Positions 1-64,000 of a stretch of DNA of 64,000 nt are shown here, piece by piece; position 1 is the first letter of the stretch; each line of letters starts with the position of its first letter. Below the pieces are notes generated by a model. It was not told the DNA's origin. It was given only the letters and a program-made list of their open reading frames with translations, and made no database searches. Position numbers and translations under genes: made by a program. The DNA is from an uncultured Lachnospiraceae bacterium (GTDB taxonomy: Bacteria; Bacillota; Clostridia; Lachnospirales; Lachnospiraceae). The DNA lies in the NCBI GenBank assembly GCA_902775555.1, contig CACYMQ010000011.1, forward strand, positions 1 to 64,000, written 5' to 3'.

Positions 1-23
1 AAATAGCGGAAATGCGCTATTTT
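1..23 (+). terminator. Probable hairpin terminator at the window edge
   Basis: An 8-bp stem, AAATAGCG pairing with CGCTATTT, closes a six-base loop and is followed by a T-rich stretch (ACTGACTTTTTT). It may end a gene lying before the window. The left arm begins at base 1, so its full extent cannot be seen. Confidence 0.45.
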
Positions 24-207
24 ACTGACTTTTTTGAGGGTTTAAAGACAGAAAATATGGTTATGAGATAGGCGATTTGGCCAGGCACTGAACAGTAACC
101 ATGGGCAACTGGGGTATTTGAGTGGACCTTTCTAAGGGACATCTTTCCGGATAGACTAGGTATCATAGAGAACATCGGGAGAACATCGGGAAAAGGAGGA
201 AGCGAAG

Positions 208-849
208 ATGTGTTACATATGTGGGAAATCAAGAAACAAAATAGCTCATTCACCGGATTGCCGATACGTGAAGATGATCCCTTATAAGAACCGGAGTTAC
301 TTCCAGAACCGTCAGGAGACGGCCGATGCAGGGTACAGATACTGCAGATGCTGTGCACCGGTCCTGGGATATCTGAGGCGGGAGAAGAAGGATATGGACA
401 ACTACGGCAGCGCTACAGGCCTCAGCTACACATTTGATCCGTCAGACGGATCCCTGATCATCACTTCGAGAATGGATACCTGGAAGATCATCGCCAACGG
501 GCGGCAGAACCGCATTTGGCTCTATCACAGAAACGCTTTTGGAAATGATCCGGAGTCGATGATCCCCGGATATCATTGCCAGCACATCCGGAAGAGCACG
601 ATCCTCGGCTACATGGATTATATCGTAAAGCATGACATTTTCCGTGAACGGAATCCGCTGGGAGAAGAGAAGAAGCATGTGAAGAGGGCGAAGAATGCGG
701 TGGCTGTACGGAAGGCACTGTCCAGGGGAAGGCGAAAGGCGGACCGCCTCAGCAAGCACAGACAGTACGAGAAGCAGATGCGTAAGGACCGGAGGGGTGA
801 TTACTACGACGAGGACTGGGATATGGAACTGACCCGCATGGCGAACTAA
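208..849 (+). CDS. Hypothetical basic protein with Cys-rich N-terminus
   Basis: A 213-residue protein I do not recognise. The ATG follows a strong AAAGGAGG site with suitable spacing. The first 55 residues hold a CYIC pair, a HSPDC segment and a CRCC segment, which together could bind zinc. The C-terminal third (about residues 145-200) is very rich in Arg and Lys with predicted helix and no membrane segment, which suggests nucleic-acid contact; that is inference. It heads a run of three small same-strand ORFs (885-1304), the nearest of which is also Cys-rich. The 184 bases before it contain only a short direct repeat of GAGAACATCGG. Confidence 0.7.
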   Translation: MCYICGKSRNKIAHSPDCRYVKMIPYKNRSYFQNRQETADAGYRYCRCCAPVLGYLRREKKDMDNYGSATGLSYTFDPSDGSLIITSRMDTWKIIANGRQNRIWLYHRNAFGNDPESMIPGYHCQHIRKSTILGYMDYIVKHDIFRERNPLGEEKKHVKRAKNAVAVRKALSRGRRKADRLSKHRQYEKQMRKDRRGDYYDEDWDMELTRMAN

Positions 850-884
850 GGCGCGGACTGCGGAGGGGCAGAGGATAAGGAAGG

Positions 885-1013
885 ATGGTAAAAACGATGT
901 GGAAGAGATTCCTGTTCTGGATGAGGAGGGGCAAGGACTGCGGAAGATGTTGCCTGAAATGTCCATATTACAAGATGTGCAGAAGTGATATTATGGGAAT
1001 GGAGGAGAAGTAA
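885..1013 (+). CDS. Small Cys-rich protein, 42 aa
   Basis: A 42-residue reading frame starting MVKTMWKRFLFW, with an AAGGAAGG site just before the ATG. Residues 19-32 carry five cysteines (CGRCCLKCPYYKMC), compatible with a small metal site. It is preceded closely by the 213-residue gene and followed four bases later by the next ATG, so the three small genes are probably co-transcribed. No family is recognised; short length keeps confidence moderate. Confidence 0.45.
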   Translation: MVKTMWKRFLFWMRRGKDCGRCCLKCPYYKMCRSDIMGMEEK

Positions 1014-1017
1014 GAAT

Positions 1018-1176
1018 ATGGCTATGACGACTTCAAATACGGTTGACAGAGATGAGGTTGCACTGCAGCTGGCACCCTGGCTGCGTGCATGTGTGGAACA
1101 CGGACTTCTGAAGGTGTGGCTTTCGGAGAATGCACCGGAGTATATCAAGGAACTTTACAGAAACTGCTATTCGTAA
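1018..1176 (+). CDS. Small hypothetical protein, 52 aa
   Basis: A 52-residue frame beginning MAMTTSNTVDRDEVALQL. The GGAGGAGAAG just before it, within the end of the previous gene, is a good ribosome site and makes this ATG the better start than an upstream in-frame one at 985. The sequence is amphipathic and helical with no signal or membrane segment. It is probably translated with the Cys-rich gene ahead of it. Function unknown. Confidence 0.45.
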   Translation: MAMTTSNTVDRDEVALQLAPWLRACVEHGLLKVWLSENAPEYIKELYRNCYS

Positions 1177-1196
1177 GAGAAGAAAGGAGAACGATT

Positions 1197-1304
1197 ATGG
1201 GAACATGGGGGCATGAATCGAGATTTTCAAATGCATCCGGTATGGATGGCCTGCCGTATGTGGTCCTGAAAAAAATGGAAATGAGTGCAACTCGTAGTGT
1301 ATAA
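1197..1304 (+). CDS. Short ORF, 35 aa, possible truncated DUF4259-like protein
   Basis: The ATG has an AAAGGAG site seven bases upstream. The protein starts MGTWGHESRFSNASG; MGTWGH is how DUF4259-type proteins usually begin, but those are much longer, so this may be a 5-prime remnant. The last codons overlap a TATAAT at 1300-1305 that could serve the following peroxiredoxin gene. Family assignment rests on six residues only. Confidence 0.35.
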   Translation: MGTWGHESRFSNASGMDGLPYVVLKKMEMSATRSV

Positions 1305-1369
1305 TAGAAATCGGGGCCTGACGAAGAAACACCGAAGGTTACAATTGGATTTGAGAATGGAGGGATCTT

Positions 1370-1822
1370 ATGCTTGAGATTGGTACACTGGCTCCGGAGT
1401 TTACACTTCCGGATCAGAACGGAGAGATGCATTCATTAAAGGACTATAGGGGAAGCAGGGTGATCCTGTATTTCTATCCGAAGGACAGTACCGCAGGCTG
1501 CACGAAGCAGGCCTGTGGTTTTGCAGAGCGTTATCCGCAGATCAGGGAGAAGGGGGCGATTGTTCTTGGCGTAAGCAAGGATTCCGTGGCTTCTCATAAG
1601 AGGTTTGAGGAAAAGTACGGGCTTCCCTTTACCCTGTTGTCCGATACGGAGCTCTCCGTCATCAAGGCGTATGACGTGTGGAAGGAAAAGAAGAATTATG
1701 GCAAGGTTTCTATGGGGGTTGTCCGCACCACGTATCTGATTGATGAAAATGGCGTCATCATTCAGGCGATGGATAAGGTGAAGGCGGCTGATAACCCGCA
1801 GGATATGCTGGAGCTTCTATGA
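1370..1822 (+). CDS. bcp: Thiol peroxidase of the BCP/PrxQ type
   Basis: This 150-residue thioredoxin-fold peroxiredoxin reduces hydrogen and organic peroxides in the cytoplasm using thioredoxin. The active-site segment PKDSTAGCTKQAC places the peroxidatic Cys at about residue 45 with a second Cys five residues later, the usual one-subunit resolving arrangement of this family. Length is normal. It starts after GGAGGG, and its stop overlaps a possible early start of the carbonic anhydrase gene, so the two are likely co-transcribed. Confidence 0.93.
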   Translation: MLEIGTLAPEFTLPDQNGEMHSLKDYRGSRVILYFYPKDSTAGCTKQACGFAERYPQIREKGAIVLGVSKDSVASHKRFEEKYGLPFTLLSDTELSVIKAYDVWKEKKNYGKVSMGVVRTTYLIDENGVIIQAMDKVKAADNPQDMLELL

Positions 1823-1851
1823 TAGTGTCCGGAGGTGCGGAGGAAATGGGA

Positions 1852-2412
1852 ATGGATTTAAAAAATCCCGATGTTATCGGGAAAATGAAGCAGGGGAATG
1901 CTCTCTACATGGAGAGTCTTCGGAGTGCAGGAGACATCTCCCCGGAGCTCCGGCAAAGGACTGCGGATGCCGGTCAGCATCCCTACGCCATTGTGATCGC
2001 CTGTTCGGATTCCCGTGTGATACCGGAGGCAATCTTCTCCGCGGGGATCGGAGAACTCTTTGTGATCCGTGTGGCCGGAAATGTGCTGGATAACCATCAG
2101 CTGGGAAGTATAGAGTATGCAGCTTCTCATCTTGACGCCAATGTGATCATCATGCTGGGACACACGAGATGCGGCGCTGTCTCTGCAACGATCAAAGGCT
2201 CTGCGGAGGGCTATATCCGTTATATCACGGATGACATCCGTGAGGCGATCGGTGATGAGAAGGATGATTACAAAGCAACCGCATTGAACGTGAAACACGG
2301 AGTAAATGTGATCCGGAACGCATTTCGTGAACATCCGGAGATCCCGTCGGAGGAACTGGATATCATCGGGGCAGTCTACCATGTTGAGACCGGTAAGGTG
2401 GACTGGCTGTAA
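1852..2412 (+). CDS. Beta-class carbonic anhydrase
   Basis: Interconverts CO2 and bicarbonate in the cytoplasm with a zinc held by two Cys and one His. The CSDSR segment gives the first Cys and the Asp/Arg dyad; GHTRCG gives His and the second Cys. The ATG at 1852 is preferred because GGAGGA lies about eight bases upstream; in-frame starts at 1846 and 1819 (the latter overlapping the peroxiredoxin stop as ATGA) are alternatives. About 186 residues, a compact member of the family. The macrodomain gene follows within 14 bases. Confidence 0.9.
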   Translation: MDLKNPDVIGKMKQGNALYMESLRSAGDISPELRQRTADAGQHPYAIVIACSDSRVIPEAIFSAGIGELFVIRVAGNVLDNHQLGSIEYAASHLDANVIIMLGHTRCGAVSATIKGSAEGYIRYITDDIREAIGDEKDDYKATALNVKHGVNVIRNAFREHPEIPSEELDIIGAVYHVETGKVDWL

Positions 2413-2425
2413 AGAGGTGATGGCT

Positions 2426-2941
2426 ATGATCAGAATAGAGAAGATATCGATTACGGAGTTGCATACGGATGCAATCGTGAATGCAGCAAATGAGCATCTG
2501 CTGGCAGGTGGCGGCGTATGCGGTGCGATTTTCAGAGCAGCGGGCTATGAGGAGCTTCAGGCAGCATGTGACAAGATCGGACATTGTGATACCGGTGATG
2601 CGGTGACTACCCCCGGCTTTCAGCTTCCGGCAAAGTATGTGATCCATGCAGTCGGCCCGGTGTGGTATGGCGGTGGTAATCGGGAACCTGCGCTGCTTTA
2701 TGGTGCGTATCAGAATGCGCTGAAGCGTGCCATGGAAGCAGGCTGTCATTCCATCGGATTTCCGCTCATATCCGCTGGGATATTCGGATATCCGATGCAG
2801 GCGGCCTGGGAACGCGCGATTAAAGCCTGTATGGATTTCACTGACGAGAACCGGCAGTGGGAGATGGAGATCGTATTTGCAGTTCTGAGTGACGAGATCC
2901 TTGCGGCAGGCAGGGAGGAACTACGGAAATATGGAGGTTAA
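2426..2941 (+). CDS. Macrodomain ADP-ribose-binding hydrolase
   Basis: A 171-residue single macrodomain. Visible hallmarks are DAIVNAANEHLLAGGGVCGAI (residues about 18-38; the NAAN and GGGV loops bind ADP-ribose) and the ISAGIFGYP phosphate loop near residue 115. Bacterial members release ADP-ribose from O-acetyl-ADP-ribose or from ADP-ribosylated protein. The start at 2426 has AAAGAGG eight bases upstream; 2420 is possible but too close. Together with the ADP-ribosylglycohydrolase at 3.8 kb and KptA at 23.5 kb it gives the window three ADP-ribose-related enzymes. Confidence 0.9.
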   Translation: MIRIEKISITELHTDAIVNAANEHLLAGGGVCGAIFRAAGYEELQAACDKIGHCDTGDAVTTPGFQLPAKYVIHAVGPVWYGGGNREPALLYGAYQNALKRAMEAGCHSIGFPLISAGIFGYPMQAAWERAIKACMDFTDENRQWEMEIVFAVLSDEILAAGREELRKYGG

Positions 2942-2988
2942 TGGTTTGGTAAAGAAGATCGTTAGCAGAAAGGATCATTGACCAGCGT

Positions 2989-3624
2989 ATGAAGACTAGA
3001 AAACAGGCACTGACATATGCATTGACATTTCCGGATACCTATCAGGATGCGCCGTTCCATGATGCAAACTGGCAGCTTGTCCGGTATAAGGGGAACGATA
3101 AGGCGTTCCTATGGACATACGAGAGAAATGGTTTTATGAACCTGAATGTGAAGGCGGACCCGGACAAGGCGTTATTCTGGCGGAGTATCTATCCGTCTGT
3201 AATTCCGGGCTACCATCAGAATAAAGAGCACTGGAATACCATCATTCTTGATGGGAGCATTCCGGACCGGGATATCAAGCTGATGATCCGCGAGAGCTAC
3301 GACCTGATCAGCGACTGCCCTTCCAAAAGGATCTATGAGGTGGTGAAGCAGATCCCCTATGGCCACGTTGCCACATACGCTGATGTGGCAGAGCTGGCAG
3401 GAGACCGGAAGATGGCCCGTGCTGTGGGAAATGCCCTGCACAAGAATCCCGATCCCGAACATATTCCCTGTTATCGCGTGGTGAACGCCAAGGGAGAGCT
3501 GGCCGGTGGTTTTGCCTTCGGCGGGGCAGAGGTGCAGGCAGGGCTTCTGGAAGCCGAGGGGGTAGAGGTACGGGACGGCGTGGTGGACCTGGAGAGATTC
3601 CGGTGGACGGAGAAGTCTCTTTGA
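2989..3624 (+). CDS. MmcQ/YjbR domain fused to MGMT-like alkyltransferase domain
   Basis: A 211-residue fusion. Residues 1-108 are an MmcQ/YjbR-type DNA-binding domain (ALTFPDTYQDAPF, then VIPGYHQNKEHWNTI). Residues about 112-205 match the helix-turn-helix active-site domain of O6-alkylguanine-DNA alkyltransferases (VVKQIPYGHVATYADVAELAG). The IPCYRVV segment keeps the acceptor Cys, with Tyr where classical enzymes have His (PCHRV). The N-terminal MGMT ribonuclease-like domain is absent. It probably recognises or repairs alkylated bases; whether the Cys is still active cannot be told from sequence. Confidence 0.85.
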   Translation: MKTRKQALTYALTFPDTYQDAPFHDANWQLVRYKGNDKAFLWTYERNGFMNLNVKADPDKALFWRSIYPSVIPGYHQNKEHWNTIILDGSIPDRDIKLMIRESYDLISDCPSKRIYEVVKQIPYGHVATYADVAELAGDRKMARAVGNALHKNPDPEHIPCYRVVNAKGELAGGFAFGGAEVQAGLLEAEGVEVRDGVVDLERFRWTEKSL

Positions 3625-3772
3625 TCCTGCACGCATTTCGAGAGCATTCGGAGGTTCCGGCGTAGGTTTCGGATGTGGGTCAGAGAAGTCGCATCCCGGG
3701 CGACCCCGGGAGTAGCCCGATATGCTATAGTTCCTATAACAGGTAAAACCGATAGGAATACGGAGGTGGACT

Positions 3773-4570
3773 ATGTACGGAGCTATTTTGGGAGATATCA
3801 TTGGCAGCAGATTTGAGTTCGACCGTGGAGGGAAGACGAAGGAGTTTGAGCTTTTCACAACGGAGTGTGAGTACACGGACGATTCGGTCATGACGATCGC
3901 GGTAGCGGAAGCCCTCATGAATGTTGGGCCGGAAGCGGGAGAGAACGAAGTGAAAGCAGAGCTGGTCCGGCTGATGAAGGAATGGGGACGCCGGACTCCC
4001 GACGCGGGGTATGGCGGGAGGTTCTATACCTGGCTCTTCACGGACAGAACAGAGCCCTATGGCAGCTATGGAAATGGCTCTGCGATGCGTGTCTCCCCGG
4101 CGGGATGGCTGTATGACAGTCTGGAGAGAACCCGGGAGGTGGCAAGGTGGACCGCAGAGGTGACGCATAACCATCCGGAGGGAGTGAAGGGCGCAGAATC
4201 GGTAGCCGCTGTCATTTTCCTTGCCCGGACAGGTCATAAGAAGGATGAGATCAGGGAATATGTGATCCGTGAATTCGGATACGATCTATCCCGGACCTGC
4301 GATGAGATCCGCCCCGGTTATCATCATGTGGAAAGCTGTCAGGAGACTGTGCCGGAAGCGATCACTGCATTCCTGGAGGGCGAGGATTTCGAGGATGTGA
4401 TCCGGACTGCGGTTTCCCTGGGCGGAGACTGCGACACATTGACGGATATCGCCGCAGCTATGGGGGAAGCCTACTATGGCTGCCCGGATGAACTGAAAAG
4501 AGAGTGCGAGAAGAGAATAGAACCGGAGATGCTGGCGGTGTTGCGTCGTTTCAATGAGTCGAACGGCTAA
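3773..4570 (+). CDS. ADP-ribosylglycohydrolase family protein
   Basis: A 265-residue all-helical hydrolase of the DraG/ARH3 fold, which removes ADP-ribose from proteins or small molecules using two magnesium ions. Metal-binding signatures are present: GDIIGSRFE near the N-terminus, YTDDSVMT at about residue 36, and GGDCDTLTDIAAAMGEAYYG at about residue 220. The ATG follows GGAGG by about six bases. The upstream spacer holds TATGCTATAGTT, a plausible extended -10. It sits near a macrodomain gene, which fits a role in ADP-ribose turnover. Confidence 0.93.
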   Translation: MYGAILGDIIGSRFEFDRGGKTKEFELFTTECEYTDDSVMTIAVAEALMNVGPEAGENEVKAELVRLMKEWGRRTPDAGYGGRFYTWLFTDRTEPYGSYGNGSAMRVSPAGWLYDSLERTREVARWTAEVTHNHPEGVKGAESVAAVIFLARTGHKKDEIREYVIREFGYDLSRTCDEIRPGYHHVESCQETVPEAITAFLEGEDFEDVIRTAVSLGGDCDTLTDIAAAMGEAYYGCPDELKRECEKRIEPEMLAVLRRFNESNG

Positions 4571-4636
4571 TTTTACGCCAGCACAATATGAACTTAGCCG
4601 TACGGCGAAGAAGGTGCCTTTGAAAGAGGGTGAAAC

Positions 4637-5905
4637 ATGAGGGAGTTGAACGTATACATGGACAAAAATGGAAGTCAGACTCTTGTCGGAACGATCAGGG
4701 GAAAAAACTCCATGGACGCCGTTTTTTCATATCATGATGAATACTTATCTGCAGGGAATGCTGTAGCGATCTCCATTTCACTTCCACTTCAAAAGGAGTC
4801 TTTTAGCTCTGATAAAACAAGAACCTATTTTGAGAATCTGTTGCCGGAAGGTTTTTCCAGAACAGCAGTTGCTGATTGGATCAAAACGGATGAGAAGGAT
4901 TATCTGACGATTTTATCCGTTTTGGGCAGAGAGTGCCTGGGCGCAGTGAAAATAATCGAAGGACAGTATACGGGAGAATCGGAGTATGAGCTGCTGACAG
5001 AGGCGAGAATAAAGGAACTGGCGGCAGAAGGAGCAACAAAATCCACACAGATCCTGATGGAGACGCATTTGTCCCTGACAGGAGCCACAGGAAAGGTGGG
5101 ACTGTATTTTGATGAAGCCTCCGGCAGGTGGTATCTGCCGAAAGGCAATGCTCCAAGTACGCACATTGTAAAACAAAGCCATGTAAGACTGAAGCATATC
5201 GTTCTCAACGAACAGTTATGTATGCTTACGGCAGGTAATCTGGGCATCGATGTCCCTGAAAGCTTTATCGTAAATACAGGAGCGGACGATGATGAACTGC
5301 TATATGCAACGAAACGATATGATCGCACATTTTCCGATGGAAAAACTATAAACGGTCTGCCCTGTCCTTTGAGATTGCATCAGGAGGATTTTGCTCAGGC
5401 ATTAAGTATTTTGCCAAACGACAAATATGAAAAGAAGCCATCTGGGTATATGAAAAGGATGTTTGAACTGGTAAGGAACTATTCCTCGGATCCTGTTGAG
5501 GATCAGCGGGCGCTTCTTAGCAGTATCATATTCAATTTTCTGATCGGAAATACAGATTGTCATGTGAAAAACTATTCGCTTCTATACAGTCCGGATTTAC
5601 GATCCAGACGGTTGGCGCCCATATACGATCTGGTAGCAACCAGGGTATATAAAACCACGTCTCTCATGTCATTTTTCATTGGGGGAGAACTGGATATCGA
5701 GAAGATCGACCGGAGGAATTTCGAGAAGGCAGCGGATGAAATAGGCATGTCTGGCAGAATGGTTCTGAATACCTTTGATGACGTGGCAGAAAGATATGAA
5801 AATGCACTTACTGCTGCTGCTGATGAGTTAGGAAATCTGGGATTTGAGCAGGCGACTGCATTGAAGAATGAAATAGTGCAATCCGGGGGATACAGAAATC
5901 TATAA
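4637..5905 (+). CDS. HipA-like serine/threonine kinase, apparently without HipB
   Basis: A 422-residue protein with the HipA N-terminal domain (residues 1-100) and kinase core. The P-loop-like LSLTGATGKVGL is near residue 148, the catalytic segment GNTDCHVKNYS near 312 and the metal-binding APIYDLVAT near 333. Members of this family phosphorylate translation factors such as glutamyl-tRNA synthetase and cause growth arrest. The usual small HTH partner HipB is not next to it on either side; the neighbours are the ADP-ribosylglycohydrolase and a 21-codon ORF. It may use an unlinked antitoxin or be one of the larger HipA/CtkA-type orphan kinases. Confidence 0.85.
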   Translation: MRELNVYMDKNGSQTLVGTIRGKNSMDAVFSYHDEYLSAGNAVAISISLPLQKESFSSDKTRTYFENLLPEGFSRTAVADWIKTDEKDYLTILSVLGRECLGAVKIIEGQYTGESEYELLTEARIKELAAEGATKSTQILMETHLSLTGATGKVGLYFDEASGRWYLPKGNAPSTHIVKQSHVRLKHIVLNEQLCMLTAGNLGIDVPESFIVNTGADDDELLYATKRYDRTFSDGKTINGLPCPLRLHQEDFAQALSILPNDKYEKKPSGYMKRMFELVRNYSSDPVEDQRALLSSIIFNFLIGNTDCHVKNYSLLYSPDLRSRRLAPIYDLVATRVYKTTSLMSFFIGGELDIEKIDRRNFEKAADEIGMSGRMVLNTFDDVAERYENALTAAADELGNLGFEQATALKNEIVQSGGYRNL

Positions 5906-5948
5906 TACCGGCGGAGTTGACCGGCTGTGACAGGAAGGGGTGTGTTGT

Positions 5949-6014
5949 ATGACGGTAGAGGAAGCAAGGCAGATAGCATCCGAATTTGATGAGAACGGGC
6001 GAAAAAAACTATGA
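5949..6014 (+). CDS. Very short ORF, 21 aa, possible gene remnant
   Basis: ATG with AGGAAGGGG about nine bases upstream, encoding MTVEEARQIASEFDENGRKK plus one residue. The codons read like the start of a longer helical protein that has been cut off. It lies in the place where a HipA partner might be expected but carries no HTH. Kept at low confidence. Confidence 0.25.
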   Translation: MTVEEARQIASEFDENGRKKL

Positions 6015-6084
6015 AGAACCCGAAAGTTATTGTAAAATTTGGAAGGAAGGAAATCCGAAAAAGGGCGGATGCCCGGAGGTGGAT

Positions 6085-6672
6085 ATGGGTGTATTCTCGA
6101 AATACCATCGTTATCATGGAAATGGACAGGATCCGAATGTGAATAATGTGGCAGCCTTCGGGCAGCCGGTCCGTTCCCTGTTCACTTCAACGAAAATCTT
6201 CACGTTACGGCACCATATCGATGTAACGGATCATGCCGGAAATGTGGTGTATCAGGCACAGTCGAGCGTGATGTCATTTCGGGACAAGACGGATCTGTAT
6301 GATTACCGGGGCGTGCACGTCGCCCACATAGAGAAGAAGGTTTTCAGCCTCCATGAGCGGCATTATATCTCCATGGGTGGCGGTCTTCAGTTCGAGCTGT
6401 CAAATGAACTCTTTCATATGATCAGGGATATCACGAATATCGAAGGCCTGGGCTGGCAGTTGCAGGGAAATGTATGGGAACTGAACTTTGCTCTGTATGA
6501 CCAGTATGGCAGGATCGTTGCAGTTATCGGACAGAAGATGATATCCATGCATGACAAGTACTGTGTGGATATCTACCAGCCAAACGCCGAACCCGTCGTG
6601 ATCGCGATCCTGATCACGCTGCAGCATATGATCTGCGACCGGGAGAGAAACCGCGCGGCGAGGAACAACTGA
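6085..6672 (+). CDS. LURP-one-related (tubby-like fold) protein
   Basis: A 195-residue protein resembling the LOR/Tubby-C family: a beta-rich segment beginning SLFTSTKIFTLRHHIDVTD, an internal repeat of Asp/Gly turns (VTDHAGNVVYQ, then ALYDQYGRIVAVIGQKM) and a hydrophobic terminal helix (VVIAILITLQHMI). That pattern fits the family, in which a beta-barrel encloses the C-terminal helix. Function in bacteria is not established. The ATG at 6085 has GGAGGT directly upstream. It lies 85 bases before the giant gene and reads the same way, so the two may form a unit. Confidence 0.7.
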   Translation: MGVFSKYHRYHGNGQDPNVNNVAAFGQPVRSLFTSTKIFTLRHHIDVTDHAGNVVYQAQSSVMSFRDKTDLYDYRGVHVAHIEKKVFSLHERHYISMGGGLQFELSNELFHMIRDITNIEGLGWQLQGNVWELNFALYDQYGRIVAVIGQKMISMHDKYCVDIYQPNAEPVVIAILITLQHMICDRERNRAARNN

Positions 6673-6757
6673 TAGTATACAACCGGATGACAGGATGATC
6701 GGGGCTTGTTGGAAGAAATGTTCAAATACATGGTAAGAAAGAACGGAGGAAACATGT

Positions 6758-9700
6758 ATGCCTAAGAAGGAAGTAAAGGCACAACCGAAGCTGTCACCCG
6801 AGCAGAAGAAGGAGCGTCGCAGGGTCAAGCATCTTGAACAGCTGGAGAGTCTGAGGAATAAGCGAGGGGAGACGGAGCAGGAGTTTATCGACCGCTATGG
6901 TCCGAACGGGAAAATGTACGAGGTTCCGGGAAAGACGGATTATGATGAGATCACCATCGAACCCCCGGCGGATATGGACCCTGTGGAGGTATCGGTCGTC
7001 GTGATCGGCTCATGTATGCGGGAGGAATGGCTCGACCGTGTCATGACCAACTCGGGATTTCCCATGGGGAGCATGACCTATGCGGAGTTCAATCAGATGT
7101 TCCTTGTGGACAATGTCTTCAAGGGCGATGCCCGTATAGGGGATTTTCCTCCGGTTCTGATCGAAGGAAGACAGCAGGCAAAGGATGCCATTGAGGCATA
7201 TAAGAACGGTGACCGGACAGGGGTCATCCGGATGGTGGACCAGTTTATCCGCTATACCGTTTCCACCGTAAAGAGTGTGTATATCGGCAGTGCGCAGGAC
7301 GCGATCATGTCCGGCTCCGCTGCGGAGTATAATGAGCAGAGAGCCGCCCTGCTGATCGCCGAAAGACTCCTGGAGAAGGAGCCCTACAAGAGCGAGTGCA
7401 GGATCTCCGAGATCGACCGGGCCAAGCTGCATGCCTTTACGCATCATGCAGAAGCGCTGAAGGATGCAACGGAAGCGAAGATCGGTCTGATGAAGGAGCC
7501 GCCTGCCCCGAATACGAAGGAACGTGAGGATCAGGTTGCGGAATTCCTGTTCAACGAATACGTAGCCGGCATCATGAGGGATGCGAGGTCGGAACGGGAT
7601 GATATGAATACGCGGATGGCGACGGAGCTGTACGAAAAGTACGGCATGGTACCCGGCTCCTCTGATTATTCCCGGTTTATGCTGCTCTCCGATTCGATCT
7701 CACGTGTCGTGATCGGTACGGAATACAATATCCAAAGGAATAAGATCTCGGATCTGGAGGCGATCCTTGCCATGCCGGACGGCCGCGAGAAACTGCGGGG
7801 TCTCTATATGGACAAGATCCGGGGGACGGCGCATTATCAGAAGCTGGTATCCGCACAGGGAAATGATCTGAAGGATGCCCTTCTGGAGGTGGAAACGAAG
7901 TTTCCAAAGAGCTTTGTCTCATTTACGGATATCAAGACCGGCGGTGAGGCGGATGCCATGAATCAGGAGATGCAGCCGCAGTTCGATGAGGAGAGGGCGA
8001 GGATCGAAGCCCGCTGTGAAACGATCCTGGAAGGGATCGCCATGGAGCGGAGCAGGATCCCGGATCTTACGGCGGTCGGGACGGCGCAGCTGGCAAAGAC
8101 AGCCAAAACGATCCGTTCGGATTTCAACAATCTGATTCCCGCTGAGGGCGTGAAGGAGCCGATGCTCGCGGAGATCCGGACCGGGCTGGACGAACTGGTG
8201 CAGGGAGCGGATGCATTGAATGCCCGGAACAAAAAGGGAAATGTGAATACAAACGATGCACAGGCGTACCTGACGCAGATTGGGAAAATGAACAGCGTCA
8301 TTGACCGGTACTTTGAGACACACAGCAACGCACCTGAGGATCAGGCGGAGAAGGCTGTGTATTTTGGCATGCTTAGAATGAAACGTTCCATCACCGGACA
8401 CCGGAATGGTGTGAGCATGGCCGTGAAGCGTATGGAATGCGGGGCCGGGATGGATCGGCTTCTGTCCTCCGGGAATCCCATCACTGCCGAGGGGATCGCA
8501 CCGCTGATCCGCAGCATGCAGGAATCCCTGGAGATGGAGCGCTACGGTGCGGATGCGGATAAAAAGCAGCTGTTGGACAAGGCGGTTTCGGCAACAGGAC
8601 GGCTGGGCGAGCTGGTCTCCAAGGAGGGAGAGCTTACGCCCGAGGAGTCCGTGGAAGCAAAGAATCTGGTGCGGGATGTATTCGGTTTCCGGCTCTATAC
8701 GAAGATGGTATCCGAGGTTCGGGACACTTCCACGCCTATGGCCCTGCTTCTTCCGGATGCACTGGACCGGATACCGGAATTCACTGCCGCTACAGAGACA
8801 CTGACGAAGGAACAGCTTCTCCGGTTCGCCGTGGGCAATAAGTCCGATGAGATCATCGGTCTTCCCCAGAATCTGGTCAATCTCCATAAGGGGGATCCGG
8901 GATTCCAGAGAAAAGAAACACTGAATAACATTTTCAAGGATGCACAGAATAACTGGGGAAAGTCTGTGGGTGATCAGATCCGTGAGACGGTCCGGACACG
9001 GAAGGAGGCCCGAAGGGAGGCTGAACGGCAGGAGACAAGACGGCGGGAAAATGAGAAATACATGGAAAGGGTAAGGATACTTTCCACGGAATATAAGAGT
9101 GTGGAGAACACATTCCATAAATTCTACGGTTCGAAGCCGGATATGGTGGAGGGCATCCACCTCCATCAGGAGTACAATGCCATGACCATCGACATTCCGG
9201 AGGGAATGGACGAGAATACGGTAACGGCCATCGTGTTGGGCTCGATCATGCAGAGTGAACGCCTGGTACACCGGTCCACATCCTCAAGCTTCGCGGATAA
9301 GAATACCACCTTCCTGGAGTTCAACCGGAACTTCCTGATCGACAATATCCTGAGCGAGAATTCGGATGTGAGCCGGCAGGGAAGTATCCCTCTGGCCCTG
9401 GTGGAAGGGCGGAGGAAGGCCCTGGAGGCCATCGAGGAATTTAAAGCAGGAAAACCGGAGAAGGCCAGGTCCATGGTTGAGACCTTTATCGATTTCGGTG
9501 TGGATACACTGAAGATGCTGCTGCCGGTTGCCAGTACGGACCTGTACCGGGTGAAAGACGGCGCGGTTGCACCGAATAAGTTTGTGGTCCAGCTGACAGG
9601 CGAGATGATCGGAAAGCCGCCGCTCAATGCGGGGGAAAATGTGCCTGCGGCGGATCAGGCCAGATGCAAGAACTTCGAACAGAACATGAAGTCCGTATTC

Positions 9701-12700
9701 GACGTTTATGAGGCCAAGTACGACGTTCTTTCGAAGCCGGCGGAACCGGGATCCGAAGCCAGGGCAAAGCAGATCGAGGAGCTGATGTTCCGGGAATATC
9801 TGGTCAGCACGGCAGAGGTTGCTGATACGGAGAAGAATAAGATGATGGAGTCCGAGCTTGACCGGATCCTGTTGGAGCACGGATATCATCAGAAACTGGA
9901 TTGGCCGGGTTACCGGGATACACGTGAGGAACTGAATAATCTGGTCGCACCATTACGACAGGCCTATATCCGGACCCATCAGACAGCACATGAATTTCTG
10001 GCAGGCTCTGCTGAGGGGATCGAAACCCTGAAACGTCTGTATCTTCCGGAGATCCGGAAGACGGAGCTCTATCAGAATCTTCTCGCCGCTGATGGTGAGG
10101 AGTTTCAGCACCTGCTGAAAACCCTGGATGATGAGGCATTTAAGGGCCTTCAGCAGTTTAAGGACGTGGAGGTCGGTGATCCTGCGGCAGCGTTCAATGC
10201 CGAAAATGAAGCGTCATTCAGTCTGCGGAAGGCAGAGATTGCCGAGCAGGCGGAGGAAAATATCCGCATGTCATACCGGCTGCGCTTTATGGAGGACGGT
10301 CAGCCGGAACCGGACAATTTCGGCACGGAACTGTCCACCCTGCGGGAAGCCTTCAGTGATTTTGATTTTGGTGAGGAGGAGATCCCATTTGCCGGTAAAG
10401 ACCGGATTCAGGAGTTTAAGAAAGCCTACCTGAAGCTGGAGAAGAAGGCAGGTGTTCTGGGCGGAGGCACTGCCCCCGGCTGGGAGGATGCGCTGGAGTA
10501 TAAAGAACTTTCGGAGGCTGTCGAAGAATCCGCCCGGAATATGATCAGGAATGCGGATTTTGCGCAGGCATCGGAGAAGGGAAAATATCTGATCATGATG
10601 TGCCGGCGGGTACAGGATCTGCTGCCTGCGGGACGTGAGGTGCTTCTTGCTCCGCTGATCCAGAAGAGGAGAGATCAGGAGATCGAGAATCAGAAGAAGA
10701 TCACGGATCCGGAGAATGTACAGAGATTCCGGAACGCACATCAGAATGGGGAACCCGATCCGACGGACCAACTCTATGCGGGCATTTCCCGGGAAGCCAT
10801 GAGCCAGATGCACAAGATCAACCGGATGAATCTGGAGGCTCAGAAACTCGGGGCTTCGCAGATCAGAAAGAAAATGATCGACGATGCGGTGAAGGCATCC
10901 AGAGCATTATCCAAGATGATCCTGAAGGGTGAAGATCACATCCGTGAGCATATGGATGACGCGAAGAAGTATATGAGGGATGTGATGGCGGAGCGTGTGC
11001 TTGCACGCTTTGATAGCCTGAACATTCCGCTGTTCGAGCCCGAAAAGTACGCCCGAGGATTTGTCGACCGGATCCCGGAGTTCAAGAAAACTCTGGGCTC
11101 CCTTACCATCGGTAAGATCGGAAGCTATGTATATGATCACGCCGCGGATAAGGAACTGAATAAGTGGAAGAAGGCAGAACTGACAGAGGCCATAGATAAG
11201 GACTATACGGCCGAGATGGATAAAGAGATCCTGCAGATCCGGAATATGGAAGAAGGAAGGGCGAAGGCGTCGGTACCTCAGGAGGCGAAAGCGCCGGGAG
11301 AGAAGGCGCCGGAGGAGAAAGCGCCGGGAGAGCAGAAGCCGAAGTCGATGGAAGAACTCGTGGACCAGGTGCCCCTGATCGAGATCCGTCTCTTCTCGGA
11401 TACTATCGTAAAGAATCCTCCTGCCCCCGACCCGCTGGAGAGAAACGAAGCCCCGCAGGAAGCCCCGCAGAATGGGATGAGGGAGGTTCCGCAGGAAGTG
11501 CCCCCGCAGGATCTGGTGGATCCCGCGCAGGTGGAGAGATTCTCGAAGGCTGTCCATGTATTTAATTACAGCAGGAAGAGATTTGTTGCAACCCTGGAAC
11601 AGATGAAGCAGAATTTCATGAATCTGCAGAAGAGACCGCAGGGAATGTCGGATGAGGACTTCCGGCAGTATCAGCTGGATCATTTCGGCGCAAACGGTGA
11701 CCGGAAGTTCCAGGCGGTAGAGAAGGCGCTGGATACATGCCTGAATACGCTGAAGGACAGGAACCGGTCGCCCAGGGAGATGTGGGACAGCATGACTGCA
11801 TTCCGCAAGGCGAGTGCCGTTTATACAAAGGACAATGGCGGCTTCAGCCTGTTCAGGGGAGAAGAGACCAAAAACCGTGTTAAGATGACCAAGAGTGCCA
11901 TCACGACCATGCGTGTGATGCAGTCCGCTTTTGAAACGGCAGTCGGCCCGATGACCTCACCGGACTTCAAGTACGGAGACATTTCCGGAAGACGCAGCCT
12001 GACTACAAGTTTCCGGACGATCGTCGATACCTGTCTGGCAGCGGAAGCAAAGGGCAGGGAACAGTATCAGATGAGACCCATGTCGAGACGGGAAGTGGCT
12101 GATGAGTTCACAAATGTAGTCCAGCTGGCAAAGGGTAAGGTTCATCTGAAATCAGATCTGGAGAAGCTGACGACGTCGCAAATGGCGGATGAGCTGCACG
12201 TGGAGGATCGAAATAAACTCCTTCGGAATGACGCATCGACGACAACGATATATGATATTGCCGCTGACTGTCTGGTCAGGGGATATATCGATCTGGCATC
12301 TGCGACAGGGGATCCGCGCCAGCTTGCCCGGATGCGGCAGGAGGTAAAGAGAGGCGACTTTGGGGACAGAGTAGAGAACCTCACCATTGATCCTATATTC
12401 CGCCAGGTTGCGAAGATGAATCCGGACAGGTGCTACACCCGTTGGAAGACCATCGAGAGGAAGGCCATGAACATCCGTGAGGATGCGAAAGCGACCATTG
12501 ACGGTTTCGCAAAACAGAGCGGATATGCCGGACTTCCGGGATATATCGCCTATGGAGGAGGGGAAATGCACGATCCGGCAGCACCCGGGCAGGTGATAAC
12601 GAGAAATGCGAGATTTGCCCGTGTCCTGGCTGACAGTATCCTGAAGGATCCGAAGTTTGTAACCCTTCAGCGGGCCCTTGCATCAGGGAGCCTGCAGCAT

Positions 12701-12946
12701 GCGGATGTGGTGATCGAAGCTATGGATTTTATAGAGCGAAAGAATATCCGCATCCTTGACAGAAATAATAACATCCGTCGTGACTTCGTAGAAAAACTTG
12801 CGAATGGAACCTTTGTAAAGAATCTGGTCAGCTCCCAGACGAAGATCCTGAACAATGCAAAGAACAGGGATCAGCAGAGACGTGACGAAGTCAGCCGGCA
12901 GTTCAATCTGAGGAAACGTCCCGTCTTACATAAACCGGTATTATAA
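6758..12946 (+). CDS. Giant uncharacterised protein, 2062 aa, with internal duplication
   Basis: I do not recognise this protein. It is hydrophilic, highly charged and almost entirely predicted helix, with no signal peptide or membrane segment. A unit of about 120 residues occurs twice: residues about 61-180 (YDEITIEPPADM, FNQMFLVDNVF, VLIEGRQQAKDAIEAYKNG) and about 806-925 (YNAMTIDIPEGM, FNRNFLIDNIL, ALVEGRRKALEAIEEFKAG); the segments after each also look related. A Pro/Glu/Ala-rich linker (about 1505-1590, repeats of KAPGEKAPEEK) divides it from a basic C-terminal part. Start is after GGAGG. It lies 15 bases ahead of the ABC exporter genes and may be transcribed with them. Length and repeats suggest a scaffold or large toxin-like protein, but nothing catalytic is visible. 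Confidence 0.9.
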   Translation: MPKKEVKAQPKLSPEQKKERRRVKHLEQLESLRNKRGETEQEFIDRYGPNGKMYEVPGKTDYDEITIEPPADMDPVEVSVVVIGSCMREEWLDRVMTNSGFPMGSMTYAEFNQMFLVDNVFKGDARIGDFPPVLIEGRQQAKDAIEAYKNGDRTGVIRMVDQFIRYTVSTVKSVYIGSAQDAIMSGSAAEYNEQRAALLIAERLLEKEPYKSECRISEIDRAKLHAFTHHAEALKDATEAKIGLMKEPPAPNTKEREDQVAEFLFNEYVAGIMRDARSERDDMNTRMATELYEKYGMVPGSSDYSRFMLLSDSISRVVIGTEYNIQRNKISDLEAILAMPDGREKLRGLYMDKIRGTAHYQKLVSAQGNDLKDALLEVETKFPKSFVSFTDIKTGGEADAMNQEMQPQFDEERARIEARCETILEGIAMERSRIPDLTAVGTAQLAKTAKTIRSDFNNLIPAEGVKEPMLAEIRTGLDELVQGADALNARNKKGNVNTNDAQAYLTQIGKMNSVIDRYFETHSNAPEDQAEKAVYFGMLRMKRSITGHRNGVSMAVKRMECGAGMDRLLSSGNPITAEGIAPLIRSMQESLEMERYGADADKKQLLDKAVSATGRLGELVSKEGELTPEESVEAKNLVRDVFGFRLYTKMVSEVRDTSTPMALLLPDALDRIPEFTAATETLTKEQLLRFAVGNKSDEIIGLPQNLVNLHKGDPGFQRKETLNNIFKDAQNNWGKSVGDQIRETVRTRKEARREAERQETRRRENEKYMERVRILSTEYKSVENTFHKFYGSKPDMVEGIHLHQEYNAMTIDIPEGMDENTVTAIVLGSIMQSERLVHRSTSSSFADKNTTFLEFNRNFLIDNILSENSDVSRQGSIPLALVEGRRKALEAIEEFKAGKPEKARSMVETFIDFGVDTLKMLLPVASTDLYRVKDGAVAPNKFVVQLTGEMIGKPPLNAGENVPAADQARCKNFEQNMKSVFDVYEAKYDVLSKPAEPGSEARAKQIEELMFREYLVSTAEVADTEKNKMMESELDRILLEHGYHQKLDWPGYRDTREELNNLVAPLRQAYIRTHQTAHEFLAGSAEGIETLKRLYLPEIRKTELYQNLLAADGEEFQHLLKTLDDEAFKGLQQFKDVEVGDPAAAFNAENEASFSLRKAEIAEQAEENIRMSYRLRFMEDGQPEPDNFGTELSTLREAFSDFDFGEEEIPFAGKDRIQEFKKAYLKLEKKAGVLGGGTAPGWEDALEYKELSEAVEESARNMIRNADFAQASEKGKYLIMMCRRVQDLLPAGREVLLAPLIQKRRDQEIENQKKITDPENVQRFRNAHQNGEPDPTDQLYAGISREAMSQMHKINRMNLEAQKLGASQIRKKMIDDAVKASRALSKMILKGEDHIREHMDDAKKYMRDVMAERVLARFDSLNIPLFEPEKYARGFVDRIPEFKKTLGSLTIGKIGSYVYDHAADKELNKWKKAELTEAIDKDYTAEMDKEILQIRNMEEGRAKASVPQEAKAPGEKAPEEKAPGEQKPKSMEELVDQVPLIEIRLFSDTIVKNPPAPDPLERNEAPQEAPQNGMREVPQEVPPQDLVDPAQVERFSKAVHVFNYSRKRFVATLEQMKQNFMNLQKRPQGMSDEDFRQYQLDHFGANGDRKFQAVEKALDTCLNTLKDRNRSPREMWDSMTAFRKASAVYTKDNGGFSLFRGEETKNRVKMTKSAITTMRVMQSAFETAVGPMTSPDFKYGDISGRRSLTTSFRTIVDTCLAAEAKGREQYQMRPMSRREVADEFTNVVQLAKGKVHLKSDLEKLTTSQMADELHVEDRNKLLRNDASTTTIYDIAADCLVRGYIDLASATGDPRQLARMRQEVKRGDFGDRVENLTIDPIFRQVAKMNPDRCYTRWKTIERKAMNIREDAKATIDGFAKQSGYAGLPGYIAYGGGEMHDPAAPGQVITRNARFARVLADSILKDPKFVTLQRALASGSLQHADVVIEAMDFIERKNIRILDRNNNIRRDFVEKLANGTFVKNLVSSQTKILNNAKNRDQQRRDEVSRQFNLRKRPVLHKPVL

Positions 12947-12961
12947 GGAGATGGACGAATT

Positions 12962-14704
12962 ATGAAAACGATTCTGTCTACAATCAAGTTTAACAGGAGA
13001 CAGATGGCCGTCATGATCGTTTTTGCGGTCATAGCATCTCTGGCGCAGATGGTTGCGCCGATGCTGGTCAGTAAAATGATCGACGGAGTAAGCGGAAATG
13101 ATAAGACGACCATCATAATCCTTGCCGTGGTTATGATCGGTCTGTCCGTGCTGGCCTGCCTGACAAATATCGTTTCCACAAATGTTGCTGCGAAGCTGAC
13201 GACCCGGTTTTCGGCGGATCTTCGAAGGGAGGTCTTCTACAAGGTTCAGGGCTTTTCGGCTGTGGAGATCGATAAGTTCGGTGCAGCATCCCTGATCACG
13301 AGAAGTACAACGGATGTAACCATGATCCAGAACTTCCTGACCCTTTTGTTCCGGCTGGGACTTCTGGCACCGCTTATGGCTATACTGGGTCTCATCTTTG
13401 CGGTGGGATCCTCGGGGGCGCTGGCCGTGGTCATCGCCATAGCCATCCCGATCCTGATCTTTTTCATCGCTGTGATCCTGATCGTGGCAAGCCGGTATTC
13501 CGTAAAGCTCCGTGATAAGATCGATGCCATCAACAAGCGCTTTCTGGAGACCCTGGAGGGTGTCCGGGTGATCCGTGCCTTCAACAAGCAGTCAAATGAG
13601 ATGAAGCGCTTTGATGAGATCAACGATGAAACCACCGAGGTTTCCCGGAGGTCCATCGTCATTTCCGGCCTGATGACGCCGGTCGTCACCTCCCTGTTCG
13701 GACTCACATCCGTCGGGGCCATGCTTGTTGGAACCTATCAGGTCATGCAGGATTCGCTGGATGTGTCCGCCCTGGTTTCCGCGACGCAGTATATTAATAT
13801 CATCCTGATCGCCATTACACTGCTGGCTACCGTAGTCAGCATATTTCCGGATGCCTATGCATGTATGAACCGGATCAGTGCGGTCCTGGAGGCAGAGGTG
13901 TCCATCCGTGATCCTGAGAAGGAAATGCCGGCGAAGACCTGTCACGGAACCGTTGAGTTCCGCAACGTCACATTTTCCTATCCGGGTGCCGATGCGCCGG
14001 TGTTCAAGGACCTGAGCTTTGTGTCGAAGCCCGGAGAGACTACGGCCATCATCGGGCGGACCGGATGCGGGAAGTCGAGTATCGTAAAGCTGATCCCCAG
14101 ACTTTATGACACTTCCTACGGGGAGGTGCTGGTGGACGGCGTCAATGTGAAGCGGTATCGGCTGAACGAGCTTCGGGATCTGGTGGGTTATGTGCCTCAG
14201 AAAAATGTTCTTTTCTCCGGTGATATCGGTGAGAATCTGAATTTCGGAAATGAGAACGGCAGCGAGGCGGAATGGAAGGAAGCCGCGCGGATCGCCTGTG
14301 CCGATGAATTCGTGGAGAAAAAGGAAGGCACGTACCATGCGGCAGTTTCCCAGGGGGGGACCAACTTCTCCGGCGGCCAGAGGCAGAGACTGGCGATCGC
14401 CAGGGCGGTCATGAAGAAGGCAGAGGTCTACATCTTCGATGACAGCTTCTCCGCGCTGGATATGAAGACGGATAAGCAGCTCCGGCAGAACCTGAAGGAG
14501 AGCATGGGAGATGCCACCATGATCGTTGTGGCACAGCGCGTGAGCACCATCATGGATGCGACCAGGATCATCGTTCTGGAGGACGGTGAGGTGGCAGGCA
14601 TGGGCACGCACGCAGAACTTCTCAGATCCTGCAGACTCTATCGGGAGATTGCGGAGATCCAGCTGGGAAAGGAGGTGGTGGCACATGAGCTCGAAAGCTT
14701 ATAA
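12962..14704 (+). CDS. ABC exporter, first half-transporter of a heterodimer
   Basis: A 580-residue fused permease-ATPase. Six membrane helices lie within residues 1-310. The nucleotide-binding domain has Walker A GRTGCGKSS (about 364), Q-loop GYVPQKN, signature FSGGQRQRLAIARA and Walker B VYIFDDSFSALD. The catalytic Glu after Walker B is Asp, the usual mark of the degenerate subunit in heterodimeric exporters such as TM287/288 or BmrCD. It follows AAGGAGATGG and overlaps the next gene by 20 bases, so the two subunits are translated together. Substrate unknown. Confidence 0.92.
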   Translation: MKTILSTIKFNRRQMAVMIVFAVIASLAQMVAPMLVSKMIDGVSGNDKTTIIILAVVMIGLSVLACLTNIVSTNVAAKLTTRFSADLRREVFYKVQGFSAVEIDKFGAASLITRSTTDVTMIQNFLTLLFRLGLLAPLMAILGLIFAVGSSGALAVVIAIAIPILIFFIAVILIVASRYSVKLRDKIDAINKRFLETLEGVRVIRAFNKQSNEMKRFDEINDETTEVSRRSIVISGLMTPVVTSLFGLTSVGAMLVGTYQVMQDSLDVSALVSATQYINIILIAITLLATVVSIFPDAYACMNRISAVLEAEVSIRDPEKEMPAKTCHGTVEFRNVTFSYPGADAPVFKDLSFVSKPGETTAIIGRTGCGKSSIVKLIPRLYDTSYGEVLVDGVNVKRYRLNELRDLVGYVPQKNVLFSGDIGENLNFGNENGSEAEWKEAARIACADEFVEKKEGTYHAAVSQGGTNFSGGQRQRLAIARAVMKKAEVYIFDDSFSALDMKTDKQLRQNLKESMGDATMIVVAQRVSTIMDATRIIVLEDGEVAGMGTHAELLRSCRLYREIAEIQLGKEVVAHELESL

Positions 14705-16483
14705 ACGCCTTTTTTCCTACATGAAACCCTATAAGGGAAGAGTCATCCTGGCGGTCCTCGCATCATTTGTGGGAACGCTCTTTACGGTACTTGCACCGCG
14801 CCTGCTCGGTGATATCACCACGGTCCTATACGCCGGCGTTGTGGACGGGAAATGGTTCGTGGAGGAGACGGGCGGAGTTGTGGATCCTACGACGGTATGG
14901 GTACAGTCCCCGTTTATTCCCGTCGGAAAGATCCAGGCCGTCATCTGGCTGGTGGTGGTACTGGTAGTGATGTATACGCTGTCTTATATCTTATGCTCGG
15001 CGTCCAACCGGACCATGGCAAGGATCGCCTCCTATATGGTGAAGGATATCCGGACCGACATAGATAATAAGATGCACAGAATGAAACTGAATTATTATGA
15101 TACGCACACCAACGGGGAGATCCTTTCCATTGTCACTAACGATGTGGATGCGGTAAATACCCTGCTGGGCAAGAATCTCTTCCAGATCCTCACGGCAGTG
15201 GTCACCATGGTGGGCGTGCTGATCATGCTGCTGGGCATTAACGGGTGGCTCACGCTGATCGCCGTTGCCATGATCCCGGCGACATTTCTCTCCACAATTC
15301 CCATCATGAAGCTCGGAGGAAAGAGCTTCGCCGCGCAGCAGGCGCTTTTGGGTGCGGTAAATGGCTACGTGGAGGAAACCTACGACGGACAGAATGTGGT
15401 TTCCAGCTTCAATTATCAGGAGAAGGCAGAGAAGCGGTTTGACGCGTTAAATGAAGAGCTGCGCGAGAAAGCCATGAAGGCCGAGAAGTATTCCGGTACC
15501 ATCATGCCCATCACCCAGATGATCAATAATATCGGGTATGCGGTTTCCGGACTGGTGGGCTGTCTTCTGGTACTGGACGGACAGCTGACCGTCGGAAATG
15601 TGCAGTCGGCGCTTCAGTATACGAAGACCTTCCAGCAGCCCTTTACCACCTTTGCGCAGATGTCCAGCCAGCTCTCTGCGGCACTTGCTGCAGGGCAGCG
15701 GATCTTCGGGCTTCTGGATGCAGAGGAGGAGATCCCGGATGCGGAACAGGGTGCGACGGAACGGTGGAATTCCGGCATGTGCGCTTCGGCTATACACCGG
15801 ATCACCCGCTGATGCAGGATGTAAGCTTCCGGGTAAAACCCGGTCAGAAGATCGCTATCGTAGGACCGACCGGCGCCGGGAAAACGACGCTGATCAATCT
15901 GTTGATGCGGTTCTATGAGATCGACGGTGGGGAGATCCTGGTAGACGGGATCCATACGAAGGAGATGACGCGCCATGAACTGCGGAAACATTTCGGTATG
16001 GTTTTGCAGGACACCTGGCTCTTTGAGGGAACGATCCTCGATAATCTGAAATACTCCGCGGAACGTGAGGTAAGCATGGAGGAGATCGAGGCGGCAACGA
16101 AGTCGGTCTGCGCCGATACATTTATCCGGACGATGCCCGGGGGATACGATATGAAGCTCAGTAAGGGTGCGGAGAACATTTCCCAGGGGCAGCGCCAGCT
16201 CCTTACCATTGCCAGGGCTATCATTGCGGATCCGGAGATCATGATCCTGGATGAGGCAACCAGCAATGTGGATGCGCATACGGAGCAGGCGATCCAGAAT
16301 GCCATGGCGGTGCTGCTGAAGGGACGCACCAGCTTCGTGATCGCGCACAGACTTTCGACGATCCGAGATGCAAATGTGATCCTGTATATGGAGAATGGTG
16401 ACATCAAGGAAGTGGGGGATCACGACACCCTGATGAAACTGAACGGGAAATATGCGGTGCTCTACAACAGCCAGTTTGGCTGA
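14685..16483 (+). pseudogene. ABC exporter, second half-transporter, interrupted by a frameshift
   Basis: The partner subunit, starting MSSKAYKRLFSYMKPYKG after GGAGGTGG. The first frame runs to 15812 and covers the membrane domain; the ATPase continues in another frame from about 15755 to 16483 with Walker A GPTGAGKTT, signature ISQGQRQLLTIARA and Walker B MILDEATSNVD with the proper Glu. The switch fits loss of one G in the GGG at 15749-15752: adding one G restores Q-G-C-D-G-T-V-E-F-R-H-V. All motifs on both sides are intact, so this is a recent lesion or a sequencing error; a natural slippage site is less likely because the G run is short. Confidence 0.85.
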
Positions 16484-16697
16484 CCTCCGGGCTGTACAGG
16501 TGCCGGGGCGGATCAAGAATATGGAGGAAAGCATCTATTCTACGATAGATGTTATTTTCACTGCGCAGAATCTTGATCGACAGCTCCGGTTTCATTATTT
16601 TCGATGTAGTGCAGAAGGTGAAGGAGATCGGGAAGAGATTGTTGGAGGAGTGAGAAAGACAGGGTTTGTGTTGATCGTTACGTAGGAGGAGGAAAAA

Positions 16698-17840
16698 ATG
16701 ATAAAGATATTCGTAACCGGAGATAATCATTTTGGGAAGAAATATGATCGCTATCCGCAGATCAGGGATCAATTGTTGGAAAGCCGATTTGTATGTCTTG
16801 AAAATATGGTGAAGGAAGCAGAGAAGCAGGGATGCGGTCTTTTTGTCGTGACGGGCGATCTCTTCGACAGTATTAACGGCATCAAAGTGGCAGATGTTAA
16901 GAGAGTCGTAAATATACTGGCGGGGTTTGGCGGAAGCGTGATCGTGCTGCCGGGGAATCATGATTATTATACAGGCGAAGAGAAGGTATGGAATGACTTT
17001 CATAAGGCCCTTTCATCCGTAGACCACAATATCACATTGATCACTGAATATAGAAAATATGAGTTTGAGCAGGGAGAGGATAAGGTGGTCGTATATCCTG
17101 CATTTTGTGACAGCAAGCACGCGAAGGAGAATAAGCTTGGCTGGATCAAGGCGGAAGATATATCAAAAGACGGGGTGATCAATATCGGTATAGCCCACGG
17201 AGCTTTAAAAGGGATCACGCCGGATATGAAGGAAGAATACTTCCTGATGACAGAGAAAGAACTGATCAGTATACCGGTTGATGCATGGCTGATCGGTCAT
17301 ACGCATATCCCGTATCCGGCAGAACTGAGTGCGGATGAGGATACGTATAGTTACAGGATATTTAATGCCGGAACCCATGAGCAGACGGATCTGCACAATA
17401 ATACAGCGGGATATGGGTTCATCATTACGATAGAGAAAAACGGTGTGGAATCAAAGGTTGCCGCACGTAAGTATGTAAGCGGAAGGATCAGGTATTATGA
17501 TCTGACAGTGAAAGTGGCTCCCGATAGCGAGACCGCGCTGTCCGATGCCATTTCAAAGGCCGTGGAGGGGATCGCAGAAAACAGTATCGTCAGGGTAAAG
17601 GTTTCGGGTTCGGTAAAACAGTTTGAATATCAGGAGAGAGGAAAGATCTATAAAGATCATTTGGAAAAATATCTGACATATGAAGTCGAAGATGCGGAAC
17701 TCAGCGAAGAAATCACCATGGATGTGATTCAGACGGAATATGCCGAGACAAGTCTTGCCTCCAGACTTCTGGCGGAATTGATGGATAACAGTACGGAACT
17801 GCAAATGGCATATGATCTGTTGAAGGAATGCAGGGAATAG
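16698..17840 (+). CDS. SbcD-like metallophosphoesterase (DNA repair exonuclease)
   Basis: A 380-residue calcineurin-like phosphoesterase with all five metal motifs in order: GDNHFGKKY (residue 8), TGDLFDS (about 54), LPGNHDYYTG (about 85), AHGALKG and IGHTHIPYP (about 200). This is the arrangement of Mre11/SbcD and YhaO nucleases, which act with an SMC-like ATPase. The ATG follows AGGAGGAGG. It ends 20 bases before the most likely start of the ATPase gene, or overlaps an alternative start. About 210 bases before it hold no gene, only a small hairpin at 16532-16551. Confidence 0.9.
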   Translation: MIKIFVTGDNHFGKKYDRYPQIRDQLLESRFVCLENMVKEAEKQGCGLFVVTGDLFDSINGIKVADVKRVVNILAGFGGSVIVLPGNHDYYTGEEKVWNDFHKALSSVDHNITLITEYRKYEFEQGEDKVVVYPAFCDSKHAKENKLGWIKAEDISKDGVINIGIAHGALKGITPDMKEEYFLMTEKELISIPVDAWLIGHTHIPYPAELSADEDTYSYRIFNAGTHEQTDLHNNTAGYGFIITIEKNGVESKVAARKYVSGRIRYYDLTVKVAPDSETALSDAISKAVEGIAENSIVRVKVSGSVKQFEYQERGKIYKDHLEKYLTYEVEDAELSEEITMDVIQTEYAETSLASRLLAELMDNSTELQMAYDLLKECRE

Positions 17841-17860
17841 AGAAAGGCAGGGTTTCGGAT

Positions 17861-20254
17861 ATGAAGATAAAGAGTGTTGAATGTGAACAGTTTGCCGGAC
17901 TTCAGGAAAGACAAATGGATTTTGAAGACGGATTAAATATCGTTGTGGGAAAGAATGAGAGCGGAAAAAGCACGATGGCGGATCTGATCTATCATCTGCT
18001 CTTTCAACCGACAAAGCTCGATAAAAGAAGTGACAAAGCATTCATAGATAAGTATTTCCCCAAAAAGGTCAGCGGTCCCGATGGAAATGCGGTAGATGGC
18101 GTTCTGGTCTTTGAAACAGAGGAAGGAACCTATAAGCTTCGAAAGGAATGGGAAAGTGGGGAAGGCAGCTGCAGACTGACGCTTCCGGATAAAACCATTA
18201 TTAAAGGTACGTCAGAAGTTGCATCCGTACTGGAAGGTATTTTAGAACATAAAGCAGGTGTATATAACGAGATCGTATTTGCATCACAGAAAAGCAGTCA
18301 GATGGCAGTAAAAAGTATTATGAGTACCCTCGGGAAGAAGAGTGACGACCTTTCCAACACCAGAGACGACCTTACCTCCACTTTAAAACAGGCAGCACTG
18401 GAGACAGGAGGCGTGTCTCTTGACCGACTGGAGAAAAAACTGCTTGAACATATGGATGTGCTGGGCGGAAGATGGGATTTTGAGAAGGATGCGCCCGAAG
18501 GAGGACCCAAGCGTGCATCCTATAAGAACGCATGGGATAAGGGAGCCGGGGAGATTGTAAAAGCATACTACAGCTGCGATGAAATAAGAGATGAGCTGGA
18601 TGCGGCGGAAAATGCGGAAAAGGTAGTGGAAGCTGATTACGCTGAGCTGAGGAGCCTGGGGACCCAAAGGGAAGAGCAAAGCAGGAACAGAGAAGACTTT
18701 CTGGGCTATAAGGAAAAACTCATCAAGCGGAGTTCGCTGACAGAAAATGCAGAAAGATTCAGTGGGGATCTTGCCAAGATGGAAACTGCCCGTGATAAAT
18801 GGCCGAAGGACAAGGAAGACCAAAAGCGCGCCACATATCTCAGTGACAGATTAAAGAAGGCTGAGATAAATGAGCTCTACCGGACGGCTAAGGAGAAATA
18901 TGATAAGTATCATGAGAATAAAGAAAAATTAAACGCACTTAAGGTGATCGACCGGAAAGATGTAAAGGCTCTGGAAGGACTGATCCGGCAAAAGGAGAAA
19001 GAAGAGCGTAAACTCTCCGGGATGAATCTGGCGTTAAAACTGAATAAACTGGGAGAATATGATTTTATTGTCACATCCTTTACCGGGGAAGAGATCGATG
19101 TGACGGATGGAACGGCAAATATATCAGAAGCCGTTAATATTCACATTCCGGGAGTGGCGGATATACAGCTCATGCCCGGAGATGTGGATGCGGAGGCGGT
19201 AAAGGCCTTCATTGTCGGGAAGGAAGATGAAATCGCTAAGATCCACGACAAATACGGGACAAAGGATTATGAGGAGCTTTCCGGTCTGCTTGAGGAATAT
19301 GATCAGGCGGTTGAGGATACAGAAACGAGTAAGAACGATTTCGAGAAAGCTTTAGGCGGCAGAAACTGGGAAGACATCCGGGAAGAAAAAGCAAATGTTC
19401 CATCAGACATAGAATCCGTGGAAGAGATCCGGGGAATGATATCTGGTCTTTGTAAAGGAATGGAGATCAACACATTTATCGGAAGGCTTGATTCGAATCT
19501 GGAGAATTATGAAAGAAACTATGGCACAATGAAGGAGCTGGATGAATCCATTGATGCGGCTCAGAAAGAATTTGATTCCAATCAGGAAGAACTTGCCGGA
19601 ATCGGTGAGATACCGGAAGAATATAAGAAGATCGAAGATTCTGATGCATATGATAATGAGCTAAAACAGCAGATAGCGGCTATTGATAAACAAATAGGCG
19701 ATCATAATACAAAACTTCAGGAAGATCTGACGAAGCTCAGCGAAAAGTCCGTTGAAGAATTAAGGGACGAACTGGCTGATAAAGAATCCGTGTTCAACCG
19801 GAAGAAGTCGGAATATATGCACTGGAAGCGGATATACGATACATTTATCAGACTTAAGAGTGAGAACCCGGGCAATGCGGTTCAGGATATAGAAAGCAGA
19901 TTCCGGGACTATCTGTCTGTCATTTCGGGAAGCGGTCTGAAGCTTGAGGAGATGGATGATAAGATGTCCGTCAGTCTGTCGAGCGGAATTCATGCCATGA
20001 CATATGACATCCTGTCTGAGGGTACGAAGGATACGATCTCCATAGCCTTCCGACTGGCTATGCTGGAGCATTTGTTCCCCGACGGCGGTGGATTGGCGGT
20101 ATTTGATGATCCTTTTACGGATATGGATCCGGAACGTGTTCAGCAGGCGTGTGAACTGATCCGGAAGTTTGCGGAGAATAACCAGGTCATTTTTATAACC
20201 TGTGATGAGAAGTATACCGATTATTTACCGGGTAAAGTACACCATGTCGGGTAA
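17861..20254 (+). CDS. SbcC/YhaN-like AAA ATPase partner
   Basis: A Rad50-type ATPase of about 797 residues: N-terminal Walker A GKNESGKST, two long coiled-coil arms, and C-terminal LSEGTKDTISIAFRLAML signature followed by Walker B LAVFDDPFTDMD. It is shorter than classical SbcC and I see no CxxC zinc hook in the middle, which places it nearer the YhaN group. With the preceding nuclease it should form a DNA-end-processing complex. The start at 17861 is preferred; an in-frame ATG at 17828 overlaps the nuclease gene by 13 bases. Confidence 0.88.
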   Translation: MKIKSVECEQFAGLQERQMDFEDGLNIVVGKNESGKSTMADLIYHLLFQPTKLDKRSDKAFIDKYFPKKVSGPDGNAVDGVLVFETEEGTYKLRKEWESGEGSCRLTLPDKTIIKGTSEVASVLEGILEHKAGVYNEIVFASQKSSQMAVKSIMSTLGKKSDDLSNTRDDLTSTLKQAALETGGVSLDRLEKKLLEHMDVLGGRWDFEKDAPEGGPKRASYKNAWDKGAGEIVKAYYSCDEIRDELDAAENAEKVVEADYAELRSLGTQREEQSRNREDFLGYKEKLIKRSSLTENAERFSGDLAKMETARDKWPKDKEDQKRATYLSDRLKKAEINELYRTAKEKYDKYHENKEKLNALKVIDRKDVKALEGLIRQKEKEERKLSGMNLALKLNKLGEYDFIVTSFTGEEIDVTDGTANISEAVNIHIPGVADIQLMPGDVDAEAVKAFIVGKEDEIAKIHDKYGTKDYEELSGLLEEYDQAVEDTETSKNDFEKALGGRNWEDIREEKANVPSDIESVEEIRGMISGLCKGMEINTFIGRLDSNLENYERNYGTMKELDESIDAAQKEFDSNQEELAGIGEIPEEYKKIEDSDAYDNELKQQIAAIDKQIGDHNTKLQEDLTKLSEKSVEELRDELADKESVFNRKKSEYMHWKRIYDTFIRLKSENPGNAVQDIESRFRDYLSVISGSGLKLEEMDDKMSVSLSSGIHAMTYDILSEGTKDTISIAFRLAMLEHLFPDGGGLAVFDDPFTDMDPERVQQACELIRKFAENNQVIFITCDEKYTDYLPGKVHHVG

Positions 20255-20285
20255 AGTGCATCATATCGGGTAAGGTGCATCAAAT
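20229..20285 (+). repeat. Three tandem copies of a 19-bp unit at the end of the ATPase gene
   Basis: Units beginning CGGGTAAAGTACACC repeat at 20229, 20248 and 20267 with three to four changes each. The first unit encodes the last codons of the ATPase gene (PGKVHHVG then stop) and the others lie after the stop. Confidence 0.75.
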
Positions 20286-20349
20286 AGATCAAGCTATCAG
20301 ATTTGGCGCCGTGCCGGTTGAGCCGGATCAATTTAAAAGGTAAGACGAT

Positions 20350-21099
20350 ATGGCGTATGTAACAAAAAGACAACAAGCGGAAATAAGAAAGAAACGCCGG
20401 AAGAAGGTGATCATCCTTCTTCTGGTGTTGATGGTTTTGTGTATTTCTGCAGCCGTCGTCATACTGATTTTCAGATATCGGAACAAGAAAGGCAGTGAAT
20501 CTCCCGGGATGGACGTTCCGGCATTTTCCGGATCGCCGTATGTAGAGATCAATGGAAATGTACCGTATTTCACGGAGGAAGATAAGGCAGGATCCACATT
20601 TGAATCATACAGTGACCTTGATTCCCTTGGGAGGTGCGGTGTGGCGTATGCATGTGTCAGCCGGGAGCTGATGCCGACGGAAGAACGAGGCCAGATCGGG
20701 CATATCAAACCCACCGGATGGGTACAGGCAAAATATGAGGGAGTCGTTGATTCCAAACCGCCGTACCTATATAACCGCTGCCATCTGATCGCGTATTGCC
20801 TAACGGCCGAAAATGATAATGAGAAGAACCTGATCACGGGTACGCGCTACATGAATGTGGAAGGGATGCTGCCTTTTGAAGAGAAGGTGGCCAGGTACCT
20901 GGATCAAAATGATTCGCATGTACTGTATCGCGTGACGCCGGATTTCCGGGGAGATAACCTCCTGGCGACCGGCGTGCTGATCGAGGCCTATTCCATAGAG
21001 GACCAGGGGAAGGGGATACAATTCTGTGTGTATTGCTATAACGTACAGCCGGGGGTGGAGATCGATTACCGGACGGGAGAAAGCGAAGTGGGGGAGTGA
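20350..21099 (+). CDS. Membrane-anchored DNA/RNA non-specific endonuclease
   Basis: A 249-residue protein. A basic N-terminus (KRQQAEIRKKRRKKV) is followed by a membrane helix (IILLLVLMVLCISAAVVIL), leaving the catalytic domain outside the cell. The domain matches the DNA-entry nuclease/streptodornase group: RCHLIAYCLTAENDNEKNLI carries the catalytic His and metal-binding Asn of the beta-beta-alpha-metal site, then TRYMNVEGMLPFE. Such enzymes degrade extracellular DNA for nutrients or uptake. The start follows AAAAGGTAAG. It borders phage debris. Confidence 0.85.
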   Translation: MAYVTKRQQAEIRKKRRKKVIILLLVLMVLCISAAVVILIFRYRNKKGSESPGMDVPAFSGSPYVEINGNVPYFTEEDKAGSTFESYSDLDSLGRCGVAYACVSRELMPTEERGQIGHIKPTGWVQAKYEGVVDSKPPYLYNRCHLIAYCLTAENDNEKNLITGTRYMNVEGMLPFEEKVARYLDQNDSHVLYRVTPDFRGDNLLATGVLIEAYSIEDQGKGIQFCVYCYNVQPGVEIDYRTGESEVGE

Positions 21100-21206
21100 T
21101 GTGATATCAAATAGCGAACCACAGATCCGTAAGATAGAGTGGAGTGAAGAACACGAGTAAAGGTATTGGATTCGGCTATATGAATTCAATAAGGATTTAG
21201 AGGACA

Positions 21207-21408
21207 GAGAAGTATCGCATCGTCGAGATAGCTGTGGACAGATGGAACGCCACACAGATGATCCAGAATCTGGAAGGTGACGAAAGCAAAATCGAAAGAA
21301 AAGATCGACGGCATTGTGGCTGCAATCATGGCGCTCGACCGGTGCATCCGCAATCAGACGGAGCCACAGGGGAGTGTTTATGATGAGCGCGGCCTGTTGA
21401 TTTTGTAA
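21207..21408 (+). pseudogene. Remnant of a phage terminase large subunit (C-terminus)
   Basis: Two segments in different frames. 21207-21280 reads EKYRIVEIAVDRWNATQMIQ then NLEGD, the nuclease-domain segment of phage terminases. From 21283 a second frame reads KIDGIVAAIMALDRCIRNQ then GSVYDERGLLIL and a stop at 21406, the typical last residues of large terminases. No start, no N-terminal ATPase and no other phage genes remain, so this is decayed prophage sequence. It lies directly before the toxin-antitoxin promoter. Confidence 0.75.
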
Positions 21409-21416
21409 AAGGGCTC

Positions 21417-21458
21417 TTGACAAACTATCAATTGATGGGCATACTATCAATTGATAGT
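21417..21458 (+). promoter_or_regulatory. Promoter and twin palindromic operator of the toxin-antitoxin pair
   Basis: TTGACA at 21417-21422 and CATACT at 21440-21445 are 17 bases apart. Overlapping them are two copies of one element: ACTATCAATTGAT at 21424-21436 and the perfect palindrome ACTATCAATTGATAGT at 21443-21458, 19 bases between starts. Binding of the antitoxin here would cover the spacer and the -10 box, as expected for autorepression. Confidence 0.75.
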
Positions 21459-21483
21459 GAATATATTGAGAGAGGTGATTGAC

Positions 21484-21885
21484 ATTTTTCTTAGTACGCA
21501 ATCGAAAAAAAGAGAAGTCATCGCTTTCCTGGAAGAATTGAAAGAGCTTCTGGGAAAAGAGGATTTTAATATAGATTCTGATCTTACGCTGATAAAAAAG
21601 AAAAAGCCCAATGATGAAGAGCACTCTACACCATATACACTATTGGATCTTGATTATGATACATGGGATGTGGTTGAGAGACTTAAAGAGCTAACAGTTT
21701 CCGAGTATTCCGAGACAAAGATTGACAAAGATGATTTAGATCCACCATTATTGTTTGTTTTCGGAAAAGACATTAACAGAAAGCTTGTTTATGTGAAATT
21801 AAAGATTAAGGGAGATCAGAAGCGACGCGTATTATGCGTGTCATTCCACTACGCAAGGGATCCTATGAAATTCCCATATGCGTAA
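21484..21885 (+). CDS. MqsR-like toxin (type II, predicted mRNA interferase)
   Basis: The C-terminal half (LTVSEYSETK, then KLVYVKLKIK and RVLCVSFHY) follows the core of MqsR, a RelE-fold ribonuclease that cleaves mRNA. At 133 residues from the start given, it is somewhat longer than E. coli MqsR. There is no ATG: AGAGAGG at 21469-21475 is followed eight bases later by ATT (21484), giving a protein that starts FLSTQSKKREV after the initiator. TTG at 21451 and GTG at 21475 are in-frame alternatives but lack proper spacing. Toxin-first order is as in mqsRA. The antitoxin starts 23 bases downstream. Confidence 0.75.
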   Translation: MFLSTQSKKREVIAFLEELKELLGKEDFNIDSDLTLIKKKKPNDEEHSTPYTLLDLDYDTWDVVERLKELTVSEYSETKIDKDDLDPPLLFVFGKDINRKLVYVKLKIKGDQKRRVLCVSFHYARDPMKFPYA

Positions 21886-21908
21886 ACGGAAAGGAAAGGA
21901 GGCAAACT

Positions 21909-22952
21909 ATGGAGGCCAGCACATTAATTAGAAAGGTTCATATGGATTGTCCTTTGTGCGACAAAACACATGAAGTGGAAGAAAGAAAACGCTTTGCAAC
22001 GATTACTCTGAAAGGGGATAAGGTAACCTATGAAGAGAGGTTTTATTTTTGTGCAAATGCGGATGATGAGGAAAATGAATTTGAAACTGGCTCTATGACA
22101 AATGAAAATCTTCTCAACGCTAGGAATGCATATCGTGTTAAACATGGATTACTTACTTCTGATGAAATCGTGGCAATAAGAGAAAGCTATGGATTGTCTC
22201 AAGTAGACTTAGCAAGATTACTTGGATGGGGAGAAGCTACAATTTCTCGTTATGAGAGTAAGGCGATTCAAGATGAGGCATATGATACTATGCTGCGTTT
22301 GATAAAAGATAATCCGCTGCAAGCTTTGGAATTTTTGAAGAAAAATGCGGATAAATTTCCTGGTCTTAAGAGACTTGAAGTAAGATCAAAAATCGTGGAG
22401 AAGTTAGATTCATATGGAAAAGAATACCTGACACGACAAGCATTTGAAGGTGAGTATGCAAGTTTTGAAGAACCCTCTGATTCAAATGGATTTGTTTTGT
22501 TGAATATAGATAAGCTTGAAGCCGCTATTTCCTATATAGCTGAGAAGGTATCAAATCTTTTTAAGGTTAAGTTGATGAAAATGCTTTGGTACGCTGACGC
22601 CTTATCTTATAAAGAGAATGGAGTTGCAATTACCGGATTGGTTTATCGCCATAATGAAATGGGCGCGCTTCCGATTGGGCATTATAGCCTCATGAATCTT
22701 GAAAACCTGAATGTTCGTGAGGAAGTAAGCATCAACTATGATTCCATGCTTCATATTTATCCGAGTAAGGGCATGGATTATAGTGTATTAAGCGATAAGG
22801 ATAAATCTATTTTGGATGCTGTGATAAGGAAGTTTAAGAATTATAAGGCACAAGAAATCGTAGATTACATGCATGAGGAAAAGGCATATCAAGGAACAAA
22901 TCCTGGAGAAATAATACCATTTTCGATGGCTAAGGAGATAAGAACTTTTTAA
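21909..22952 (+). CDS. MqsA-like antitoxin with C-terminal Panacea (SocA/DUF4065) domain
   Basis: A 347-residue protein. Residues 15-60 are a zinc-ribbon-like region (CPLC and YFC), residues about 80-130 an XRE-type HTH (TSDEIVAIRESYGLSQVDLARLLGWGEATISRYES as two parts), and residues about 205-345 match the SocA/Panacea fold (KLMKMLWYADALSYKENG, then GLVYRHNEMGALPIGHY). It should bind the toxin and the operator at 21424-21458. The ATG at 21909 has AAAGGAGG seven bases upstream; an upstream in-frame start overlapping the toxin is less likely. AT-rich codon use differs from the surrounding genes and suggests transfer. Confidence 0.85.
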   Translation: MEASTLIRKVHMDCPLCDKTHEVEERKRFATITLKGDKVTYEERFYFCANADDEENEFETGSMTNENLLNARNAYRVKHGLLTSDEIVAIRESYGLSQVDLARLLGWGEATISRYESKAIQDEAYDTMLRLIKDNPLQALEFLKKNADKFPGLKRLEVRSKIVEKLDSYGKEYLTRQAFEGEYASFEEPSDSNGFVLLNIDKLEAAISYIAEKVSNLFKVKLMKMLWYADALSYKENGVAITGLVYRHNEMGALPIGHYSLMNLENLNVREEVSINYDSMLHIYPSKGMDYSVLSDKDKSILDAVIRKFKNYKAQEIVDYMHEEKAYQGTNPGEIIPFSMAKEIRTF

Positions 22953-23022
22953 TGCTTGAAAGCATACATGAAGGGAATGGAATTTCCGGAGACAGTTTAT
23001 AATTGGGAGAGGAGATGTTGAT

Positions 23023-23505
23023 ATGGGTTCAGGAAATACTTTTAAATGTGAAAAATGCGGCTATACCTTCAGTGGACTTTTCGGTGTAGGTATAAATTTT
23101 CCACGTGTGTATGAGGCGTGCGAAAAAAAAGCAAAGAGTGGGGAACTGGGCGAAGATGTCAAGAGGATCTTTATGGAGCATGAGCACGCGGCGTTAGAAA
23201 TAGACATGGTTGCGCTATGCTGTACTGTTTGCGGGAATCTTGAATATGGTCCGGAATTATCTGTATGGATCCCCATTGATGAAAAAGCAGAACCGAAACG
23301 GAAGAAACGAGAATGGAGCTGTGGCATTTCCGGCAAGTTTATTCACAGTGGTGATCTGGAAGAACGATTCAAGAAGATCATGGACTATCCGCATAAATGT
23401 GAGAAGTGCGCCGGCCCCATGAAAATTGTAATGGATCATGACGAGTTACAATGTCCGACCTGCAAGATCCCGCTGACGGAGACGGAGTACATTTTGTGGG
23501 ACTAA
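23023..23505 (+). CDS. Zinc-ribbon protein of unknown function, 160 aa
   Basis: Three Cys pairs are visible: CEKCGY near the N-terminus, CCTVCGN near residue 67, and CEKCAGP with CPTCKIP at the C-terminus, so two or more zinc-ribbon modules are likely. No membrane segment or catalytic motif. The start follows GGAGAGGAGATG. It stands between the toxin-antitoxin pair and kptA and ends 36 bases before the latter. Not recognised as a named family. Confidence 0.75.
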
Positions 23506-23540
23506 ATGTCCGGGTGATGAGTTTAGAGGAGTTGATAGCT

Positions 23541-24077
23541 ATGTCATATAAAGAAACCAGCAAATACATGAGTCTCATCCTCCGCCATAAGCCGGAGACC
23601 ATCGGAATAACCCTGGACGAACATGGCTGGGCAAATGTGGACGAGCTGATCGAAGGGATTTCCCGCACACATGAATGCAGCATGGACATATTGGAGGAGA
23701 TCGTTCGGACCGATGAGAAGCAGCGATATTCCTTCAACGAGGATAAGACCTTGATCCGTGCGAACCAGGGACACTCCATTCCTGTGGACGTGGAGTTGGA
23801 GGAAACCCTGCCACCGGAGGAGCTCTGGCATGGCACAGCAACGAAGTATGAAGTCTCCATCGACGAACAGGGTCTGATCCCCAAGAGCCGTCTCTATGTG
23901 CACCTCTCCAGGGACAGGGAAACCGCAGTGAAGGTGGGCCAGCGCCACGGCAAGCCCGTACTGTACATCGTGAAGGCCGGCGAGATGAGTAGGGATGGAT
24001 ACAAGTTTTATCTGTCGAAGAACGGGGTGTGGCTGACGAAGGAGGTGCCGGTTAAGTATCTTTGCAAGGAGGGATAA
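23541..24077 (+). CDS. kptA: RNA 2-prime-phosphotransferase, Tpt1/KptA family
   Basis: A 178-residue enzyme that removes an RNA 2-prime phosphate by transferring it to NAD, releasing ADP-ribose 1,2-cyclic phosphate. The conserved residues are present: LILRHKPE near residue 12 for the first Arg/His, LWHGTA near 94 and VHLSRD near 118. The start at 23541 is set by AGAGGAG upstream. In bacteria the natural substrate is unclear. The macrodomain at 2.4 kb could process the cyclic product, but the genes are 21 kb apart. Confidence 0.93.
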
Positions 24078-24096
24078 GTATCACCCCCTTCATATG

Positions 24097-24206
24097 TAAA
24101 CCGTCTCATACGAAAAAATGAAAATGTAGTCAACAATACATTTTTAGCAATGATGGAAGCCTTGGGGTATGATGTGACGCTTGTATATGAGAAACGAAGG
24201 AAATGA
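24097..24206 (+). pseudogene. Remnant of a small HTH-type regulator (C-terminal end)
   Basis: An open frame without start reads RLIRKNENVVNNTFLAMMEA then LGYDVTLVYEKRRK and TGA. This resembles the last residues of XRE/Cro-type regulators common in phage and mobile islands. Nothing of the HTH itself remains. It supports the view that 21-24.4 kb is an eroded insertion. Confidence 0.45.
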
Positions 24207-24243
24207 TCTTCGTGAAATCACAAATTGTGATTTCACCGAAGAT
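24206..24243. repeat. 38-base near-perfect palindrome
   Basis: ATCTTCGTGAAATCACAA and its inverse complement meet at the centre with one bulged base. There is no T tract on either side, so it is not a simple terminator; it could be an operator or the end of a small mobile element. Confidence 0.6.
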
Positions 24244-24294
24244 GTAGAAGTCAGTCGGTGACAAATTGACACCAACTGAAAAGGAGATTGTGCT

Positions 24295-24369
24295 ATCAGC
24301 GAACGCACAATTACAAACCCAACAGCATTATCATTCTACAGTAAACAGAAGAACAGAGAGGGGGAATAG
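24295..24369 (+). CDS. Very short ORF with ATC at the expected start position
   Basis: AAGGAG at 24281-24286 is followed eight bases later by ATC, opening 24 sense codons (SERTITNPTALSFYSKQKN after the initiator) that end at TAG just before the next gene's ATG. No family is recognised. It could be a leader peptide or a truncated gene. Confidence 0.25.
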   Translation: MSERTITNPTALSFYSKQKNREGE

Positions 24370-24372
24370 AAT

Positions 24373-25605
24373 ATGCTTTGTCCGAAATGTGGCGTATTTT
24401 TACTCAACTCAGCTACAGTATGTGATAAATGTGGAGCTATAATAGACATTCCGAAACCGGAAGGTGAGGGGAATTCAAATGCTTTATATGGAACAGATCC
24501 GGTCGGGACGCCGGCCCGGAACAGGCAGAATACGTCGCCCCGACAGTATGACGATGTGCCGGTCTTTCAGGGAGATTCACAGGGATTAAACAGGCGTTTC
24601 CCTGATAGCGTACCAACGGATCTGCCGAACGGGCAGCGGATTCCGGGATATGGTCTGCCGGGACAGCCATACAAACCGTCGAAGAAGGGGATGTCTGCAT
24701 TTACAAAGGTCTTTCTGATCCTGGTGGCTGTCGTGGTGGGCGTTTTAGCAGTGGCAGGTGCCATGAACCGTAACAAGAAGGGTCAGACGAATACAGATTC
24801 GGGGCCAACGCCTGACCAGGCTGATAATTCTCCGCAGAATCCACCTGCGCCGACGGATACCACGACGGAAGGCTCGGATGAATCCGGTGAGTATACGGTC
24901 AAGTATGTATCGCATTCGATCGAGAAGAACTACGATGGTAAGGATGTTCTGGTTATCGAGTACGCGTGGACGAATAACAGTCAGAAGGAGACATCATTTA
25001 CATTTGCGTGCACGGACAAAGTGTTTCAGAACGGGATTGAGTGTTCGTCACTCACCGTTTTACTGGATGATGTTGATACCCAAAAAGAATTCCTGGATAT
25101 AAAACCGGGGACAACCTATAATCTGAAAGTAGGATATATCCTTCAGGACAAAACAAATGCGCATGTTGAAGTTACCGATCTGATGGGGAAGAAAATGCTG
25201 ATGCAGAAGACGATCGATCTGGGCGGTGGAGAGGGAACCTGGGAAGAGAATTCCAAGGTTCCGGCTGAAACCTCAGTTCGCATCAGGGATTCCTTCCTGA
25301 GCAAAGGGCATGATGGGAAGACGGTCCTGGTGATCAAATACGAGGTTTATAATGGTGAGGACCACGAGATCACATTTTCCGTCCAGTTTGAGGATAAGGT
25401 ATTTCAGAACGGAGTGGAGTGCAGTAGTTTTGTGTTCAGCGATGACGTAGATGCGACTCCGGCGATTTCAAGCATCAAGCGCGGGGCGACGATCATTGTG
25501 GAAGAAGGATATGAATTGCAGGACATGTCGGACGTCGAAGTGGAAGTAAAAGAATCATTTACGGATAAGGTGTTTGTATCACAGAAGCTGAGGGTGGAGA
25601 AGTAG
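24373..25605 (+). CDS. Zinc-ribbon membrane protein with two DUF5067-like domains
   Basis: A 410-residue protein. CPKCGVF and CDKCGAI at the N-terminus form a zinc ribbon on the cytoplasmic side. A membrane helix lies at about residues 113-135 (VFLILVAVVVGVLAVAGAM). Two related outside domains follow at about 175-285 and 295-410; both contain KVFQNGIECSS or KVFQNGVECSS and end in a Gln-Asp-x-x-x-x-x-V-E-V pattern, so one arose by duplication. The architecture is typical of Lachnospiraceae proteins with immunoglobulin-like DUF4352/DUF5067 modules; function unknown. Start after GAGGGGGAATAG. Confidence 0.8.
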   Translation: MLCPKCGVFLLNSATVCDKCGAIIDIPKPEGEGNSNALYGTDPVGTPARNRQNTSPRQYDDVPVFQGDSQGLNRRFPDSVPTDLPNGQRIPGYGLPGQPYKPSKKGMSAFTKVFLILVAVVVGVLAVAGAMNRNKKGQTNTDSGPTPDQADNSPQNPPAPTDTTTEGSDESGEYTVKYVSHSIEKNYDGKDVLVIEYAWTNNSQKETSFTFACTDKVFQNGIECSSLTVLLDDVDTQKEFLDIKPGTTYNLKVGYILQDKTNAHVEVTDLMGKKMLMQKTIDLGGGEGTWEENSKVPAETSVRIRDSFLSKGHDGKTVLVIKYEVYNGEDHEITFSVQFEDKVFQNGVECSSFVFSDDVDATPAISSIKRGATIIVEEGYELQDMSDVEVEVKESFTDKVFVSQKLRVEK

Positions 25606-25649
25606 GATTTGGCAAGCGTAGATGACATATTTTATGGACAGAATGACAA

Positions 25650-25797
25650 GAGGATGTCATCCTGAGGCGAAGCCGAAGGATCTTTACACATGAGGAATAT
25701 AGAGATTCTTCGCTGCGCTCAGAATGACAAGGGCGGTCAGAATGACAAGGGTGCTCAGAATGACAAGGGCGCTCAGAATGACAAGGGTGCTATCACA
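25650..25797. repeat. Second intergenic repeat family, GTCATCCTGAG / CTCAGAATGAC
   Basis: Contains ATGTCATCCTGAGGCGAAG with GAAGGATCTT, then GATTCTTCGCTGCGCTCAGA with four further tandem AGAATGACAAGGG units. The halves are roughly inverse complements of each other. The same words recur at 50157 and 53940-54272. It fills most of the 211-base gap between genes. Confidence 0.75.
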
Positions 25798-25817
25798 CCA
25801 TTTAAGGAGGTAAGCAA

Positions 25818-26903
25818 ATGGAGATTTATACTGATCTGGAACAGGCACTTCAGGACAAGTCACTTGTGTTCATCACCGAGAGTATAACCACAGAGAAGGA
25901 ACTCATCCGTAGCTACGTGAGATACAGGGCGCTTCCTAAGAAATGCAAAAGAATTTCTGATTATTATTCAAATGAATTTCTGGGTCATACGGTTCCGGAA
26001 ATGTATGTCTTTATGAAGGACAAGCTCAAGGTGGACAACTACTCATTTGATGAAAACCAGATGCCAAATGAGAAGTACATGGTTTCCGAGCCGGATCTTT
26101 ATTATCATGAGGACAGATTCAATTCCGGGGAGACGAACATTTGCTTTATTCTCGGGCATTCCGGAAGCGGAAAATCCATGATGGCAAGAACCCTTGAGGG
26201 GGAGGACATCGATCATATCGAGCTTGACGACCTGCTTCTGATCAAGGACCATTTTTCTATGGAGGAGCTGAAGGATTATTCCGATATGTTCTATAGCTTC
26301 TTTAGCGGAGATGGCGCGAAATACTATATCGGAATCGAAGAGAGGGAAAATGTTCCGAAGGAAGAATACGAGGATAAGGTATTTATCGATTTCGTCACAT
26401 TTGCCCTGGACTACGCAAAACAGCATACGGACAAGAAGTTTATCATAGAGGGGATTTGGATCTATCTCTATTTCGATGATCCGTCCATTTTCGAGGATTA
26501 TGCCGTATTCATCAAGGGGACTTCGTTCCTGAAGTCCAAGATCCGGGTTTTGTCGAGGGAAATGAAACGGGATAAGGAAGAACTGAACGACAGAAAGAAT
26601 ATGTTCGGAAGAGGAACCCGGAATTATTTGCTGGATGAGGATAAGATAAATGCATTTCGTGCCTTCTTCTCCGACAAGCCGGAAACGGCCTTCCGGCTCG
26701 AGACAAAGGAAAGCGAGAAGTCGGACGAGCAGGTAAGGGAAGTCCTGATCCGTGTTGGCAGATGCTTTATGAAGGAGGATAAGGACGGAATCGAAGCAAT
26801 CCTGAATCAGACCATCGAGGATAAGGAATTATCCAACCTGAATAAAATGAGGATCTTCAACGAGTGCAAATCCGCCCTGTTAGACCTGAATCTGATGTCA
26901 TAA
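25818..26903 (+). CDS. P-loop NTPase/kinase-like protein of unknown role
   Basis: A 361-residue soluble protein. Walker A GHSGSGKSMMART is near residue 115, followed by IELDDLLL where small-molecule kinases and zeta-type toxins have their acidic substrate motif, and FIIEGIWIYLYF as a plausible Walker B strand near 215. An N-terminal region of about 110 residues is not recognised. The start follows AAGGAGG at ideal spacing. No obvious partner lies nearby. A nucleotide or sugar kinase fold is likely; the substrate cannot be stated. Confidence 0.7.
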   Translation: MEIYTDLEQALQDKSLVFITESITTEKELIRSYVRYRALPKKCKRISDYYSNEFLGHTVPEMYVFMKDKLKVDNYSFDENQMPNEKYMVSEPDLYYHEDRFNSGETNICFILGHSGSGKSMMARTLEGEDIDHIELDDLLLIKDHFSMEELKDYSDMFYSFFSGDGAKYYIGIEERENVPKEEYEDKVFIDFVTFALDYAKQHTDKKFIIEGIWIYLYFDDPSIFEDYAVFIKGTSFLKSKIRVLSREMKRDKEELNDRKNMFGRGTRNYLLDEDKINAFRAFFSDKPETAFRLETKESEKSDEQVREVLIRVGRCFMKEDKDGIEAILNQTIEDKELSNLNKMRIFNECKSALLDLNLMS

Positions 26904-26978
26904 AGCTTGATACAGCATGTTGCTTCAGTGTTGGGACCATGTGCCTTTGCAAGAGAAGGAATAAGGGGATTGAGGACT

Positions 26979-27071
26979 ATGAGATTTGAAGACTACTTAA
27001 AAGGAATGATGTCCGGAGATACCAATAAAATGGCGGAAACTATGAGTCAGTTTACTTCCGATAGATTTTGA
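26979..27071 (+). CDS. Short ORF, 30 aa
   Basis: ATG with GAGG a few bases upstream encodes MRFEDYLKGMMSGDTNKMAE and ten more residues. It looks like the helical start of a longer protein. It is the only coding potential seen between the P-loop gene and the NYN gene; could be a remnant. Confidence 0.25.
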   Translation: MRFEDYLKGMMSGDTNKMAETMSQFTSDRF

Positions 27072-27119
27072 CAAGATATTGTTTTAAACTTCAGAGTTGT
27101 TGAGAGGGAGGACAGAAAA

Positions 27120-28058
27120 ATCGAAACGTATTATTTGATTGATTTTGAGAATGTACATAGTGATGGACTGGAAGGCTGTCAGAAACTTGAAAGTACGGAC
27201 CATATCATTATCTTTTTTACACAAAATGCTAAGAATTTAGATATGAGTGGTATTGCCAAACATGGTGGTGCGGATTTTGAAATGGTTGAGGTGCCTGCCG
27301 GGAAACAGTCGGCAGATATACATATTGCATCTTACCTGGGATATCTGGCGGGGAAGTATAGTGAGGATAAATGCGAAATAGTAATTGTCAGCCAGGATAC
27401 AGATTATGACAATGTGATAAAGTTTTGGAAAAAGCAGGCAGGGATAAAGATTACAAGAAGGCAGAAGATACAGCAACAGCCACAGAAGATACAACAGCCA
27501 CAGAAGGTACAACAGACACAGCAACCGAAGAAGACGACTCAGCAACAACCATCGAAGAAAAAGGTTACTCCCACGAAAACGCCCGTAAATGTCAGTGGTG
27601 AAAAGAAGACAAAGCTAAATCAGGAGATTATGCAGGCGGCAAGAACCATCGGATATGATGCGTCTACAGCAAATAAGATTGCTCAGCTTTCTACAGGCAT
27701 GCTCGGAAGCAGGAACTTTTTAAACGATGTGATGAATGCATTTAATGATGAGTGGTCGAATGGTGCTGAGGTGTATGAGGATCTTAAATCTATCCTGTCA
27801 AAGTATGTGAATGTGACGGCCCGGAAGACAGTATCTCAGACCGCTACTGCAAAGGATAAGTCGGCAGTGAATAAAGAAGTCATACAGATACTGAGTAAAG
27901 CCGGATTGTCAAATGATGATGTCACGAAAGTGGCTTCCATTGTTGTTAAGAATCATGGTGTAAAAAAAGGAAAACAGACAGCTTACAGAACTATAGTATC
28001 AAGATATGGACAGGAAAAGGGGCTCGATATATATAAGCGGGTAAAGAAATATATATAA
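27120..28058 (+). CDS. NYN-domain (PIN-like) putative RNase with Gln-rich linker
   Basis: Residues 1-115 match NYN/PIN-type nucleases: YYLIDFENVHSDGLEG carries the first catalytic Asp, and VSQDTDYDNVIKFW the late acidic pair. A Gln/Lys/Pro linker (about 118-150, repeats of QKIQQPQ) leads to two C-terminal helical modules (NQEIMQAARTIGYD and NKEVIQILSKAGLS) that resemble each other. GGGAGG at 27106-27111 is followed eight bases later by ATC (27120), and no in-frame ATG exists near; TTG at 27135 would remove the first catalytic strand. It is likely an RNA-cleaving enzyme of unknown target. Confidence 0.75.
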   Translation: METYYLIDFENVHSDGLEGCQKLESTDHIIIFFTQNAKNLDMSGIAKHGGADFEMVEVPAGKQSADIHIASYLGYLAGKYSEDKCEIVIVSQDTDYDNVIKFWKKQAGIKITRRQKIQQQPQKIQQPQKVQQTQQPKKTTQQQPSKKKVTPTKTPVNVSGEKKTKLNQEIMQAARTIGYDASTANKIAQLSTGMLGSRNFLNDVMNAFNDEWSNGAEVYEDLKSILSKYVNVTARKTVSQTATAKDKSAVNKEVIQILSKAGLSNDDVTKVASIVVKNHGVKKGKQTAYRTIVSRYGQEKGLDIYKRVKKYI

Positions 28059-28130
28059 TCGGGTAGTGAAATATATAATGCATATATCATGTTGTGGGAC
28101 TATGTTGTGATATGTTTTCACCGGGGAGAA

Positions 28131-29309
28131 ATGATGAGAATCGTAGTTGCAATGGATTCATTTAAAGGGAGTCTTTCGTCGTTAGAGGCCGGAAATGCCG
28201 TAAAGGCGGGGATCCTTAAGGCGGACCCTAATACTGTGGTGGATGTTCTTCCGCTGGCTGACGGGGGAGAGGGAACGGTACAGGCTATCACCTCCGCCGC
28301 GGACGGAAAGCTTGTTCAGGTGGAAGTGACAGGGCCTTTGGGGGACGCCGTGAGCGGTGAGTATGGGATCATCCATGGTGGCAGGACCGCAGTTATGGAA
28401 ATGTGCAGCGCGGCCGGCCTGACGTTGATACCCGAGGATAAAAGAGATCCGCGGTTTACTACAACCTATGGAGTTGGGGAAATGATACGGGATGCCATCA
28501 ATCGTGGCTGTGATCGCTTCCTGATCGGTATCGGCGGAAGTGCCACAAATGACGGAGGCGTGGGAATGCTGCAGGCCCTGGGATTTCATTTTCTTGATGC
28601 GGACGGAAATGAAATCTCCCGCGGAAATGACGGGCTGAAATCCCTTGTGGAGATTCGTGATGAAGGGGCTATATCCGAGCTGGCCGACTGCACATTTCGG
28701 ATCATGTGTGATGTGACAAATCCGCTCTGCGGGCCCGATGGATGCAGCGCGGTGTACGGGCCGCAGAAGGGAGCAACGCCGGAAATGATCCCGGAGATGG
28801 ACCGGATACTGCAGGCGTACGCGAAGCTTGCCGGGGAGAAGTATCCTGAGTCAGATGCTGACTATCCGGGTGCTGGTGCAGGTCGTCGGGGAGTGGGTGC
28901 AGATTATCCGGGAGCGGGAGCGGCAGGAGGGATGGGATTTGCCTTCCGTACATTTCTACGTGCAGAGCTGACACCCGGCGTGGAAATCGTGATGGAAGAG
29001 ACAGGATTGGAAGGATATATCCGTCATGCGGATCTGGTGATCACGGGAGAAGGCAGACTGGACAGTCAGACGGCGAAGGGGAAAGCGCCGGTCGGCGTGG
29101 CACGGATCGCGAAGATGTATGGGAAGCCGGTGATCGCATTTGCGGGAAGCGTCCGGGAGGATGCAGAAGTGCTGCATGAGCATGGGATCGATGCCTTCTT
29201 CTCTATCCTAAGAGAGATCATATCGCCGGAGGAAGCCATGAGGCCGGAACGTGCGAAGCAGAATCTGGCGGAGACCGTTTATGAAGTGTTGCGGATCATA
29301 GAGCGATAG
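28131..29309 (+). CDS. Glycerate kinase, GlxK/GarK family
   Basis: Phosphorylates D-glycerate with ATP to phosphoglycerate in the cytoplasm. The N-terminus RIVVAMDSFKGSLSS, the ADGGEGT loop near residue 45 and IGIGGSATNDGG near residue 130 are family hallmarks; VITGEGRLDSQTAKGKAPVGVA is near 305. ATG at 28131 or 28134 follows GGGGAG. An expansion near residues 245-265 repeats DYPGAGA twice with GRRGVGA between, where relatives have a single copy before GGMGFAF. It stands alone, followed by a palindromic repeat. Confidence 0.93.
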   Translation: MMRIVVAMDSFKGSLSSLEAGNAVKAGILKADPNTVVDVLPLADGGEGTVQAITSAADGKLVQVEVTGPLGDAVSGEYGIIHGGRTAVMEMCSAAGLTLIPEDKRDPRFTTTYGVGEMIRDAINRGCDRFLIGIGGSATNDGGVGMLQALGFHFLDADGNEISRGNDGLKSLVEIRDEGAISELADCTFRIMCDVTNPLCGPDGCSAVYGPQKGATPEMIPEMDRILQAYAKLAGEKYPESDADYPGAGAGRRGVGADYPGAGAAGGMGFAFRTFLRAELTPGVEIVMEETGLEGYIRHADLVITGEGRLDSQTAKGKAPVGVARIAKMYGKPVIAFAGSVREDAEVLHEHGIDAFFSILREIISPEEAMRPERAKQNLAETVYEVLRIIER

Positions 29310-29340
29310 TGGATGAGTGGGGATGGTTTGGGGTGGTGAG

Positions 29341-29433
29341 TGGAACGACTGGGGACGGAGGTGGAACGATTGGGGACGGTTCTGGGCGTCCCAGAACCGT
29401 CCCCAATCGTCCCACCGTCCCCAATCGTCCCAC
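29341..29433. repeat. Palindromic repeat copy 1 (RAYT-associated family)
   Basis: Core arms GGAACGATTGGGGACGG and CCGTCCCCAATCGTCCC flank TTCTGGGCGTCCCAGAA; a second arm unit extends each side. Central orientation GGGCGTCCC. Starts 31 bases after the glycerate kinase stop. Confidence 0.95.
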
Positions 29434-29550
29434 AATCAGAAGACAACGGAGACCTACGAGATCGCCAATTACAGTGCGAAGGATGTAGGGAAGAGGTGTA
29501 CGGTATACGAGCATGACGGCAAGGTTATCGTCGACGCGGTTGAAAGATAG
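29434..29550 (+). pseudogene. Possible C-terminal gene remnant next to the repeat
   Basis: The frame downstream of the repeat reads TETYEIANYSAKDVGKRCT then VYEHDGKVIVDAVER and stops. It looks like ordinary coding sequence but has no start of its own; upstream it runs into the palindromic repeat. It may be the tail of a gene cut by arrival of the repeat. Confidence 0.3.
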
Positions 29551-29608
29551 TATTTAAGCCGGAAGACTGATAGATGAGATACTTTTCCCTGACAGGAGGG
29601 TGTTTGGC

Positions 29609-30706
29609 ATGGATGATCGAATTGTGAATATAATTACTTTAGAATCGAAAAGAAACGTCAAAGGAAATTTCAGGAAGCGGTTTTTCGATACAACTATCGA
29701 TATGGTCTTCGGTATCTATTTTTTTCTGTGGGTGCTGATCCTTATTGCTCTTTTCATCTTTTGGCTTGCTCTTTCAAACAAAAGCGTTGAAAATGTCTAC
29801 AGCGAATATGAAGTAACATACGTAGATTATGCTCCGGGTTTATCCAGAGGTGAAGACTGTACGGTAAAAGTAAAAGAGGTGATAAAAAAAACTTCGATCA
29901 CTGAACGAGAATATGCTCCAAGAAAAACAGTAAATTATCATGGTGAGACGGTTGATTTAACCCAGGAAGAAGACCGGGGAGAAATGATAGACAGAGCGTA
30001 TTATTGGATTCGGGATGATAAAGGAAACACCGGTGTGCTTTTTTTGGAGGGCGCCCAGATAGATCGTTTTGAAAAACTGAAAACGAGCGGGGAATTATAT
30101 GAAACAACGTTATATGGGGAGATTGTAGAACGATCGATAACAACCGGGTATGATGTAGATGATATCAGTACAAAGAATATAAAAAAGGCAAATGAGTCAG
30201 TCGAACTTTCACAGGAATTGGAAGGTGAGACCATTATGCATGTGAATTTTGGGAAGAGAAGTACCAAGTGGTTGAAGTCCGGTGAGAAAACAGTTTATCC
30301 ACGGTATTTCATACCGTCATTAATAGCCCTAATTGTTGTGATCACGCTGTACTTGTTTGTTAAATACGGGTTTAAGAATTATTTTAAAAAAGGCGTAAAG
30401 GAATCAGAGGAAGATGAAATAGTTTTTGAGGAGATCAGTAAGTTGCTTCGAAAGAGACTCCAAATGGAGAATACTCCCGAAGAAGAAAATATGTGTCTCT
30501 TTATCCGGCAGTTACTGAATAACAAAGACGGATGGTATGCCATTCATGCAAAAACCATTACAGAGATACTGATCTTTTTGGGCGTTGAGAGTGAAGAAAA
30601 GAGACAAGATATGTATGAGATGATCCATTTTCCGATGAATGAAGCGATGTATGGAGGCAGAGATCTCATCTTTATGAAGAAAAATCAAGGCTCGGACCAT
30701 TCATAG
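29609..30706 (+). CDS. Membrane protein of unknown function, 365 aa
   Basis: Two membrane helices: about residues 30-55 (FGIYFFLWVLILIALFIFWL) and about 235-260 (IPSLIALIVVITLYLFVKY), enclosing an outside domain of about 180 residues, with a soluble C-terminal tail of about 100 residues. CAGGAGGG lies eight bases before the ATG at 29609, making it better than the GTG at 29600. The 3-prime end overlaps the converging gene at 30685 by 22 bases. No family recognised. Confidence 0.7.
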   Translation: MDDRIVNIITLESKRNVKGNFRKRFFDTTIDMVFGIYFFLWVLILIALFIFWLALSNKSVENVYSEYEVTYVDYAPGLSRGEDCTVKVKEVIKKTSITEREYAPRKTVNYHGETVDLTQEEDRGEMIDRAYYWIRDDKGNTGVLFLEGAQIDRFEKLKTSGELYETTLYGEIVERSITTGYDVDDISTKNIKKANESVELSQELEGETIMHVNFGKRSTKWLKSGEKTVYPRYFIPSLIALIVVITLYLFVKYGFKNYFKKGVKESEEDEIVFEEISKLLRKRLQMENTPEEENMCLFIRQLLNNKDGWYAIHAKTITEILIFLGVESEEKRQDMYEMIHFPMNEAMYGGRDLIFMKKNQGSDHS

Positions 30707-31188
30707 TCCGTTTCAATGGTTGCGTTTGTACAGCATTCTTTGAGTTCGGATAAAATGGGGCGGAAGGCTTCCGTATCGGGGATATCAAATGAATAAATCG
30801 CCCGATCGGTTTCGATGTTGATTCGTTCTATGATTTCTTTTCGGGTGATTGTTTCCGGGGATTTATTATCCTTTTGATTTACGAATTCCTGGCGACCCCA
30901 AATTTGGATCCTGGTTACATTTTCGCAGGGGATTTTTCCTTCAGCCCATAAGCCGGTTGCCGTGATATTTCCGTCTGTGATTTTGAGCTTGGTTTTGCCG
31001 GGGACCTTGTATTGATAATTTTTGGATCGGAGATACCAAAGATCACGAATGATAACATAGACTACGGGAATCATACATATTAACCAGGCGACAAGAGGGG
31101 CCTGAATGACTAAGAAAAGGACAAGGAGTCCTATAAATACTATGCCTAAAGTTATCAGTTCATTGATCAGGTCGCGTTTTGATTTCAT
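30685..31188 (-). CDS. Small membrane protein with PH-like domain
   Basis: 167 residues. Two adjacent N-terminal membrane helices (LITLGIVFIGLLVLFLVI and VAWLICMIPVVYVIIRDLWY) precede a beta-rich domain (KLKITDGNITATGLWAEGKI, then VTRIQIWG) and a C-terminal helix (FRPILSELKECC). This is the general plan of bacterial PH/YcxB-like membrane proteins. It converges with and overlaps the 3-prime end of the previous gene. Function unknown. Confidence 0.65.
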   Translation of the reverse strand: MKSKRDLINELITLGIVFIGLLVLFLVIQAPLVAWLICMIPVVYVIIRDLWYLRSKNYQYKVPGKTKLKITDGNITATGLWAEGKIPCENVTRIQIWGRQEFVNQKDNKSPETITRKEIIERINIETDRAIYSFDIPDTEAFRPILSELKECCTNATIETDYEWSEP

Positions 31189-31279
31189 ACCGTTTTGGAT
31201 CCTTCCAAAGAGTATAGCGAGATAAAAGGTAATGTAAGCTTTTTCAGTATATCATGCCTGGAAAAGAAAGGGAAGAAGA

Positions 31280-32434
31280 ATGACAACAGGTACCGTGGAT
31301 TATATGACGGAGTTTTTATTGTTTCTTTTTCCGGTGGCGATTGTCACGATTCTTGTGTTCGGGGCCGGCGTGAAGAAGAAGGGTGAATATAGCGGGGAAG
31401 CCTGGAGTCTTGGACAGGCCAAGGCACTTCAGGCATTTGCCGCGTTGATGATCATTCTTCATCATCTGGTTCAGACCATCACACAGTATGGCTCTGTGAA
31501 GAAAGGGCCGGTGACCATATGGAATTCCTTCGGGATCCTGTTCACGAGCGTCTTCTTTTTCTTCTCCGGCTACGGACTGTACAAAAGGTATAAGACCGGG
31601 GAGGATTACCTGAAGGGTTTTCTGCGTCATCGCTTTCTGAAGGTTCTGATCCCTTTTCTTCTGACAAATGTCATCTACCTCTGTGTCTTTGCCGGTGACA
31701 GGATCTCCGGTGTATGGCAGGGCATTACGGCAATATTCGGATGTCCTCTTCTGAACCGAAATGCCTGGTATGTGATCGAACTGCTCCTGCTGTACATCGC
31801 ATTTTATGTGTGTTTTCGTTTCATCGGGTCTGAGCGTGTAGCAATGCTCTGCCTTACCGGATTTACGATCCTGCTCATCATCATTTCCCTGTTGCTCGGA
31901 CATGCCGCTATGTCTGTCAACCGCCCATGGTTTATGGGGGAGTGGTGGTACAATACGACATTTATGTTTATAGTCGGCATGTTTGTGGCAATGCATGAGG
32001 TACGGATCAGGGCGGCGGTGGAGAAGGTGTACAAGCTACTGCTTCCGCTTACGGTGCTCATTTTCATCGGATGGTTCCTGTTGGAGCAGTTTGTGGATGG
32101 ACGATTCGGTTATTACAGGGAATGGCCGGGGCATCCGGGATATCCGGAGAAGTTCATTACACTTCTGGTGCAGATCGTGCTCTGCATACTTTTCCTGTCC
32201 GTTCTGCTGCTGGTGAATCTGAAGGTGGAGTTTCATAACCGGGTACTCCTCTTCCTCAGCGGAATCAGCTACGAGATCTATCTGATCCATGAATTGTTCC
32301 GGGAAGTGCTGCCCGGTGGGCCGGACGGATCCCTGCCGGATCCTCTGTACCTTCTGCTGGTGTACGTCTTGTCTGTTGTGGCGGCGTGGCTGCTGTCGTT
32401 TGTGGATAGAAAGATGATCAGGGTAGTCAGGTGA
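31280..32434 (+). CDS. Membrane acyltransferase, acyltransferase-3 (OafA-like) family
   Basis: A 384-residue integral membrane protein with about ten hydrophobic helices. The start of the acyltransferase-3 domain is clear: LGQAKALQAFAALMIILHHL with the conserved His, then SVFFFFSGYGLYKRYKTG and a basic FLRHRFLKVLIPFLL loop. Such enzymes transfer acetyl or other acyl groups to cell-surface sugars. The ATG follows AAAGGGAAG. It has no glycan genes beside it, so the substrate cannot be inferred. Confidence 0.85.
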   Translation: MTTGTVDYMTEFLLFLFPVAIVTILVFGAGVKKKGEYSGEAWSLGQAKALQAFAALMIILHHLVQTITQYGSVKKGPVTIWNSFGILFTSVFFFFSGYGLYKRYKTGEDYLKGFLRHRFLKVLIPFLLTNVIYLCVFAGDRISGVWQGITAIFGCPLLNRNAWYVIELLLLYIAFYVCFRFIGSERVAMLCLTGFTILLIIISLLLGHAAMSVNRPWFMGEWWYNTTFMFIVGMFVAMHEVRIRAAVEKVYKLLLPLTVLIFIGWFLLEQFVDGRFGYYREWPGHPGYPEKFITLLVQIVLCILFLSVLLLVNLKVEFHNRVLLFLSGISYEIYLIHELFREVLPGGPDGSLPDPLYLLLVYVLSVVAAWLLSFVDRKMIRVVR

Positions 32435-32445
32435 TGCGGTTGAGA

Positions 32446-32510
32446 TGGGACGGAGGTGGGACGATTGGGGACGGTTCTGGGCGTCCCAGAACCGTCCCCA
32501 ATCGTCCCAC
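32446..32510. repeat. Palindromic repeat copy 2
   Basis: Left side carries GGGACGGAGG plus the core; right side ends at CCGTCCCCAATCGTCCCAC. Central orientation GGGCGTCCC. Lies 12 bases after the acyltransferase stop. Confidence 0.95.
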
Positions 32511-32577
32511 CCCGCCGCCCCGTCGCCCAGCTCAGAACCGCTCAGAACCATCTCAACCGTATAGAAAGGGTGAATTT

Positions 32578-33498
32578 ATGAATGAACAAATGCTTATGAT
32601 CGAGAAGTTGCGTAAGAGGGTTCTCTGGCAGTATATCGTGATGATCATAATACCGATAGCTGCAGGGATCGCGGCGATCGTCACGCTTCGCGGAAGTATG
32701 ATGTCAGGGGGAGTGCCGCTTGTTATTGTCGGTTCCATGACTCTGCTTTTTATTGTCTTTTTGATAACCAGTTCAAAAGCAAAGAAGAAATTCCGGACAT
32801 ACTACAAAGCGAATTACATTAATGCCATGATCAAGGAAGTGATCCCCACCGGGCAGTACCTGCCGGATCAGGGGTTTCCGAGTGCAATGATCTCCAATAC
32901 CGGTCTCATTTCCATGGGAAATATTTATCATAGCGAGGACCTGATCACCGGCGTTTACAACAATGTTGAATTCCGGCGGGCAGATCTTTTGATCCAGGAT
33001 GAAACGAGAGATTCGGATGGCAACACAACAACCGCCACGTATTTCCGGGGGCGGTGGATGGTCTTTGAATCGAATAAATACTTTGAGGCGGATCTGCAGA
33101 TCATTCAGAAAGGCTTTGGATACGCACAGAAGAGGACGGGCATTTTCACAAGAAAGACAGATCGCCGGCATGCGATTGATACTGAAGACGTGACATTTAA
33201 CAAGGAATTTAAATGTCTGTGCCAGAATGATCAGGAGGCGTTTTATCTGCTGACGCCGGTCCTGATGCAGGGGCTGATGCGGCTTGCGGCGGAAAGCGAC
33301 GGCAAGATCATGGTGGGATTCGTGAATAATCTGATCCATGTGGCGATCAAGTCCAATAAGGATTCCCTGGAGCCACCGGTATTTCACCGGGTATCAGACA
33401 AAGATATCCGGGAGATCCAGAGAGAGATTCATGCGGTTACATCCTTTGTCGAAGGGATGCGGATCGATAATAAGATCTTTATGCAGACAAAGTATTGA
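32578..33498 (+). CDS. DUF3137-like membrane protein
   Basis: 306 residues. Two N-terminal membrane helices (QYIVMIIIPIAAGIAAIVTL and GVPLVIVGSMTLLFIVFLI) precede a long cytoplasmic domain resembling DUF3137: Y-x-D-NVEFRRADLL-like segment (VYNNVEFRRADLLIQDE), FRGRWMVFESNK, and MRLAAESDGKIMVGFVNN near the end. Start at 32578 after AGAAAGGG; the longer frame would translate repeat copy 2 and is rejected. Function of the family is not known. Confidence 0.75.
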   Translation: MNEQMLMIEKLRKRVLWQYIVMIIIPIAAGIAAIVTLRGSMMSGGVPLVIVGSMTLLFIVFLITSSKAKKKFRTYYKANYINAMIKEVIPTGQYLPDQGFPSAMISNTGLISMGNIYHSEDLITGVYNNVEFRRADLLIQDETRDSDGNTTTATYFRGRWMVFESNKYFEADLQIIQKGFGYAQKRTGIFTRKTDRRHAIDTEDVTFNKEFKCLCQNDQEAFYLLTPVLMQGLMRLAAESDGKIMVGFVNNLIHVAIKSNKDSLEPPVFHRVSDKDIREIQREIHAVTSFVEGMRIDNKIFMQTKY

Positions 33499-33510
33499 GA
33501 TGAGTGAAGC

Positions 33511-33625
33511 GGTACGATTGGGGACGGAGGTGGGACGATTGGGGACGGTTCTGGGACGCCCAGAACCGTCCCCAATCGTCCCACCTCCGTCCCCGGTCGT
33601 CCCACCAATCGTCCCACCAATCGCA
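33511..33625. repeat. Palindromic repeat copy 3, downstream of RAYT
   Basis: Full two-unit arms: GGGACGGAGGTGGGACG on the left and its inverse on the right, with extra CCAATCGTCCCA units trailing. Central orientation GGGACGCCC, opposite to copy 4 on the other side of the transposase. Confidence 0.95.
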
Positions 33626-33641
33626 CAACTCATCCTTCCCG

Positions 33642-34391
33642 TTACTGCGATTCCTGCCGGAGGCGGCGCATACTGATTCCGGTAAGGCGATGGATCTGGA
33701 CGAGGCTTATTCTCTGAGATAACGCTTTTTTTATTACGGCCGTCCTTCTTTCGGGAGAGTACTTTTGAAAATCCCCGGGCTCTGAAATGTTCGCGATCTG
33801 CTTCAGAAGCTCGGAAGCTTCTTCGTCGGAAAGCTTTTTCTTTATGTTGTCGAGATCCATACATTCGTCTTCATTTTCCTCGTCATGAAAGCTTTTGAAA
33901 TTGTCGGGGTCTATGTAACTTCGTACGACATTGGAGCTGATCAGGGTTTGGGATGTAAAATACCCCGGATAGCTGCTGTAAGGATATTCTTCCGGCTTCC
34001 TTACCATCATCGCCTTCACCGGGTTGCGGTGAATGTATCGGATTGCAGTAAGGAAATACCGTTCGTCCTCCACGGTCTCGCTTAGGTATCGATCCTGAAA
34101 TAGATGGCCGACTCTTTCGTATTTCCAATTGAACCAGGATGCATAACGTGAACCGATACATTTCATGATCCGCTCCAGATCGGAGAACTCCGTTCGTAAC
34201 AGAAGATGTACATGATTAGGCATCAGGCAATATGCATAAAGGTCGAAATGTACCTGCTCCTTGCAGTCAGAAAGAAACTGGAGGTATTTCTGATAGTCTT
34301 CCTGGTGCTCAAATATCTTTTGCTTATTGATTCCCCGAACCATGATATGGTAAACACCTGTTTCGCTTGCGATTCTTCTTTGTCTGGGCAT
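33642..34391 (-). CDS. REP-associated tyrosine transposase (RAYT, Y1 HUH family)
   Basis: A 249-residue Y1 transposase of the TnpA-REP type. N-terminal VYHIMVRGINKQKIFEH matches the first strand of the fold; YCLMPNHVHLLLR holds the His-x-His metal motif near residue 60; ERVGHLFQDRYLSE and the conserved YIHRNPVKAMMV follow near 95-125, the latter region carrying the nucleophile area. A C-terminal HTH-like end (RISLVQIHRLTGISMRRLRQ) could bind DNA. AAGGAGG precedes the ATG. Repeat copies 3 and 4 flank it in opposite orientation, the typical arrangement in which such enzymes mobilise or maintain their REP elements. Confidence 0.93.
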   Translation of the reverse strand: MPRQRRIASETGVYHIMVRGINKQKIFEHQEDYQKYLQFLSDCKEQVHFDLYAYCLMPNHVHLLLRTEFSDLERIMKCIGSRYASWFNWKYERVGHLFQDRYLSETVEDERYFLTAIRYIHRNPVKAMMVRKPEEYPYSSYPGYFTSQTLISSNVVRSYIDPDNFKSFHDEENEDECMDLDNIKKKLSDEEASELLKQIANISEPGDFQKYSPERRTAVIKKALSQRISLVQIHRLTGISMRRLRQESQ

Positions 34392-34415
34392 ATTTTACCT
34401 CCTTGGGGATGGCAG

Positions 34416-34493
34416 GGTGGGACGATTGGGGACGGTTCTGGGCGTCCCAGAACCGTCCCCAATCGTCCCACCTCCGTCCCTAATCGTTCCACT
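34416..34493. repeat. Palindromic repeat copy 4, upstream of RAYT
   Basis: GGGACGATTGGGGACGG core with matching right arm, then CTCCGTCCCTAATCGTTCCA. Central orientation GGGCGTCCC. Lies 25 bases upstream of the transposase ATG. Confidence 0.95.
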
Positions 34494-34507
34494 CCGATTG
34501 TTACAAT

Positions 34508-34723
34508 TTACAAAAGATCCCCCGGGTTATCGATGGTCTCGCTAAAATATACGTAATACGCCAGCATGCGGGGGATATATTCCGGTGGCGTTCTGCGGCC
34601 GGATTCCCATTCTTCCAAAGTTCGAAGCGGAATGCCATATTTCTGGCTGAATTCTGTACGGGAAAGGCCGGTTTTCCTGCGGATGTTTTGTATGATTTCC
34701 TTTGGATCTTTTTTTGAATCCAT
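34508..34723 (-). CDS. Small XRE-type HTH regulator
   Basis: 71 residues, essentially one helix-turn-helix domain: IIQNIRRKTGLSRTEFSQKY followed by IPLRTLEEWESGRRTPPEYI, a pattern of Cro/XRE and antitoxin-type regulators. AGGAGG lies before its ATG on the minus strand. It reads away from the Wadjet operon, separated by a 190-base gap plus repeat copy 5, so it could control that operon or itself. No toxin partner is visible. Confidence 0.8.
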   Translation of the reverse strand: MDSKKDPKEIIQNIRRKTGLSRTEFSQKYGIPLRTLEEWESGRRTPPEYIPRMLAYYVYFSETIDNPGDLL

Positions 34724-34910
34724 GCGAACCTCCTTTTTTCAGTTGGAATATAGATGCCTGTTTGTTATAATTTTCTTATGAAAATAGTCGAAAGGTGATG
34801 TTGATTGTGCGCTGAACTGAGGACCGGGGCGGAAATTGTTGTGTGTACTTTGCGATGTACTCAATGCGTGGTTTTACTGTAGCATATAGTTTTGACAAAA
34901 TCAAGGGAAA

Positions 34911-34989
34911 AGTGGGACAACTGGGGACGGTTCTGGGACGCCCAGAACCGTCCCCAATCGTCCCACCTCCGTCCCCAATCGTTCCACCC
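34911..34989. repeat. Palindromic repeat copy 5, before jetA
   Basis: Left arm GGGACAACTGGGGACGG is slightly diverged from right arm CCGTCCCCAATCGTCCC; right side has the second unit ending TCGTTCCA. Central orientation GGGACGCCC. Ends 28 bases before the jetA start, so it is probably in the transcript leader. Confidence 0.95.
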
Positions 34990-35017
34990 AGTTCGCTGTC
35001 GTCCTGCAGGAGTGTCT

Positions 35018-36418
35018 ATGGCAAAGAATCTTTTTGAAATCCTGCCGATGGATTTCTATAAACCACTCACAAGTAAATACCGTAGAATGTATGCGGATAC
35101 CATACTCCTGATCTACAATACCTTCAGGTCGGAGATTTCCTATGGCGTGAGTCGGGAGATCATCGTGGCGGCGCTGACAGAGTATTTTGATGCGGATGAT
35201 GACGAGATCACTTTCGATGAGGAAACTTATGTACGGGATTCCAGGGAAAAGGCAAACGGCGTGATCGCGAGCCTGAAATCTGCGGGTTGGCTGGAGTATG
35301 AGCAGGCGGAGAATCATCAGCTGAATGTGGTGATGTTTGAGTATGCGATCCCAATCATTGAGAGCATGAACCGGGTGATCAAAGAGGAAGAGGCAGAGTA
35401 TCAGGGGATCATTTCGCAGATTTATTCCACGCTTCAAAATGAGGAGCTTCTCGCCAAGCCATATGAACTGATCATTATGGGAGTGCAGGAAAATACGGAC
35501 AGACTGGTGTCGGAGCTGAAGCGGCTGAATGTCAGTATCAAGCGGCACATGGATAAGCAGACAAATGATATGGAGGCAAATGAGGTACTGGAGCATTTCT
35601 TCAAATATCACCAGGATATTGGCTCCAAAGCTTACCTTCGGATGAAGACGGCGGAGAATATCGCTTATTTCCGAAGCTCGATCATCGACCGCATCGACCA
35701 GATGCTGGCGAGCAGCGAGATCATCGAGCGAGCGGTGGCAGGATGCATGGAGGTTCGGAAGCTCTCGAGTCATGATACCGCTTATGATCAGGTGCTGAGT
35801 GAACTGATGGACATAAAGTCCGCATTTTACCGGCTGGACGATATTATTCATGAGATAGATGCCAAGCATACCAAATATATGCGAAATGCCGTGCGCCGTG
35901 CCCAGTTCCTTCTGGCAACGGGAAATAATCTGGAGGGGAAGCTTTCCAAGATCCTGAACGCTATGGCGGATGAAATGAATAAAAATGAGGATGCTCTTTT
36001 GCAGGATCCGGCTGAAGGGGAAGCACCTCAGGTGTCCCTTTTCCCGCAGCGGTACATTTCCGGGGAGTCCCTGAAGACGATCCCCACGAAGAAGAAAACA
36101 GCGGATATCGGCGGGATCGACATGACACCGGTGATGAGCGACGAGGAGCGGGCGCTGTATAAAGAGGCGCTACGACAGAAGAATCGCCGGAGGTTTACGC
36201 GTAAAAATGTGAATGCTTACGTGGAGGAACTGCTGAAGGACCGGGAGAAGGTCCCGGTTACGGAGATTGAGGTGGGAGATCTGCGGGATCTGATCCGCCT
36301 TGTCTATGTCAGCATTTATGCCGGAAATACGGCGAATGTGTATAAGGTAAGAAGATCCATGCGGCGGGTGAAGATCGGGGAATATACAATGCCGTATTTC
36401 GAGATCCTGCGGAGATGA
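35018..36418 (+). CDS. jetA: Wadjet protein JetA (DUF5716-like)
   Basis: A 466-residue helical protein, the kleisin-like subunit of the Wadjet condensin that detects and restricts small circular plasmids. N-terminal LFEILPMDFYKPLTSKYRRM and a winged-helix-like first 100 residues precede long coiled-coil segments (about 110-310), and a C-terminal helical part ends near MRRVKIGEYTMPYFEIL. The DUF5716-like form points to the type III Wadjet group, as far as I can judge without a search. Start at 35018 after AGGAG; a longer frame would translate the repeat. jetB follows 94 bases later. Confidence 0.85.
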   Translation: MAKNLFEILPMDFYKPLTSKYRRMYADTILLIYNTFRSEISYGVSREIIVAALTEYFDADDDEITFDEETYVRDSREKANGVIASLKSAGWLEYEQAENHQLNVVMFEYAIPIIESMNRVIKEEEAEYQGIISQIYSTLQNEELLAKPYELIIMGVQENTDRLVSELKRLNVSIKRHMDKQTNDMEANEVLEHFFKYHQDIGSKAYLRMKTAENIAYFRSSIIDRIDQMLASSEIIERAVAGCMEVRKLSSHDTAYDQVLSELMDIKSAFYRLDDIIHEIDAKHTKYMRNAVRRAQFLLATGNNLEGKLSKILNAMADEMNKNEDALLQDPAEGEAPQVSLFPQRYISGESLKTIPTKKKTADIGGIDMTPVMSDEERALYKEALRQKNRRRFTRKNVNAYVEELLKDREKVPVTEIEVGDLRDLIRLVYVSIYAGNTANVYKVRRSMRRVKIGEYTMPYFEILRR

Positions 36419-36512
36419 TTACATCGGAGGTTTCATCATTTGGCGTCGGACCGGGAGTCTTCGTGCAAAGACCGGGGCTCACACCCGTCCGCCACATTTT
36501 GGAGGAAAATGA

Positions 36513-37148
36513 ATGTTTGAGGAATTTGAGAAGATCACTACATCCGTGGCCGAGAAGGAGAGGTTTCGGGTGGCGGCGAATAAACTGCTGAACCAGTGTT
36601 TCCTCCTCAAGAAGAAAGAGGATACGCGGAAGGATTATATCTATGTGCGGGAGAACAAAGAGGCGTTCAGAACCTATTTCGACCTGCTGGGTTATAATCT
36701 ACGGATCAACGAAGACCAGGGGGTGCTGGGCATTTACAGTGAGTATGACACCGGCCGGCTTTCACTCACGAAAATGGAGAGCATTTTTCTTTTGATCCTC
36801 CGTCTGCTATACATAGAAAAGCGAAAGGAGATTTCCAGTTCCTATGAGGAAGTGGTGGTCCTGATGGAGGAGATCCGTGAGAAGTATTCCATACTTAAGA
36901 TCAAAACGAAGCCCAATATGGATAAGATCACGGAACGGAATATGATCTCGCTTTTTCGGAAATACAACATCCTTCGGAGCCTGGATTCCGATGTGAATCA
37001 GGCGGATACGAGGATCGTGATCTACCCGTCGGTGCTGATGGCCGTTACGGTGGACGACATCAACGCCTACTATGAAATGACAGAGAAGAAGCTGCAGGGG
37101 TACGCCGGTTCGGGTGGGAAGATGGAGGAAGAGGATCTGGAAGGGTAG
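36513..37148 (+). CDS. jetB: Wadjet protein JetB (DUF4194)
   Basis: A 211-residue winged-helix protein, equivalent to the MukE/KITE subunit that binds the JetA-JetC ring. Visible features are AANKLLNQCFLLKKKEDT near residue 24, YFDLLGYNLRINEDQGVLGI near 50 and LTKMESIFLLILRLLY near 85, typical of DUF4194. TGGAGGA precedes the ATG. A four-codon mini-frame ATGAATGTTTGA overlaps the start. Repeat copy 6 begins ten bases after its stop. Confidence 0.88.
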   Translation: MFEEFEKITTSVAEKERFRVAANKLLNQCFLLKKKEDTRKDYIYVRENKEAFRTYFDLLGYNLRINEDQGVLGIYSEYDTGRLSLTKMESIFLLILRLLYIEKRKEISSSYEEVVVLMEEIREKYSILKIKTKPNMDKITERNMISLFRKYNILRSLDSDVNQADTRIVIYPSVLMAVTVDDINAYYEMTEKKLQGYAGSGGKMEEEDLEG

Positions 37149-37157
37149 TAGGGTGGA

Positions 37158-37233
37158 GTGGAACGATTGGGGACGGTTCTGGGCGTCCCAGAACCGTCCC
37201 CAATCGTTCCACCTCCGTCCCCAATCGTCCCAC
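37158..37233. repeat. Palindromic repeat copy 6, between jetB and jetC
   Basis: Core arms are GGAACGATTGGGGACGG and CCGTCCCCAATCGTTCC: the G-to-A change on the left is matched by C-to-T on the right. Right side carries a further CTCCGTCCCCAATCGTCCCA unit. Central orientation GGGCGTCCC. Confidence 0.95.
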
Positions 37234-37259
37234 CTCACTCAAAATGAGAGGTATTTACA

Positions 37260-40200
37260 ATGGAAATGATGATGAAGAGGCTTTGCAGGGTTCAGCTGGT
37301 GAACTGGCATTTCTTTGAAAATGAACGGATATGCCTTTCCGGTTCGACACTGATCAGTGGGGAGAACACCGCAGGAAAATCCACGATCCTCGACGCGTTG
37401 CAGCTGGTGCTTACGACGAATTCCAGAAAGTTCAACCAGGCGGCGAACGAAAAGGGAAACCGTGACCTTCGGGGGTATGTCCGGTGCAAGGTCGGAAATG
37501 TCGGGGAAACCTATCATCGGAAGGGTACGGTTCCGGCAAATGTGGCGCTGGAATTTTATGAGGAGAAGACCGAGAGTTACTTTGTCTTGGGAGTTCATCT
37601 ACTATCCGCGGATGAGGAGAGTCCGGTGATCAAAAAATGGTATGCCGAGGAGTGCAGGCTGGAGGATCTTTCCTTCATCACGGACGGAAGGCCGTCCCTT
37701 GCGGAGGAATTCCGGAACAGGACCCGGCGGATCCGGTATATGGAGACGGACAAGGCGGCGAGAGACCGCTTCCGCCACCGCATGGGGAATCTGGATGAGA
37801 AGTTTTTCGACATCATCCCGAAGTCCATGGCCTTTAAGCCCATGGATAATGTGAAGCAGTTCATCAACAAATTTGTCCTGAATGAGGGACATGTGGATGT
37901 GGAGAGTCTGAAGAACAATATCAGCCTGTTGGATGAACTGGAGAATACACTGAATAAGACCAGAAAGCAGCTGGGCGCCCTGGAGGAGATCCTCGGGGTT
38001 TTTGATGACATTGAAATGAAGGACAAGGATATACGGGTAAATGATATCCTGCTCAAACTGGCGGAGCGGGATGAGATAAAGGATACCATCGAGAAACTCA
38101 GGCGTGAGATCGGGATCAAAAAGGAAACCATCGCCGGGATCGAGGAGCGCCTGGGGGGTTACGAGAGAAGTGTCAAAGCACTGGAAGATGAAATTGTAAG
38201 TCTTCAGGTGAGTATGCGTGAAAATGAATCGAGTAAGCTTGTGGAAAGCCTGAAGGCCCGCCTGGACCGACTGAATGAGGAACTTGCCGGGGAGAAGAAA
38301 CGGAAAGAAAGCCTGGAAGAGGAGACGGCGAAGGTGGTCCGCTATATCCGGACATTGAATGATAAACTGGGATATAAGATTGAAAGACAACAGGATACAG
38401 GACTTTTCCTTGAGGCGGGATATGAGAAGGAAAATGCCGAGACGGTAAGAGCGCTGGCAGAACATTTCCATAAAGAATATGAGGAATATCGTCAGGAAAA
38501 CGCACTGCTTGAGTTGAAGATCAAAGACCTTGATGGGAAGATCCGGGAAGCAGAGGAACGGCAGGAAGCGCTGGAAAAACGCCGGCTTTCCTACCCCCAG
38601 GCGACGGAGCGGCTGAAAAAACTGATTGAAAATGCATATCAGAAGAGGGGCATTTCCTCCAAGGTGTATATTCTGTCGGAACTGCTGGAGATCACGGATG
38701 AGCGGTGGCGGAATGCGGTGGAGGGATACCTGAACACGCAGAAATTCTATCTGGTGGTGGAGCCGGAGTATTATCCCCTGGCGCTGGAGGTGTACGACCG
38801 GAACCGGGACAGCATTCATTCCGCCGGGATCATCAACACGCGGAAGATCCCCATGGATTACGAGGAAAACAGTCGGAGCCTCGCCTATGTGGTGAAGGCG
38901 GAGAACCGTTATGCGGCGGCGTATATCCAGTATGTGCTCGGGCGGGTGATCCGCTGTGAAAATGTACAGGAGTTGGAGGAGCACAAGATTTCCATCACGC
39001 CGGAATGTATGCTTTATCAGGGCTATGTGGTGCGGCATCTCAATCCGAAGGACTATCGGGATCCCTATATCGGAATGGAGGCTTTCCGGGTTCAGCTGTT
39101 AAATGTGAAGGCAGAACGGGAGGAACTTTCGGCCGGGCGAAAGAAGCTGCGGGAGGAGACGGAAAAGTATAAGGATGTGCTGCGTGCCGGAAATGAAGTA
39201 AATCTCGATCTTCTCCGGATCTATATGGGTGCACCGACGCGTATTTCCGAACTGAAAAAAGAGACAGGAAAGGTGAGGGCGGAGCTTAAGGAAGCCGAGA
39301 AGGATCCGACACTGATCGAGCTCAGCATTAAACTGAGTGAGAAGGAAGATACCCTCGCCCGGATCAGGGAAAAGCAGAGCCTGGAGATCGAGGAGAAAGC
39401 AAGGCTCGTGAATCAGGTGGAGGACGCGGAAGGTAAGGTCTCCGGGGATGAGGACGTGCTTCGGGAGAGGAGCCGTGATCTTGACACGGTCTTCGAGCAA
39501 AACGGAGCGGATTACAGCGCCGCAGAAGGAAAATATAAGCAGAACAGAAAAAACAAGGAGCCGGGACAGATTTTCCAGAATTTCAGTCCGCAGAAGGCAA
39601 GATTTGTTAATGAAAGGAGCAGCTTTGTGGATCGGCTGTATAGGCTGCAGAGCCGGTTCAATGCCGATTTTTCCATGGATTTCACAACGGGTACCGCAGA
39701 AGCGCATCAGTATCGGGAGGCAAGGGATAAACTGGCGAAGGTGGAGATCGTAAAGTATGAGGAGAAGCTCCGCACGGCGAGGGCGGACTGCGAGAGGATC
39801 TTCCGAAGTGATTTCCTGTCCCGGATGAAGGAACATATCGAGAATGCCCGGCAGGAGTTCCGGAATCTCAATAAAGCGTTGGAAAATGTGTACTATGGCG
39901 ATGACAGCTATCATTTCAACCTGACCTACGATAAGCGTAAGGAAAGCCTCTACCGGATGATAACCTCGGAATACAACATGGAAGGGGAGAACAATCTCTG
40001 GACCAACGCTTTCGAGGCGGAGTATAAGGACGAGATCGAGGATCTTTTTGCCAAGCTGATGGTGGGAGATGACAAGGGTGAAAAGGTGATCGAGGAGTAC
40101 ACGGATTACCGTTCGTATCTGGATTATGATATAGAGATCCGGAAGAGGGACGGAAAGACGCAGAAATTCTCGGACATTTACGGGGAGAAGAGCGGCAGTG

Positions 40201-40475
40201 AGACGCAGGTGCCGTACTATGTGGCCATCGCGGCGTCATTTTACCAGCTGTACCGGTATGGTAATTCCGTCCGGCTGATGCTGCTGGATGAGGCCTTCGA
40301 TAAAATGGACGACGACCGGATCAAGTCCATGCTGGAATTCATGAATGATCTCTCGCTTCAGGTGATCATGGCCACGCCGCCGCAGAAGATCGAAATAATA
40401 GGGGAGCAAGTGGACTGTATACTCACCGCCATCAGGGACGGAAACCGGAGTATAGTGGAGGAGTATGAGCTGTGA
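37260..40475 (+). CDS. jetC: Wadjet protein JetC (SMC/MukB-like ATPase)
   Basis: A 1071-residue condensin-type ATPase that extrudes plasmid DNA loops in the Wadjet complex. Walker A GENTAGKST is at residues 34-42, long coiled coils run from about 230 to 460 and 600 to 850 with a hinge-like globular part between (YLNTQKFYLVVEPEYYPLAL). Near the C-terminus are the signature SGSETQVPYYVAIAASF and Walker B MLLDEAFDKMDDDR. GAGAGG lies upstream of the ATG. Length is normal for JetC. It is preceded and followed by repeat copies 6 and 7. Confidence 0.93.
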   Translation: MEMMMKRLCRVQLVNWHFFENERICLSGSTLISGENTAGKSTILDALQLVLTTNSRKFNQAANEKGNRDLRGYVRCKVGNVGETYHRKGTVPANVALEFYEEKTESYFVLGVHLLSADEESPVIKKWYAEECRLEDLSFITDGRPSLAEEFRNRTRRIRYMETDKAARDRFRHRMGNLDEKFFDIIPKSMAFKPMDNVKQFINKFVLNEGHVDVESLKNNISLLDELENTLNKTRKQLGALEEILGVFDDIEMKDKDIRVNDILLKLAERDEIKDTIEKLRREIGIKKETIAGIEERLGGYERSVKALEDEIVSLQVSMRENESSKLVESLKARLDRLNEELAGEKKRKESLEEETAKVVRYIRTLNDKLGYKIERQQDTGLFLEAGYEKENAETVRALAEHFHKEYEEYRQENALLELKIKDLDGKIREAEERQEALEKRRLSYPQATERLKKLIENAYQKRGISSKVYILSELLEITDERWRNAVEGYLNTQKFYLVVEPEYYPLALEVYDRNRDSIHSAGIINTRKIPMDYEENSRSLAYVVKAENRYAAAYIQYVLGRVIRCENVQELEEHKISITPECMLYQGYVVRHLNPKDYRDPYIGMEAFRVQLLNVKAEREELSAGRKKLREETEKYKDVLRAGNEVNLDLLRIYMGAPTRISELKKETGKVRAELKEAEKDPTLIELSIKLSEKEDTLARIREKQSLEIEEKARLVNQVEDAEGKVSGDEDVLRERSRDLDTVFEQNGADYSAAEGKYKQNRKNKEPGQIFQNFSPQKARFVNERSSFVDRLYRLQSRFNADFSMDFTTGTAEAHQYREARDKLAKVEIVKYEEKLRTARADCERIFRSDFLSRMKEHIENARQEFRNLNKALENVYYGDDSYHFNLTYDKRKESLYRMITSEYNMEGENNLWTNAFEAEYKDEIEDLFAKLMVGDDKGEKVIEEYTDYRSYLDYDIEIRKRDGKTQKFSDIYGEKSGSETQVPYYVAIAASFYQLYRYGNSVRLMLLDEAFDKMDDDRIKSMLEFMNDLSLQVIMATPPQKIEIIGEQVDCILTAIRDGNRSIVEEYEL

Positions 40476-40479
40476 GGAC

Positions 40480-40556
40480 GTGGGACGACTGGGGACGGTT
40501 CTGGGACGATTGGGGACGGTTCTGGAACGCCCAGAACCGTCCCCAATCGTCCCACC
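40480..40556. repeat. Palindromic repeat copy 7, between jetC and jetD
   Basis: The left arm unit is partly duplicated (GGGACGACTGGGGACGG, then GGGACGATTGGGGACGG), and the centre TTCTGGAACGCCCAGAA has one unpaired change. It begins five bases after the jetC stop and ends 25 bases before jetD. Confidence 0.95.
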
Positions 40557-40581
40557 ATCCCAGGGATAGGCAGAGGGAAAT

Positions 40582-41823
40582 ATGAGTCTGACAAAAGAAC
40601 AGAAGATAATTCTAAATGTGCTGGTGGATAAGTACGAGCGTAGCGCGACATTTCGCGGAGAAAGCCGGGTGAATCAGACCTTTTCCCTGAAACCTGAGGC
40701 AGTCTTTCCGAAATATGCGGATGAGAGAGAGTACGATTTCTTCACTGTGCTGAATCAGGACATCCGCGTGCTCAGGGATATGGGATATGTCACGGTCAGC
40801 GAGAGAAATATGCGGATCACGAAGGTAGTGCTTTGTAACGGACAGCTGCAGGAGATTTATCCGGCGCTGGGAAGAGATCCGAAGAGGAATGTGCTGGAAG
40901 AGGTCGCTGGTCTGCTGAGGGAGGAAAAGACATTTATCGAAGAGGCGTATCCTTCCGGAGATCTTTCGGCGGCGCTGCGGAAATACATCGAGGAGCAGGA
41001 AAAGCGTCTTGCGGCAGGAAAGCTTCCGGAATACTATGAGGATAGTATGACGGATTACCGGGATATCTGGAAGGCATTTCGGAAACTGCAGGAGATCCGG
41101 GAGGATATCTATATCCGGGATCTTTCGGTCAAGCTCTATCATGATTCCAAACGTCTGGAATATTTGCGGACCAGGATCTCCGGTTGCCTTTATCGGTACG
41201 GAGATTATCCGGACCGGGATACGGTGCTGGAAGAGTGCAATGTGATACGGACGCCGTCCTATGTGATGATCCGCGGACCGGTGATCATTTCTCTGGGTGA
41301 GCAGACCCTGAATGTGGGGAAGCTGAGCGGAGATATTGCCTTCTCCACCCGGTCATTGAAGGATATAACTGGAATTTCCGTGTATGGGGAAAAAGTGATC
41401 ACCATCGAAAATCTGACCAGCTTTCACAGGGATGATTTTGGCAGTGATGAGGTACTGCTCTATCTCGGTGGATATCATAATTCGGCAAAACGGGAGTTCC
41501 TCAAGAAACTTTACTCGGAAAATATGGAACTTGTGTATGAACATTTCGGGGATATTGATGCCGGCGGATTTTATATCTATGAGCATCTCAGGAGAAAGAC
41601 CGGGATTCCCTTTCGGACGCGAAATATGAATGCTAAGACGCTTGAAAGATATGCGTCGTATACGAAGAAGCTCACAGCAAATGATATCGACCGGATCAAA
41701 CGACTGATCGCAAAGTACGAAAATGGTGAGATTGAGAACCCCGAAAGGGAGAAGATTACCGAAACCCTGCGGCAGATGTTGGAGAAAAATGTGAAACTGG
41801 AACAAGAGGCAGTGAATGGATAG
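40582..41823 (+). CDS. jetD: Wadjet nuclease JetD (DUF2220, TOPRIM)
   Basis: A 413-residue protein. N-terminal half (about 1-190) is a winged-helix/DUF-type arm; the C-terminal half is a TOPRIM nuclease of the topoisomerase VI type. The catalytic Glu lies in VITIENLTSF near residue 275, and the metal-binding acidic pair in FGDIDAGGFYIYEHL near 325. JetD cuts plasmids once the JetABC motor has trapped them. CAGAGGG precedes the ATG. All four system genes are present and look full-length, so the defence system is probably functional. Confidence 0.92.
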   Translation: MSLTKEQKIILNVLVDKYERSATFRGESRVNQTFSLKPEAVFPKYADEREYDFFTVLNQDIRVLRDMGYVTVSERNMRITKVVLCNGQLQEIYPALGRDPKRNVLEEVAGLLREEKTFIEEAYPSGDLSAALRKYIEEQEKRLAAGKLPEYYEDSMTDYRDIWKAFRKLQEIREDIYIRDLSVKLYHDSKRLEYLRTRISGCLYRYGDYPDRDTVLEECNVIRTPSYVMIRGPVIISLGEQTLNVGKLSGDIAFSTRSLKDITGISVYGEKVITIENLTSFHRDDFGSDEVLLYLGGYHNSAKREFLKKLYSENMELVYEHFGDIDAGGFYIYEHLRRKTGIPFRTRNMNAKTLERYASYTKKLTANDIDRIKRLIAKYENGEIENPEREKITETLRQMLEKNVKLEQEAVNG

Positions 41824-41828
41824 ACTTG

Positions 41829-41911
41829 GGATGACTGGTGGGACGATTGGGGACGGTTCTGGGCGTCCCAGAACCGTCCCCAATCGTCCCACCGTCCCCA
41901 ATCGTCTCACT
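41829..41911. repeat. Palindromic repeat copy 8, after jetD
   Basis: Core arms GGGACGATTGGGGACGG and CCGTCCCCAATCGTCCC, plus CCGTCCCCAATCGTCTCA on the right. Central orientation GGGCGTCCC. Starts six bases after the jetD stop and ends 24 bases before the radical SAM gene. Confidence 0.95.
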
Positions 41912-41934
41912 CGTCACAAAGGGAGATCAAGGAT

Positions 41935-42882
41935 ATGCATTTTGTGGATGCAAAAGGAATACTTACCGGGAGCGGCGGGCACTATGGCATGAATATATAC
42001 AGGGGGTGCACCCATGGCTGCATTTACTGCGACAGTCGCAGCAAATGTTATCGGTTTACACATCCCTTCGAGGATATCGAGGTTAAGCGGAATGCTCCGG
42101 AGCTGCTGGAGGCTGCGCTCCGTTCAAAAAGGAAGAAGTGCATGATCGGAACCGGCGCCATGTCTGATCCGTATATGCATTGTGAGGAGGAACTCCGTCT
42201 GACCCGAAGATGCCTTGAGATCATTCTGAAATATGGATTTGGCGCAGCGGTCCAGACAAAATCCGACAGGATCCTGCAGGACATAGATCTTCTGGAGGAG
42301 ATCAATAAAAAGGCAAAATGTGTTGTTCAGGTCACACTGACAACATTTGATGACGATCTGTGCCGGATCATAGAACCAAATGTGTGCAATACAAAGCGGC
42401 GGATTGAGATCCTGGAAGAAATGCGGAAAAGAAATATCCCGACGATTGTCTGGCTGAGCCCTATCCTCCCGTTTATCAATGACACGGAAGAAAATGTAGA
42501 GCAGCTTCTAAATGCGTGTGTGCGCGTCGGAGTAAAGGGAATCATTTGCTTTGGAATGGGGCTTACACTCCGGGACGGAGACAGGGAATACTATTATGCG
42601 GCGCTGGACAGGCATTTTCCGGGAATGAAACAGAGATATATCAGGACCTACGGCAATGCCTACGAATTGCCAAGCCCGGACAATGACCGGCTTATGCAGA
42701 AGTTTACGGGTGTCTGCAGGACGAACGGCATAATGTGTACGCCGGAAGAGTGTTTTGGATATTTGCAGGATCTGCCGGAGAAGTATACACAAATGAGCCT
42801 GTTTGATCGTTCAGGCTTTGCCCTCCCGCAGCAAGAGGATCACATCCTCAAAGGCGGGGAGGATGTCACCCCGCGGGAATGA
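41935..42882 (+). CDS. Radical SAM protein, SPL-like family
   Basis: A 315-residue radical SAM enzyme. The cluster-binding motif CTHGCIYCDSRS (Cys-x3-Cys-x2-Cys) is near residue 23, preceded by the YRGCTHGC context seen in spore-photoproduct-lyase-like proteins of the Rv2578c type. TGAMSDPYMHCEEELRLTR and a TIM-barrel pattern of strands follow. It lacks the N-terminal part of true spore photoproduct lyase, so DNA repair is not assured. Start follows GGGAGATC. Reaction unknown. Confidence 0.87.
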   Translation: MHFVDAKGILTGSGGHYGMNIYRGCTHGCIYCDSRSKCYRFTHPFEDIEVKRNAPELLEAALRSKRKKCMIGTGAMSDPYMHCEEELRLTRRCLEIILKYGFGAAVQTKSDRILQDIDLLEEINKKAKCVVQVTLTTFDDDLCRIIEPNVCNTKRRIEILEEMRKRNIPTIVWLSPILPFINDTEENVEQLLNACVRVGVKGIICFGMGLTLRDGDREYYYAALDRHFPGMKQRYIRTYGNAYELPSPDNDRLMQKFTGVCRTNGIMCTPEECFGYLQDLPEKYTQMSLFDRSGFALPQQEDHILKGGEDVTPRE

Positions 42883-42935
42883 CTAAACATGGTATCACAG
42901 CCGGGAGAACGTAAAAAAGAAGGAGATACGAAGAG

Positions 42936-43850
42936 ATGATGCTTGAAACAGAACGTCTGATCCTGCGCCGCTGGGAGGACAGTGATGCAGAGGAAATGTA
43001 CAAATACGCCAGTGATCCCGACGTTGGCCCCATCGCAGGATGGCCCCCGCATCAGAGCGTGGACGAGAGCCTGGATGTGATCCGAAATGTCCTGAACGGG
43101 AAAGAGGCGTACGCGCTTTGCCTGAAAGAAGACGGCAAGGCAATCGGCGCCATTGAACTGAAACTGAACGGTCATAATGATCTGTCTGACCGGGACGATG
43201 AGTGCGAGCTGGGGTACTGGATCGGAAAGCCTTTTTGGGGACAGGGCCTCATGCCCGAGGCTGTGATGGAAATGCTCCGCCACGCATTTGAAGACTGCGG
43301 GATGCAGAAGGTTTGGGTCGGCTATTATGAGGGGAACACCAAGTCGAAGCGTGTCCAGGAGAAATGCAGGTTCCGATATCAGTGGAGATCGGAAAATGTG
43401 GATGTTCCCCTGATGCATGAGAAGCGGACCGGCCATGTGAGCAGCATGACAAAGGATCAGTGGCAGTGGGACAGACTGTATGATGCTGCCGCAGCCGTAC
43501 GGAACGAACGCAGGATATCCGAATACGTGACCTGCGGCGAGGTCTCCGCAGCGATTCTGTCCGGTACCGGCCGAATATACACCGGCGTTTGCATCGACAC
43601 CTGCTCAACCCTCGGAATCTGTGCCGAGCGGAATGCGATCTTCAATATGATCACCAACGGAGAACAGGAGATCAAAAAGGTGATCGCGATCCTGCCCGAT
43701 GGCTCCAGCGGAGCACCCTGCGGCGCCTGCCGGGAACTCATGGTACAGCTGATGCCGGGGAAATATAAAGATATCGAGATCATGATGGATTATAAAGAAG
43801 AGCGGATCATGACGATGGGAGAACTGACACCGGAGTGGTGGATCAAGTAG
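42936..43850 (+). CDS. GNAT acetyltransferase fused to cytidine-deaminase-like domain
   Basis: 304 residues in two domains. Residues 1-165 are a RimJ/RimL-type GNAT: LETERLILRRWEDSD, then GYWIGKPFWGQGLMPEAV with the acetyl-CoA loop. Residues about 175-304 are a cytidine/blasticidin-S-deaminase-like fold: GVCIDTCSTLGICAERNAIF has the zinc Cys and catalytic Glu, and APCGACRELM the second Cys pair. The joined substrates are unknown; a nucleoside or nucleoside antibiotic modified at two positions is one possibility. AAGGAGAT lies upstream of the ATG. Both halves keep their catalytic residues. Confidence 0.88.
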   Translation: MMLETERLILRRWEDSDAEEMYKYASDPDVGPIAGWPPHQSVDESLDVIRNVLNGKEAYALCLKEDGKAIGAIELKLNGHNDLSDRDDECELGYWIGKPFWGQGLMPEAVMEMLRHAFEDCGMQKVWVGYYEGNTKSKRVQEKCRFRYQWRSENVDVPLMHEKRTGHVSSMTKDQWQWDRLYDAAAAVRNERRISEYVTCGEVSAAILSGTGRIYTGVCIDTCSTLGICAERNAIFNMITNGEQEIKKVIAILPDGSSGAPCGACRELMVQLMPGKYKDIEIMMDYKEERIMTMGELTPEWWIK

Positions 43851-43853
43851 GTT

Positions 43854-43948
43854 TGGAACGACAGGGGACGGAGGTGGAACGATTGGGGACGGTTCTGGGC
43901 GTCCCAGAACCGTCCCCAATCGTTCCACCTCCGTCCCCAATCGTTCCA
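43854..43948. repeat. Palindromic repeat copy 9
   Basis: Core arms GGAACGATTGGGGACGG and CCGTCCCCAATCGTTCC, again a matched pair of changes; outer units GGAACGACAGGGGACGG and CCGTCCCCAATCGTTCC. Central orientation GGGCGTCCC. Begins four bases after the deaminase fusion stop. Confidence 0.95.
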
Positions 43949-43986
43949 AAGCAATCTGTATTTATAATTGGTTAGGAGGTGCTGTG

Positions 43987-44598
43987 ATGGTTTCAGTTCC
44001 AATGGCTTTGGTGGATTATATACCGGTGGTGTTGTACAGCATATCTGCCGTAATACTGCAGAGATATTTTTATGACAGGATGAGCAGGGGGGCATTTGCC
44101 CTTCTCTCGGCCGGTATGATCATGAGTATCATGGCCGGACTGTTCAAGGCTACATGGAAACTGCTGTTTGCCCTTGGGGTCTGTGATTTTGACAGGCTTA
44201 ACAAGTCCTTTTTTCCCTTGCAGTCGGTAGGGTTCCTCCTGGCCGGTATAGCTCTTATGCTTATGGTTTTTACAAGGCAGAAAGGAACTTCTTTACACAG
44301 TGCTGCGCCCGCAGTTTTTGCCGGTACAGGTGTTTTTATCGCGCTCATGGTCCTGGGTCTTTGCGGTATGTTTCTTGGCTTATCGGTTGAGGCTAAACGC
44401 AGGAAGAAGAAATCGGCAATGGTTTTGTTTATCATCACATTTGTGTTCATGCTCATGATGGGTTATCTGTCATCAAAGAATTTTGAGAAGGCTTCCATGA
44501 ACTGGATATCCGAGGGTGTGAACGTTATGGGATGGAGTATTTTCCTTATGGGATCAAGGATACTGAGCGGTGCCGGGAAAGAAAAGGAAAGCATCTAA
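43987..44598 (+). CDS. Integral membrane protein, 203 aa
   Basis: Six likely membrane helices (for example YIPVVLYSISAVILQRYF, ALLSAGMIMSIMAGLFKA, VFIALMVLGLCGMFLGLSV) with short loops and a basic KRRKKKSA loop that should be cytoplasmic. TTAGGAGG lies before the ATG. No family recognised. Its stop overlaps by four bases the end of a converging gene fragment. Confidence 0.7.
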   Translation: MVSVPMALVDYIPVVLYSISAVILQRYFYDRMSRGAFALLSAGMIMSIMAGLFKATWKLLFALGVCDFDRLNKSFFPLQSVGFLLAGIALMLMVFTRQKGTSLHSAAPAVFAGTGVFIALMVLGLCGMFLGLSVEAKRRKKKSAMVLFIITFVFMLMMGYLSSKNFEKASMNWISEGVNVMGWSIFLMGSRILSGAGKEKESI

Positions 44599-45248
44599 CG
44601 TACGCCGCTGAACTGAAAGTCGGCATACAGGAGGTTGTGATCGGAGCATTTCGTTTCCGATACTCCGCTTGAAAGCTCGGTGAAGCCTTCGCTTACCACG
44701 ATGTTATCGATAGCCACATTCCAGCGATGAAAGGTGGTATAACTTCGGCCAGGGCGATTGACATAGTAGGCGGCATCCAGATGGGTGATATCCTCGAGAT
44801 GAAAGCTGTTGAGATCGCCGAGAAGAGCATAATTGTCAAATGTGTCCAGCATGCCGGCTATGGCTCCCATCTGATCGATCACCAGTGAACGGCCGTTGTT
44901 GGAAAGATGTGTCACGAGCACGTGAAGCTTTACACCATCCACGGAAATGACAGCGTGTCCTACGGAGCGGTCTTCGCCGATTTCTGTATACAGGGGGATG
45001 ACATCAAATTGTTCTATGGGATAGCGGGAGAGCAGTGCCGTGCCGTATTCTCCGTCACCGAGGGAGATCGCCTTTGCAAAAGCGTGGTAAGGATAGCCGG
45101 CCAGTCGGGCAAGCTCTGCCGGTTCGTCAGCATATCCGGAGCGCTCACATCCCACATCAACCTCCTCGAGACCGATGATATCGGGAGATACTGAAAGAGG
45201 ATCATGGACATATCGGGAAAATGTACGGATTCCTCGTCCTTGTTGCAT
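44595..45248 (-). pseudogene. Endonuclease/exonuclease/phosphatase family protein, N-terminally truncated
   Basis: 217 codons. DIIGLEEVDVGCERSGYADE gives the catalytic Glu, LVTHLSNNG and LGDLNSFHL the later motifs, and CSDHNLLYADFQF the terminal Asp-His of the family. The normal first strand (a T-F-N segment with metal-binding Asn) is missing: residues before the Glu are only about 25 and unlike the family, and an upstream stop in frame closes it. An ATG in another frame starts MKVKMANATRTRNPY, hinting at a lost junction. Head-to-head with a transporter fragment that is also N-terminally cut. Confidence 0.65.
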
Positions 45249-45299
45249 TTGCCATCTTCACTTTCATAACCGGCACGGGACTTTCTTACGCCCGTTTGA

Positions 45300-45620
45300 A
45301 TGCGCAGGAGCTGCTCGCAGATCGTCGATACGGAAAGCATAGTTCCGTTTCTATGCGTAGGATATCTGATGACGGCATTTGCGCGGGACCCGTATGTGAC
45401 CATCGTTCAGAATATGTCGCTGGACAGCAGTGAGGCGCGAAGACAGAAGAATATCCTGGTTGCGTTGAATGGGGCCAAAAAGATCGGGGCGCTGGTCCTG
45501 TCGGCCGTGGCGACCCTGTTCGTGGAGCATGGATCCATAGCTGCCGTCATGATGCTGATGACCGCGGTTGCGGGGGTAGATATCCTGCTGAGCGTGATCA
45601 TCTGGCGCCGATCGAAATGA
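45300..45620 (+). pseudogene. Fragment of an MFS-type transporter (C-terminus)
   Basis: About 100 codons contain two helices (KKIGALVLSAVATLFVEHG and IAAVMMLMTAVAGVDILLSV) and end IIWRRSK, like the last helices of a major-facilitator transporter. Upstream, the frame is closed by a stop directly before the first ATG, though 45221-45300 in another frame still reads as a hydrophobic helix (FLVLVAFAIFTFITGTGL). The front of the gene is gone, probably by the same deletion that truncated the neighbouring phosphatase-family gene. Confidence 0.55.
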
Positions 45621-45625
45621 TCATG

Positions 45626-45718
45626 GTACGACAGGGGACGGAGGTGGAACGACAGGGGACGGAGGTGGAACGATTGGGGACGGTTCTGGGCGTCCCAGAA
45701 CCGTCCCCAATCGTTCCA
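45626..45718. repeat. Palindromic repeat copy 10
   Basis: The left outer unit (GGGGACGGAGGTGGAACG-type) is present twice; core arms GGAACGATTGGGGACGG and CCGTCCCCAATCGTTCC are matched. The right outer unit is absent. Central orientation GGGCGTCCC. Confidence 0.95.
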
Positions 45719-45753
45719 TCCCGGGTGTGACAGTTCTGTGACAAAGGCTATGC

Positions 45754-45759
45754 TATGAT
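45754..45759 (+). promoter_or_regulatory. Extended -10 promoter for a short leader or small RNA
   Basis: TGCTATGAT supplies an extended -10 (TATGAT at 45754-45759). No convincing -35 is seen at 17 bases, which is common for extended -10 promoters. The next elements are two hairpins, the second ending in a T tract. Confidence 0.4.
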
Positions 45760-45765
45760 GTGATC

Positions 45766-45857
45766 GTACAAAAGAATTGTACACCCTAAAACCTTCCCCC
45801 AACTTTACCAAAAGAACCCGGTTCATCAACAGCGGATGATGAATCGGGATTCTTTTT
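45766..45857 (+). ncRNA. Candidate small RNA of about 90 bases ending at a terminator
   Basis: From the predicted start there is a perfect 6-bp hairpin (GTACAA, loop AAGAA, TTGTAC; 45766-45782), a C-rich single-stranded stretch (CCTTCCCCCAAC) and a long hairpin at 45810-45856 (AAAAGAACCCGGTTCATC against GATGAATCGGGATTC plus T run). No ORF is present. It lies upstream of an independent promoter for the ABC genes, so it may be a free small RNA or an attenuated leader. No known family recognised. Confidence 0.35.
45810..45857 (+). terminator. Hairpin terminator upstream of the ABC operon
   Basis: Arms AAAAGAACCCGGTTCATC and GATGAATCGGGATTCTTTT pair over about 17 positions with small mismatches, followed by the T run at 45852-45856. 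Confidence 0.65.
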
Positions 45858-45885
45858 GAGGGGGAAGACTATTTTCAAGTTATCC

Positions 45886-45913
45886 TTGCACGCATCTTCA
45901 AAATATGTATAAT
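45886..45913 (+). promoter_or_regulatory. Sigma-A-type promoter of the ABC transporter operon
   Basis: TTGCAC at 45886-45891 and a perfect TATAAT at 45908-45913 are 16 bases apart, with TATG just before the -10. Transcription would start about 80 bases before the TTG start of the ATPase gene. Confidence 0.8.
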
Positions 45914-46003
45914 GTAAGGAAGTAACTGCAGACGGACCTTTTCTCCGTATGTATTTTCGCGTTGGGGCGAAAGGTGGTATGCCGAAAGGGAGGTAAAAAA
46001 GCT

Positions 46004-46828
46004 TTGGGCGAAACAGTACTGGAACTGAAAGACATCAAAAAGTACTACGGCCAGCACAAGGTTTTGAAGGGCGTAAATATGACCGTCAACAAGGGTGATA
46101 TTTACGGACTTGTAGGTAAGAACGGTGCCGGTAAGACAACGCTTTTCAAGGTTGTACTCGGTCTCTCCAGAACAAATGGTGGAACGGTATCCATTTTTGG
46201 AGGTCAGAACAACAGAGAGAATAACAGAAACCGCAGAAGGATCGGATTCTTCGTAGGTGCCAATTTCTATGGGTATCTGAATGCCAGACAGAATCTGGAT
46301 TATTTCCGGAGACTGAAGGGTATCAAGGATCCGAAAGAGGTGGATCGCGTACTTGAAATTGTAGGTTTAAATACAGATGCGGCGAAGAAACCGGCGAAAA
46401 TGTATTCTCTGGGTATGAAGCAGCGTCTCGGGATTGCAAATGCCATGCTGGGCAATCCGGAGCTTCTGATCTTCGATGAGCCCACAAATGGTCTGGATCC
46501 TCAGGGTATCATGGACGTCCGCCATATGATCCAGCATGTAAATGAGGAGTACGGAACGACGATCATCGTATCCTCTCACATCCTGGGTGAGTTGGAGCAT
46601 ACCGCTCACCGGTTCGGTATCGTACATGAGGGCATCCTGATGAAGGAAATGTCCCAGGAGGATATGCGGACGCAGAGCAAGATCACTTCCATCAATGTAA
46701 ATGACGCCGACGTGGAGAAGGCGCTTCAGCTGTTGAAGGACGGTGGAATTGAAGTAAAGGGAACCGAGCAGGCGACCACTTCTCTGGAGGACTTCTACTT
46801 CGGATTGATCGGAGGTGGCGAAGAATGA
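46004..46828 (+). CDS. ABC transporter ATP-binding protein
   Basis: A 274-residue ATPase of the drug/bacitracin-type two-gene ABC systems. Walker A GKNGAGKTT is near residue 38, signature YSLGMKQRLGIANAML near 133 and Walker B LLIFDEPTNGLDPQG near 153; the His switch is in VSSHILGELE. The start is TTG at 46004 with GGGAGG nine bases upstream; the in-frame codons before it lack a ribosome site. It overlaps the permease gene by four bases. Energises export by, or protection through, the partner permease. Confidence 0.92.
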   Translation: MGETVLELKDIKKYYGQHKVLKGVNMTVNKGDIYGLVGKNGAGKTTLFKVVLGLSRTNGGTVSIFGGQNNRENNRNRRRIGFFVGANFYGYLNARQNLDYFRRLKGIKDPKEVDRVLEIVGLNTDAAKKPAKMYSLGMKQRLGIANAMLGNPELLIFDEPTNGLDPQGIMDVRHMIQHVNEEYGTTIIVSSHILGELEHTAHRFGIVHEGILMKEMSQEDMRTQSKITSINVNDADVEKALQLLKDGGIEVKGTEQATTSLEDFYFGLIGGGEE

Positions 46829-47715
46829 TGAGACGAATTGTACTTACGGACCTGCGCCGTGCGCAGAGAAAGAAGAGCTACATCATCTGCATGTCGATTG
46901 TGGTACTGCTGATGTTGATCGTATGCATCTTTTCTTTCGTCAGACCTTCCTCTTCGGAAGCTTTGGCGGCACAGACGAGAGAAACAAGCGGAAGGGCGCT
47001 TCAGTTCCTGGACAGCATAGGGATCGCATTTTCTATGCTCCCGTTCCTGGTGGGAATCCCCATTTTCCAGACCGTATTCTCCGATGACTTCAAGAGCCGC
47101 ACCATGCAGACGGCCATCGGACGTGGCATTTCCAGAAGAAGACTGGTACTTGCCAGATTCTATGAGGTGATCGCACTGCTCATCGAGGCGTGCCTGATCT
47201 TCACCGTGATCGGTATCATCATGGGTATTATCATGGGTGCTTCCATCGGCGGACTGGCATCCATGACGGGAAGCCTCTTCTTTGATGCGATCCTGGTCGT
47301 TTCAAATATGTCGATCGCGATGCTGATCCTGTATATGTCACAGAATACGACAGGCGGCCTGGTTATGTACATCCTGCTTGCAGCGGATGTCTTCCGTATG
47401 ATCCTCGCACTGGCGGATATGATCCCGTTCCTGAAGAACAATGATATCAAGCTCTCCAACATCCTTCCCGGCGGCGTACATCAGCTTGCAAGAAATAACC
47501 TGTTCGGCTATGTTCCGACGTTCTCCGATATCGCGGCCAACAATGAAGGGCTGAAGGAGGGAAGCCAGGCGGCACTTCAGAAGATCCTTGAGGAAACCAT
47601 CGAGCCGAATTATCTGAAGGCATTATTGTATATCTGCATATTGGTGGGTGTATTCATCATCCTCCCGCTGGTACTTGCACAGGTTGTATTCAGAAAGAAA
47701 GAACTGGAATTCTAA
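46825..47715 (+). CDS. ABC transporter permease
   Basis: A 296-residue ABC-2-type permease with about six membrane helices, beginning with SYIICMSIVVLLMLIVCIFS. FSDDFKSRTMQTAIGRGISRRRLV at about 90-113 is the typical coupling region of this class, followed by helices VIALLIEACLIFTVIGIIMGI and ILVVSNMSIAMLILYM. ATG overlaps the ATPase stop (ATGATGA), so translation is coupled. A strong terminator follows. Substrate unknown. Confidence 0.9.
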   Translation: MMRRIVLTDLRRAQRKKSYIICMSIVVLLMLIVCIFSFVRPSSSEALAAQTRETSGRALQFLDSIGIAFSMLPFLVGIPIFQTVFSDDFKSRTMQTAIGRGISRRRLVLARFYEVIALLIEACLIFTVIGIIMGIIMGASIGGLASMTGSLFFDAILVVSNMSIAMLILYMSQNTTGGLVMYILLAADVFRMILALADMIPFLKNNDIKLSNILPGGVHQLARNNLFGYVPTFSDIAANNEGLKEGSQAALQKILEETIEPNYLKALLYICILVGVFIILPLVLAQVVFRKKELEF

Positions 47716-47774
47716 ATGCGGATCGATCCGTATGGCAAATGTGCCGCATTTTCTCATATGTGATCGGTACAGAG

Positions 47775-47807
47775 GACGGGAACGAAAAAGGTTCCCGTCT
47801 TTTTTTG
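47775..47807 (+). terminator. Rho-independent terminator of the ABC operon
   Basis: GACGGGAAC pairs perfectly with GTTCCCGTC across a seven-base loop and is followed by seven T. Confidence 0.92.
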
Positions 47808-47880
47808 TGTAAGCGCGTGCAGTATGTTATACTGAGATATGATCAAGCAGAGGAACTATCAAATGTGCGGGAGGACGCGT

Positions 47881-48816
47881 ATGAGCGGGACAGACGGGAA
47901 TACAAAAAAAGAGAAGGAACTTCGGGAGATCAGTATCACGGACTGCCCTGAGATCGGCAGAGGTGCGCACGGGATCGTTTACCGGATCGCGCCGGATATG
48001 CTGGTGAAGGTTTATTATCCGGGTATCTCCCTGGACAGGATCAAAATGGAACGGGAGCTGGCCAAGTGGGCGTTCGTGAAAGGGATACCCACCGCGATCC
48101 CATTTGACATCGTGCGTGTGGGAGAGCAGTACGGTACGGTATTTGAACTGCTGGATGCGACTTCGTCCGTGGATTATATCGGGGAAGCGCATGAGAATCT
48201 GGATGAATTCATCCGACAGTCGGTGGAGCTGATGAAGCAGGTGCATGCAGTGGAAGCCGAAAGGGGCGAGCTTCCGGATATGAAGCGGCAGACGATGGGA
48301 TGGCTGGAGAAGGTGAAGGGGAAGCTCCCCGACGAATTATTTGACCGACTGTGCGTGCTTGTAAATGAGGTGCCGGACCGGTGGACGATCCTTCATGCAG
48401 ACTTCCATCTGAAGAATATCATGGTTGCCAAGGAAGGACTGATGCTCATTGATATGGACACGCTCTGTACCGGGGACCCGATCTTTGAACTGTCGACCGT
48501 TTACGTGTCCTATCGTCAGTTCCCGTCCATCGACCCCATGGCGGCGGAGATCCTGGGGATCGATGTCGAGACGGCGGCTTATATAGCAGACCGCACATTT
48601 GAACTGTATCTCGGCGAGACCGACCGGAAGACGATGGAGGATACGGTAAGAAAGGCGCGGATCCTCGGATGTGTCCGGATCATAGATTACATGGACAGGC
48701 ATCGGGATCATCCGGCGACGGAAATGTGCATCGGACGGTGTCTGCAGGATCTGACGAAGGATCTGGGAGAACTCTGCGGGAAATCCGCGGGAGGTCATCG
48801 TGAAACTGCTGAATGA
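47881..48816 (+). CDS. Aminoglycoside phosphotransferase-like small-molecule kinase
   Basis: 311 residues with a protein-kinase-like fold. IGRGAHGIVYRI is the nucleotide loop, VKVYYP carries the Lys, LHADFHLKNIM is the catalytic loop (Ala where true aminoglycoside kinases have Gly) and LIDMDTLC the metal Asp. This fits the TIGR02172-type group found in anaerobes rather than a resistance enzyme. The start at 47881 has GGGAGG six bases upstream; 47839 is a weaker alternative. It overlaps the next gene by 17 bases. Confidence 0.87.
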   Translation: MSGTDGNTKKEKELREISITDCPEIGRGAHGIVYRIAPDMLVKVYYPGISLDRIKMERELAKWAFVKGIPTAIPFDIVRVGEQYGTVFELLDATSSVDYIGEAHENLDEFIRQSVELMKQVHAVEAERGELPDMKRQTMGWLEKVKGKLPDELFDRLCVLVNEVPDRWTILHADFHLKNIMVAKEGLMLIDMDTLCTGDPIFELSTVYVSYRQFPSIDPMAAEILGIDVETAAYIADRTFELYLGETDRKTMEDTVRKARILGCVRIIDYMDRHRDHPATEMCIGRCLQDLTKDLGELCGKSAGGHRETAE

Positions 48817-49675
48817 GTATCTTCGGGAGACCTTCGGGTGCAAGGTATACAAGATCGCTCTGGATGCGGGCTTCACCTGCCCCAACAGGGACGGGACCCT
48901 CGGCACGGGCGGATGCATCTTCTGTTCCGCCGGAGGGAGCGGTGAATTCGCCGGAAGCAGGACCAGGAGCATCACGGAGCAGATCGAAGAGGGAAAGCGG
49001 CGTGTCGGCCGGAAGATCCGGGACGGGCGGTACATCGCATATTTTCAGGCGTATACAAATACGTACGGGCCGGCGGAACATTTGCGTGAACGGTACATGG
49101 AAGCGATCGAACACCCGGACATCGCGGCAGTATCCGTAGCCACAAGGCCGGACTGCCTTCCGGGGGAGGTGCTGGACCTGCTGGAGAGCTGCAACCGGAT
49201 CAAACCGGTCTGGGTCGAACTGGGCCTGCAGACCGTACATCCGGGATCGGCAGCCTATATCCGGAGAGGGTACGGACTCCCGGTTTACGACAGCGCCGTG
49301 AGAGAGCTGAGAGCCCGGGGGCTGGAAGTGATCACCCATGTGATCCTGGGTCTGCCCGGGGAGACGGTCTCCGACATGCAGGAAACGGTGCGATATGTAT
49401 GCGGCAGCGGGGCCACCGGCATCAAGCTGCAGCTGCTCCACGTGCTCCGGGGGACGGATCTGGAGAAGGAATATGCGGAGGGGAAAGTGCATGTCCTCTC
49501 CGAGGACGAATATATAGAGATCCTGAAGGCCTGCGTGCCGCTCGTCCCGGAAAATGTGGTGATACACCGCCTGACCGGAGACGGAGACAAGCGACTTCTG
49601 CTGGCGCCTCTTTGGAGCGGGGACAAGAAGCATGTATGGAACAGGATCCGGAAGGAAGTACTTTCCATAGGATGA
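48800..49675 (+). CDS. yhcC: Radical SAM protein of the YhcC/TIGR01212 family
   Basis: A 291-residue radical SAM enzyme. The cluster motif is the variant CPNRDGTLGTGGCIFC near residue 29 (wide first spacing), as in the YhcC group. RYIAYFQAYTNTYGP, VATRPDCLP and LGLQTVHP follow as in the family. Its reaction is not firmly known. It starts with GTG at 48800, with GGGAGG upstream inside the kinase gene, and is likely co-translated. The next gene begins five bases after the stop codon starts its frame end. Confidence 0.93.
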   Translation: MKLLNEYLRETFGCKVYKIALDAGFTCPNRDGTLGTGGCIFCSAGGSGEFAGSRTRSITEQIEEGKRRVGRKIRDGRYIAYFQAYTNTYGPAEHLRERYMEAIEHPDIAAVSVATRPDCLPGEVLDLLESCNRIKPVWVELGLQTVHPGSAAYIRRGYGLPVYDSAVRELRARGLEVITHVILGLPGETVSDMQETVRYVCGSGATGIKLQLLHVLRGTDLEKEYAEGKVHVLSEDEYIEILKACVPLVPENVVIHRLTGDGDKRLLLAPLWSGDKKHVWNRIRKEVLSIG

Positions 49676-49679
49676 GCGT

Positions 49680-50207
49680 ATGAAGAAACAGACGGGATTC
49701 GACCGGGCACTGGCCGATTTTGTAAATGATATGGCGAGCGGGGATGCGGTAAGGCATTTGGCGGACAGCGGGATGACGGTGAGTGAGATCGCAGCCCGTC
49801 TTTCTTTTCCCACGGAGAAGAAACGTGTCGCGGAAATGGTATGGAAGCATTTTCTGAATACGGGAAAGATCCGCTTGGAAGCGCCGGAGGAAGACCGGGG
49901 AAACCGGGGTAAGAAGATTTCCTACGTCAGAGAAGAGGGGCCTTACGGCAAGGTGTCCTTCCGACGGGTGACCGAGGAGCTGCCGGCAGCCGGGACCGGG
50001 TATGTGCGATGCAGCTTCGGAAGAGAAATGTACCGGGATGAAGAGGGCTTCCGCAGAAGGCTGGAAGCGCTTGATCCGTCGGACCGGGAGTATATCCTGG
50101 ACCTGCCATGGCCGCTTACGGATGTATGGCACGTCGCGGATGAGCGGATGAACCGCATAGATAAGATCCTTCGCTGCGCTCAGGATGACAACAAGATGTC
50201 GAGATGA
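49680..50207 (+). CDS. Hypothetical HTH-containing protein; tail derived from a repeat
   Basis: 175 residues. Residues about 18-60 look like a helix-turn-helix (DSGMTVSEIAARLSFPTEKK, then VWKHFLNTGKIRL). The rest contains YVREEGPYGKVSFRRV and FGREMYRDEEGFRRRLEAL, not recognised. The last 13 residues (ILRCAQDDNKMSR) are encoded by a copy of the second repeat family, so the original stop has been replaced by repeat sequence. It follows yhcC by four bases and a terminator lies 24 bases after it. Confidence 0.7.
   Translation: MKKQTGFDRALADFVNDMASGDAVRHLADSGMTVSEIAARLSFPTEKKRVAEMVWKHFLNTGKIRLEAPEEDRGNRGKKISYVREEGPYGKVSFRRVTEELPAAGTGYVRCSFGREMYRDEEGFRRRLEALDPSDREYILDLPWPLTDVWHVADERMNRIDKILRCAQDDNKMSR
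50157..50195. repeat. Second repeat family, short copy inside a gene end
   Basis: AAGATCCTTCGCTGCGCTCA then GGATGACAAC matches the half-unit seen at 25703 and in 54080-54272. It lies within the last codons of the preceding gene. Confidence 0.65.
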
Positions 50208-50230
50208 CACCGGGGCGCCGGGATGACAAC

Positions 50231-50284
50231 AAAAATCCGGTGACACCTACCTCTTGAGGAGGGCGGTATCACCGGATTCTTTTT
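50231..50284 (+). terminator. Rho-independent terminator
   Basis: AAAAATCCGGTGACACC pairs with GGTATCACCGGATTCTTTTT through a 17-base loop, with one mismatch, and ends in five T. Closes the kinase-yhcC-HTH operon. Confidence 0.85.
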
Positions 50285-50306
50285 GTGGGGTGGGTTGATT
50301 GGGGTG

Positions 50307-50395
50307 AGACGATTGGGGACGGAGGTGGGACGATTGGGGACGGTTCTGGGACGCCCAGAACCGTCCCCAATCGTCCCACCTCCGTCCCCAATCGT
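50307..50395. repeat. Palindromic repeat copy 11
   Basis: Complete two-unit arms on both sides; central orientation GGGACGCCC. Directly abuts copy 12. Confidence 0.95.
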
Positions 50396-50488
50396 GATTG
50401 GGGACGGAGGTGGGACGATTGGGGACGGTTCTGGGACGCCCAGAACCGTCCCCAATCGTCCCACCTCCGTCCCCAATCGTCCCAATCG
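50396..50488. repeat. Palindromic repeat copy 12, tandem with copy 11
   Basis: Almost identical to copy 11 and in the same orientation, so the pair is a recent tandem duplication. Ends two bases before the stop codon of the converging phosphatase gene, where it may act as a 3-prime structure. Confidence 0.95.
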
Positions 50489-50490
50489 TT

Positions 50491-52191
50491 TTATTCTTTA
50501 TCATCCTGCTTGCCGAAGTAGGTGATGCCAAGCATGGTGATGTCGTCGAACTGGGGTGCATCCTTGACGAAAGCATCGATGCCTTCCCGAACGATGGGAA
50601 GCAGTTCCTGCGGAGTGGCGTCGACATGCTTGTTCATAACCTCCAGCATACGGTCGGTGCCAAAGAGTTCATTCTCAGCATTTGTAGCTTCCGGTACACC
50701 GTCGGTGTAAACGTACAGGGTGTCGCCGGGGTGAAGCTCGAATTCATGCTCACGGAACTTCATGCCTTCCATGGTTGCAACTGCAGGAGAGTGACGATAT
50801 ACGACGAGCTCGAACTGTCCGCCGGCTCTCTTCAGTACCGGATGTTCGTGACCTGCATTGGCCGCGATCCCCTTTCCGGTGGTGAGATCGATGATGGCGA
50901 ACCATACGGTAACGAAGAGCTCGGCTCCGTTTCCTTCACAGAGCTGCTCATTTGCATAGGACAGAACCTCGGAAGGAGTTCCACCCATCAGTGCGCGGTT
51001 CTTGATCAGGGTTTTGGCGATGACCATGAAGAGCGCTGCGGGAACACCTTTACCGGACACATCGGCCATGACCAGTCCCAGATGGTTGTCATCGATGTGG
51101 AAGAAGTCATAGAAGTCTCCACCGACTTCCTTGGCGGGATCCATGGTGGCATAGAGGGTGTATTCCTTTCGATCCGGGAATACCGTGGGAAGCATATCCG
51201 CCTGAATGGTGGTGGCGACATTCAGCTCCGCACCGATCCTCTCTTTCTCGGAGGTGAGGGCCTTCACATCTTCGATATATTCATTGATACCGATCTCCAT
51301 ATGAAGGATACTCTCACTGAGTACCTGGATCTCATCACCCGTCTGGATGGATTTCAGCTTGTCGGAAACCTGTGTATTGTTCGATACGAAGTTCCGTGCC
51401 TCGGAAGCGGAGAGCTTGATCGGCGCGATAACGAATTTGTATGCAAGGAATGCAGAGATCAGCAGACTGAAGATCACTACGATTCCGGTGATCAGAGAGA
51501 TCCAAAGTACGAAGTTTCTGAGGCTGGTGTTCAGGGTCTTCATGGGGATCTCAACACCGACAAATGCCACAGTCTCGCCCCCGTCGGTAATGGGCAGGAT
51601 GGCTGTCATATTATATCCGAAACCGGCTTCAGAGATATAGAAGCCGTCATAACGCTTTCCGGACTTATGGGATTCAAACAGGGAATCACGGTATTCCGGA
51701 AGGATCGTACCGACATCTCCCAGATAGAAGCGGTCTTCCTCGACCTCATATACATCCGCGATGTAGCAGAGGGGATTCCAGGTCCGGGCTTCAAAGCCTT
51801 CGGGTGTATAGGCTTTCAGGACGTCCATATCAACGGTGATAACGAAAATGTCATTTGCTTCGAAGCTGGACCGGAGGTTGGCCATTTGGGAAAGGATACG
51901 TTTATAATCCTCGGAATTCTCGATCGCGTCCAGAGCTGACTTATCGATCTTTCCTTTCTGGTATTCCGCTACCTGCTTCGCATACTCTGTCAGTGCCCCG
52001 TCGGGGAAATACTCTTTGACGGTCTCTGCGACATCGTATGCCACCGTGTCGTAATGCTCCTTGATGGAATGATCATACACGATACGACCGACGATCAAAA
52101 CGCCGGCATAGATCAGGATGCCCATGCAAAGAAGGATCATAAGGAACTTGATCGACAGCCTTCTTTTTCTGTTAGTCTTATTTGTTTTCAT
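50491..52191 (-). CDS. Membrane PP2C phosphatase, RsbU/SpoIIE type, with extracellular sensor
   Basis: A 566-residue signalling protein. Helix one (FLMILLCMGILIYAGVLIVG) and helix two near 245-270 (WISLITGIVVIFSLLISAFLAY) enclose an outside sensor domain of about 200 residues; a HAMP segment follows. The cytoplasmic end is a PP2C domain: VATTIQADMLPTVFP linker, AKEVGGDFYDFF, MADVSGKGVPAALFM, and VYTDGVPEATN carry the metal-binding Asp residues. Such phosphatases dephosphorylate STAS-domain proteins held by RsbW-type kinases. It overlaps the GH3 gene by 14 bases, and an RsbW-like domain occurs in the MATE fusion upstream. Confidence 0.93.
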   Translation of the reverse strand: MKTNKTNRKRRLSIKFLMILLCMGILIYAGVLIVGRIVYDHSIKEHYDTVAYDVAETVKEYFPDGALTEYAKQVAEYQKGKIDKSALDAIENSEDYKRILSQMANLRSSFEANDIFVITVDMDVLKAYTPEGFEARTWNPLCYIADVYEVEEDRFYLGDVGTILPEYRDSLFESHKSGKRYDGFYISEAGFGYNMTAILPITDGGETVAFVGVEIPMKTLNTSLRNFVLWISLITGIVVIFSLLISAFLAYKFVIAPIKLSASEARNFVSNNTQVSDKLKSIQTGDEIQVLSESILHMEIGINEYIEDVKALTSEKERIGAELNVATTIQADMLPTVFPDRKEYTLYATMDPAKEVGGDFYDFFHIDDNHLGLVMADVSGKGVPAALFMVIAKTLIKNRALMGGTPSEVLSYANEQLCEGNGAELFVTVWFAIIDLTTGKGIAANAGHEHPVLKRAGGQFELVVYRHSPAVATMEGMKFREHEFELHPGDTLYVYTDGVPEATNAENELFGTDRMLEVMNKHVDATPQELLPIVREGIDAFVKDAPQFDDITMLGITYFGKQDDKE

Positions 52192-53863
52192 TTGTTTCTG
52201 TCCTCCAAATGTGCTGGGGTTTTGCCTGCCCTGTGGACAGGGACAGCTCTTCTTTGTATCTTAAAAATGCGTCTTTCTCCATATACCGGATGACCGGCAT
52301 ATCGATGGATCCCAATTGACGGAGCTCACGGTAATCCTCACTCAGCCGTTGGAGACATCGGTCCAGGGCCGCGGCGTCATACCGCAGCATTTCATCTCCG
52401 CGCATTCCGTGATATCCGTAACCTGTGGAGGGATCATTTATCCCTGCAGGGGGAGTGCCCGGAACGGATTGCCCGGTGTCCGGAGCAAGGATGCCGGAAT
52501 ACCTGGAAGGTACTACACTTCTGTCTTCATAGAAGAAGTACTGCCAAATCCGCACTCCCTGTTCTTCCGACCAGTGACGTACGGCCCGGTCCAGAGTCTC
52601 TATGTCCAGCTTTTCGCCTGCGATATTCAGTACCAGATTCTTGCGGAAGAGGAAACGGAAGATCGGCAGCTGTCCGTAGAAGCCTACGATCCTCAGGATG
52701 TCTCCCATTGAATAGCGGTAGAGACCGGCATGGCTGGTAAGAATGAGCTCATACATTTCTCCGATCCTGAGCTCCTCCGGGGGATAGATCTTCTGATCCG
52801 AGACCGATCGGAATTCGTATCCGCCCATGTTTGGATAGAAGATATAATCATATGAGTCAAAATTATACGGAACCGCGCTCAGGCATTCCGAGGCGGCATA
52901 TATATACGCCCAGAGCGGGATGGGGTCCTTGCCGATGTAACGCTGGAAGGACAGCTCCTCGACCTTGAAGGCGTTGCTTACAATGCCTCCGATCATTTGA
53001 ACATTTGGCCAAAGCCTGGGCACGATGCCTTTAAAGCCATCCGCACACACCTCCCGTATGTGGTCCAGCCGCGCCTTACTTACCGGGAGCCGGCTCAGTG
53101 CCTCACGTACAGATTCCGGAAGGTCTACCTGCTCCGAAGGCCTGCCCTGTTCCATATCCTTCAGGACCTCACGAAAATGTGACTCCATGTAGTGGAAGAA
53201 GAGCAGATAGTCATAGAGGAAGATCGTCTCCATGGTTATGATGTCTTCACTGGCAAAGGCCAGCCAGAGCTTCGCGTAAAGGTAGTCGCAGGGTTCGGGG
53301 AAGAAGTTTAAGGGCCCTTCTCCGACCCAGGTCGTAAGATCCATGAGCCCGTGGTCTGCCAGGTACCGGTAGTAGATCGACGAGAAGACGCTGGAATCCG
53401 TCTCCTGATGCGGCAGAGACAGGTCGGACTGGAGAAAGGAGAGGAAAAATCTCTTTCCCTGATGATCCCGGGCGAAAGCCGCCGGAAAGCGGTCTACGAT
53501 ATTTCCGTACTGCTTCATGGCTTCTTCGGATTCGGGGATGTGCTTTCTCTTCTGGGTTGAACCGGAGGTCTCGGCAAATGCATAGAGATTCCCTGTGAAG
53601 AGAATATCCTTCTCCCCGCTCATGATCCGGTCCATATATTCCTGCAGATCGGAATATTTGCAGACTGGAACCAGCCGGTCGTAATCAGCCAGAGTTTGAA
53701 CCTCGGAGAAATGATACTTCCTTCCGTACTCCGTGTCGCTGTTCCTTCTCACGATGTCCAGGATCGTCTCCTGGTTCATTCGGAAGAAGGAGTGCTTGGC
53801 CTTCTCAAGCTCGGGGTAGACCATGGGACGAAATATATTGTTTTCCTTCCATTTTTCGTTCAT
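52178..53863 (-). CDS. GH3-like acyl-adenylate/amide-forming enzyme
   Basis: A 561-residue member of the GH3 superfamily, which adenylates a carboxylic acid and joins it to an amine or amino acid. FAETSGSTQKRKHIPESEEA near residue 95 is the nucleotide loop; YAASECLSAVPYNFD near 315, and YELILTSHAGLYRYSMGDIL near 385 correspond to later GH3 motifs. Bacterial GH3 enzymes are mostly uncharacterised and often lie with membrane or tailoring genes. It is co-transcribed with the phosphatase (14-base overlap). The substrate cannot be told. Confidence 0.88.
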   Translation of the reverse strand: MNEKWKENNIFRPMVYPELEKAKHSFFRMNQETILDIVRRNSDTEYGRKYHFSEVQTLADYDRLVPVCKYSDLQEYMDRIMSGEKDILFTGNLYAFAETSGSTQKRKHIPESEEAMKQYGNIVDRFPAAFARDHQGKRFFLSFLQSDLSLPHQETDSSVFSSIYYRYLADHGLMDLTTWVGEGPLNFFPEPCDYLYAKLWLAFASEDIITMETIFLYDYLLFFHYMESHFREVLKDMEQGRPSEQVDLPESVREALSRLPVSKARLDHIREVCADGFKGIVPRLWPNVQMIGGIVSNAFKVEELSFQRYIGKDPIPLWAYIYAASECLSAVPYNFDSYDYIFYPNMGGYEFRSVSDQKIYPPEELRIGEMYELILTSHAGLYRYSMGDILRIVGFYGQLPIFRFLFRKNLVLNIAGEKLDIETLDRAVRHWSEEQGVRIWQYFFYEDRSVVPSRYSGILAPDTGQSVPGTPPAGINDPSTGYGYHGMRGDEMLRYDAAALDRCLQRLSEDYRELRQLGSIDMPVIRYMEKDAFLRYKEELSLSTGQAKPQHIWRTETNENK

Positions 53864-53939
53864 AGTAAATGTTTCGTGGCCGGCCGGACCGGCTTTTTCT
53901 CAATTTTTCCGAGGGCGAAGCTCTGCATACGGGGAGTAC

Positions 53940-54272
53940 AAATGTACCTTGTCATCCTGAGGGCGCAGCCCTATATGTCATCCTGAGGGCGCAGCCCTGC
54001 ATACGGGGAGTATAAATGTACCTTGTCATCCTGAGGGCGCAGCCCTATATGTCATCCTGAGGGCGCAGCCCGAAGGATCTTACAGGCGGCAAGATTCTTC
54101 GCTTCGCGCTGCCGCTTGGTCGATACTCGGCGCACAAGCCGCGTGCCACCGGCACGCGTGCGCCCGCTCAGAATGACGCCATTCGCTCAGAATGACAGGC
54201 GGGCAAGATTCTTCGCTTCGCTCAGAATGACACCATTCGCTCAGAATGACACCATTCGCTCAGAATGACAGG
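53940..54272. repeat. Array of the second repeat family in a 415-base gap
   Basis: This gap between the GH3 and ATP-grasp genes holds four GTCATCCTGAGGGCGCAGCC units, a GAAGGATCTT end, then GATTCTTCGCTTCGCTCAGA and four AGAATGAC ends. A 50-base unit (CTGCATACGGGGAGTA with TGTACCTTGTCATCCTG) occurs twice. A hairpin GCGTGCCACCGGCACGC lies at about 54140. No coding sequence seen. Confidence 0.85.
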
Positions 54273-54278
54273 CTCGTG

Positions 54279-56546
54279 TCACTTCTTATGATACACCTCA
54301 TCCAGGATGCGGTGGTTGTACTTCCCGAAGAACGGGCCGTTTATACACTGGGTATCGTCGCTTCCTCCCAGACAGAGATTGGCTTCGATCAGTACGGGGT
54401 CTCCCGTGTCATCGACTGCGATATCCCAGGAGATCAGGCGATGGTAGGCCATAAAAGGATGACACCGCTTCACCATTTCCTTACATTGATCCAGAGCGGG
54501 GACATGGATTCCCTCAATGGTATAGCCCAGGTCCGGGTGGACGGTGGTTGTGGTCCCGTTGTCCAGCGAGCCGATCTTCCGGAGCCTGTCGGAGCTGTCG
54601 ATGCCGCAGTAAAAGCCGCCGGAGCAGCCGTTGTCGACTCTGTGCTTCCCTGCGCCCACCTTCAGCGAACAGGAAAGAATGACGACCTCCTTCTCCAGAA
54701 GAAGAGAAATGATACGGTAGGTATTTACGGATTCCGGATGCAGCCGTGCCAGGTCCGGATGCTGCCGGATTGTACGCTGGATCACGATATCCCGCTTCAG
54801 GCTCCTTATGATGGAGCGGAATTCCTTCAGGCTTTCCCTGCGGTCCTTCTTTATTTCAAGAAAATGTACGTCCGCCCCGCCTTCGGATCCCTGGGCGCCT
54901 TTGATCACCACTTCACCGGCGGCAAATACCTTTCGCAGGACCTCCTTCGGTGAGACCGGCTGATAGTCCCGGTCGACCCAGATCGGGCCGATCCGCATGG
55001 CAACTGCTTCGGGCTGCTTTGCGTCGGGGAACAGACGATACTGATAACATTTATTTCCAAGGTAGTATGCCATGTCCCGGTCACTGAGATACCGGTCGAT
55101 GTCACATAGAAACATTTCCTCCGGGACATAATCCACATGGAATACTCCGGATTTTGCCTTGTACATCCGATGCGAAGAGGTATGGACGTTCTTCACATAG
55201 GGGTCGTAGTATCTCCGGATCGCACGGATCTCTTCCTGCGTCAGCTCCGGATAGGAACCGGAGATCGCACGGATCGCCTTACGGTCGAGCCGGCGGAGTG
55301 CCGCGTTGCAGAGAAGTACGATCTGGGTATAACCGGCCTTATAATAAGCGGCGGTTATTGCCAGAAGGTTATCCCGGAGACGGAAATAATTTCTTTCATT
55401 CATTCCGAAATACGGCCTGTGCCGACGGCGTCCGTCCGGACGGAAATATACCTCATCCAGAACCTCGCGGGTATACTTCCCGAGGAGAGGCCCGCAGCTC
55501 TCCTGAACCGCGTCAATGCCACCGCCCATCGCCATATTCGTTTCGATCAGAACCGCTTCGCCGGAGCTGTCAATGGCCACGTCCCAGTGGGCGAACCGGT
55601 TATGGCCCATGATCCCGTGGGCCCGCTTCACGATTTCTACAGCTTTATGATAATACGGAAGTCGGATTCCGTCAAATTGATAATGCAGTTCCGGATGCTC
55701 CCGGGTGGCGGTTCCGTCCTTGCGGATACCCAGTTCTCCCAGGCTTCCGTCTTCATGGATACAGCAGAGGACTCCGCCGTATCCCAGGTTATCTACCCGG
55801 CTGTCACCGGCACCGATCCGGACTGCGGATGCCAGGATCTTCACACCCTCTTTTGTAAGAAGGGAAATGATACGCAGGGTATTTACGGAGGACGGGTGAA
55901 GCGCCGCATACGCCGGATGCTGGTCTATGGCAGCCTGAACCACCAGGTCGATCCTTCCGGGATCGGCGGCCTTTGCCAGCTCCATAAACCGGCGCTGCCG
56001 TTCTTCCGGATTCAGGTCGTCGAGGAAATAGACGCCGTATCCGCATTCGGAAAATGTGGCATGTTTAAAGACGGACTTCTCCTGTTCGCCGACGATGGAA
56101 GCCGCTTCCTCCAGACTGATGGGACGGAAATGCCCGTCCAGCCAGCGGCCTTTGATCCGCATGGCATAAAGCTCCGGCTGTTTCACGGAGGAGAAGAAAC
56201 GGTAATAGAAGCATTTGTTGTCCAGATATTTGGATGCAAGCCGGTCCGAATAGTAAGGCTCGATCCTGCGGTAGTACATTTCCTCGGAAATGTATTCGGG
56301 ATGGAACTTCCCTGAGCATCCGGTGAATACCCGGTGGCAGAGAAGATTGACCCTTTCATATTTGCCGAAATATTTTCTTACTTCTGCCTTCTGCCCGGCG
56401 GTCAGGTCGGGATACCGGAACTTCTTCTGGTAGCCCCTGTATTTCTTTCGAACGATGCGCATCAGGGCAGGGGTGATCAGCCGGTCCAGGTCGGTCACGC
56501 CTTCTTTATAATTACCTGTAAGTAAAGGATATAGATTATTCATCAT
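54279..56546 (-). CDS. Tandem ATP-grasp protein, sugar-transfer-associated type
   Basis: A 755-residue protein made of two similar halves (about 1-380 and 385-755). Each has a helical lead (LTAGQKAEVRKYFGKYERV; LTQEEIRAIRRYYDPYVKN), a NKCFYYRFF or NKCYQYRLF segment, a QHPAYAALHPSSVNTLRII or RQHPDLARLHPESVNTYRII strand and an ATP-grasp end (WDVAIDSSGEAVLIETNMAM; WDIAVDDTGDPVLIEANLCL). Both ends keep the metal-binding E-x-N. This is the ATP-grasp type tied to polysaccharide or conjugate assembly. ATP-grasp enzymes form amide-like bonds from acyl phosphates. Its start directly abuts the MATE fusion gene. Confidence 0.88.
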   Translation of the reverse strand: MMNNLYPLLTGNYKEGVTDLDRLITPALMRIVRKKYRGYQKKFRYPDLTAGQKAEVRKYFGKYERVNLLCHRVFTGCSGKFHPEYISEEMYYRRIEPYYSDRLASKYLDNKCFYYRFFSSVKQPELYAMRIKGRWLDGHFRPISLEEAASIVGEQEKSVFKHATFSECGYGVYFLDDLNPEERQRRFMELAKAADPGRIDLVVQAAIDQHPAYAALHPSSVNTLRIISLLTKEGVKILASAVRIGAGDSRVDNLGYGGVLCCIHEDGSLGELGIRKDGTATREHPELHYQFDGIRLPYYHKAVEIVKRAHGIMGHNRFAHWDVAIDSSGEAVLIETNMAMGGGIDAVQESCGPLLGKYTREVLDEVYFRPDGRRRHRPYFGMNERNYFRLRDNLLAITAAYYKAGYTQIVLLCNAALRRLDRKAIRAISGSYPELTQEEIRAIRRYYDPYVKNVHTSSHRMYKAKSGVFHVDYVPEEMFLCDIDRYLSDRDMAYYLGNKCYQYRLFPDAKQPEAVAMRIGPIWVDRDYQPVSPKEVLRKVFAAGEVVIKGAQGSEGGADVHFLEIKKDRRESLKEFRSIIRSLKRDIVIQRTIRQHPDLARLHPESVNTYRIISLLLEKEVVILSCSLKVGAGKHRVDNGCSGGFYCGIDSSDRLRKIGSLDNGTTTTVHPDLGYTIEGIHVPALDQCKEMVKRCHPFMAYHRLISWDIAVDDTGDPVLIEANLCLGGSDDTQCINGPFFGKYNHRILDEVYHKK

Positions 56547-58280
56547 TTAAAACTCCACGGTAAGTATATTCATTCCTAACGAATAAAGATAATGGCAGTC
56601 CTTTGAGATCTTCTGGATCATCTGAACGCCCATGTTGAAGTCATCTTCCTGATTTTCGAAGGCTTCCTTGAAGAGGTTGTATTCCTTTCCGGAGCACATG
56701 ATGGAGATGCCGAAGGTACTCTGATAGGAGAAGATCCGTACGTCCACCGGATCATTTTCCTTGTTCAGGGACTTTTGGACCATTACGGTCATAACCTCTT
56801 CCAGAGCAAGCCCGAGCTTTGTACCGGTCTTCCGATCCATGCCGTTTTCGAGGCAGAAATCGATCACGTCCGCGCTGGCCTGACAGATGGCTTCATTGGA
56901 TGAAACGATGGAGAATGCCTTTACCTGGTTGTGTTTCTCCAGATAATCATCCAGCAGCAGGATCGGCGACAGCTCGTGATCCTTCCCGCGGGTCATAATG
57001 GACTGGGATCTCGCTATGAGGACCGTGACGAGCAGGGTTACCGTCATGCTGACCGGAAGGAAGAACCAGACAGGCAGATTGAAATAGTAGCAGATCTGGG
57101 CGAAAAGGATCGGAAATACGAAGGTACGTATGACCATGATGAAATTCGAGAAGAAGACCCGCTTTGCCACATTGAAATAGGAGCCCAGTATGGAGCAGAG
57201 GACTTCCTGGAGCACGGACAATCCGAGGCAGATAAAGGGGACCAGCATGTCCAGTCGGATCTTATAAAAACGTCCGATGGGTTCGTGAAAGACAACGGCA
57301 GTGAGTCCGAAGAGAAACGTGAGCATAAGACCCAGACGTATCTGCAAACGGACGAGGGAACGCACCCCTTCATTGTCGTGTCCGCCGATATAGATCCCGA
57401 GCATGGGAGCAGCTGTCCTGGGGATACCCGTTGTGATGCAAAGAGTGATCTCCAGAAGGGAATTGACAACGGCCCAGATGGCAAGACCCTGTGTTCCGGA
57501 TGCGGAGTAAATGATCATATTCAGCACGAACATACGGATCACATCCATCAGGTTGCCGATGGCAGCGGAGCTTCCGAACAGAATGATGTTCTTTAAACCA
57601 AACAGACGGAAATGCCTGAGCCTCAGCCGGAAAATGTGGTCGTGGAGGTGTAAACGGAGAAAACCAAATACTGCGGCCGCAAGGGTTGAGATCACGCTTG
57701 CAAGTGCTGCGCCGGCGATCCCCCATTTGAAGACAAAGAGGAACAGCCAGTCCAGGATGATATCGGAAATGACCATGATCAGCGTCATCGTGGTCATGTC
57801 CTTCGTTCTTCCGCTGAGCTGAAGGAAATAAGTGGGAATATAGACCAGGATGTACGGAAGGGATCCGATGAGAGTGATCCGGCAATAGTCCGTGACCATA
57901 TCTGTCAGGGAGGGATCGTTGGTGAGAAAATTCGCTACCTGCGTGGGAAAGAAGAATCCGACTGCCATAAATCCCAGGCTGAACAGGACCGAAAAAAGAA
58001 TGGCGCTGTGATAATAGGCCTGTGCATCCTCGACCTTTGAAGCGCCGAGAGCGTGGGAAGACGCGATGAAAGAGCCGACGCCAAAAAGGCTTCCCACCAT
58101 GCAAAGTGCCAGGAATACCGGCATATTTACACTGATGGCAGCCAGAGCAGAGGAATCAAGATTTCTGGATACAAAGGTGGAATCGATCAGTGTATTGACG
58201 GTTCCGCCCAGTACAGAAAGCATGACCGGGATAAGCGCCCTTTTAAATTCTCTTTGCTGAAATGTACTGCTTCTTTCCAT
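56547..58280 (-). CDS. MATE-family transporter fused to an RsbW-like ATPase domain
   Basis: 577 residues. About residues 1-440 are a twelve-helix MATE/MVF-type exporter (VMLSVLGGTVNTLIDSTFVS, IGSLPYILVYIPTYFLQLSG, GIPRTAAPMLGIYIGG). From about 455 the chain continues into a GHKL ATPase fold of the RsbW/SpoIIAB type: GTKLGLALEEVMTVMVQKSL has the N-box Glu pattern and DDFNMGVQMIQKISKDCHY the C-terminal helix. A canonical G1 DxGxG box is not obvious, so ATP binding is uncertain. Such fusion implies that export is linked to a partner-switch signal. First gene of the minus-strand cluster. Confidence 0.88.
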   Translation of the reverse strand: MERSSTFQQREFKRALIPVMLSVLGGTVNTLIDSTFVSRNLDSSALAAISVNMPVFLALCMVGSLFGVGSFIASSHALGASKVEDAQAYYHSAILFSVLFSLGFMAVGFFFPTQVANFLTNDPSLTDMVTDYCRITLIGSLPYILVYIPTYFLQLSGRTKDMTTMTLIMVISDIILDWLFLFVFKWGIAGAALASVISTLAAAVFGFLRLHLHDHIFRLRLRHFRLFGLKNIILFGSSAAIGNLMDVIRMFVLNMIIYSASGTQGLAIWAVVNSLLEITLCITTGIPRTAAPMLGIYIGGHDNEGVRSLVRLQIRLGLMLTFLFGLTAVVFHEPIGRFYKIRLDMLVPFICLGLSVLQEVLCSILGSYFNVAKRVFFSNFIMVIRTFVFPILFAQICYYFNLPVWFFLPVSMTVTLLVTVLIARSQSIMTRGKDHELSPILLLDDYLEKHNQVKAFSIVSSNEAICQASADVIDFCLENGMDRKTGTKLGLALEEVMTVMVQKSLNKENDPVDVRIFSYQSTFGISIMCSGKEYNLFKEAFENQEDDFNMGVQMIQKISKDCHYLYSLGMNILTVEF

Positions 58281-58368
58281 AAAAAATCATCAAACAGCGT
58301 ATCCTGACAATGAAATTCATGAGATCAAAGGTGGTCAAAGTTGGTTTCAAGGAGGTTCCGCCATACAT

Positions 58369-58406
58369 AAAAAACAGGGAGCAGATCATGTCATGCTCCC
58401 TGTTTC
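58369..58406 (-). terminator. Bidirectional hairpin terminator
   Basis: ACAGGGAGCA pairs with TGCTCCCTGT across a short loop; AAAAAA before it gives a T run on the minus strand after the histone-like gene, and TTTCTC follows on the plus strand. Confidence 0.85.
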
Positions 58407-58435
58407 TCAATATCGGGTCCGGTTTTGGGTGATCC

Positions 58436-59102
58436 CTATTTTGTAAGATCCGCGATGGCTTTTTTGAGTCTTACGATATCGGCTTTCAGTGCTGCGATGT
58501 CAGCTTTCAGGACCGCATTTTCCGCGATCAGCTTCTCCTGCTTTGCAGAAGTGAGAAGTGTGGCAGCTTCCTTCTTAGCCGGAGCAGCCTTGGCAGCGGC
58601 TTTCTGCGGCCTTCTTTGCGGGAGCCTTCTTTGCCGGTGCAGCCTTCTTGTCTGCGGCTGTCTTCTTGTCTGCGGCTGTCTTCTTGTCTGCGGCTGTCTT
58701 CTTCGCAGCGGCTGTCTTCTTCGCAGCTACAGTCTTCTTCGCAGCCGGTTTCTTGGCAGCGGCCTTCTTTGCGGCAACTGTCTTCTTGGCGGCCGGTTTC
58801 TTAGCTGCAGCCTGTTCGCTAACGGCTGCTGTGTCGGTTGCTTCCGCATTTACGGCAGGAGCAGCTTCCTTCTTCGCAGCAGCTTTCCTGGCCGGCGCTT
58901 TCTTTGCGTCATCCTTCTTGGCAACAGCCTTCTTATCTGCAGCATCCTTTACGGGTGCGGCGACGGCTGTAAGAGCCTTCTTCCAGGAAGTAAGTGTGGC
59001 GGGAGAGATGGACAGTTCCTTGGCAGCCTTGGTGATCCCGATTTCGTCTGCCTTTGCAAGTGCGGCTTTCTTATCTGCATCTGAATAGTTCTTACGCGCC
59101 AT
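58436..59102 (-). pseudogene. Histone-H1-like Lys/Ala-rich protein, frame broken by one base
   Basis: The N-terminus (residues 1-45, ADKKAALAKADEIGITKAAK then ISPATLTSWKKA) is a transposase-OrfA-like HTH. About 110 residues of AAKK/AAKKTV repeats follow, as in bacterial H1-like DNA-compacting proteins. The frame from the ATG stops at 58575, but an extra base near 58604 explains this: the other frame continues KAAAKAAPAKKEAATLL and ends with a leucine-zipper-like coil (LIAENAVLKADIAALKADI then VRLKKAIADLTK) and TAG at 58436. The restored product is 221 residues and the expected terminator follows. Repeat slippage or sequencing error are both possible. Confidence 0.75.
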
Positions 59103-59152
59103 AATGGTATATCCTCCGAATAATAATTATAATTCATATTGTAACGGGTGAT

Positions 59153-59181
59153 GGTAAAATTGTCAAAGTATATGATATAAT
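59153..59181 (+). promoter_or_regulatory. Extended -10 promoter of the flavodoxin gene
   Basis: TGATATAAT gives a perfect TATAAT at 59176-59181 with the TGn extension; the -35 region (GGTAAA at 59153) is weak. The AT-rich spacer probably also holds the minus-strand promoter of the histone-like gene. Confidence 0.6.
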
Positions 59182-59306
59182 ATATGAAGTTGTGAACCGG
59201 ATGACCTATGTGCCCGCACCATATGGTATGCTGAGACAGATGTGATCGTACGATATGTCATGTTGTGAAAGATAAGGGTGGTGTCGGGAGATGCAGGAGG
59301 TGTCAG

Positions 59307-59726
59307 ATGACATACGCAGTAAGATATTACACGAAGACAGGCAATACCAGACGACTGGCAGAGGCGATCGCGAAGGAACTCGGAGTGGAGGCACATCCTC
59401 TGGAAATTCCCATTACGGAGAAGGTAGACCTGCTGTTCCTCGGGAACTCCTATTATGCATTCAGTATTGACCCGGAGGTAAGACGTTTTATATCGGTGCT
59501 TGATAAGAACAAGGTTGGAAGGATCGTGAATTTCGGTTCGGCAGCCATGTTGAACTCCACCTTTAAGAAGGTAAAGGCGGAGGCGGAGAAGGTGGGGATC
59601 CCGATGTATGAGAAGGAATTTCACTGCAAAGGTGAATTCAAGGGGATCCACAAGGGGAGACCGAATGATGCCGATATAGCGGCAGCGGTCGAGTTTGCAA
59701 AGAAAATTAAAGCCAAAGAGGGGTAG
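59307..59726 (+). CDS. Flavodoxin-like protein
   Basis: A 139-residue flavodoxin-fold protein. The phosphate loop YYTKTGNTRRLAEAIA at residues 7-22 is the FMN-binding T-x-T-G-x-T-type motif; LLFLGNSYYAF and NFGSAAML form the two further FMN loops. It would carry electrons in place of ferredoxin, or act as an FMN reductase. The ATG at 59307 follows AGGAGGTG. It lies two bases before the alcohol dehydrogenase gene, so the two redox genes are probably an operon. Confidence 0.85.
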   Translation: MTYAVRYYTKTGNTRRLAEAIAKELGVEAHPLEIPITEKVDLLFLGNSYYAFSIDPEVRRFISVLDKNKVGRIVNFGSAAMLNSTFKKVKAEAEKVGIPMYEKEFHCKGEFKGIHKGRPNDADIAAAVEFAKKIKAKEG

Positions 59727-59728
59727 GT

Positions 59729-60904
59729 ATGGAGAATTTTACATTTTATTCCCCCACATGTTTCGTGTTCGGTAAGGAATCAGAGAAGCAGGCAGGTGCC
59801 TGCGTAAAACGGTTTGGCGGAAGCAAGGTCCTGATCCATTACGGCGGGGGAAGCGCGGTAAGATCCGGGCTCCTGGACCGTGTGAAGAAGTCTCTGGAGG
59901 ACAGCGGTCTTCCTTATGTTGAACTCGGGGGCGTTCAGCCGAATCCGAAGAGCGGACTGGTATATAAGGGGATTGAGCTGGTAAAGCAGGAGAAGGTTGA
60001 TTTTATCCTGGCTGTAGGCGGGGGAAGCGTGATCGATTCCTCCAAGGCTATCGCAGCCGGTGCATTATATGACGGAGATTTCTGGGATTTCTACTCCGGA
60101 AAGCGGATCGAAGCCGCGCTTCCGGTGGGTACGGTCCTTACCATAGCAGCGGCCGGAAGTGAGGGCAGCGGGGATTCCGTGATCACGAAGGAGGAAGGCT
60201 CGATCAAGCGCGGGTCCGGCTCCGATGTGATACGTCCGAAATTCAGTATCCTGAATCCTCAGCTTACGGAGACGCTTCCGCCTTATCAGACAGCAGCCGG
60301 TATCACGGATATCATGGCGCATCTCTATGAGAGGTATCTCACGAATTCCAAGGATGTGGAGGTTACGGACCGGATGATCGAAGGTCTGCTCCTTACCATG
60401 GTTCATGAAGGACCGCGCGTCATTCAGGATCCGCATAACTATGAAGCCCGTGCAAATATCATGTGGGCGGGAACCATGGCCCACAACAATTCCTGCGGAG
60501 TGGGAAGAAGCCAGGACTGGAACAGCCACAATATAGAGCATGAGCTGTCGGCACTTTACGACTGTGCACATGGTGCGGGACTTGCTGTCACCATGCCTGC
60601 AGTCTTCCGTTATGTGATGAAGCATGATGTCATGCGGTTTGCGAAGGTGGCGGTACGCGTCTGGGGATGCTAGATGGATTTCGACCATCCGGAGGTTACG
60701 GCGCTGGCCGGGATCGATGCCCTGCAGCATTTCCTGATCTCCATCGGCATGCCGAAGAACTTCGAGGAGCTGGGAGCAAAGAAGGAAGACATCCCGACGC
60801 TGGTGGATATGCTCTGCCACGGAGAAGGCCGGAACGGAAGCATTTCCGGATTTGTGACGCTGGATGAAGAGGACTGCCGGAAGATCTACGAGATGATGGT
60901 GTGA
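59729..60904 (+). pseudogene. Iron-containing alcohol dehydrogenase (butanol-dehydrogenase type) with in-frame TAG
   Basis: A 391-codon frame of the BdhA/YqhD type, which reduces aldehydes to alcohols with NAD(P)H. GGGSVIDSSKAIAAGA is the nucleotide loop; DIMAHLYERY, and the metal His residues in AHNNSCGVGRSQDWNSHNIE and YDCAHGAGLAVTMP are present. Codon 315 is TAG (60671-60673) in RVWGC-stop-MDFDHPEVTALAG, after which the same frame continues to a normal end at 60904. Change of one base in CAG or GAG would explain it. A read error or a recent nonsense mutation is likely; the last 76 residues would otherwise be lost. Confidence 0.88.
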
Positions 60905-60942
60905 GGGAAAGTAAGTACTTAAGAAGTGCAGAAGATGCGGAC

Positions 60943-61581
60943 ATGATATATGTGATTTTTCTGAGAGAATCAAATCATCAGCGGCTTAGCCCTATTGTCG
61001 GCTTACAGCAGGAAACCGGAGGATATGTTCGTTTCATACATCCGGTCTATAGAGGGACCGGTACAGGAGAGAGCAGATTTCTTTGCTCCCGCCATTCCTA
61101 TGATGAATATGTGATCGATCCGGATCTGGATGCCGGCAGTCGTTGTAACAGAATCCTGGATGCGCTCGTTGGCACAGGTACCGATCCGGACAGGGATTAT
61201 ATGATGCTGCTTACGGATGTTCCGCAGGATCGGGAAGAGTTATTGCAATGGCTACGATCGATGATACATGAAATCTCCGGCAACGAAAATGAATCGCCGG
61301 ATATCATTCTTGGGAAAACCGTGTGTGGTTCCACATCATTGGATCCGATTGTGATCGAGTCCCGTGAAGTGATCCGGTCACCCGGGGTGTACAAGGATCT
61401 TAGCTGCAGTATCAATGCAACAGCAATCCGGTTGGCAACACTAAAGGCATGTGGAGGCTTTTCGGAGGATCCGAAACTCGAAGGTTATGATATGGATCTG
61501 TTTCAAAGGATCAATAAGATTGGAAGAAACAGAGTGAGGTTGATCCAAAACCCGATCACGGTTCCCTCCGGAACGAATTAG
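60943..61581 (+). CDS. Hypothetical protein with glycosyltransferase-like C-terminus
   Basis: 212 residues from ATG at 60943 (a GTG at 60901 overlapping the dehydrogenase stop is the alternative start). MIYVIFLRESNHQRLSPIVG begins like the first strand of a GT-A fold, and the end CGGFSEDPKLEGYDMDLFQR resembles the G-G-F and E-D motifs of family-2 glycosyltransferases. The middle, with no clear D-x-D, is not recognised. No sugar genes lie near. The assignment is tentative. Confidence 0.5.
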   Translation: MIYVIFLRESNHQRLSPIVGLQQETGGYVRFIHPVYRGTGTGESRFLCSRHSYDEYVIDPDLDAGSRCNRILDALVGTGTDPDRDYMMLLTDVPQDREELLQWLRSMIHEISGNENESPDIILGKTVCGSTSLDPIVIESREVIRSPGVYKDLSCSINATAIRLATLKACGGFSEDPKLEGYDMDLFQRINKIGRNRVRLIQNPITVPSGTN

Positions 61582-61585
61582 ATGC

Positions 61586-61613
61586 TTACAAATAACGAGG
61601 AATATGATAGAAT
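61586..61613 (+). promoter_or_regulatory. Promoter of the superoxide reductase gene
   Basis: TTACAA at 61586-61591 and TAGAAT at 61608-61613 are 16 bases apart, with a TGA extension before the -10. Confidence 0.6.
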
Positions 61614-61682
61614 ATCGGATGATGCCTCTCCGGATGTGCGGGGCAGGATCTGTACTTACAATGAAAAGGAGGAACAGAAGCT

Positions 61683-62018
61683 ATGAAATTCTACAAGATT
61701 GATGACCAGATCGTGATCGGTGACGGGCTGTCCGCAGGAGAAGAGCTGATCCCGAATACTACGGATGCAGCGGGAGAGAAGCATGTGCCGGTGATCGCCG
61801 TTGACGGAGATACCGTTACGGTAACCGTGGGTTCCGTTGAGCACCCGATGCTGGAGGCACATTATATACAGTGGATCGTTCTTGAGACGGAGAACGGTTA
61901 TCAGAAGAGAGCCCTGACTCCTGCAGTGAAACCGCAGGCAGTATTTAAGACAACAGAGAAGGTAGTGGCAGCTTATGAGTACTGCAACCTGCACGGTCTC
62001 TGGAAAGCAGAAGCGTAA
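61683..62018 (+). CDS. Superoxide reductase (neelaredoxin/desulfoferrodoxin core)
   Basis: A 111-residue protein that reduces superoxide to peroxide without oxygen release, protecting an anaerobe. The iron site ligands are all visible: His in EKHVPVI, His in VEHPMLEAHYIQW (two), Cys and His in YEYCNLHGLWKA. The N-terminal rubredoxin-like FeCys4 domain of desulfoferrodoxins is absent; the Lys of the EKH segment matches the usual active-site Lys. AAAAGGAGG precedes the ATG. Its electron donor could be the flavodoxin encoded upstream or a rubredoxin elsewhere. Confidence 0.88.
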   Translation: MKFYKIDDQIVIGDGLSAGEELIPNTTDAAGEKHVPVIAVDGDTVTVTVGSVEHPMLEAHYIQWIVLETENGYQKRALTPAVKPQAVFKTTEKVVAAYEYCNLHGLWKAEA

Positions 62019-62031
62019 AGGAGAATAGAAA

Positions 62032-63108
62032 ATGTTACTGAATATGATAATCGGCGGCATCGGAGCTGTGCTTATCATCGCAGCCATCGCCCTGGGCGTG
62101 AGACTGGGAGTGACCGGAAAGGTGACTCCGAAGAAAAAAGGTGATGAGACAGTGATCGAAGTGGGAGAGGCGAAAGGGACGAAGACGATCCCTATCGTGA
62201 TGGGATGCTTTGGCCTGGTCCTTGTCATTTTCTCTCTGTCCTTTACCATCATCCCCACCGGCTTCACCGGTGTACGGGTGACCTTCGGTCAGGTAGAGCA
62301 GAATACCCTGCCACATGGTTTTAATTTCCATCTGCCGCTGATCCAGGAAATCGTGACGGTCAACAATAAGCAGCAGGACATCAAGTTCGACAACCCCATC
62401 ACCTCCGAGACCAGTGAGCGTAACGAGGTGACCTTCCAGGGGATCACGGTGACCTATCAGATCAACCCCGAGAAGTCGGCGTGGATCTATGCAAATGTAA
62501 CGAATTACGAGCAGGGTCTGGTAAATGAGTCCCTGGTGGCATCCTCCATCAAGACCTCATCCAAGACACTGTCTCCGGTGGACTGTACCAACCGCAGTAT
62601 CCTTGAGCCCATAGCAAAGGATAATATCCAGAAATCCCTGGATGAGAAGTATGGTCAGCAGGTGGTCTATGTGAACAAGGTCGTGATCTCCGATGCTACA
62701 TTTGATACGGAGTATGATCAGAAGATCGCGAAGAAGCAGCAGGCGCAGATCGATTACGAGACGCAGCAGATCGAGAACAAGAAGAATATCGAGAAGGCAC
62801 AGGCGGATGCTGAAGTACGGAAGACCCAGGCGGAAGCGGAAGGTAAGGCAAAGGTGATAGCGGCAGAGGCAGAGGCGGATGCGAACCGGAAGCTGTCCGA
62901 GTCCATCGACGCAAATGTGCTTCGCCACAAATACTATGAGACCTGGGACGGAAAGCTCCCGACGACGCTTGTAGGTGATGATGCCGCACAGGTGATGCTG
63001 GAAGTCGGAACCGGTGAGGACACTTCAAAGAAGCAGACCACACCCACGACCCAGGCAACTACCCAGCAGTCGACGACCGAGAGCACCGAGGCACCGGCAG
63101 GGGAGTAA
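62032..63108 (+). CDS. SPFH/Band 7 membrane protein (prohibitin-like)
   Basis: 358 residues. Two N-terminal membrane helices (LIIAAIALGVRLG; VMGCFGLVLVIFSLSFTIIP) are followed by the SPFH domain (PTGFTGVRVTFGQVEQNTLP, TVTYQINPEKSAWIY) and an Ala/Glu-rich coiled coil from about 235 to 300 (KAQADAEVRKTQAEAEGKAK). The tail is Thr/Gln-rich and low in complexity. These proteins form large membrane rings and act as scaffolds for proteases or membrane domains. It begins 13 bases after the superoxide reductase stop and is likely co-transcribed. Confidence 0.92.
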   Translation: MLLNMIIGGIGAVLIIAAIALGVRLGVTGKVTPKKKGDETVIEVGEAKGTKTIPIVMGCFGLVLVIFSLSFTIIPTGFTGVRVTFGQVEQNTLPHGFNFHLPLIQEIVTVNNKQQDIKFDNPITSETSERNEVTFQGITVTYQINPEKSAWIYANVTNYEQGLVNESLVASSIKTSSKTLSPVDCTNRSILEPIAKDNIQKSLDEKYGQQVVYVNKVVISDATFDTEYDQKIAKKQQAQIDYETQQIENKKNIEKAQADAEVRKTQAEAEGKAKVIAAEAEADANRKLSESIDANVLRHKYYETWDGKLPTTLVGDDAAQVMLEVGTGEDTSKKQTTPTTQATTQQSTTESTEAPAGE

Positions 63109-63186
63109 GACATTTCCGGGGATGGATATCCATGAGCATCTGGCCTCGCACGGCAGCCATGGATGGTTACCTGCGGGGAATAGCTC

Positions 63187-63215
63187 TTGCATCTGAATCG
63201 GGATGGGTTTATAAT
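63187..63215 (+). promoter_or_regulatory. Sigma-A-type promoter of the lipoprotein gene
   Basis: TTGCAT at 63187-63192 and a perfect TATAAT at 63210-63215 are 17 bases apart, 44 bases before the ATG. Confidence 0.8.
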
Positions 63216-63258
63216 CGTGTCTGAAATATTACCCTGAGGGGGGAACGGAGGTTAGGAT

Positions 63259-63606
63259 ATGAAGAAGTTTACGAAGAAACTGGTGGTTGTTCTTTGCCTG
63301 ATGATGCTGGCGACCGCTATGGTTGGCTGTGGCGGCAAGACCGATGCTGTTACAGGCTCATGGAAGCAGACCGATGAGGTGGACGGAAACTGGACCTTCA
63401 CTTTCAGCGATGGAAGCAAGGTGAAGTTCGTCGGCGAAACCACAGGGTTTGAGAGCGAAGGAACCTACAAGTTGGATGAGACAAATAAGAAGCTCACCGT
63501 TACGCTTGAGAAGTGGGATGCTCCGAAGGAGTTTGATTACACGCTCGATGGGAACACACTGGATCTGACCGAGACATATACACATTATCATCTGATCAAG
63601 CAGTAA
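63259..63606 (+). CDS. Small secreted lipoprotein
   Basis: 115 residues. Signal peptide KKFTKKLVVVLCLMMLATA is followed by the lipobox MVGC, so the mature protein would be lipid-anchored from Cys24. The mature part is a small beta domain (GSWKQTDEVDGNWTFTFSDG, GTYKLDETNKKLTVTLE, then DYTLDGNTLDLTETYTHY) of the lipocalin-like/DUF5640 pattern common in gut Firmicutes. GAGGTTAGG precedes the ATG and it has its own promoter and terminator. Function unknown. Confidence 0.85.
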   Translation: MKKFTKKLVVVLCLMMLATAMVGCGGKTDAVTGSWKQTDEVDGNWTFTFSDGSKVKFVGETTGFESEGTYKLDETNKKLTVTLEKWDAPKEFDYTLDGNTLDLTETYTHYHLIKQ

Positions 63607-63637
63607 ACGGCTTCTTGGATGATCCGGAGGCGTAGAG

Positions 63638-63677
63638 GTCTCTGCCCGGGGGAGGTAACTTCGGGCAGAGACTTTTT
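63638..63677 (+). terminator. Rho-independent terminator of the lipoprotein gene
   Basis: GTCTCTGCCCG pairs perfectly with CGGGCAGAGAC across a 13-base loop, followed by five T. Confidence 0.93.
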
Positions 63678-63762
63678 CTGTTGACACTCCGGCACTTGCG
63701 TGCGAAAATGTAGCGTAAGATTTTTGACCCCCGATCCCAAAGGGGGAAAGGAGACGACGTCA

Positions 63763-64000
63763 ATGAGAGTATTTGAAAAATCCCTGAAGTTGAATAATGT
63801 ATGCTATGATATCCGCGGTCCGGTCATGGACGAAGCCAACCGGATGCAGGCGGCGGGAGAGAAGGTCCTGAAGCTGAATATCGGAAATCCGGCACCCTTC
63901 GGGTTCCGTGCACCGGAATCCCTGGTGGAGCATATGGCAAAGGAACTGGTCAATAACGAGGGATACTCTGACTCCAAGGGTCTGGCGGAAGCCAGGGAAG
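63763..64000 (+). CDS. Pyridoxal-phosphate aminotransferase, AlaA-like, 3-prime end outside window
   Basis: The first 79 codons are visible: NNVCYDIRGPVMDEANRMQ, KVLKLNIGNPAPFGFRAPES, and EGYSDSKGLAEARE, the N-terminal arm of class I aminotransferases of the alanine transaminase (AlaA) type. The catalytic Lys lies beyond the window. AAAGGAG is nine bases upstream of the ATG. The exact amino-acid specificity is inferred from the N-terminal pattern only. Confidence 0.85.
   Translation, partial: MRVFEKSLKLNNVCYDIRGPVMDEANRMQAAGEKVLKLNIGNPAPFGFRAPESLVEHMAKELVNNEGYSDSKGLAEARE

Follow-up and report, generated by a model that had tools for sequence, protein, structure and literature searches.

A palindrome family crowded around a TIRYT-like RAYT gene in a Lachnospiraceae genome, with probable kinship to REPIN-like mobile hairpins

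Passages of PMC3733652 (Di Nocera, De Gregorio and Rocco, 2013) describe TIRtrons, in which an HUH-motif Y1 transposase (TIRYT) is flanked by inverted repeats sharing the motif GGGGWSAS, and whose repeat family is dispersed, in dimers or clusters. The TIRYT transposases are "probably" subclass 2.1 of PMC6006769, the relevant passages of which report that REP-like sequences were not found for this branch. In the REPIN system, as presented in parts of PMC3116915, a hairpin made of two short units in inverted orientation occurs in numerous intergenic copies, the RAYT adjoins its own copies, and clusters beside RAYT genes are reported from P. fluorescens SBW25. Excerpts of PMC8266576, which treats the biochemistry of TnpA-REP, call the spread of REP-like repeats poorly understood. 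The CGTC-tagged REPs in passages of PMC3733652 are palindromes in which CGTC lies unpaired at one end, with no associated transposase gene.

We searched the 64-kb stretch of DNA analysed here (the window) with the half-unit GGGACGATTGGGGACGG and obtained 40 matches with at most 3 mismatches, every one within 29342–50483, whereas 100 shuffled windows gave a mean of 0.35 matches and a maximum of 3. The matches assemble into 12 palindrome copies, in agreement with the initial annotation, which had placed twelve at 29.3–50.5 kb and none in the other 43 kb. The copies share a 53-nt core in which TGGGACGATTGGGGACGGTTCTGGG and its reverse complement enclose a centre of 3 nt, either CGT or ACG, giving a stem of 25 bp and a loop of 3 nt, and most window copies carry additional 21-nt units beyond it. 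DNA folding of four copies gave z-scores of −8 to −14, and the arms in the source genome are near-perfect, with 9.4 of 10 outer pairs complementary. The asymmetric centre gives each copy an orientation, as first described, with CGT in 7 window copies and ACG in 5 (25 versus 22 among 47 copies genome-wide). The arm changes listed at the outset were also recovered: copies 6, 9, and 10 have GGAACG/CGTTCC arms, copies 2, 4, 8, 11, and 12 have GGGACG/CGTCCC, and copy 1 is mixed; copies 3, 5, and 7 carry GGGACG/CGTCCC at that position as well.

Copy 1 (29342–29431, plus strand; core 29362–29414, centre CGT) has one extra unit per side and mixed GGAACG/CGTCCC arms, and copy 2 (32446–32509, plus; core 32457–32509, centre CGT) has a degenerate outer left unit. 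Copies 3 and 4 lie on either side of the RAYT gene (33642–34391, minus; 249 aa) in opposite orientations: copy 3 (33511–33603, minus; core 33531–33583, centre ACG), with AGG/CCT outer units, has a core separated from the RAYT stop codon by 59 bp, and copy 4 (34418–34490, plus; core 34418–34470, centre CGT) precedes the start of the gene by 27 bp. Copy 5 (34913–34985, minus; core 34913–34965) ends its core 52 bp before JetA homology begins. Copy 6 (37159–37231, plus; core 37159–37211, GGAACG/CGTTCC) occupies the JetB-JetC gap, copy 7 (40481–40554, minus; core 40502–40554, TTC spacer) the JetC-JetD gap, and copy 8 (41839–41908, plus; core 41839–41891) lies 3' of JetD. Further on are copy 9 (43855–43947, plus; core 43875–43927), with GGAACG/CGTTCC arms and AGG/CCT outer units, and copy 10 (45625–45718, plus; core 45666–45718), with GGAACG/CGTTCC arms, three units in its left arm and one in its right. 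Copies 11 (50306–50395, minus; core 50326–50378) and 12 (50396–50483, minus; core 50411–50463) stand head-to-tail with a step of 85 nt. Measured against 19 genes chosen from the ORFs, 11 of the 12 cores are intergenic, copy 5 being so provided that jetA begins at its homology start, 35017. The earlier placement of all copies between genes holds except for copy 2, which overlaps the DUF3137 ORF if that ORF is taken from its long 5' start.

The RAYT protein matches Pfam Y1_Tnp (1.4e-16) and clears the NCBIfam model NF047646 for REP-associated tyrosine transposases (88.1 bits, cut-off 80), and we class the gene as a RAYT with a Y1/HUH domain of IS200/IS605 type. HVH occupies residues 60–62, and Tyr119, within YIHRNP, is by analogy the putative catalytic residue. 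The predicted structure (pLDDT 89.9) has helices at its C-terminus, and its best PDB match is 4er8, E. coli TnpA-REP (E = 9.7e-9). An HTH_23 domain was found in 8 of 24 sequences, and the window protein has no HTH_23 match.

Gene and palindromes together appear closest to a TIRtron with its TIRYT transposase (subclass 2.1). As in the cited TIRtron passages, a Y1 transposase with an HUH motif is flanked by inverted repeats containing a GGGGWSAS-like motif, and the repeats are dispersed, in dimers or clusters; in contrast to those passages, GGGGACGG, the box of the window, agrees with GGGGWSAS at 7 of the 8 positions, and the window repeats are strong hairpins. A full fit to GGGGWSAS, GGGGACAG, adjoins the RAYT gene of the relative AC2029. 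The window palindromes also have the defining features of REPINs: two inverted units in one hairpin, an intergenic location and many copies. They differ from the REPINs of the cited parts of PMC3116915 in being long palindromes with a 3-nt centre, placed as separate insertions over ~20 kb, and GTAG, which sits at the hairpin foot of GTAG REPs, occurs in 0 of 47 copies (core plus 10 nt outside). Like the CGTC-tagged REPs, as far as the excerpts go, they are palindromic and contain CGTC, but here CGTC is part of the stem, and a RAYT gene lies between repeats.

Confinement to one block holds within the window but not genome-wide. The source genome contains about fifty copies (47 strong and 3 weak), with 62 + 66 occurrences of ACGATTGGGGACGG at up to 1 mismatch, and a single RAYT match. 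We consider it probable, at roughly 70%, that the block's single RAYT, of TIRYT kind (subclass 2.1), spreads the palindromes as non-autonomous, REPIN-like hairpins. The link between gene and copies is one of position and distribution, from which we infer that the RAYT moves them. Each hairpin would combine a short recognition unit for the transposase with an inverted copy of it, the unit carrying the constant box GGGGACGGTTC. In much of the group this box has a word X on one side and the complementary word X' on the other, allowing one strand to fold into a hairpin that places the box in its loop or close to it. Copying would probably proceed via single-stranded DNA, by analogy with other Y1 transposases, leaving new copies between genes, and in the source genome one arm subtype (AGG/CCT spacers) would have spread around the RAYT. 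The family has a single RAYT match in each genome here, near-identical copies and a readable arm subtype. It makes two questions testable, namely which feature the transposase recognises and whether new copies arise locally, and it lends structure to the TIRYT branch.

Nowhere in the source genome are the copies denser than in the block (12 copies in 21 kb versus 0.33 expected). In AC2029 (G002), whose RAYT is 52% identical to that of the window, 7 of 40 repeat loci lie within 10.7 kb of the gene versus 0.22 expected (counts based on 64 of 65 forward matches). Crowding around the RAYT thus held in two of the three genomes compared, and the expected clustering failed in G039, whose densest cluster lies ~70 kb away from its RAYT. 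Pairs of hairpins flank the RAYT on both sides in G024, and two incomplete genomes, G034 (80% complete) and G010 (75%), contain copies with no RAYT match. The G039 cluster would fit a different reading, in which the block is a tolerant accessory region where copies survive because they are harmless and the RAYT merely shares a safe neighbourhood, with no local spread. This reading, which we regard as unlikely but the strongest competitor, also gains from source-genome clusters without this RAYT, on contigs C13 (8 copies) and C15 (6), and from the mapping of block segments to dispersed places in relatives. However, 10 of 12 block copies but 4 of 35 others carry the AGG/CCT arm subtype (p = 1e-5), which would not be expected of copies sampled at random; the window's other 43 kb has no copies at all; and AC2029 is crowded in the same way although its gene context is almost wholly different: in the 40 kb around its RAYT, that gene and a single DUF3137 gene (26%) are the sole homologues of window genes. 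The subtype data support local spread in this one block; with the block removed the signal is p = 0.32, and the corresponding test in AC2029 gave p = 0.11 (36 of 40 loci with sequence).

The intergenic position of nearly all 12 copies, several of them in the gene gaps of one operon, together with the four strong folded stems and the near-perfect arms, could instead reflect selection of the palindromes as RNA or DNA hairpins acting in transcription end, mRNA stability or folding, any mobility being old and irrelevant. We judge this somewhat less plausible still. The same Wadjet operon in G062 has no hairpins between jetB and jetC, between jetC and jetD, or 3' of jetD, a difference that also speaks for the mobile reading. 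The number of units varies at a locus 96% identical between source contig C17 and G035, where the source genome has two additional 21-nt units, and the near-identity of the copies suggests recent spread. No Rfam family reached its gathering score in 28–52 kb; the 69 matches at E ≤ 0.1, nearly all to microRNA precursors, were taken as chance. The absence of hairpins in G062 could be a loss.

That the hairpins serve as recombination adaptors for gene-cassette exchange between species is improbable and was rejected as the main reading, because, although at several sites a hairpin marks the start or stop of a block with 86–98% identity to other species, hairpins contained only 4 of the 44 block ends examined, and 10 of the ends lay no further than 100 nt from one (judged roughly to be no clear excess over other intergenic DNA), and two G019 cases share a 114-nt sequence on the broken side, making a mobile element inserted in the hairpin likelier. 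For this count, loci were chosen regardless of hairpins, those fetched by hairpin were omitted, and chains shorter than 300 bases or below 80% identity were dropped.

On the reading that a RAYT spreads the hairpins, arm complementarity may be kept by the transposase's need for a hairpin, or by re-templating of one arm from the other. Palindromes can be corrected by template switching. Core positions 4 and 50 were G-C in 20, A-T in 14, A-C in 7 and G-T in 6 of the 47 copies (Fisher p = 0.0036). The coupling between arms proposed at the outset was thus weak at the named base (34 of 47 matched), and non-significant beyond this contig (23 of 35, p = 0.09); spread of a few alleles could explain the matching there. 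It was clearer in the outer spacers of the source genome, coupled in 9 of 12 two-sided copies versus 3.5 expected (p = 2e-4). Five of these nine share the AGG/CCT type and may be related by common descent. At one orthologous site the two arms differ together, GGTTCCGGG..CCCGGAACC in G018 versus GGTTCTGGG..CCCAGAACC in the source genome. Matched outer arms are not general across relatives: they were complementary (at least 8 of 10 pairs) in just 5 of 61 related hairpins in AC2029, and in 4 of 7 hairpins in the G034 stretches. Covariance-model loci from 23 genomes of the genus scored 7.8 versus 1.9 for outer arms (25 genomes, 2 dropped with the box pair unparsed; the wrong box was parsed for the source genome and G019). 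This score is biased, since the loci are the best hits of a model that rewards pairing, and in view of the AC2029 count, which took in all exact hairpins, we withdrew it as main evidence for between-species covariation of the outer arms.

The family also includes relatives in which the constant box is separated from the variable stem. When loci were chosen by transposase protein alone (54 loci from 42 genomes), 28 genomes had a box, and across these a constant word resembling GGGACGGTTC sat within a stem of variable sequence: within-unit complementarity was 5.85 versus 3.84 with genomes permuted (p = 0.001), and 17 of the 28 reached a best score of at least 7. An earlier test on 70 hand-picked loci plus the window (40 genomes with the box) gave 4.97 versus 3.64 permuted (p = 2e-4), with best scores of at least 7 in 17 of 40 genomes versus 1.5 expected. 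That test omitted L082, L083, L085, L106, L109–L123 and, from a set of 27 loci, the duplicates L164 and L165, as well as L174, L175, L177, L178, L182, L188, and L189, the last seven of which the protein-only repeat includes. In 17 of 26 loci, GGGGAC[AG]G was present no more than 350 nt from the RAYT gene. X-X' pairing is slight in AC2029, G024, and G018, and in the predicted fold of the source genome's own half unit the box pairs with X', not X with X'. We tentatively suggest that a RAYT branch may read a constant word in a hairpin loop while the stem drifts, its two sides changing together between species, perhaps by templated arm repair, and new copies landing preferentially near the RAYT and crowding there; we consider this possible rather than probable. 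We did not find the constant box in a variable stem described in the cited passages of the TIRYT, TIRtron and RAYT papers, of which Figure 9 of PMC3733652 may show more, and among the matches listed in a literature search on the box words none was related by title.

The initial annotation had named as an outcome against its reading copies shared with unrelated plasmids and showing target duplications, as for an ordinary miniature transposon. Neither was observed: blastn of plasmids with the RAYT region gave no DNA match, and no target-site duplications, a feature of MITEs of DDE transposons, were obvious by eye flanking simple copies. A plasmid or phage origin was likewise set aside, as a protein search with the RAYT returned 24 plasmid records, all below 60% identity, and 1 phage record. 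We inspected 7 of the 24 plasmid loci (H1, H2, H5, H6, H8, H9, and H10). Collinsella has an upstream hairpin whose loop contains a GGGG word, and Skermanella a downstream one, where the GC-rich sequence makes chance likely, while the other five have none; GGGGTCAG is present in the Sporomusa, Rhodospirillum, and Skermanella loci.

The initial annotation had described twelve palindrome copies confined to one block of the window (29.3-50.5 kb), and this is confirmed: all 40 half-unit matches fall inside the block, with 0 in the rest of the window and 0.35 in shuffled sequence. The 53-nt core consists of a 25-bp stem and a 3-nt centre, outside which most copies carry further 21-nt units (copy 10 has three units in its left arm and one in its right), and DNA folding of four copies gave z-scores of -8 to -14. 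The palindromes resemble REPINs (two inverted REP units), and we conclude that the family is a REPIN-like repeat linked to a REP-associated tyrosine transposase (RAYT), probably of the TIRYT kind (subclass 2.1, with TIRtron).

The RAYT gene (33642-34391, minus strand, 249 aa) lies between copies 3 and 4, which have opposite orientations. Its protein matches Y1_Tnp and scores above the cut-off of the NCBI REP-associated tyrosine transposase model; its AlphaFold2 model (mean pLDDT 89.9) best matches 4er8 (E 9.7e-9), a REP-associated tyrosine transposase in complex with a REP hairpin. All 24 sequences in an alignment share residues N59, H60, H62 and Y119. The protein's sole match in its own genome is itself, and this single-copy state, together with where the gene lies, the copies on either side of it and the way the palindromes are distributed, leads us to infer that this RAYT mobilises them. 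Further Y1_Tnp pieces occur on contigs C63, C27 and C36; a second Y1_Tnp gene, on C63 (L142:14332-14668) and in two overlapping pieces, one with an internal stop, gave no match in the RAYT protein search of the genome.

A covariance model of the twelve cores found 47 strong and 3 weak copies in the 3.0-Mb, 96-contig assembly, a lower bound because the model was applied to 150 of the 2225 candidates from a first look. The RAYT-bearing block is not the sole site but the densest, with 12 copies in 21 kb versus 0.33 expected (8 lie on C13, 6 on C15 and 3 on C63); 5000 uniform simulations of 47 points never exceeded 7 in any 21-kb stretch. Copies also lie within ~2.3 kb of the ends of eight contigs (C17, C33, C49, C51, C59, C62, C63 and C79), so clusters may run on across assembly gaps. 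AGG/CCT outer spacers mark 10/12 copies in the block versus 4/35 elsewhere (p = 1e-5). With this contig left out, similarity between neighbouring copies did not exceed that among the rest (p = 0.32), and a local-subtype test in Lachnospiraceae bacterium AC2029 gave p = 0.11; local spread is supported for the block only.

Covariance-model matches at E <= 0.001 occur in 25 of 61 genus genomes, this one counted. AC2029 has 65 exact related hairpins, and the 64 listed form 40 loci, 7 of them within 10.7 kb of its RAYT versus 0.22 expected; in the 40 kb around that gene, homology to the window is limited to RAYT itself and a single DUF3137 gene (26% identity). Hairpin pairs flank RAYT on both sides in G024, a relative. 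Clustering near RAYT holds in this genome and AC2029, but not in G039, a genome of another family with box words (the constant word of the unit) in tandem and inverted arrays at 34-nt steps, where the densest cluster lies ~70 kb away.

That the two arms change together, as first proposed, stands in part. At core positions 4/50 (GGGACG/CGTCCC versus GGAACG/CGTTCC), 34 of 47 copies are paired (p = 0.0036), and the 35 copies on other contigs include 23 that are (p = 0.09); the coupling is weak genome-wide and open to explanation by a few spreading alleles. Outer spacers match in 9 of 12 two-sided copies versus 3.5 expected (p = 2e-4), in five types (AGG/CCT, TCC/GGA, TGG/CCA, TGC/GCA and none), AGG/CCT making up 5 of the 9. 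Matched outer arms in only 5 of 61 AC2029 hairpins, and in 4 of 7 in stretches of G034, count against a general outer-arm rule. Outer-arm matching looked very strong at first among best model hits in 23 genus genomes, but those hits are a biased set, as the model itself favours paired arms. At an orthologous site, one stem pair reads T-A on C51 of this genome and C-G in G018.

Near RAYT genes, the box is often flanked by a word X and its complement X', as in a Syntrophomonas (TTGGACAAG-box-TCTTGTCCA) and in G048 (AGGACATTA-box-TTAATGTCC). Among 54 loci of 42 genomes picked by RAYT protein, the box occurs in 28 genomes, whose within-unit X/X' complementarity is 5.85 versus 3.84 in permuted genomes (p = 0.001), with best scores >= 7 in 17 of the 28; therefore both sides of the X-X' stem differ jointly between species. 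Use of this unbiased locus set strengthened the X-box-X' evidence, and the outer-arm evidence weakened on rechecking; the overall odds are unaffected. Here X is TGGGACG and the centre provides CGTCCCA, which would account for the centre's asymmetry; against this, in an isolated half unit, the box is predicted to pair with X'. AC2029, G024 and G018 also have little X-X' pairing, and the arrangement characterises much of the group without extending to all its members.

The block also contains a complete-looking Wadjet (JetA-D) defence operon (34892-41823), with hairpins before jetA, in the jetB/jetC and jetC/jetD gaps and after jetD. A related operon in G062 has none at jetB/jetC, jetC/jetD or after jetD, so the copies that this genome has at those places look like insertions, loss in G062 being the alternative. 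In the G035 operon (L206, C33), the jetB-jetC and jetC-jetD gaps hold other short A/T-rich repeated words at these places, ATTGAAACATG-like in jetB-jetC. At shared loci, the left arm on this genome's C17 has two extra 21-nt units relative to G035 (96% identity), and the centre is inverted between this genome's C33 and AC2029 (98%). This genome's C33 and AC2029 (L135; L154, near 3468297) have 539 bp in common at 98.3% identity, stopping at a hairpin, probably a recent transfer between the two species. In G019, one sequence (114 nt common) on C48 (L249:1-139) and C15 (end of L208) adjoins a half hairpin and reaches the contig end, and is probably an insertion sequence inside the hairpins.
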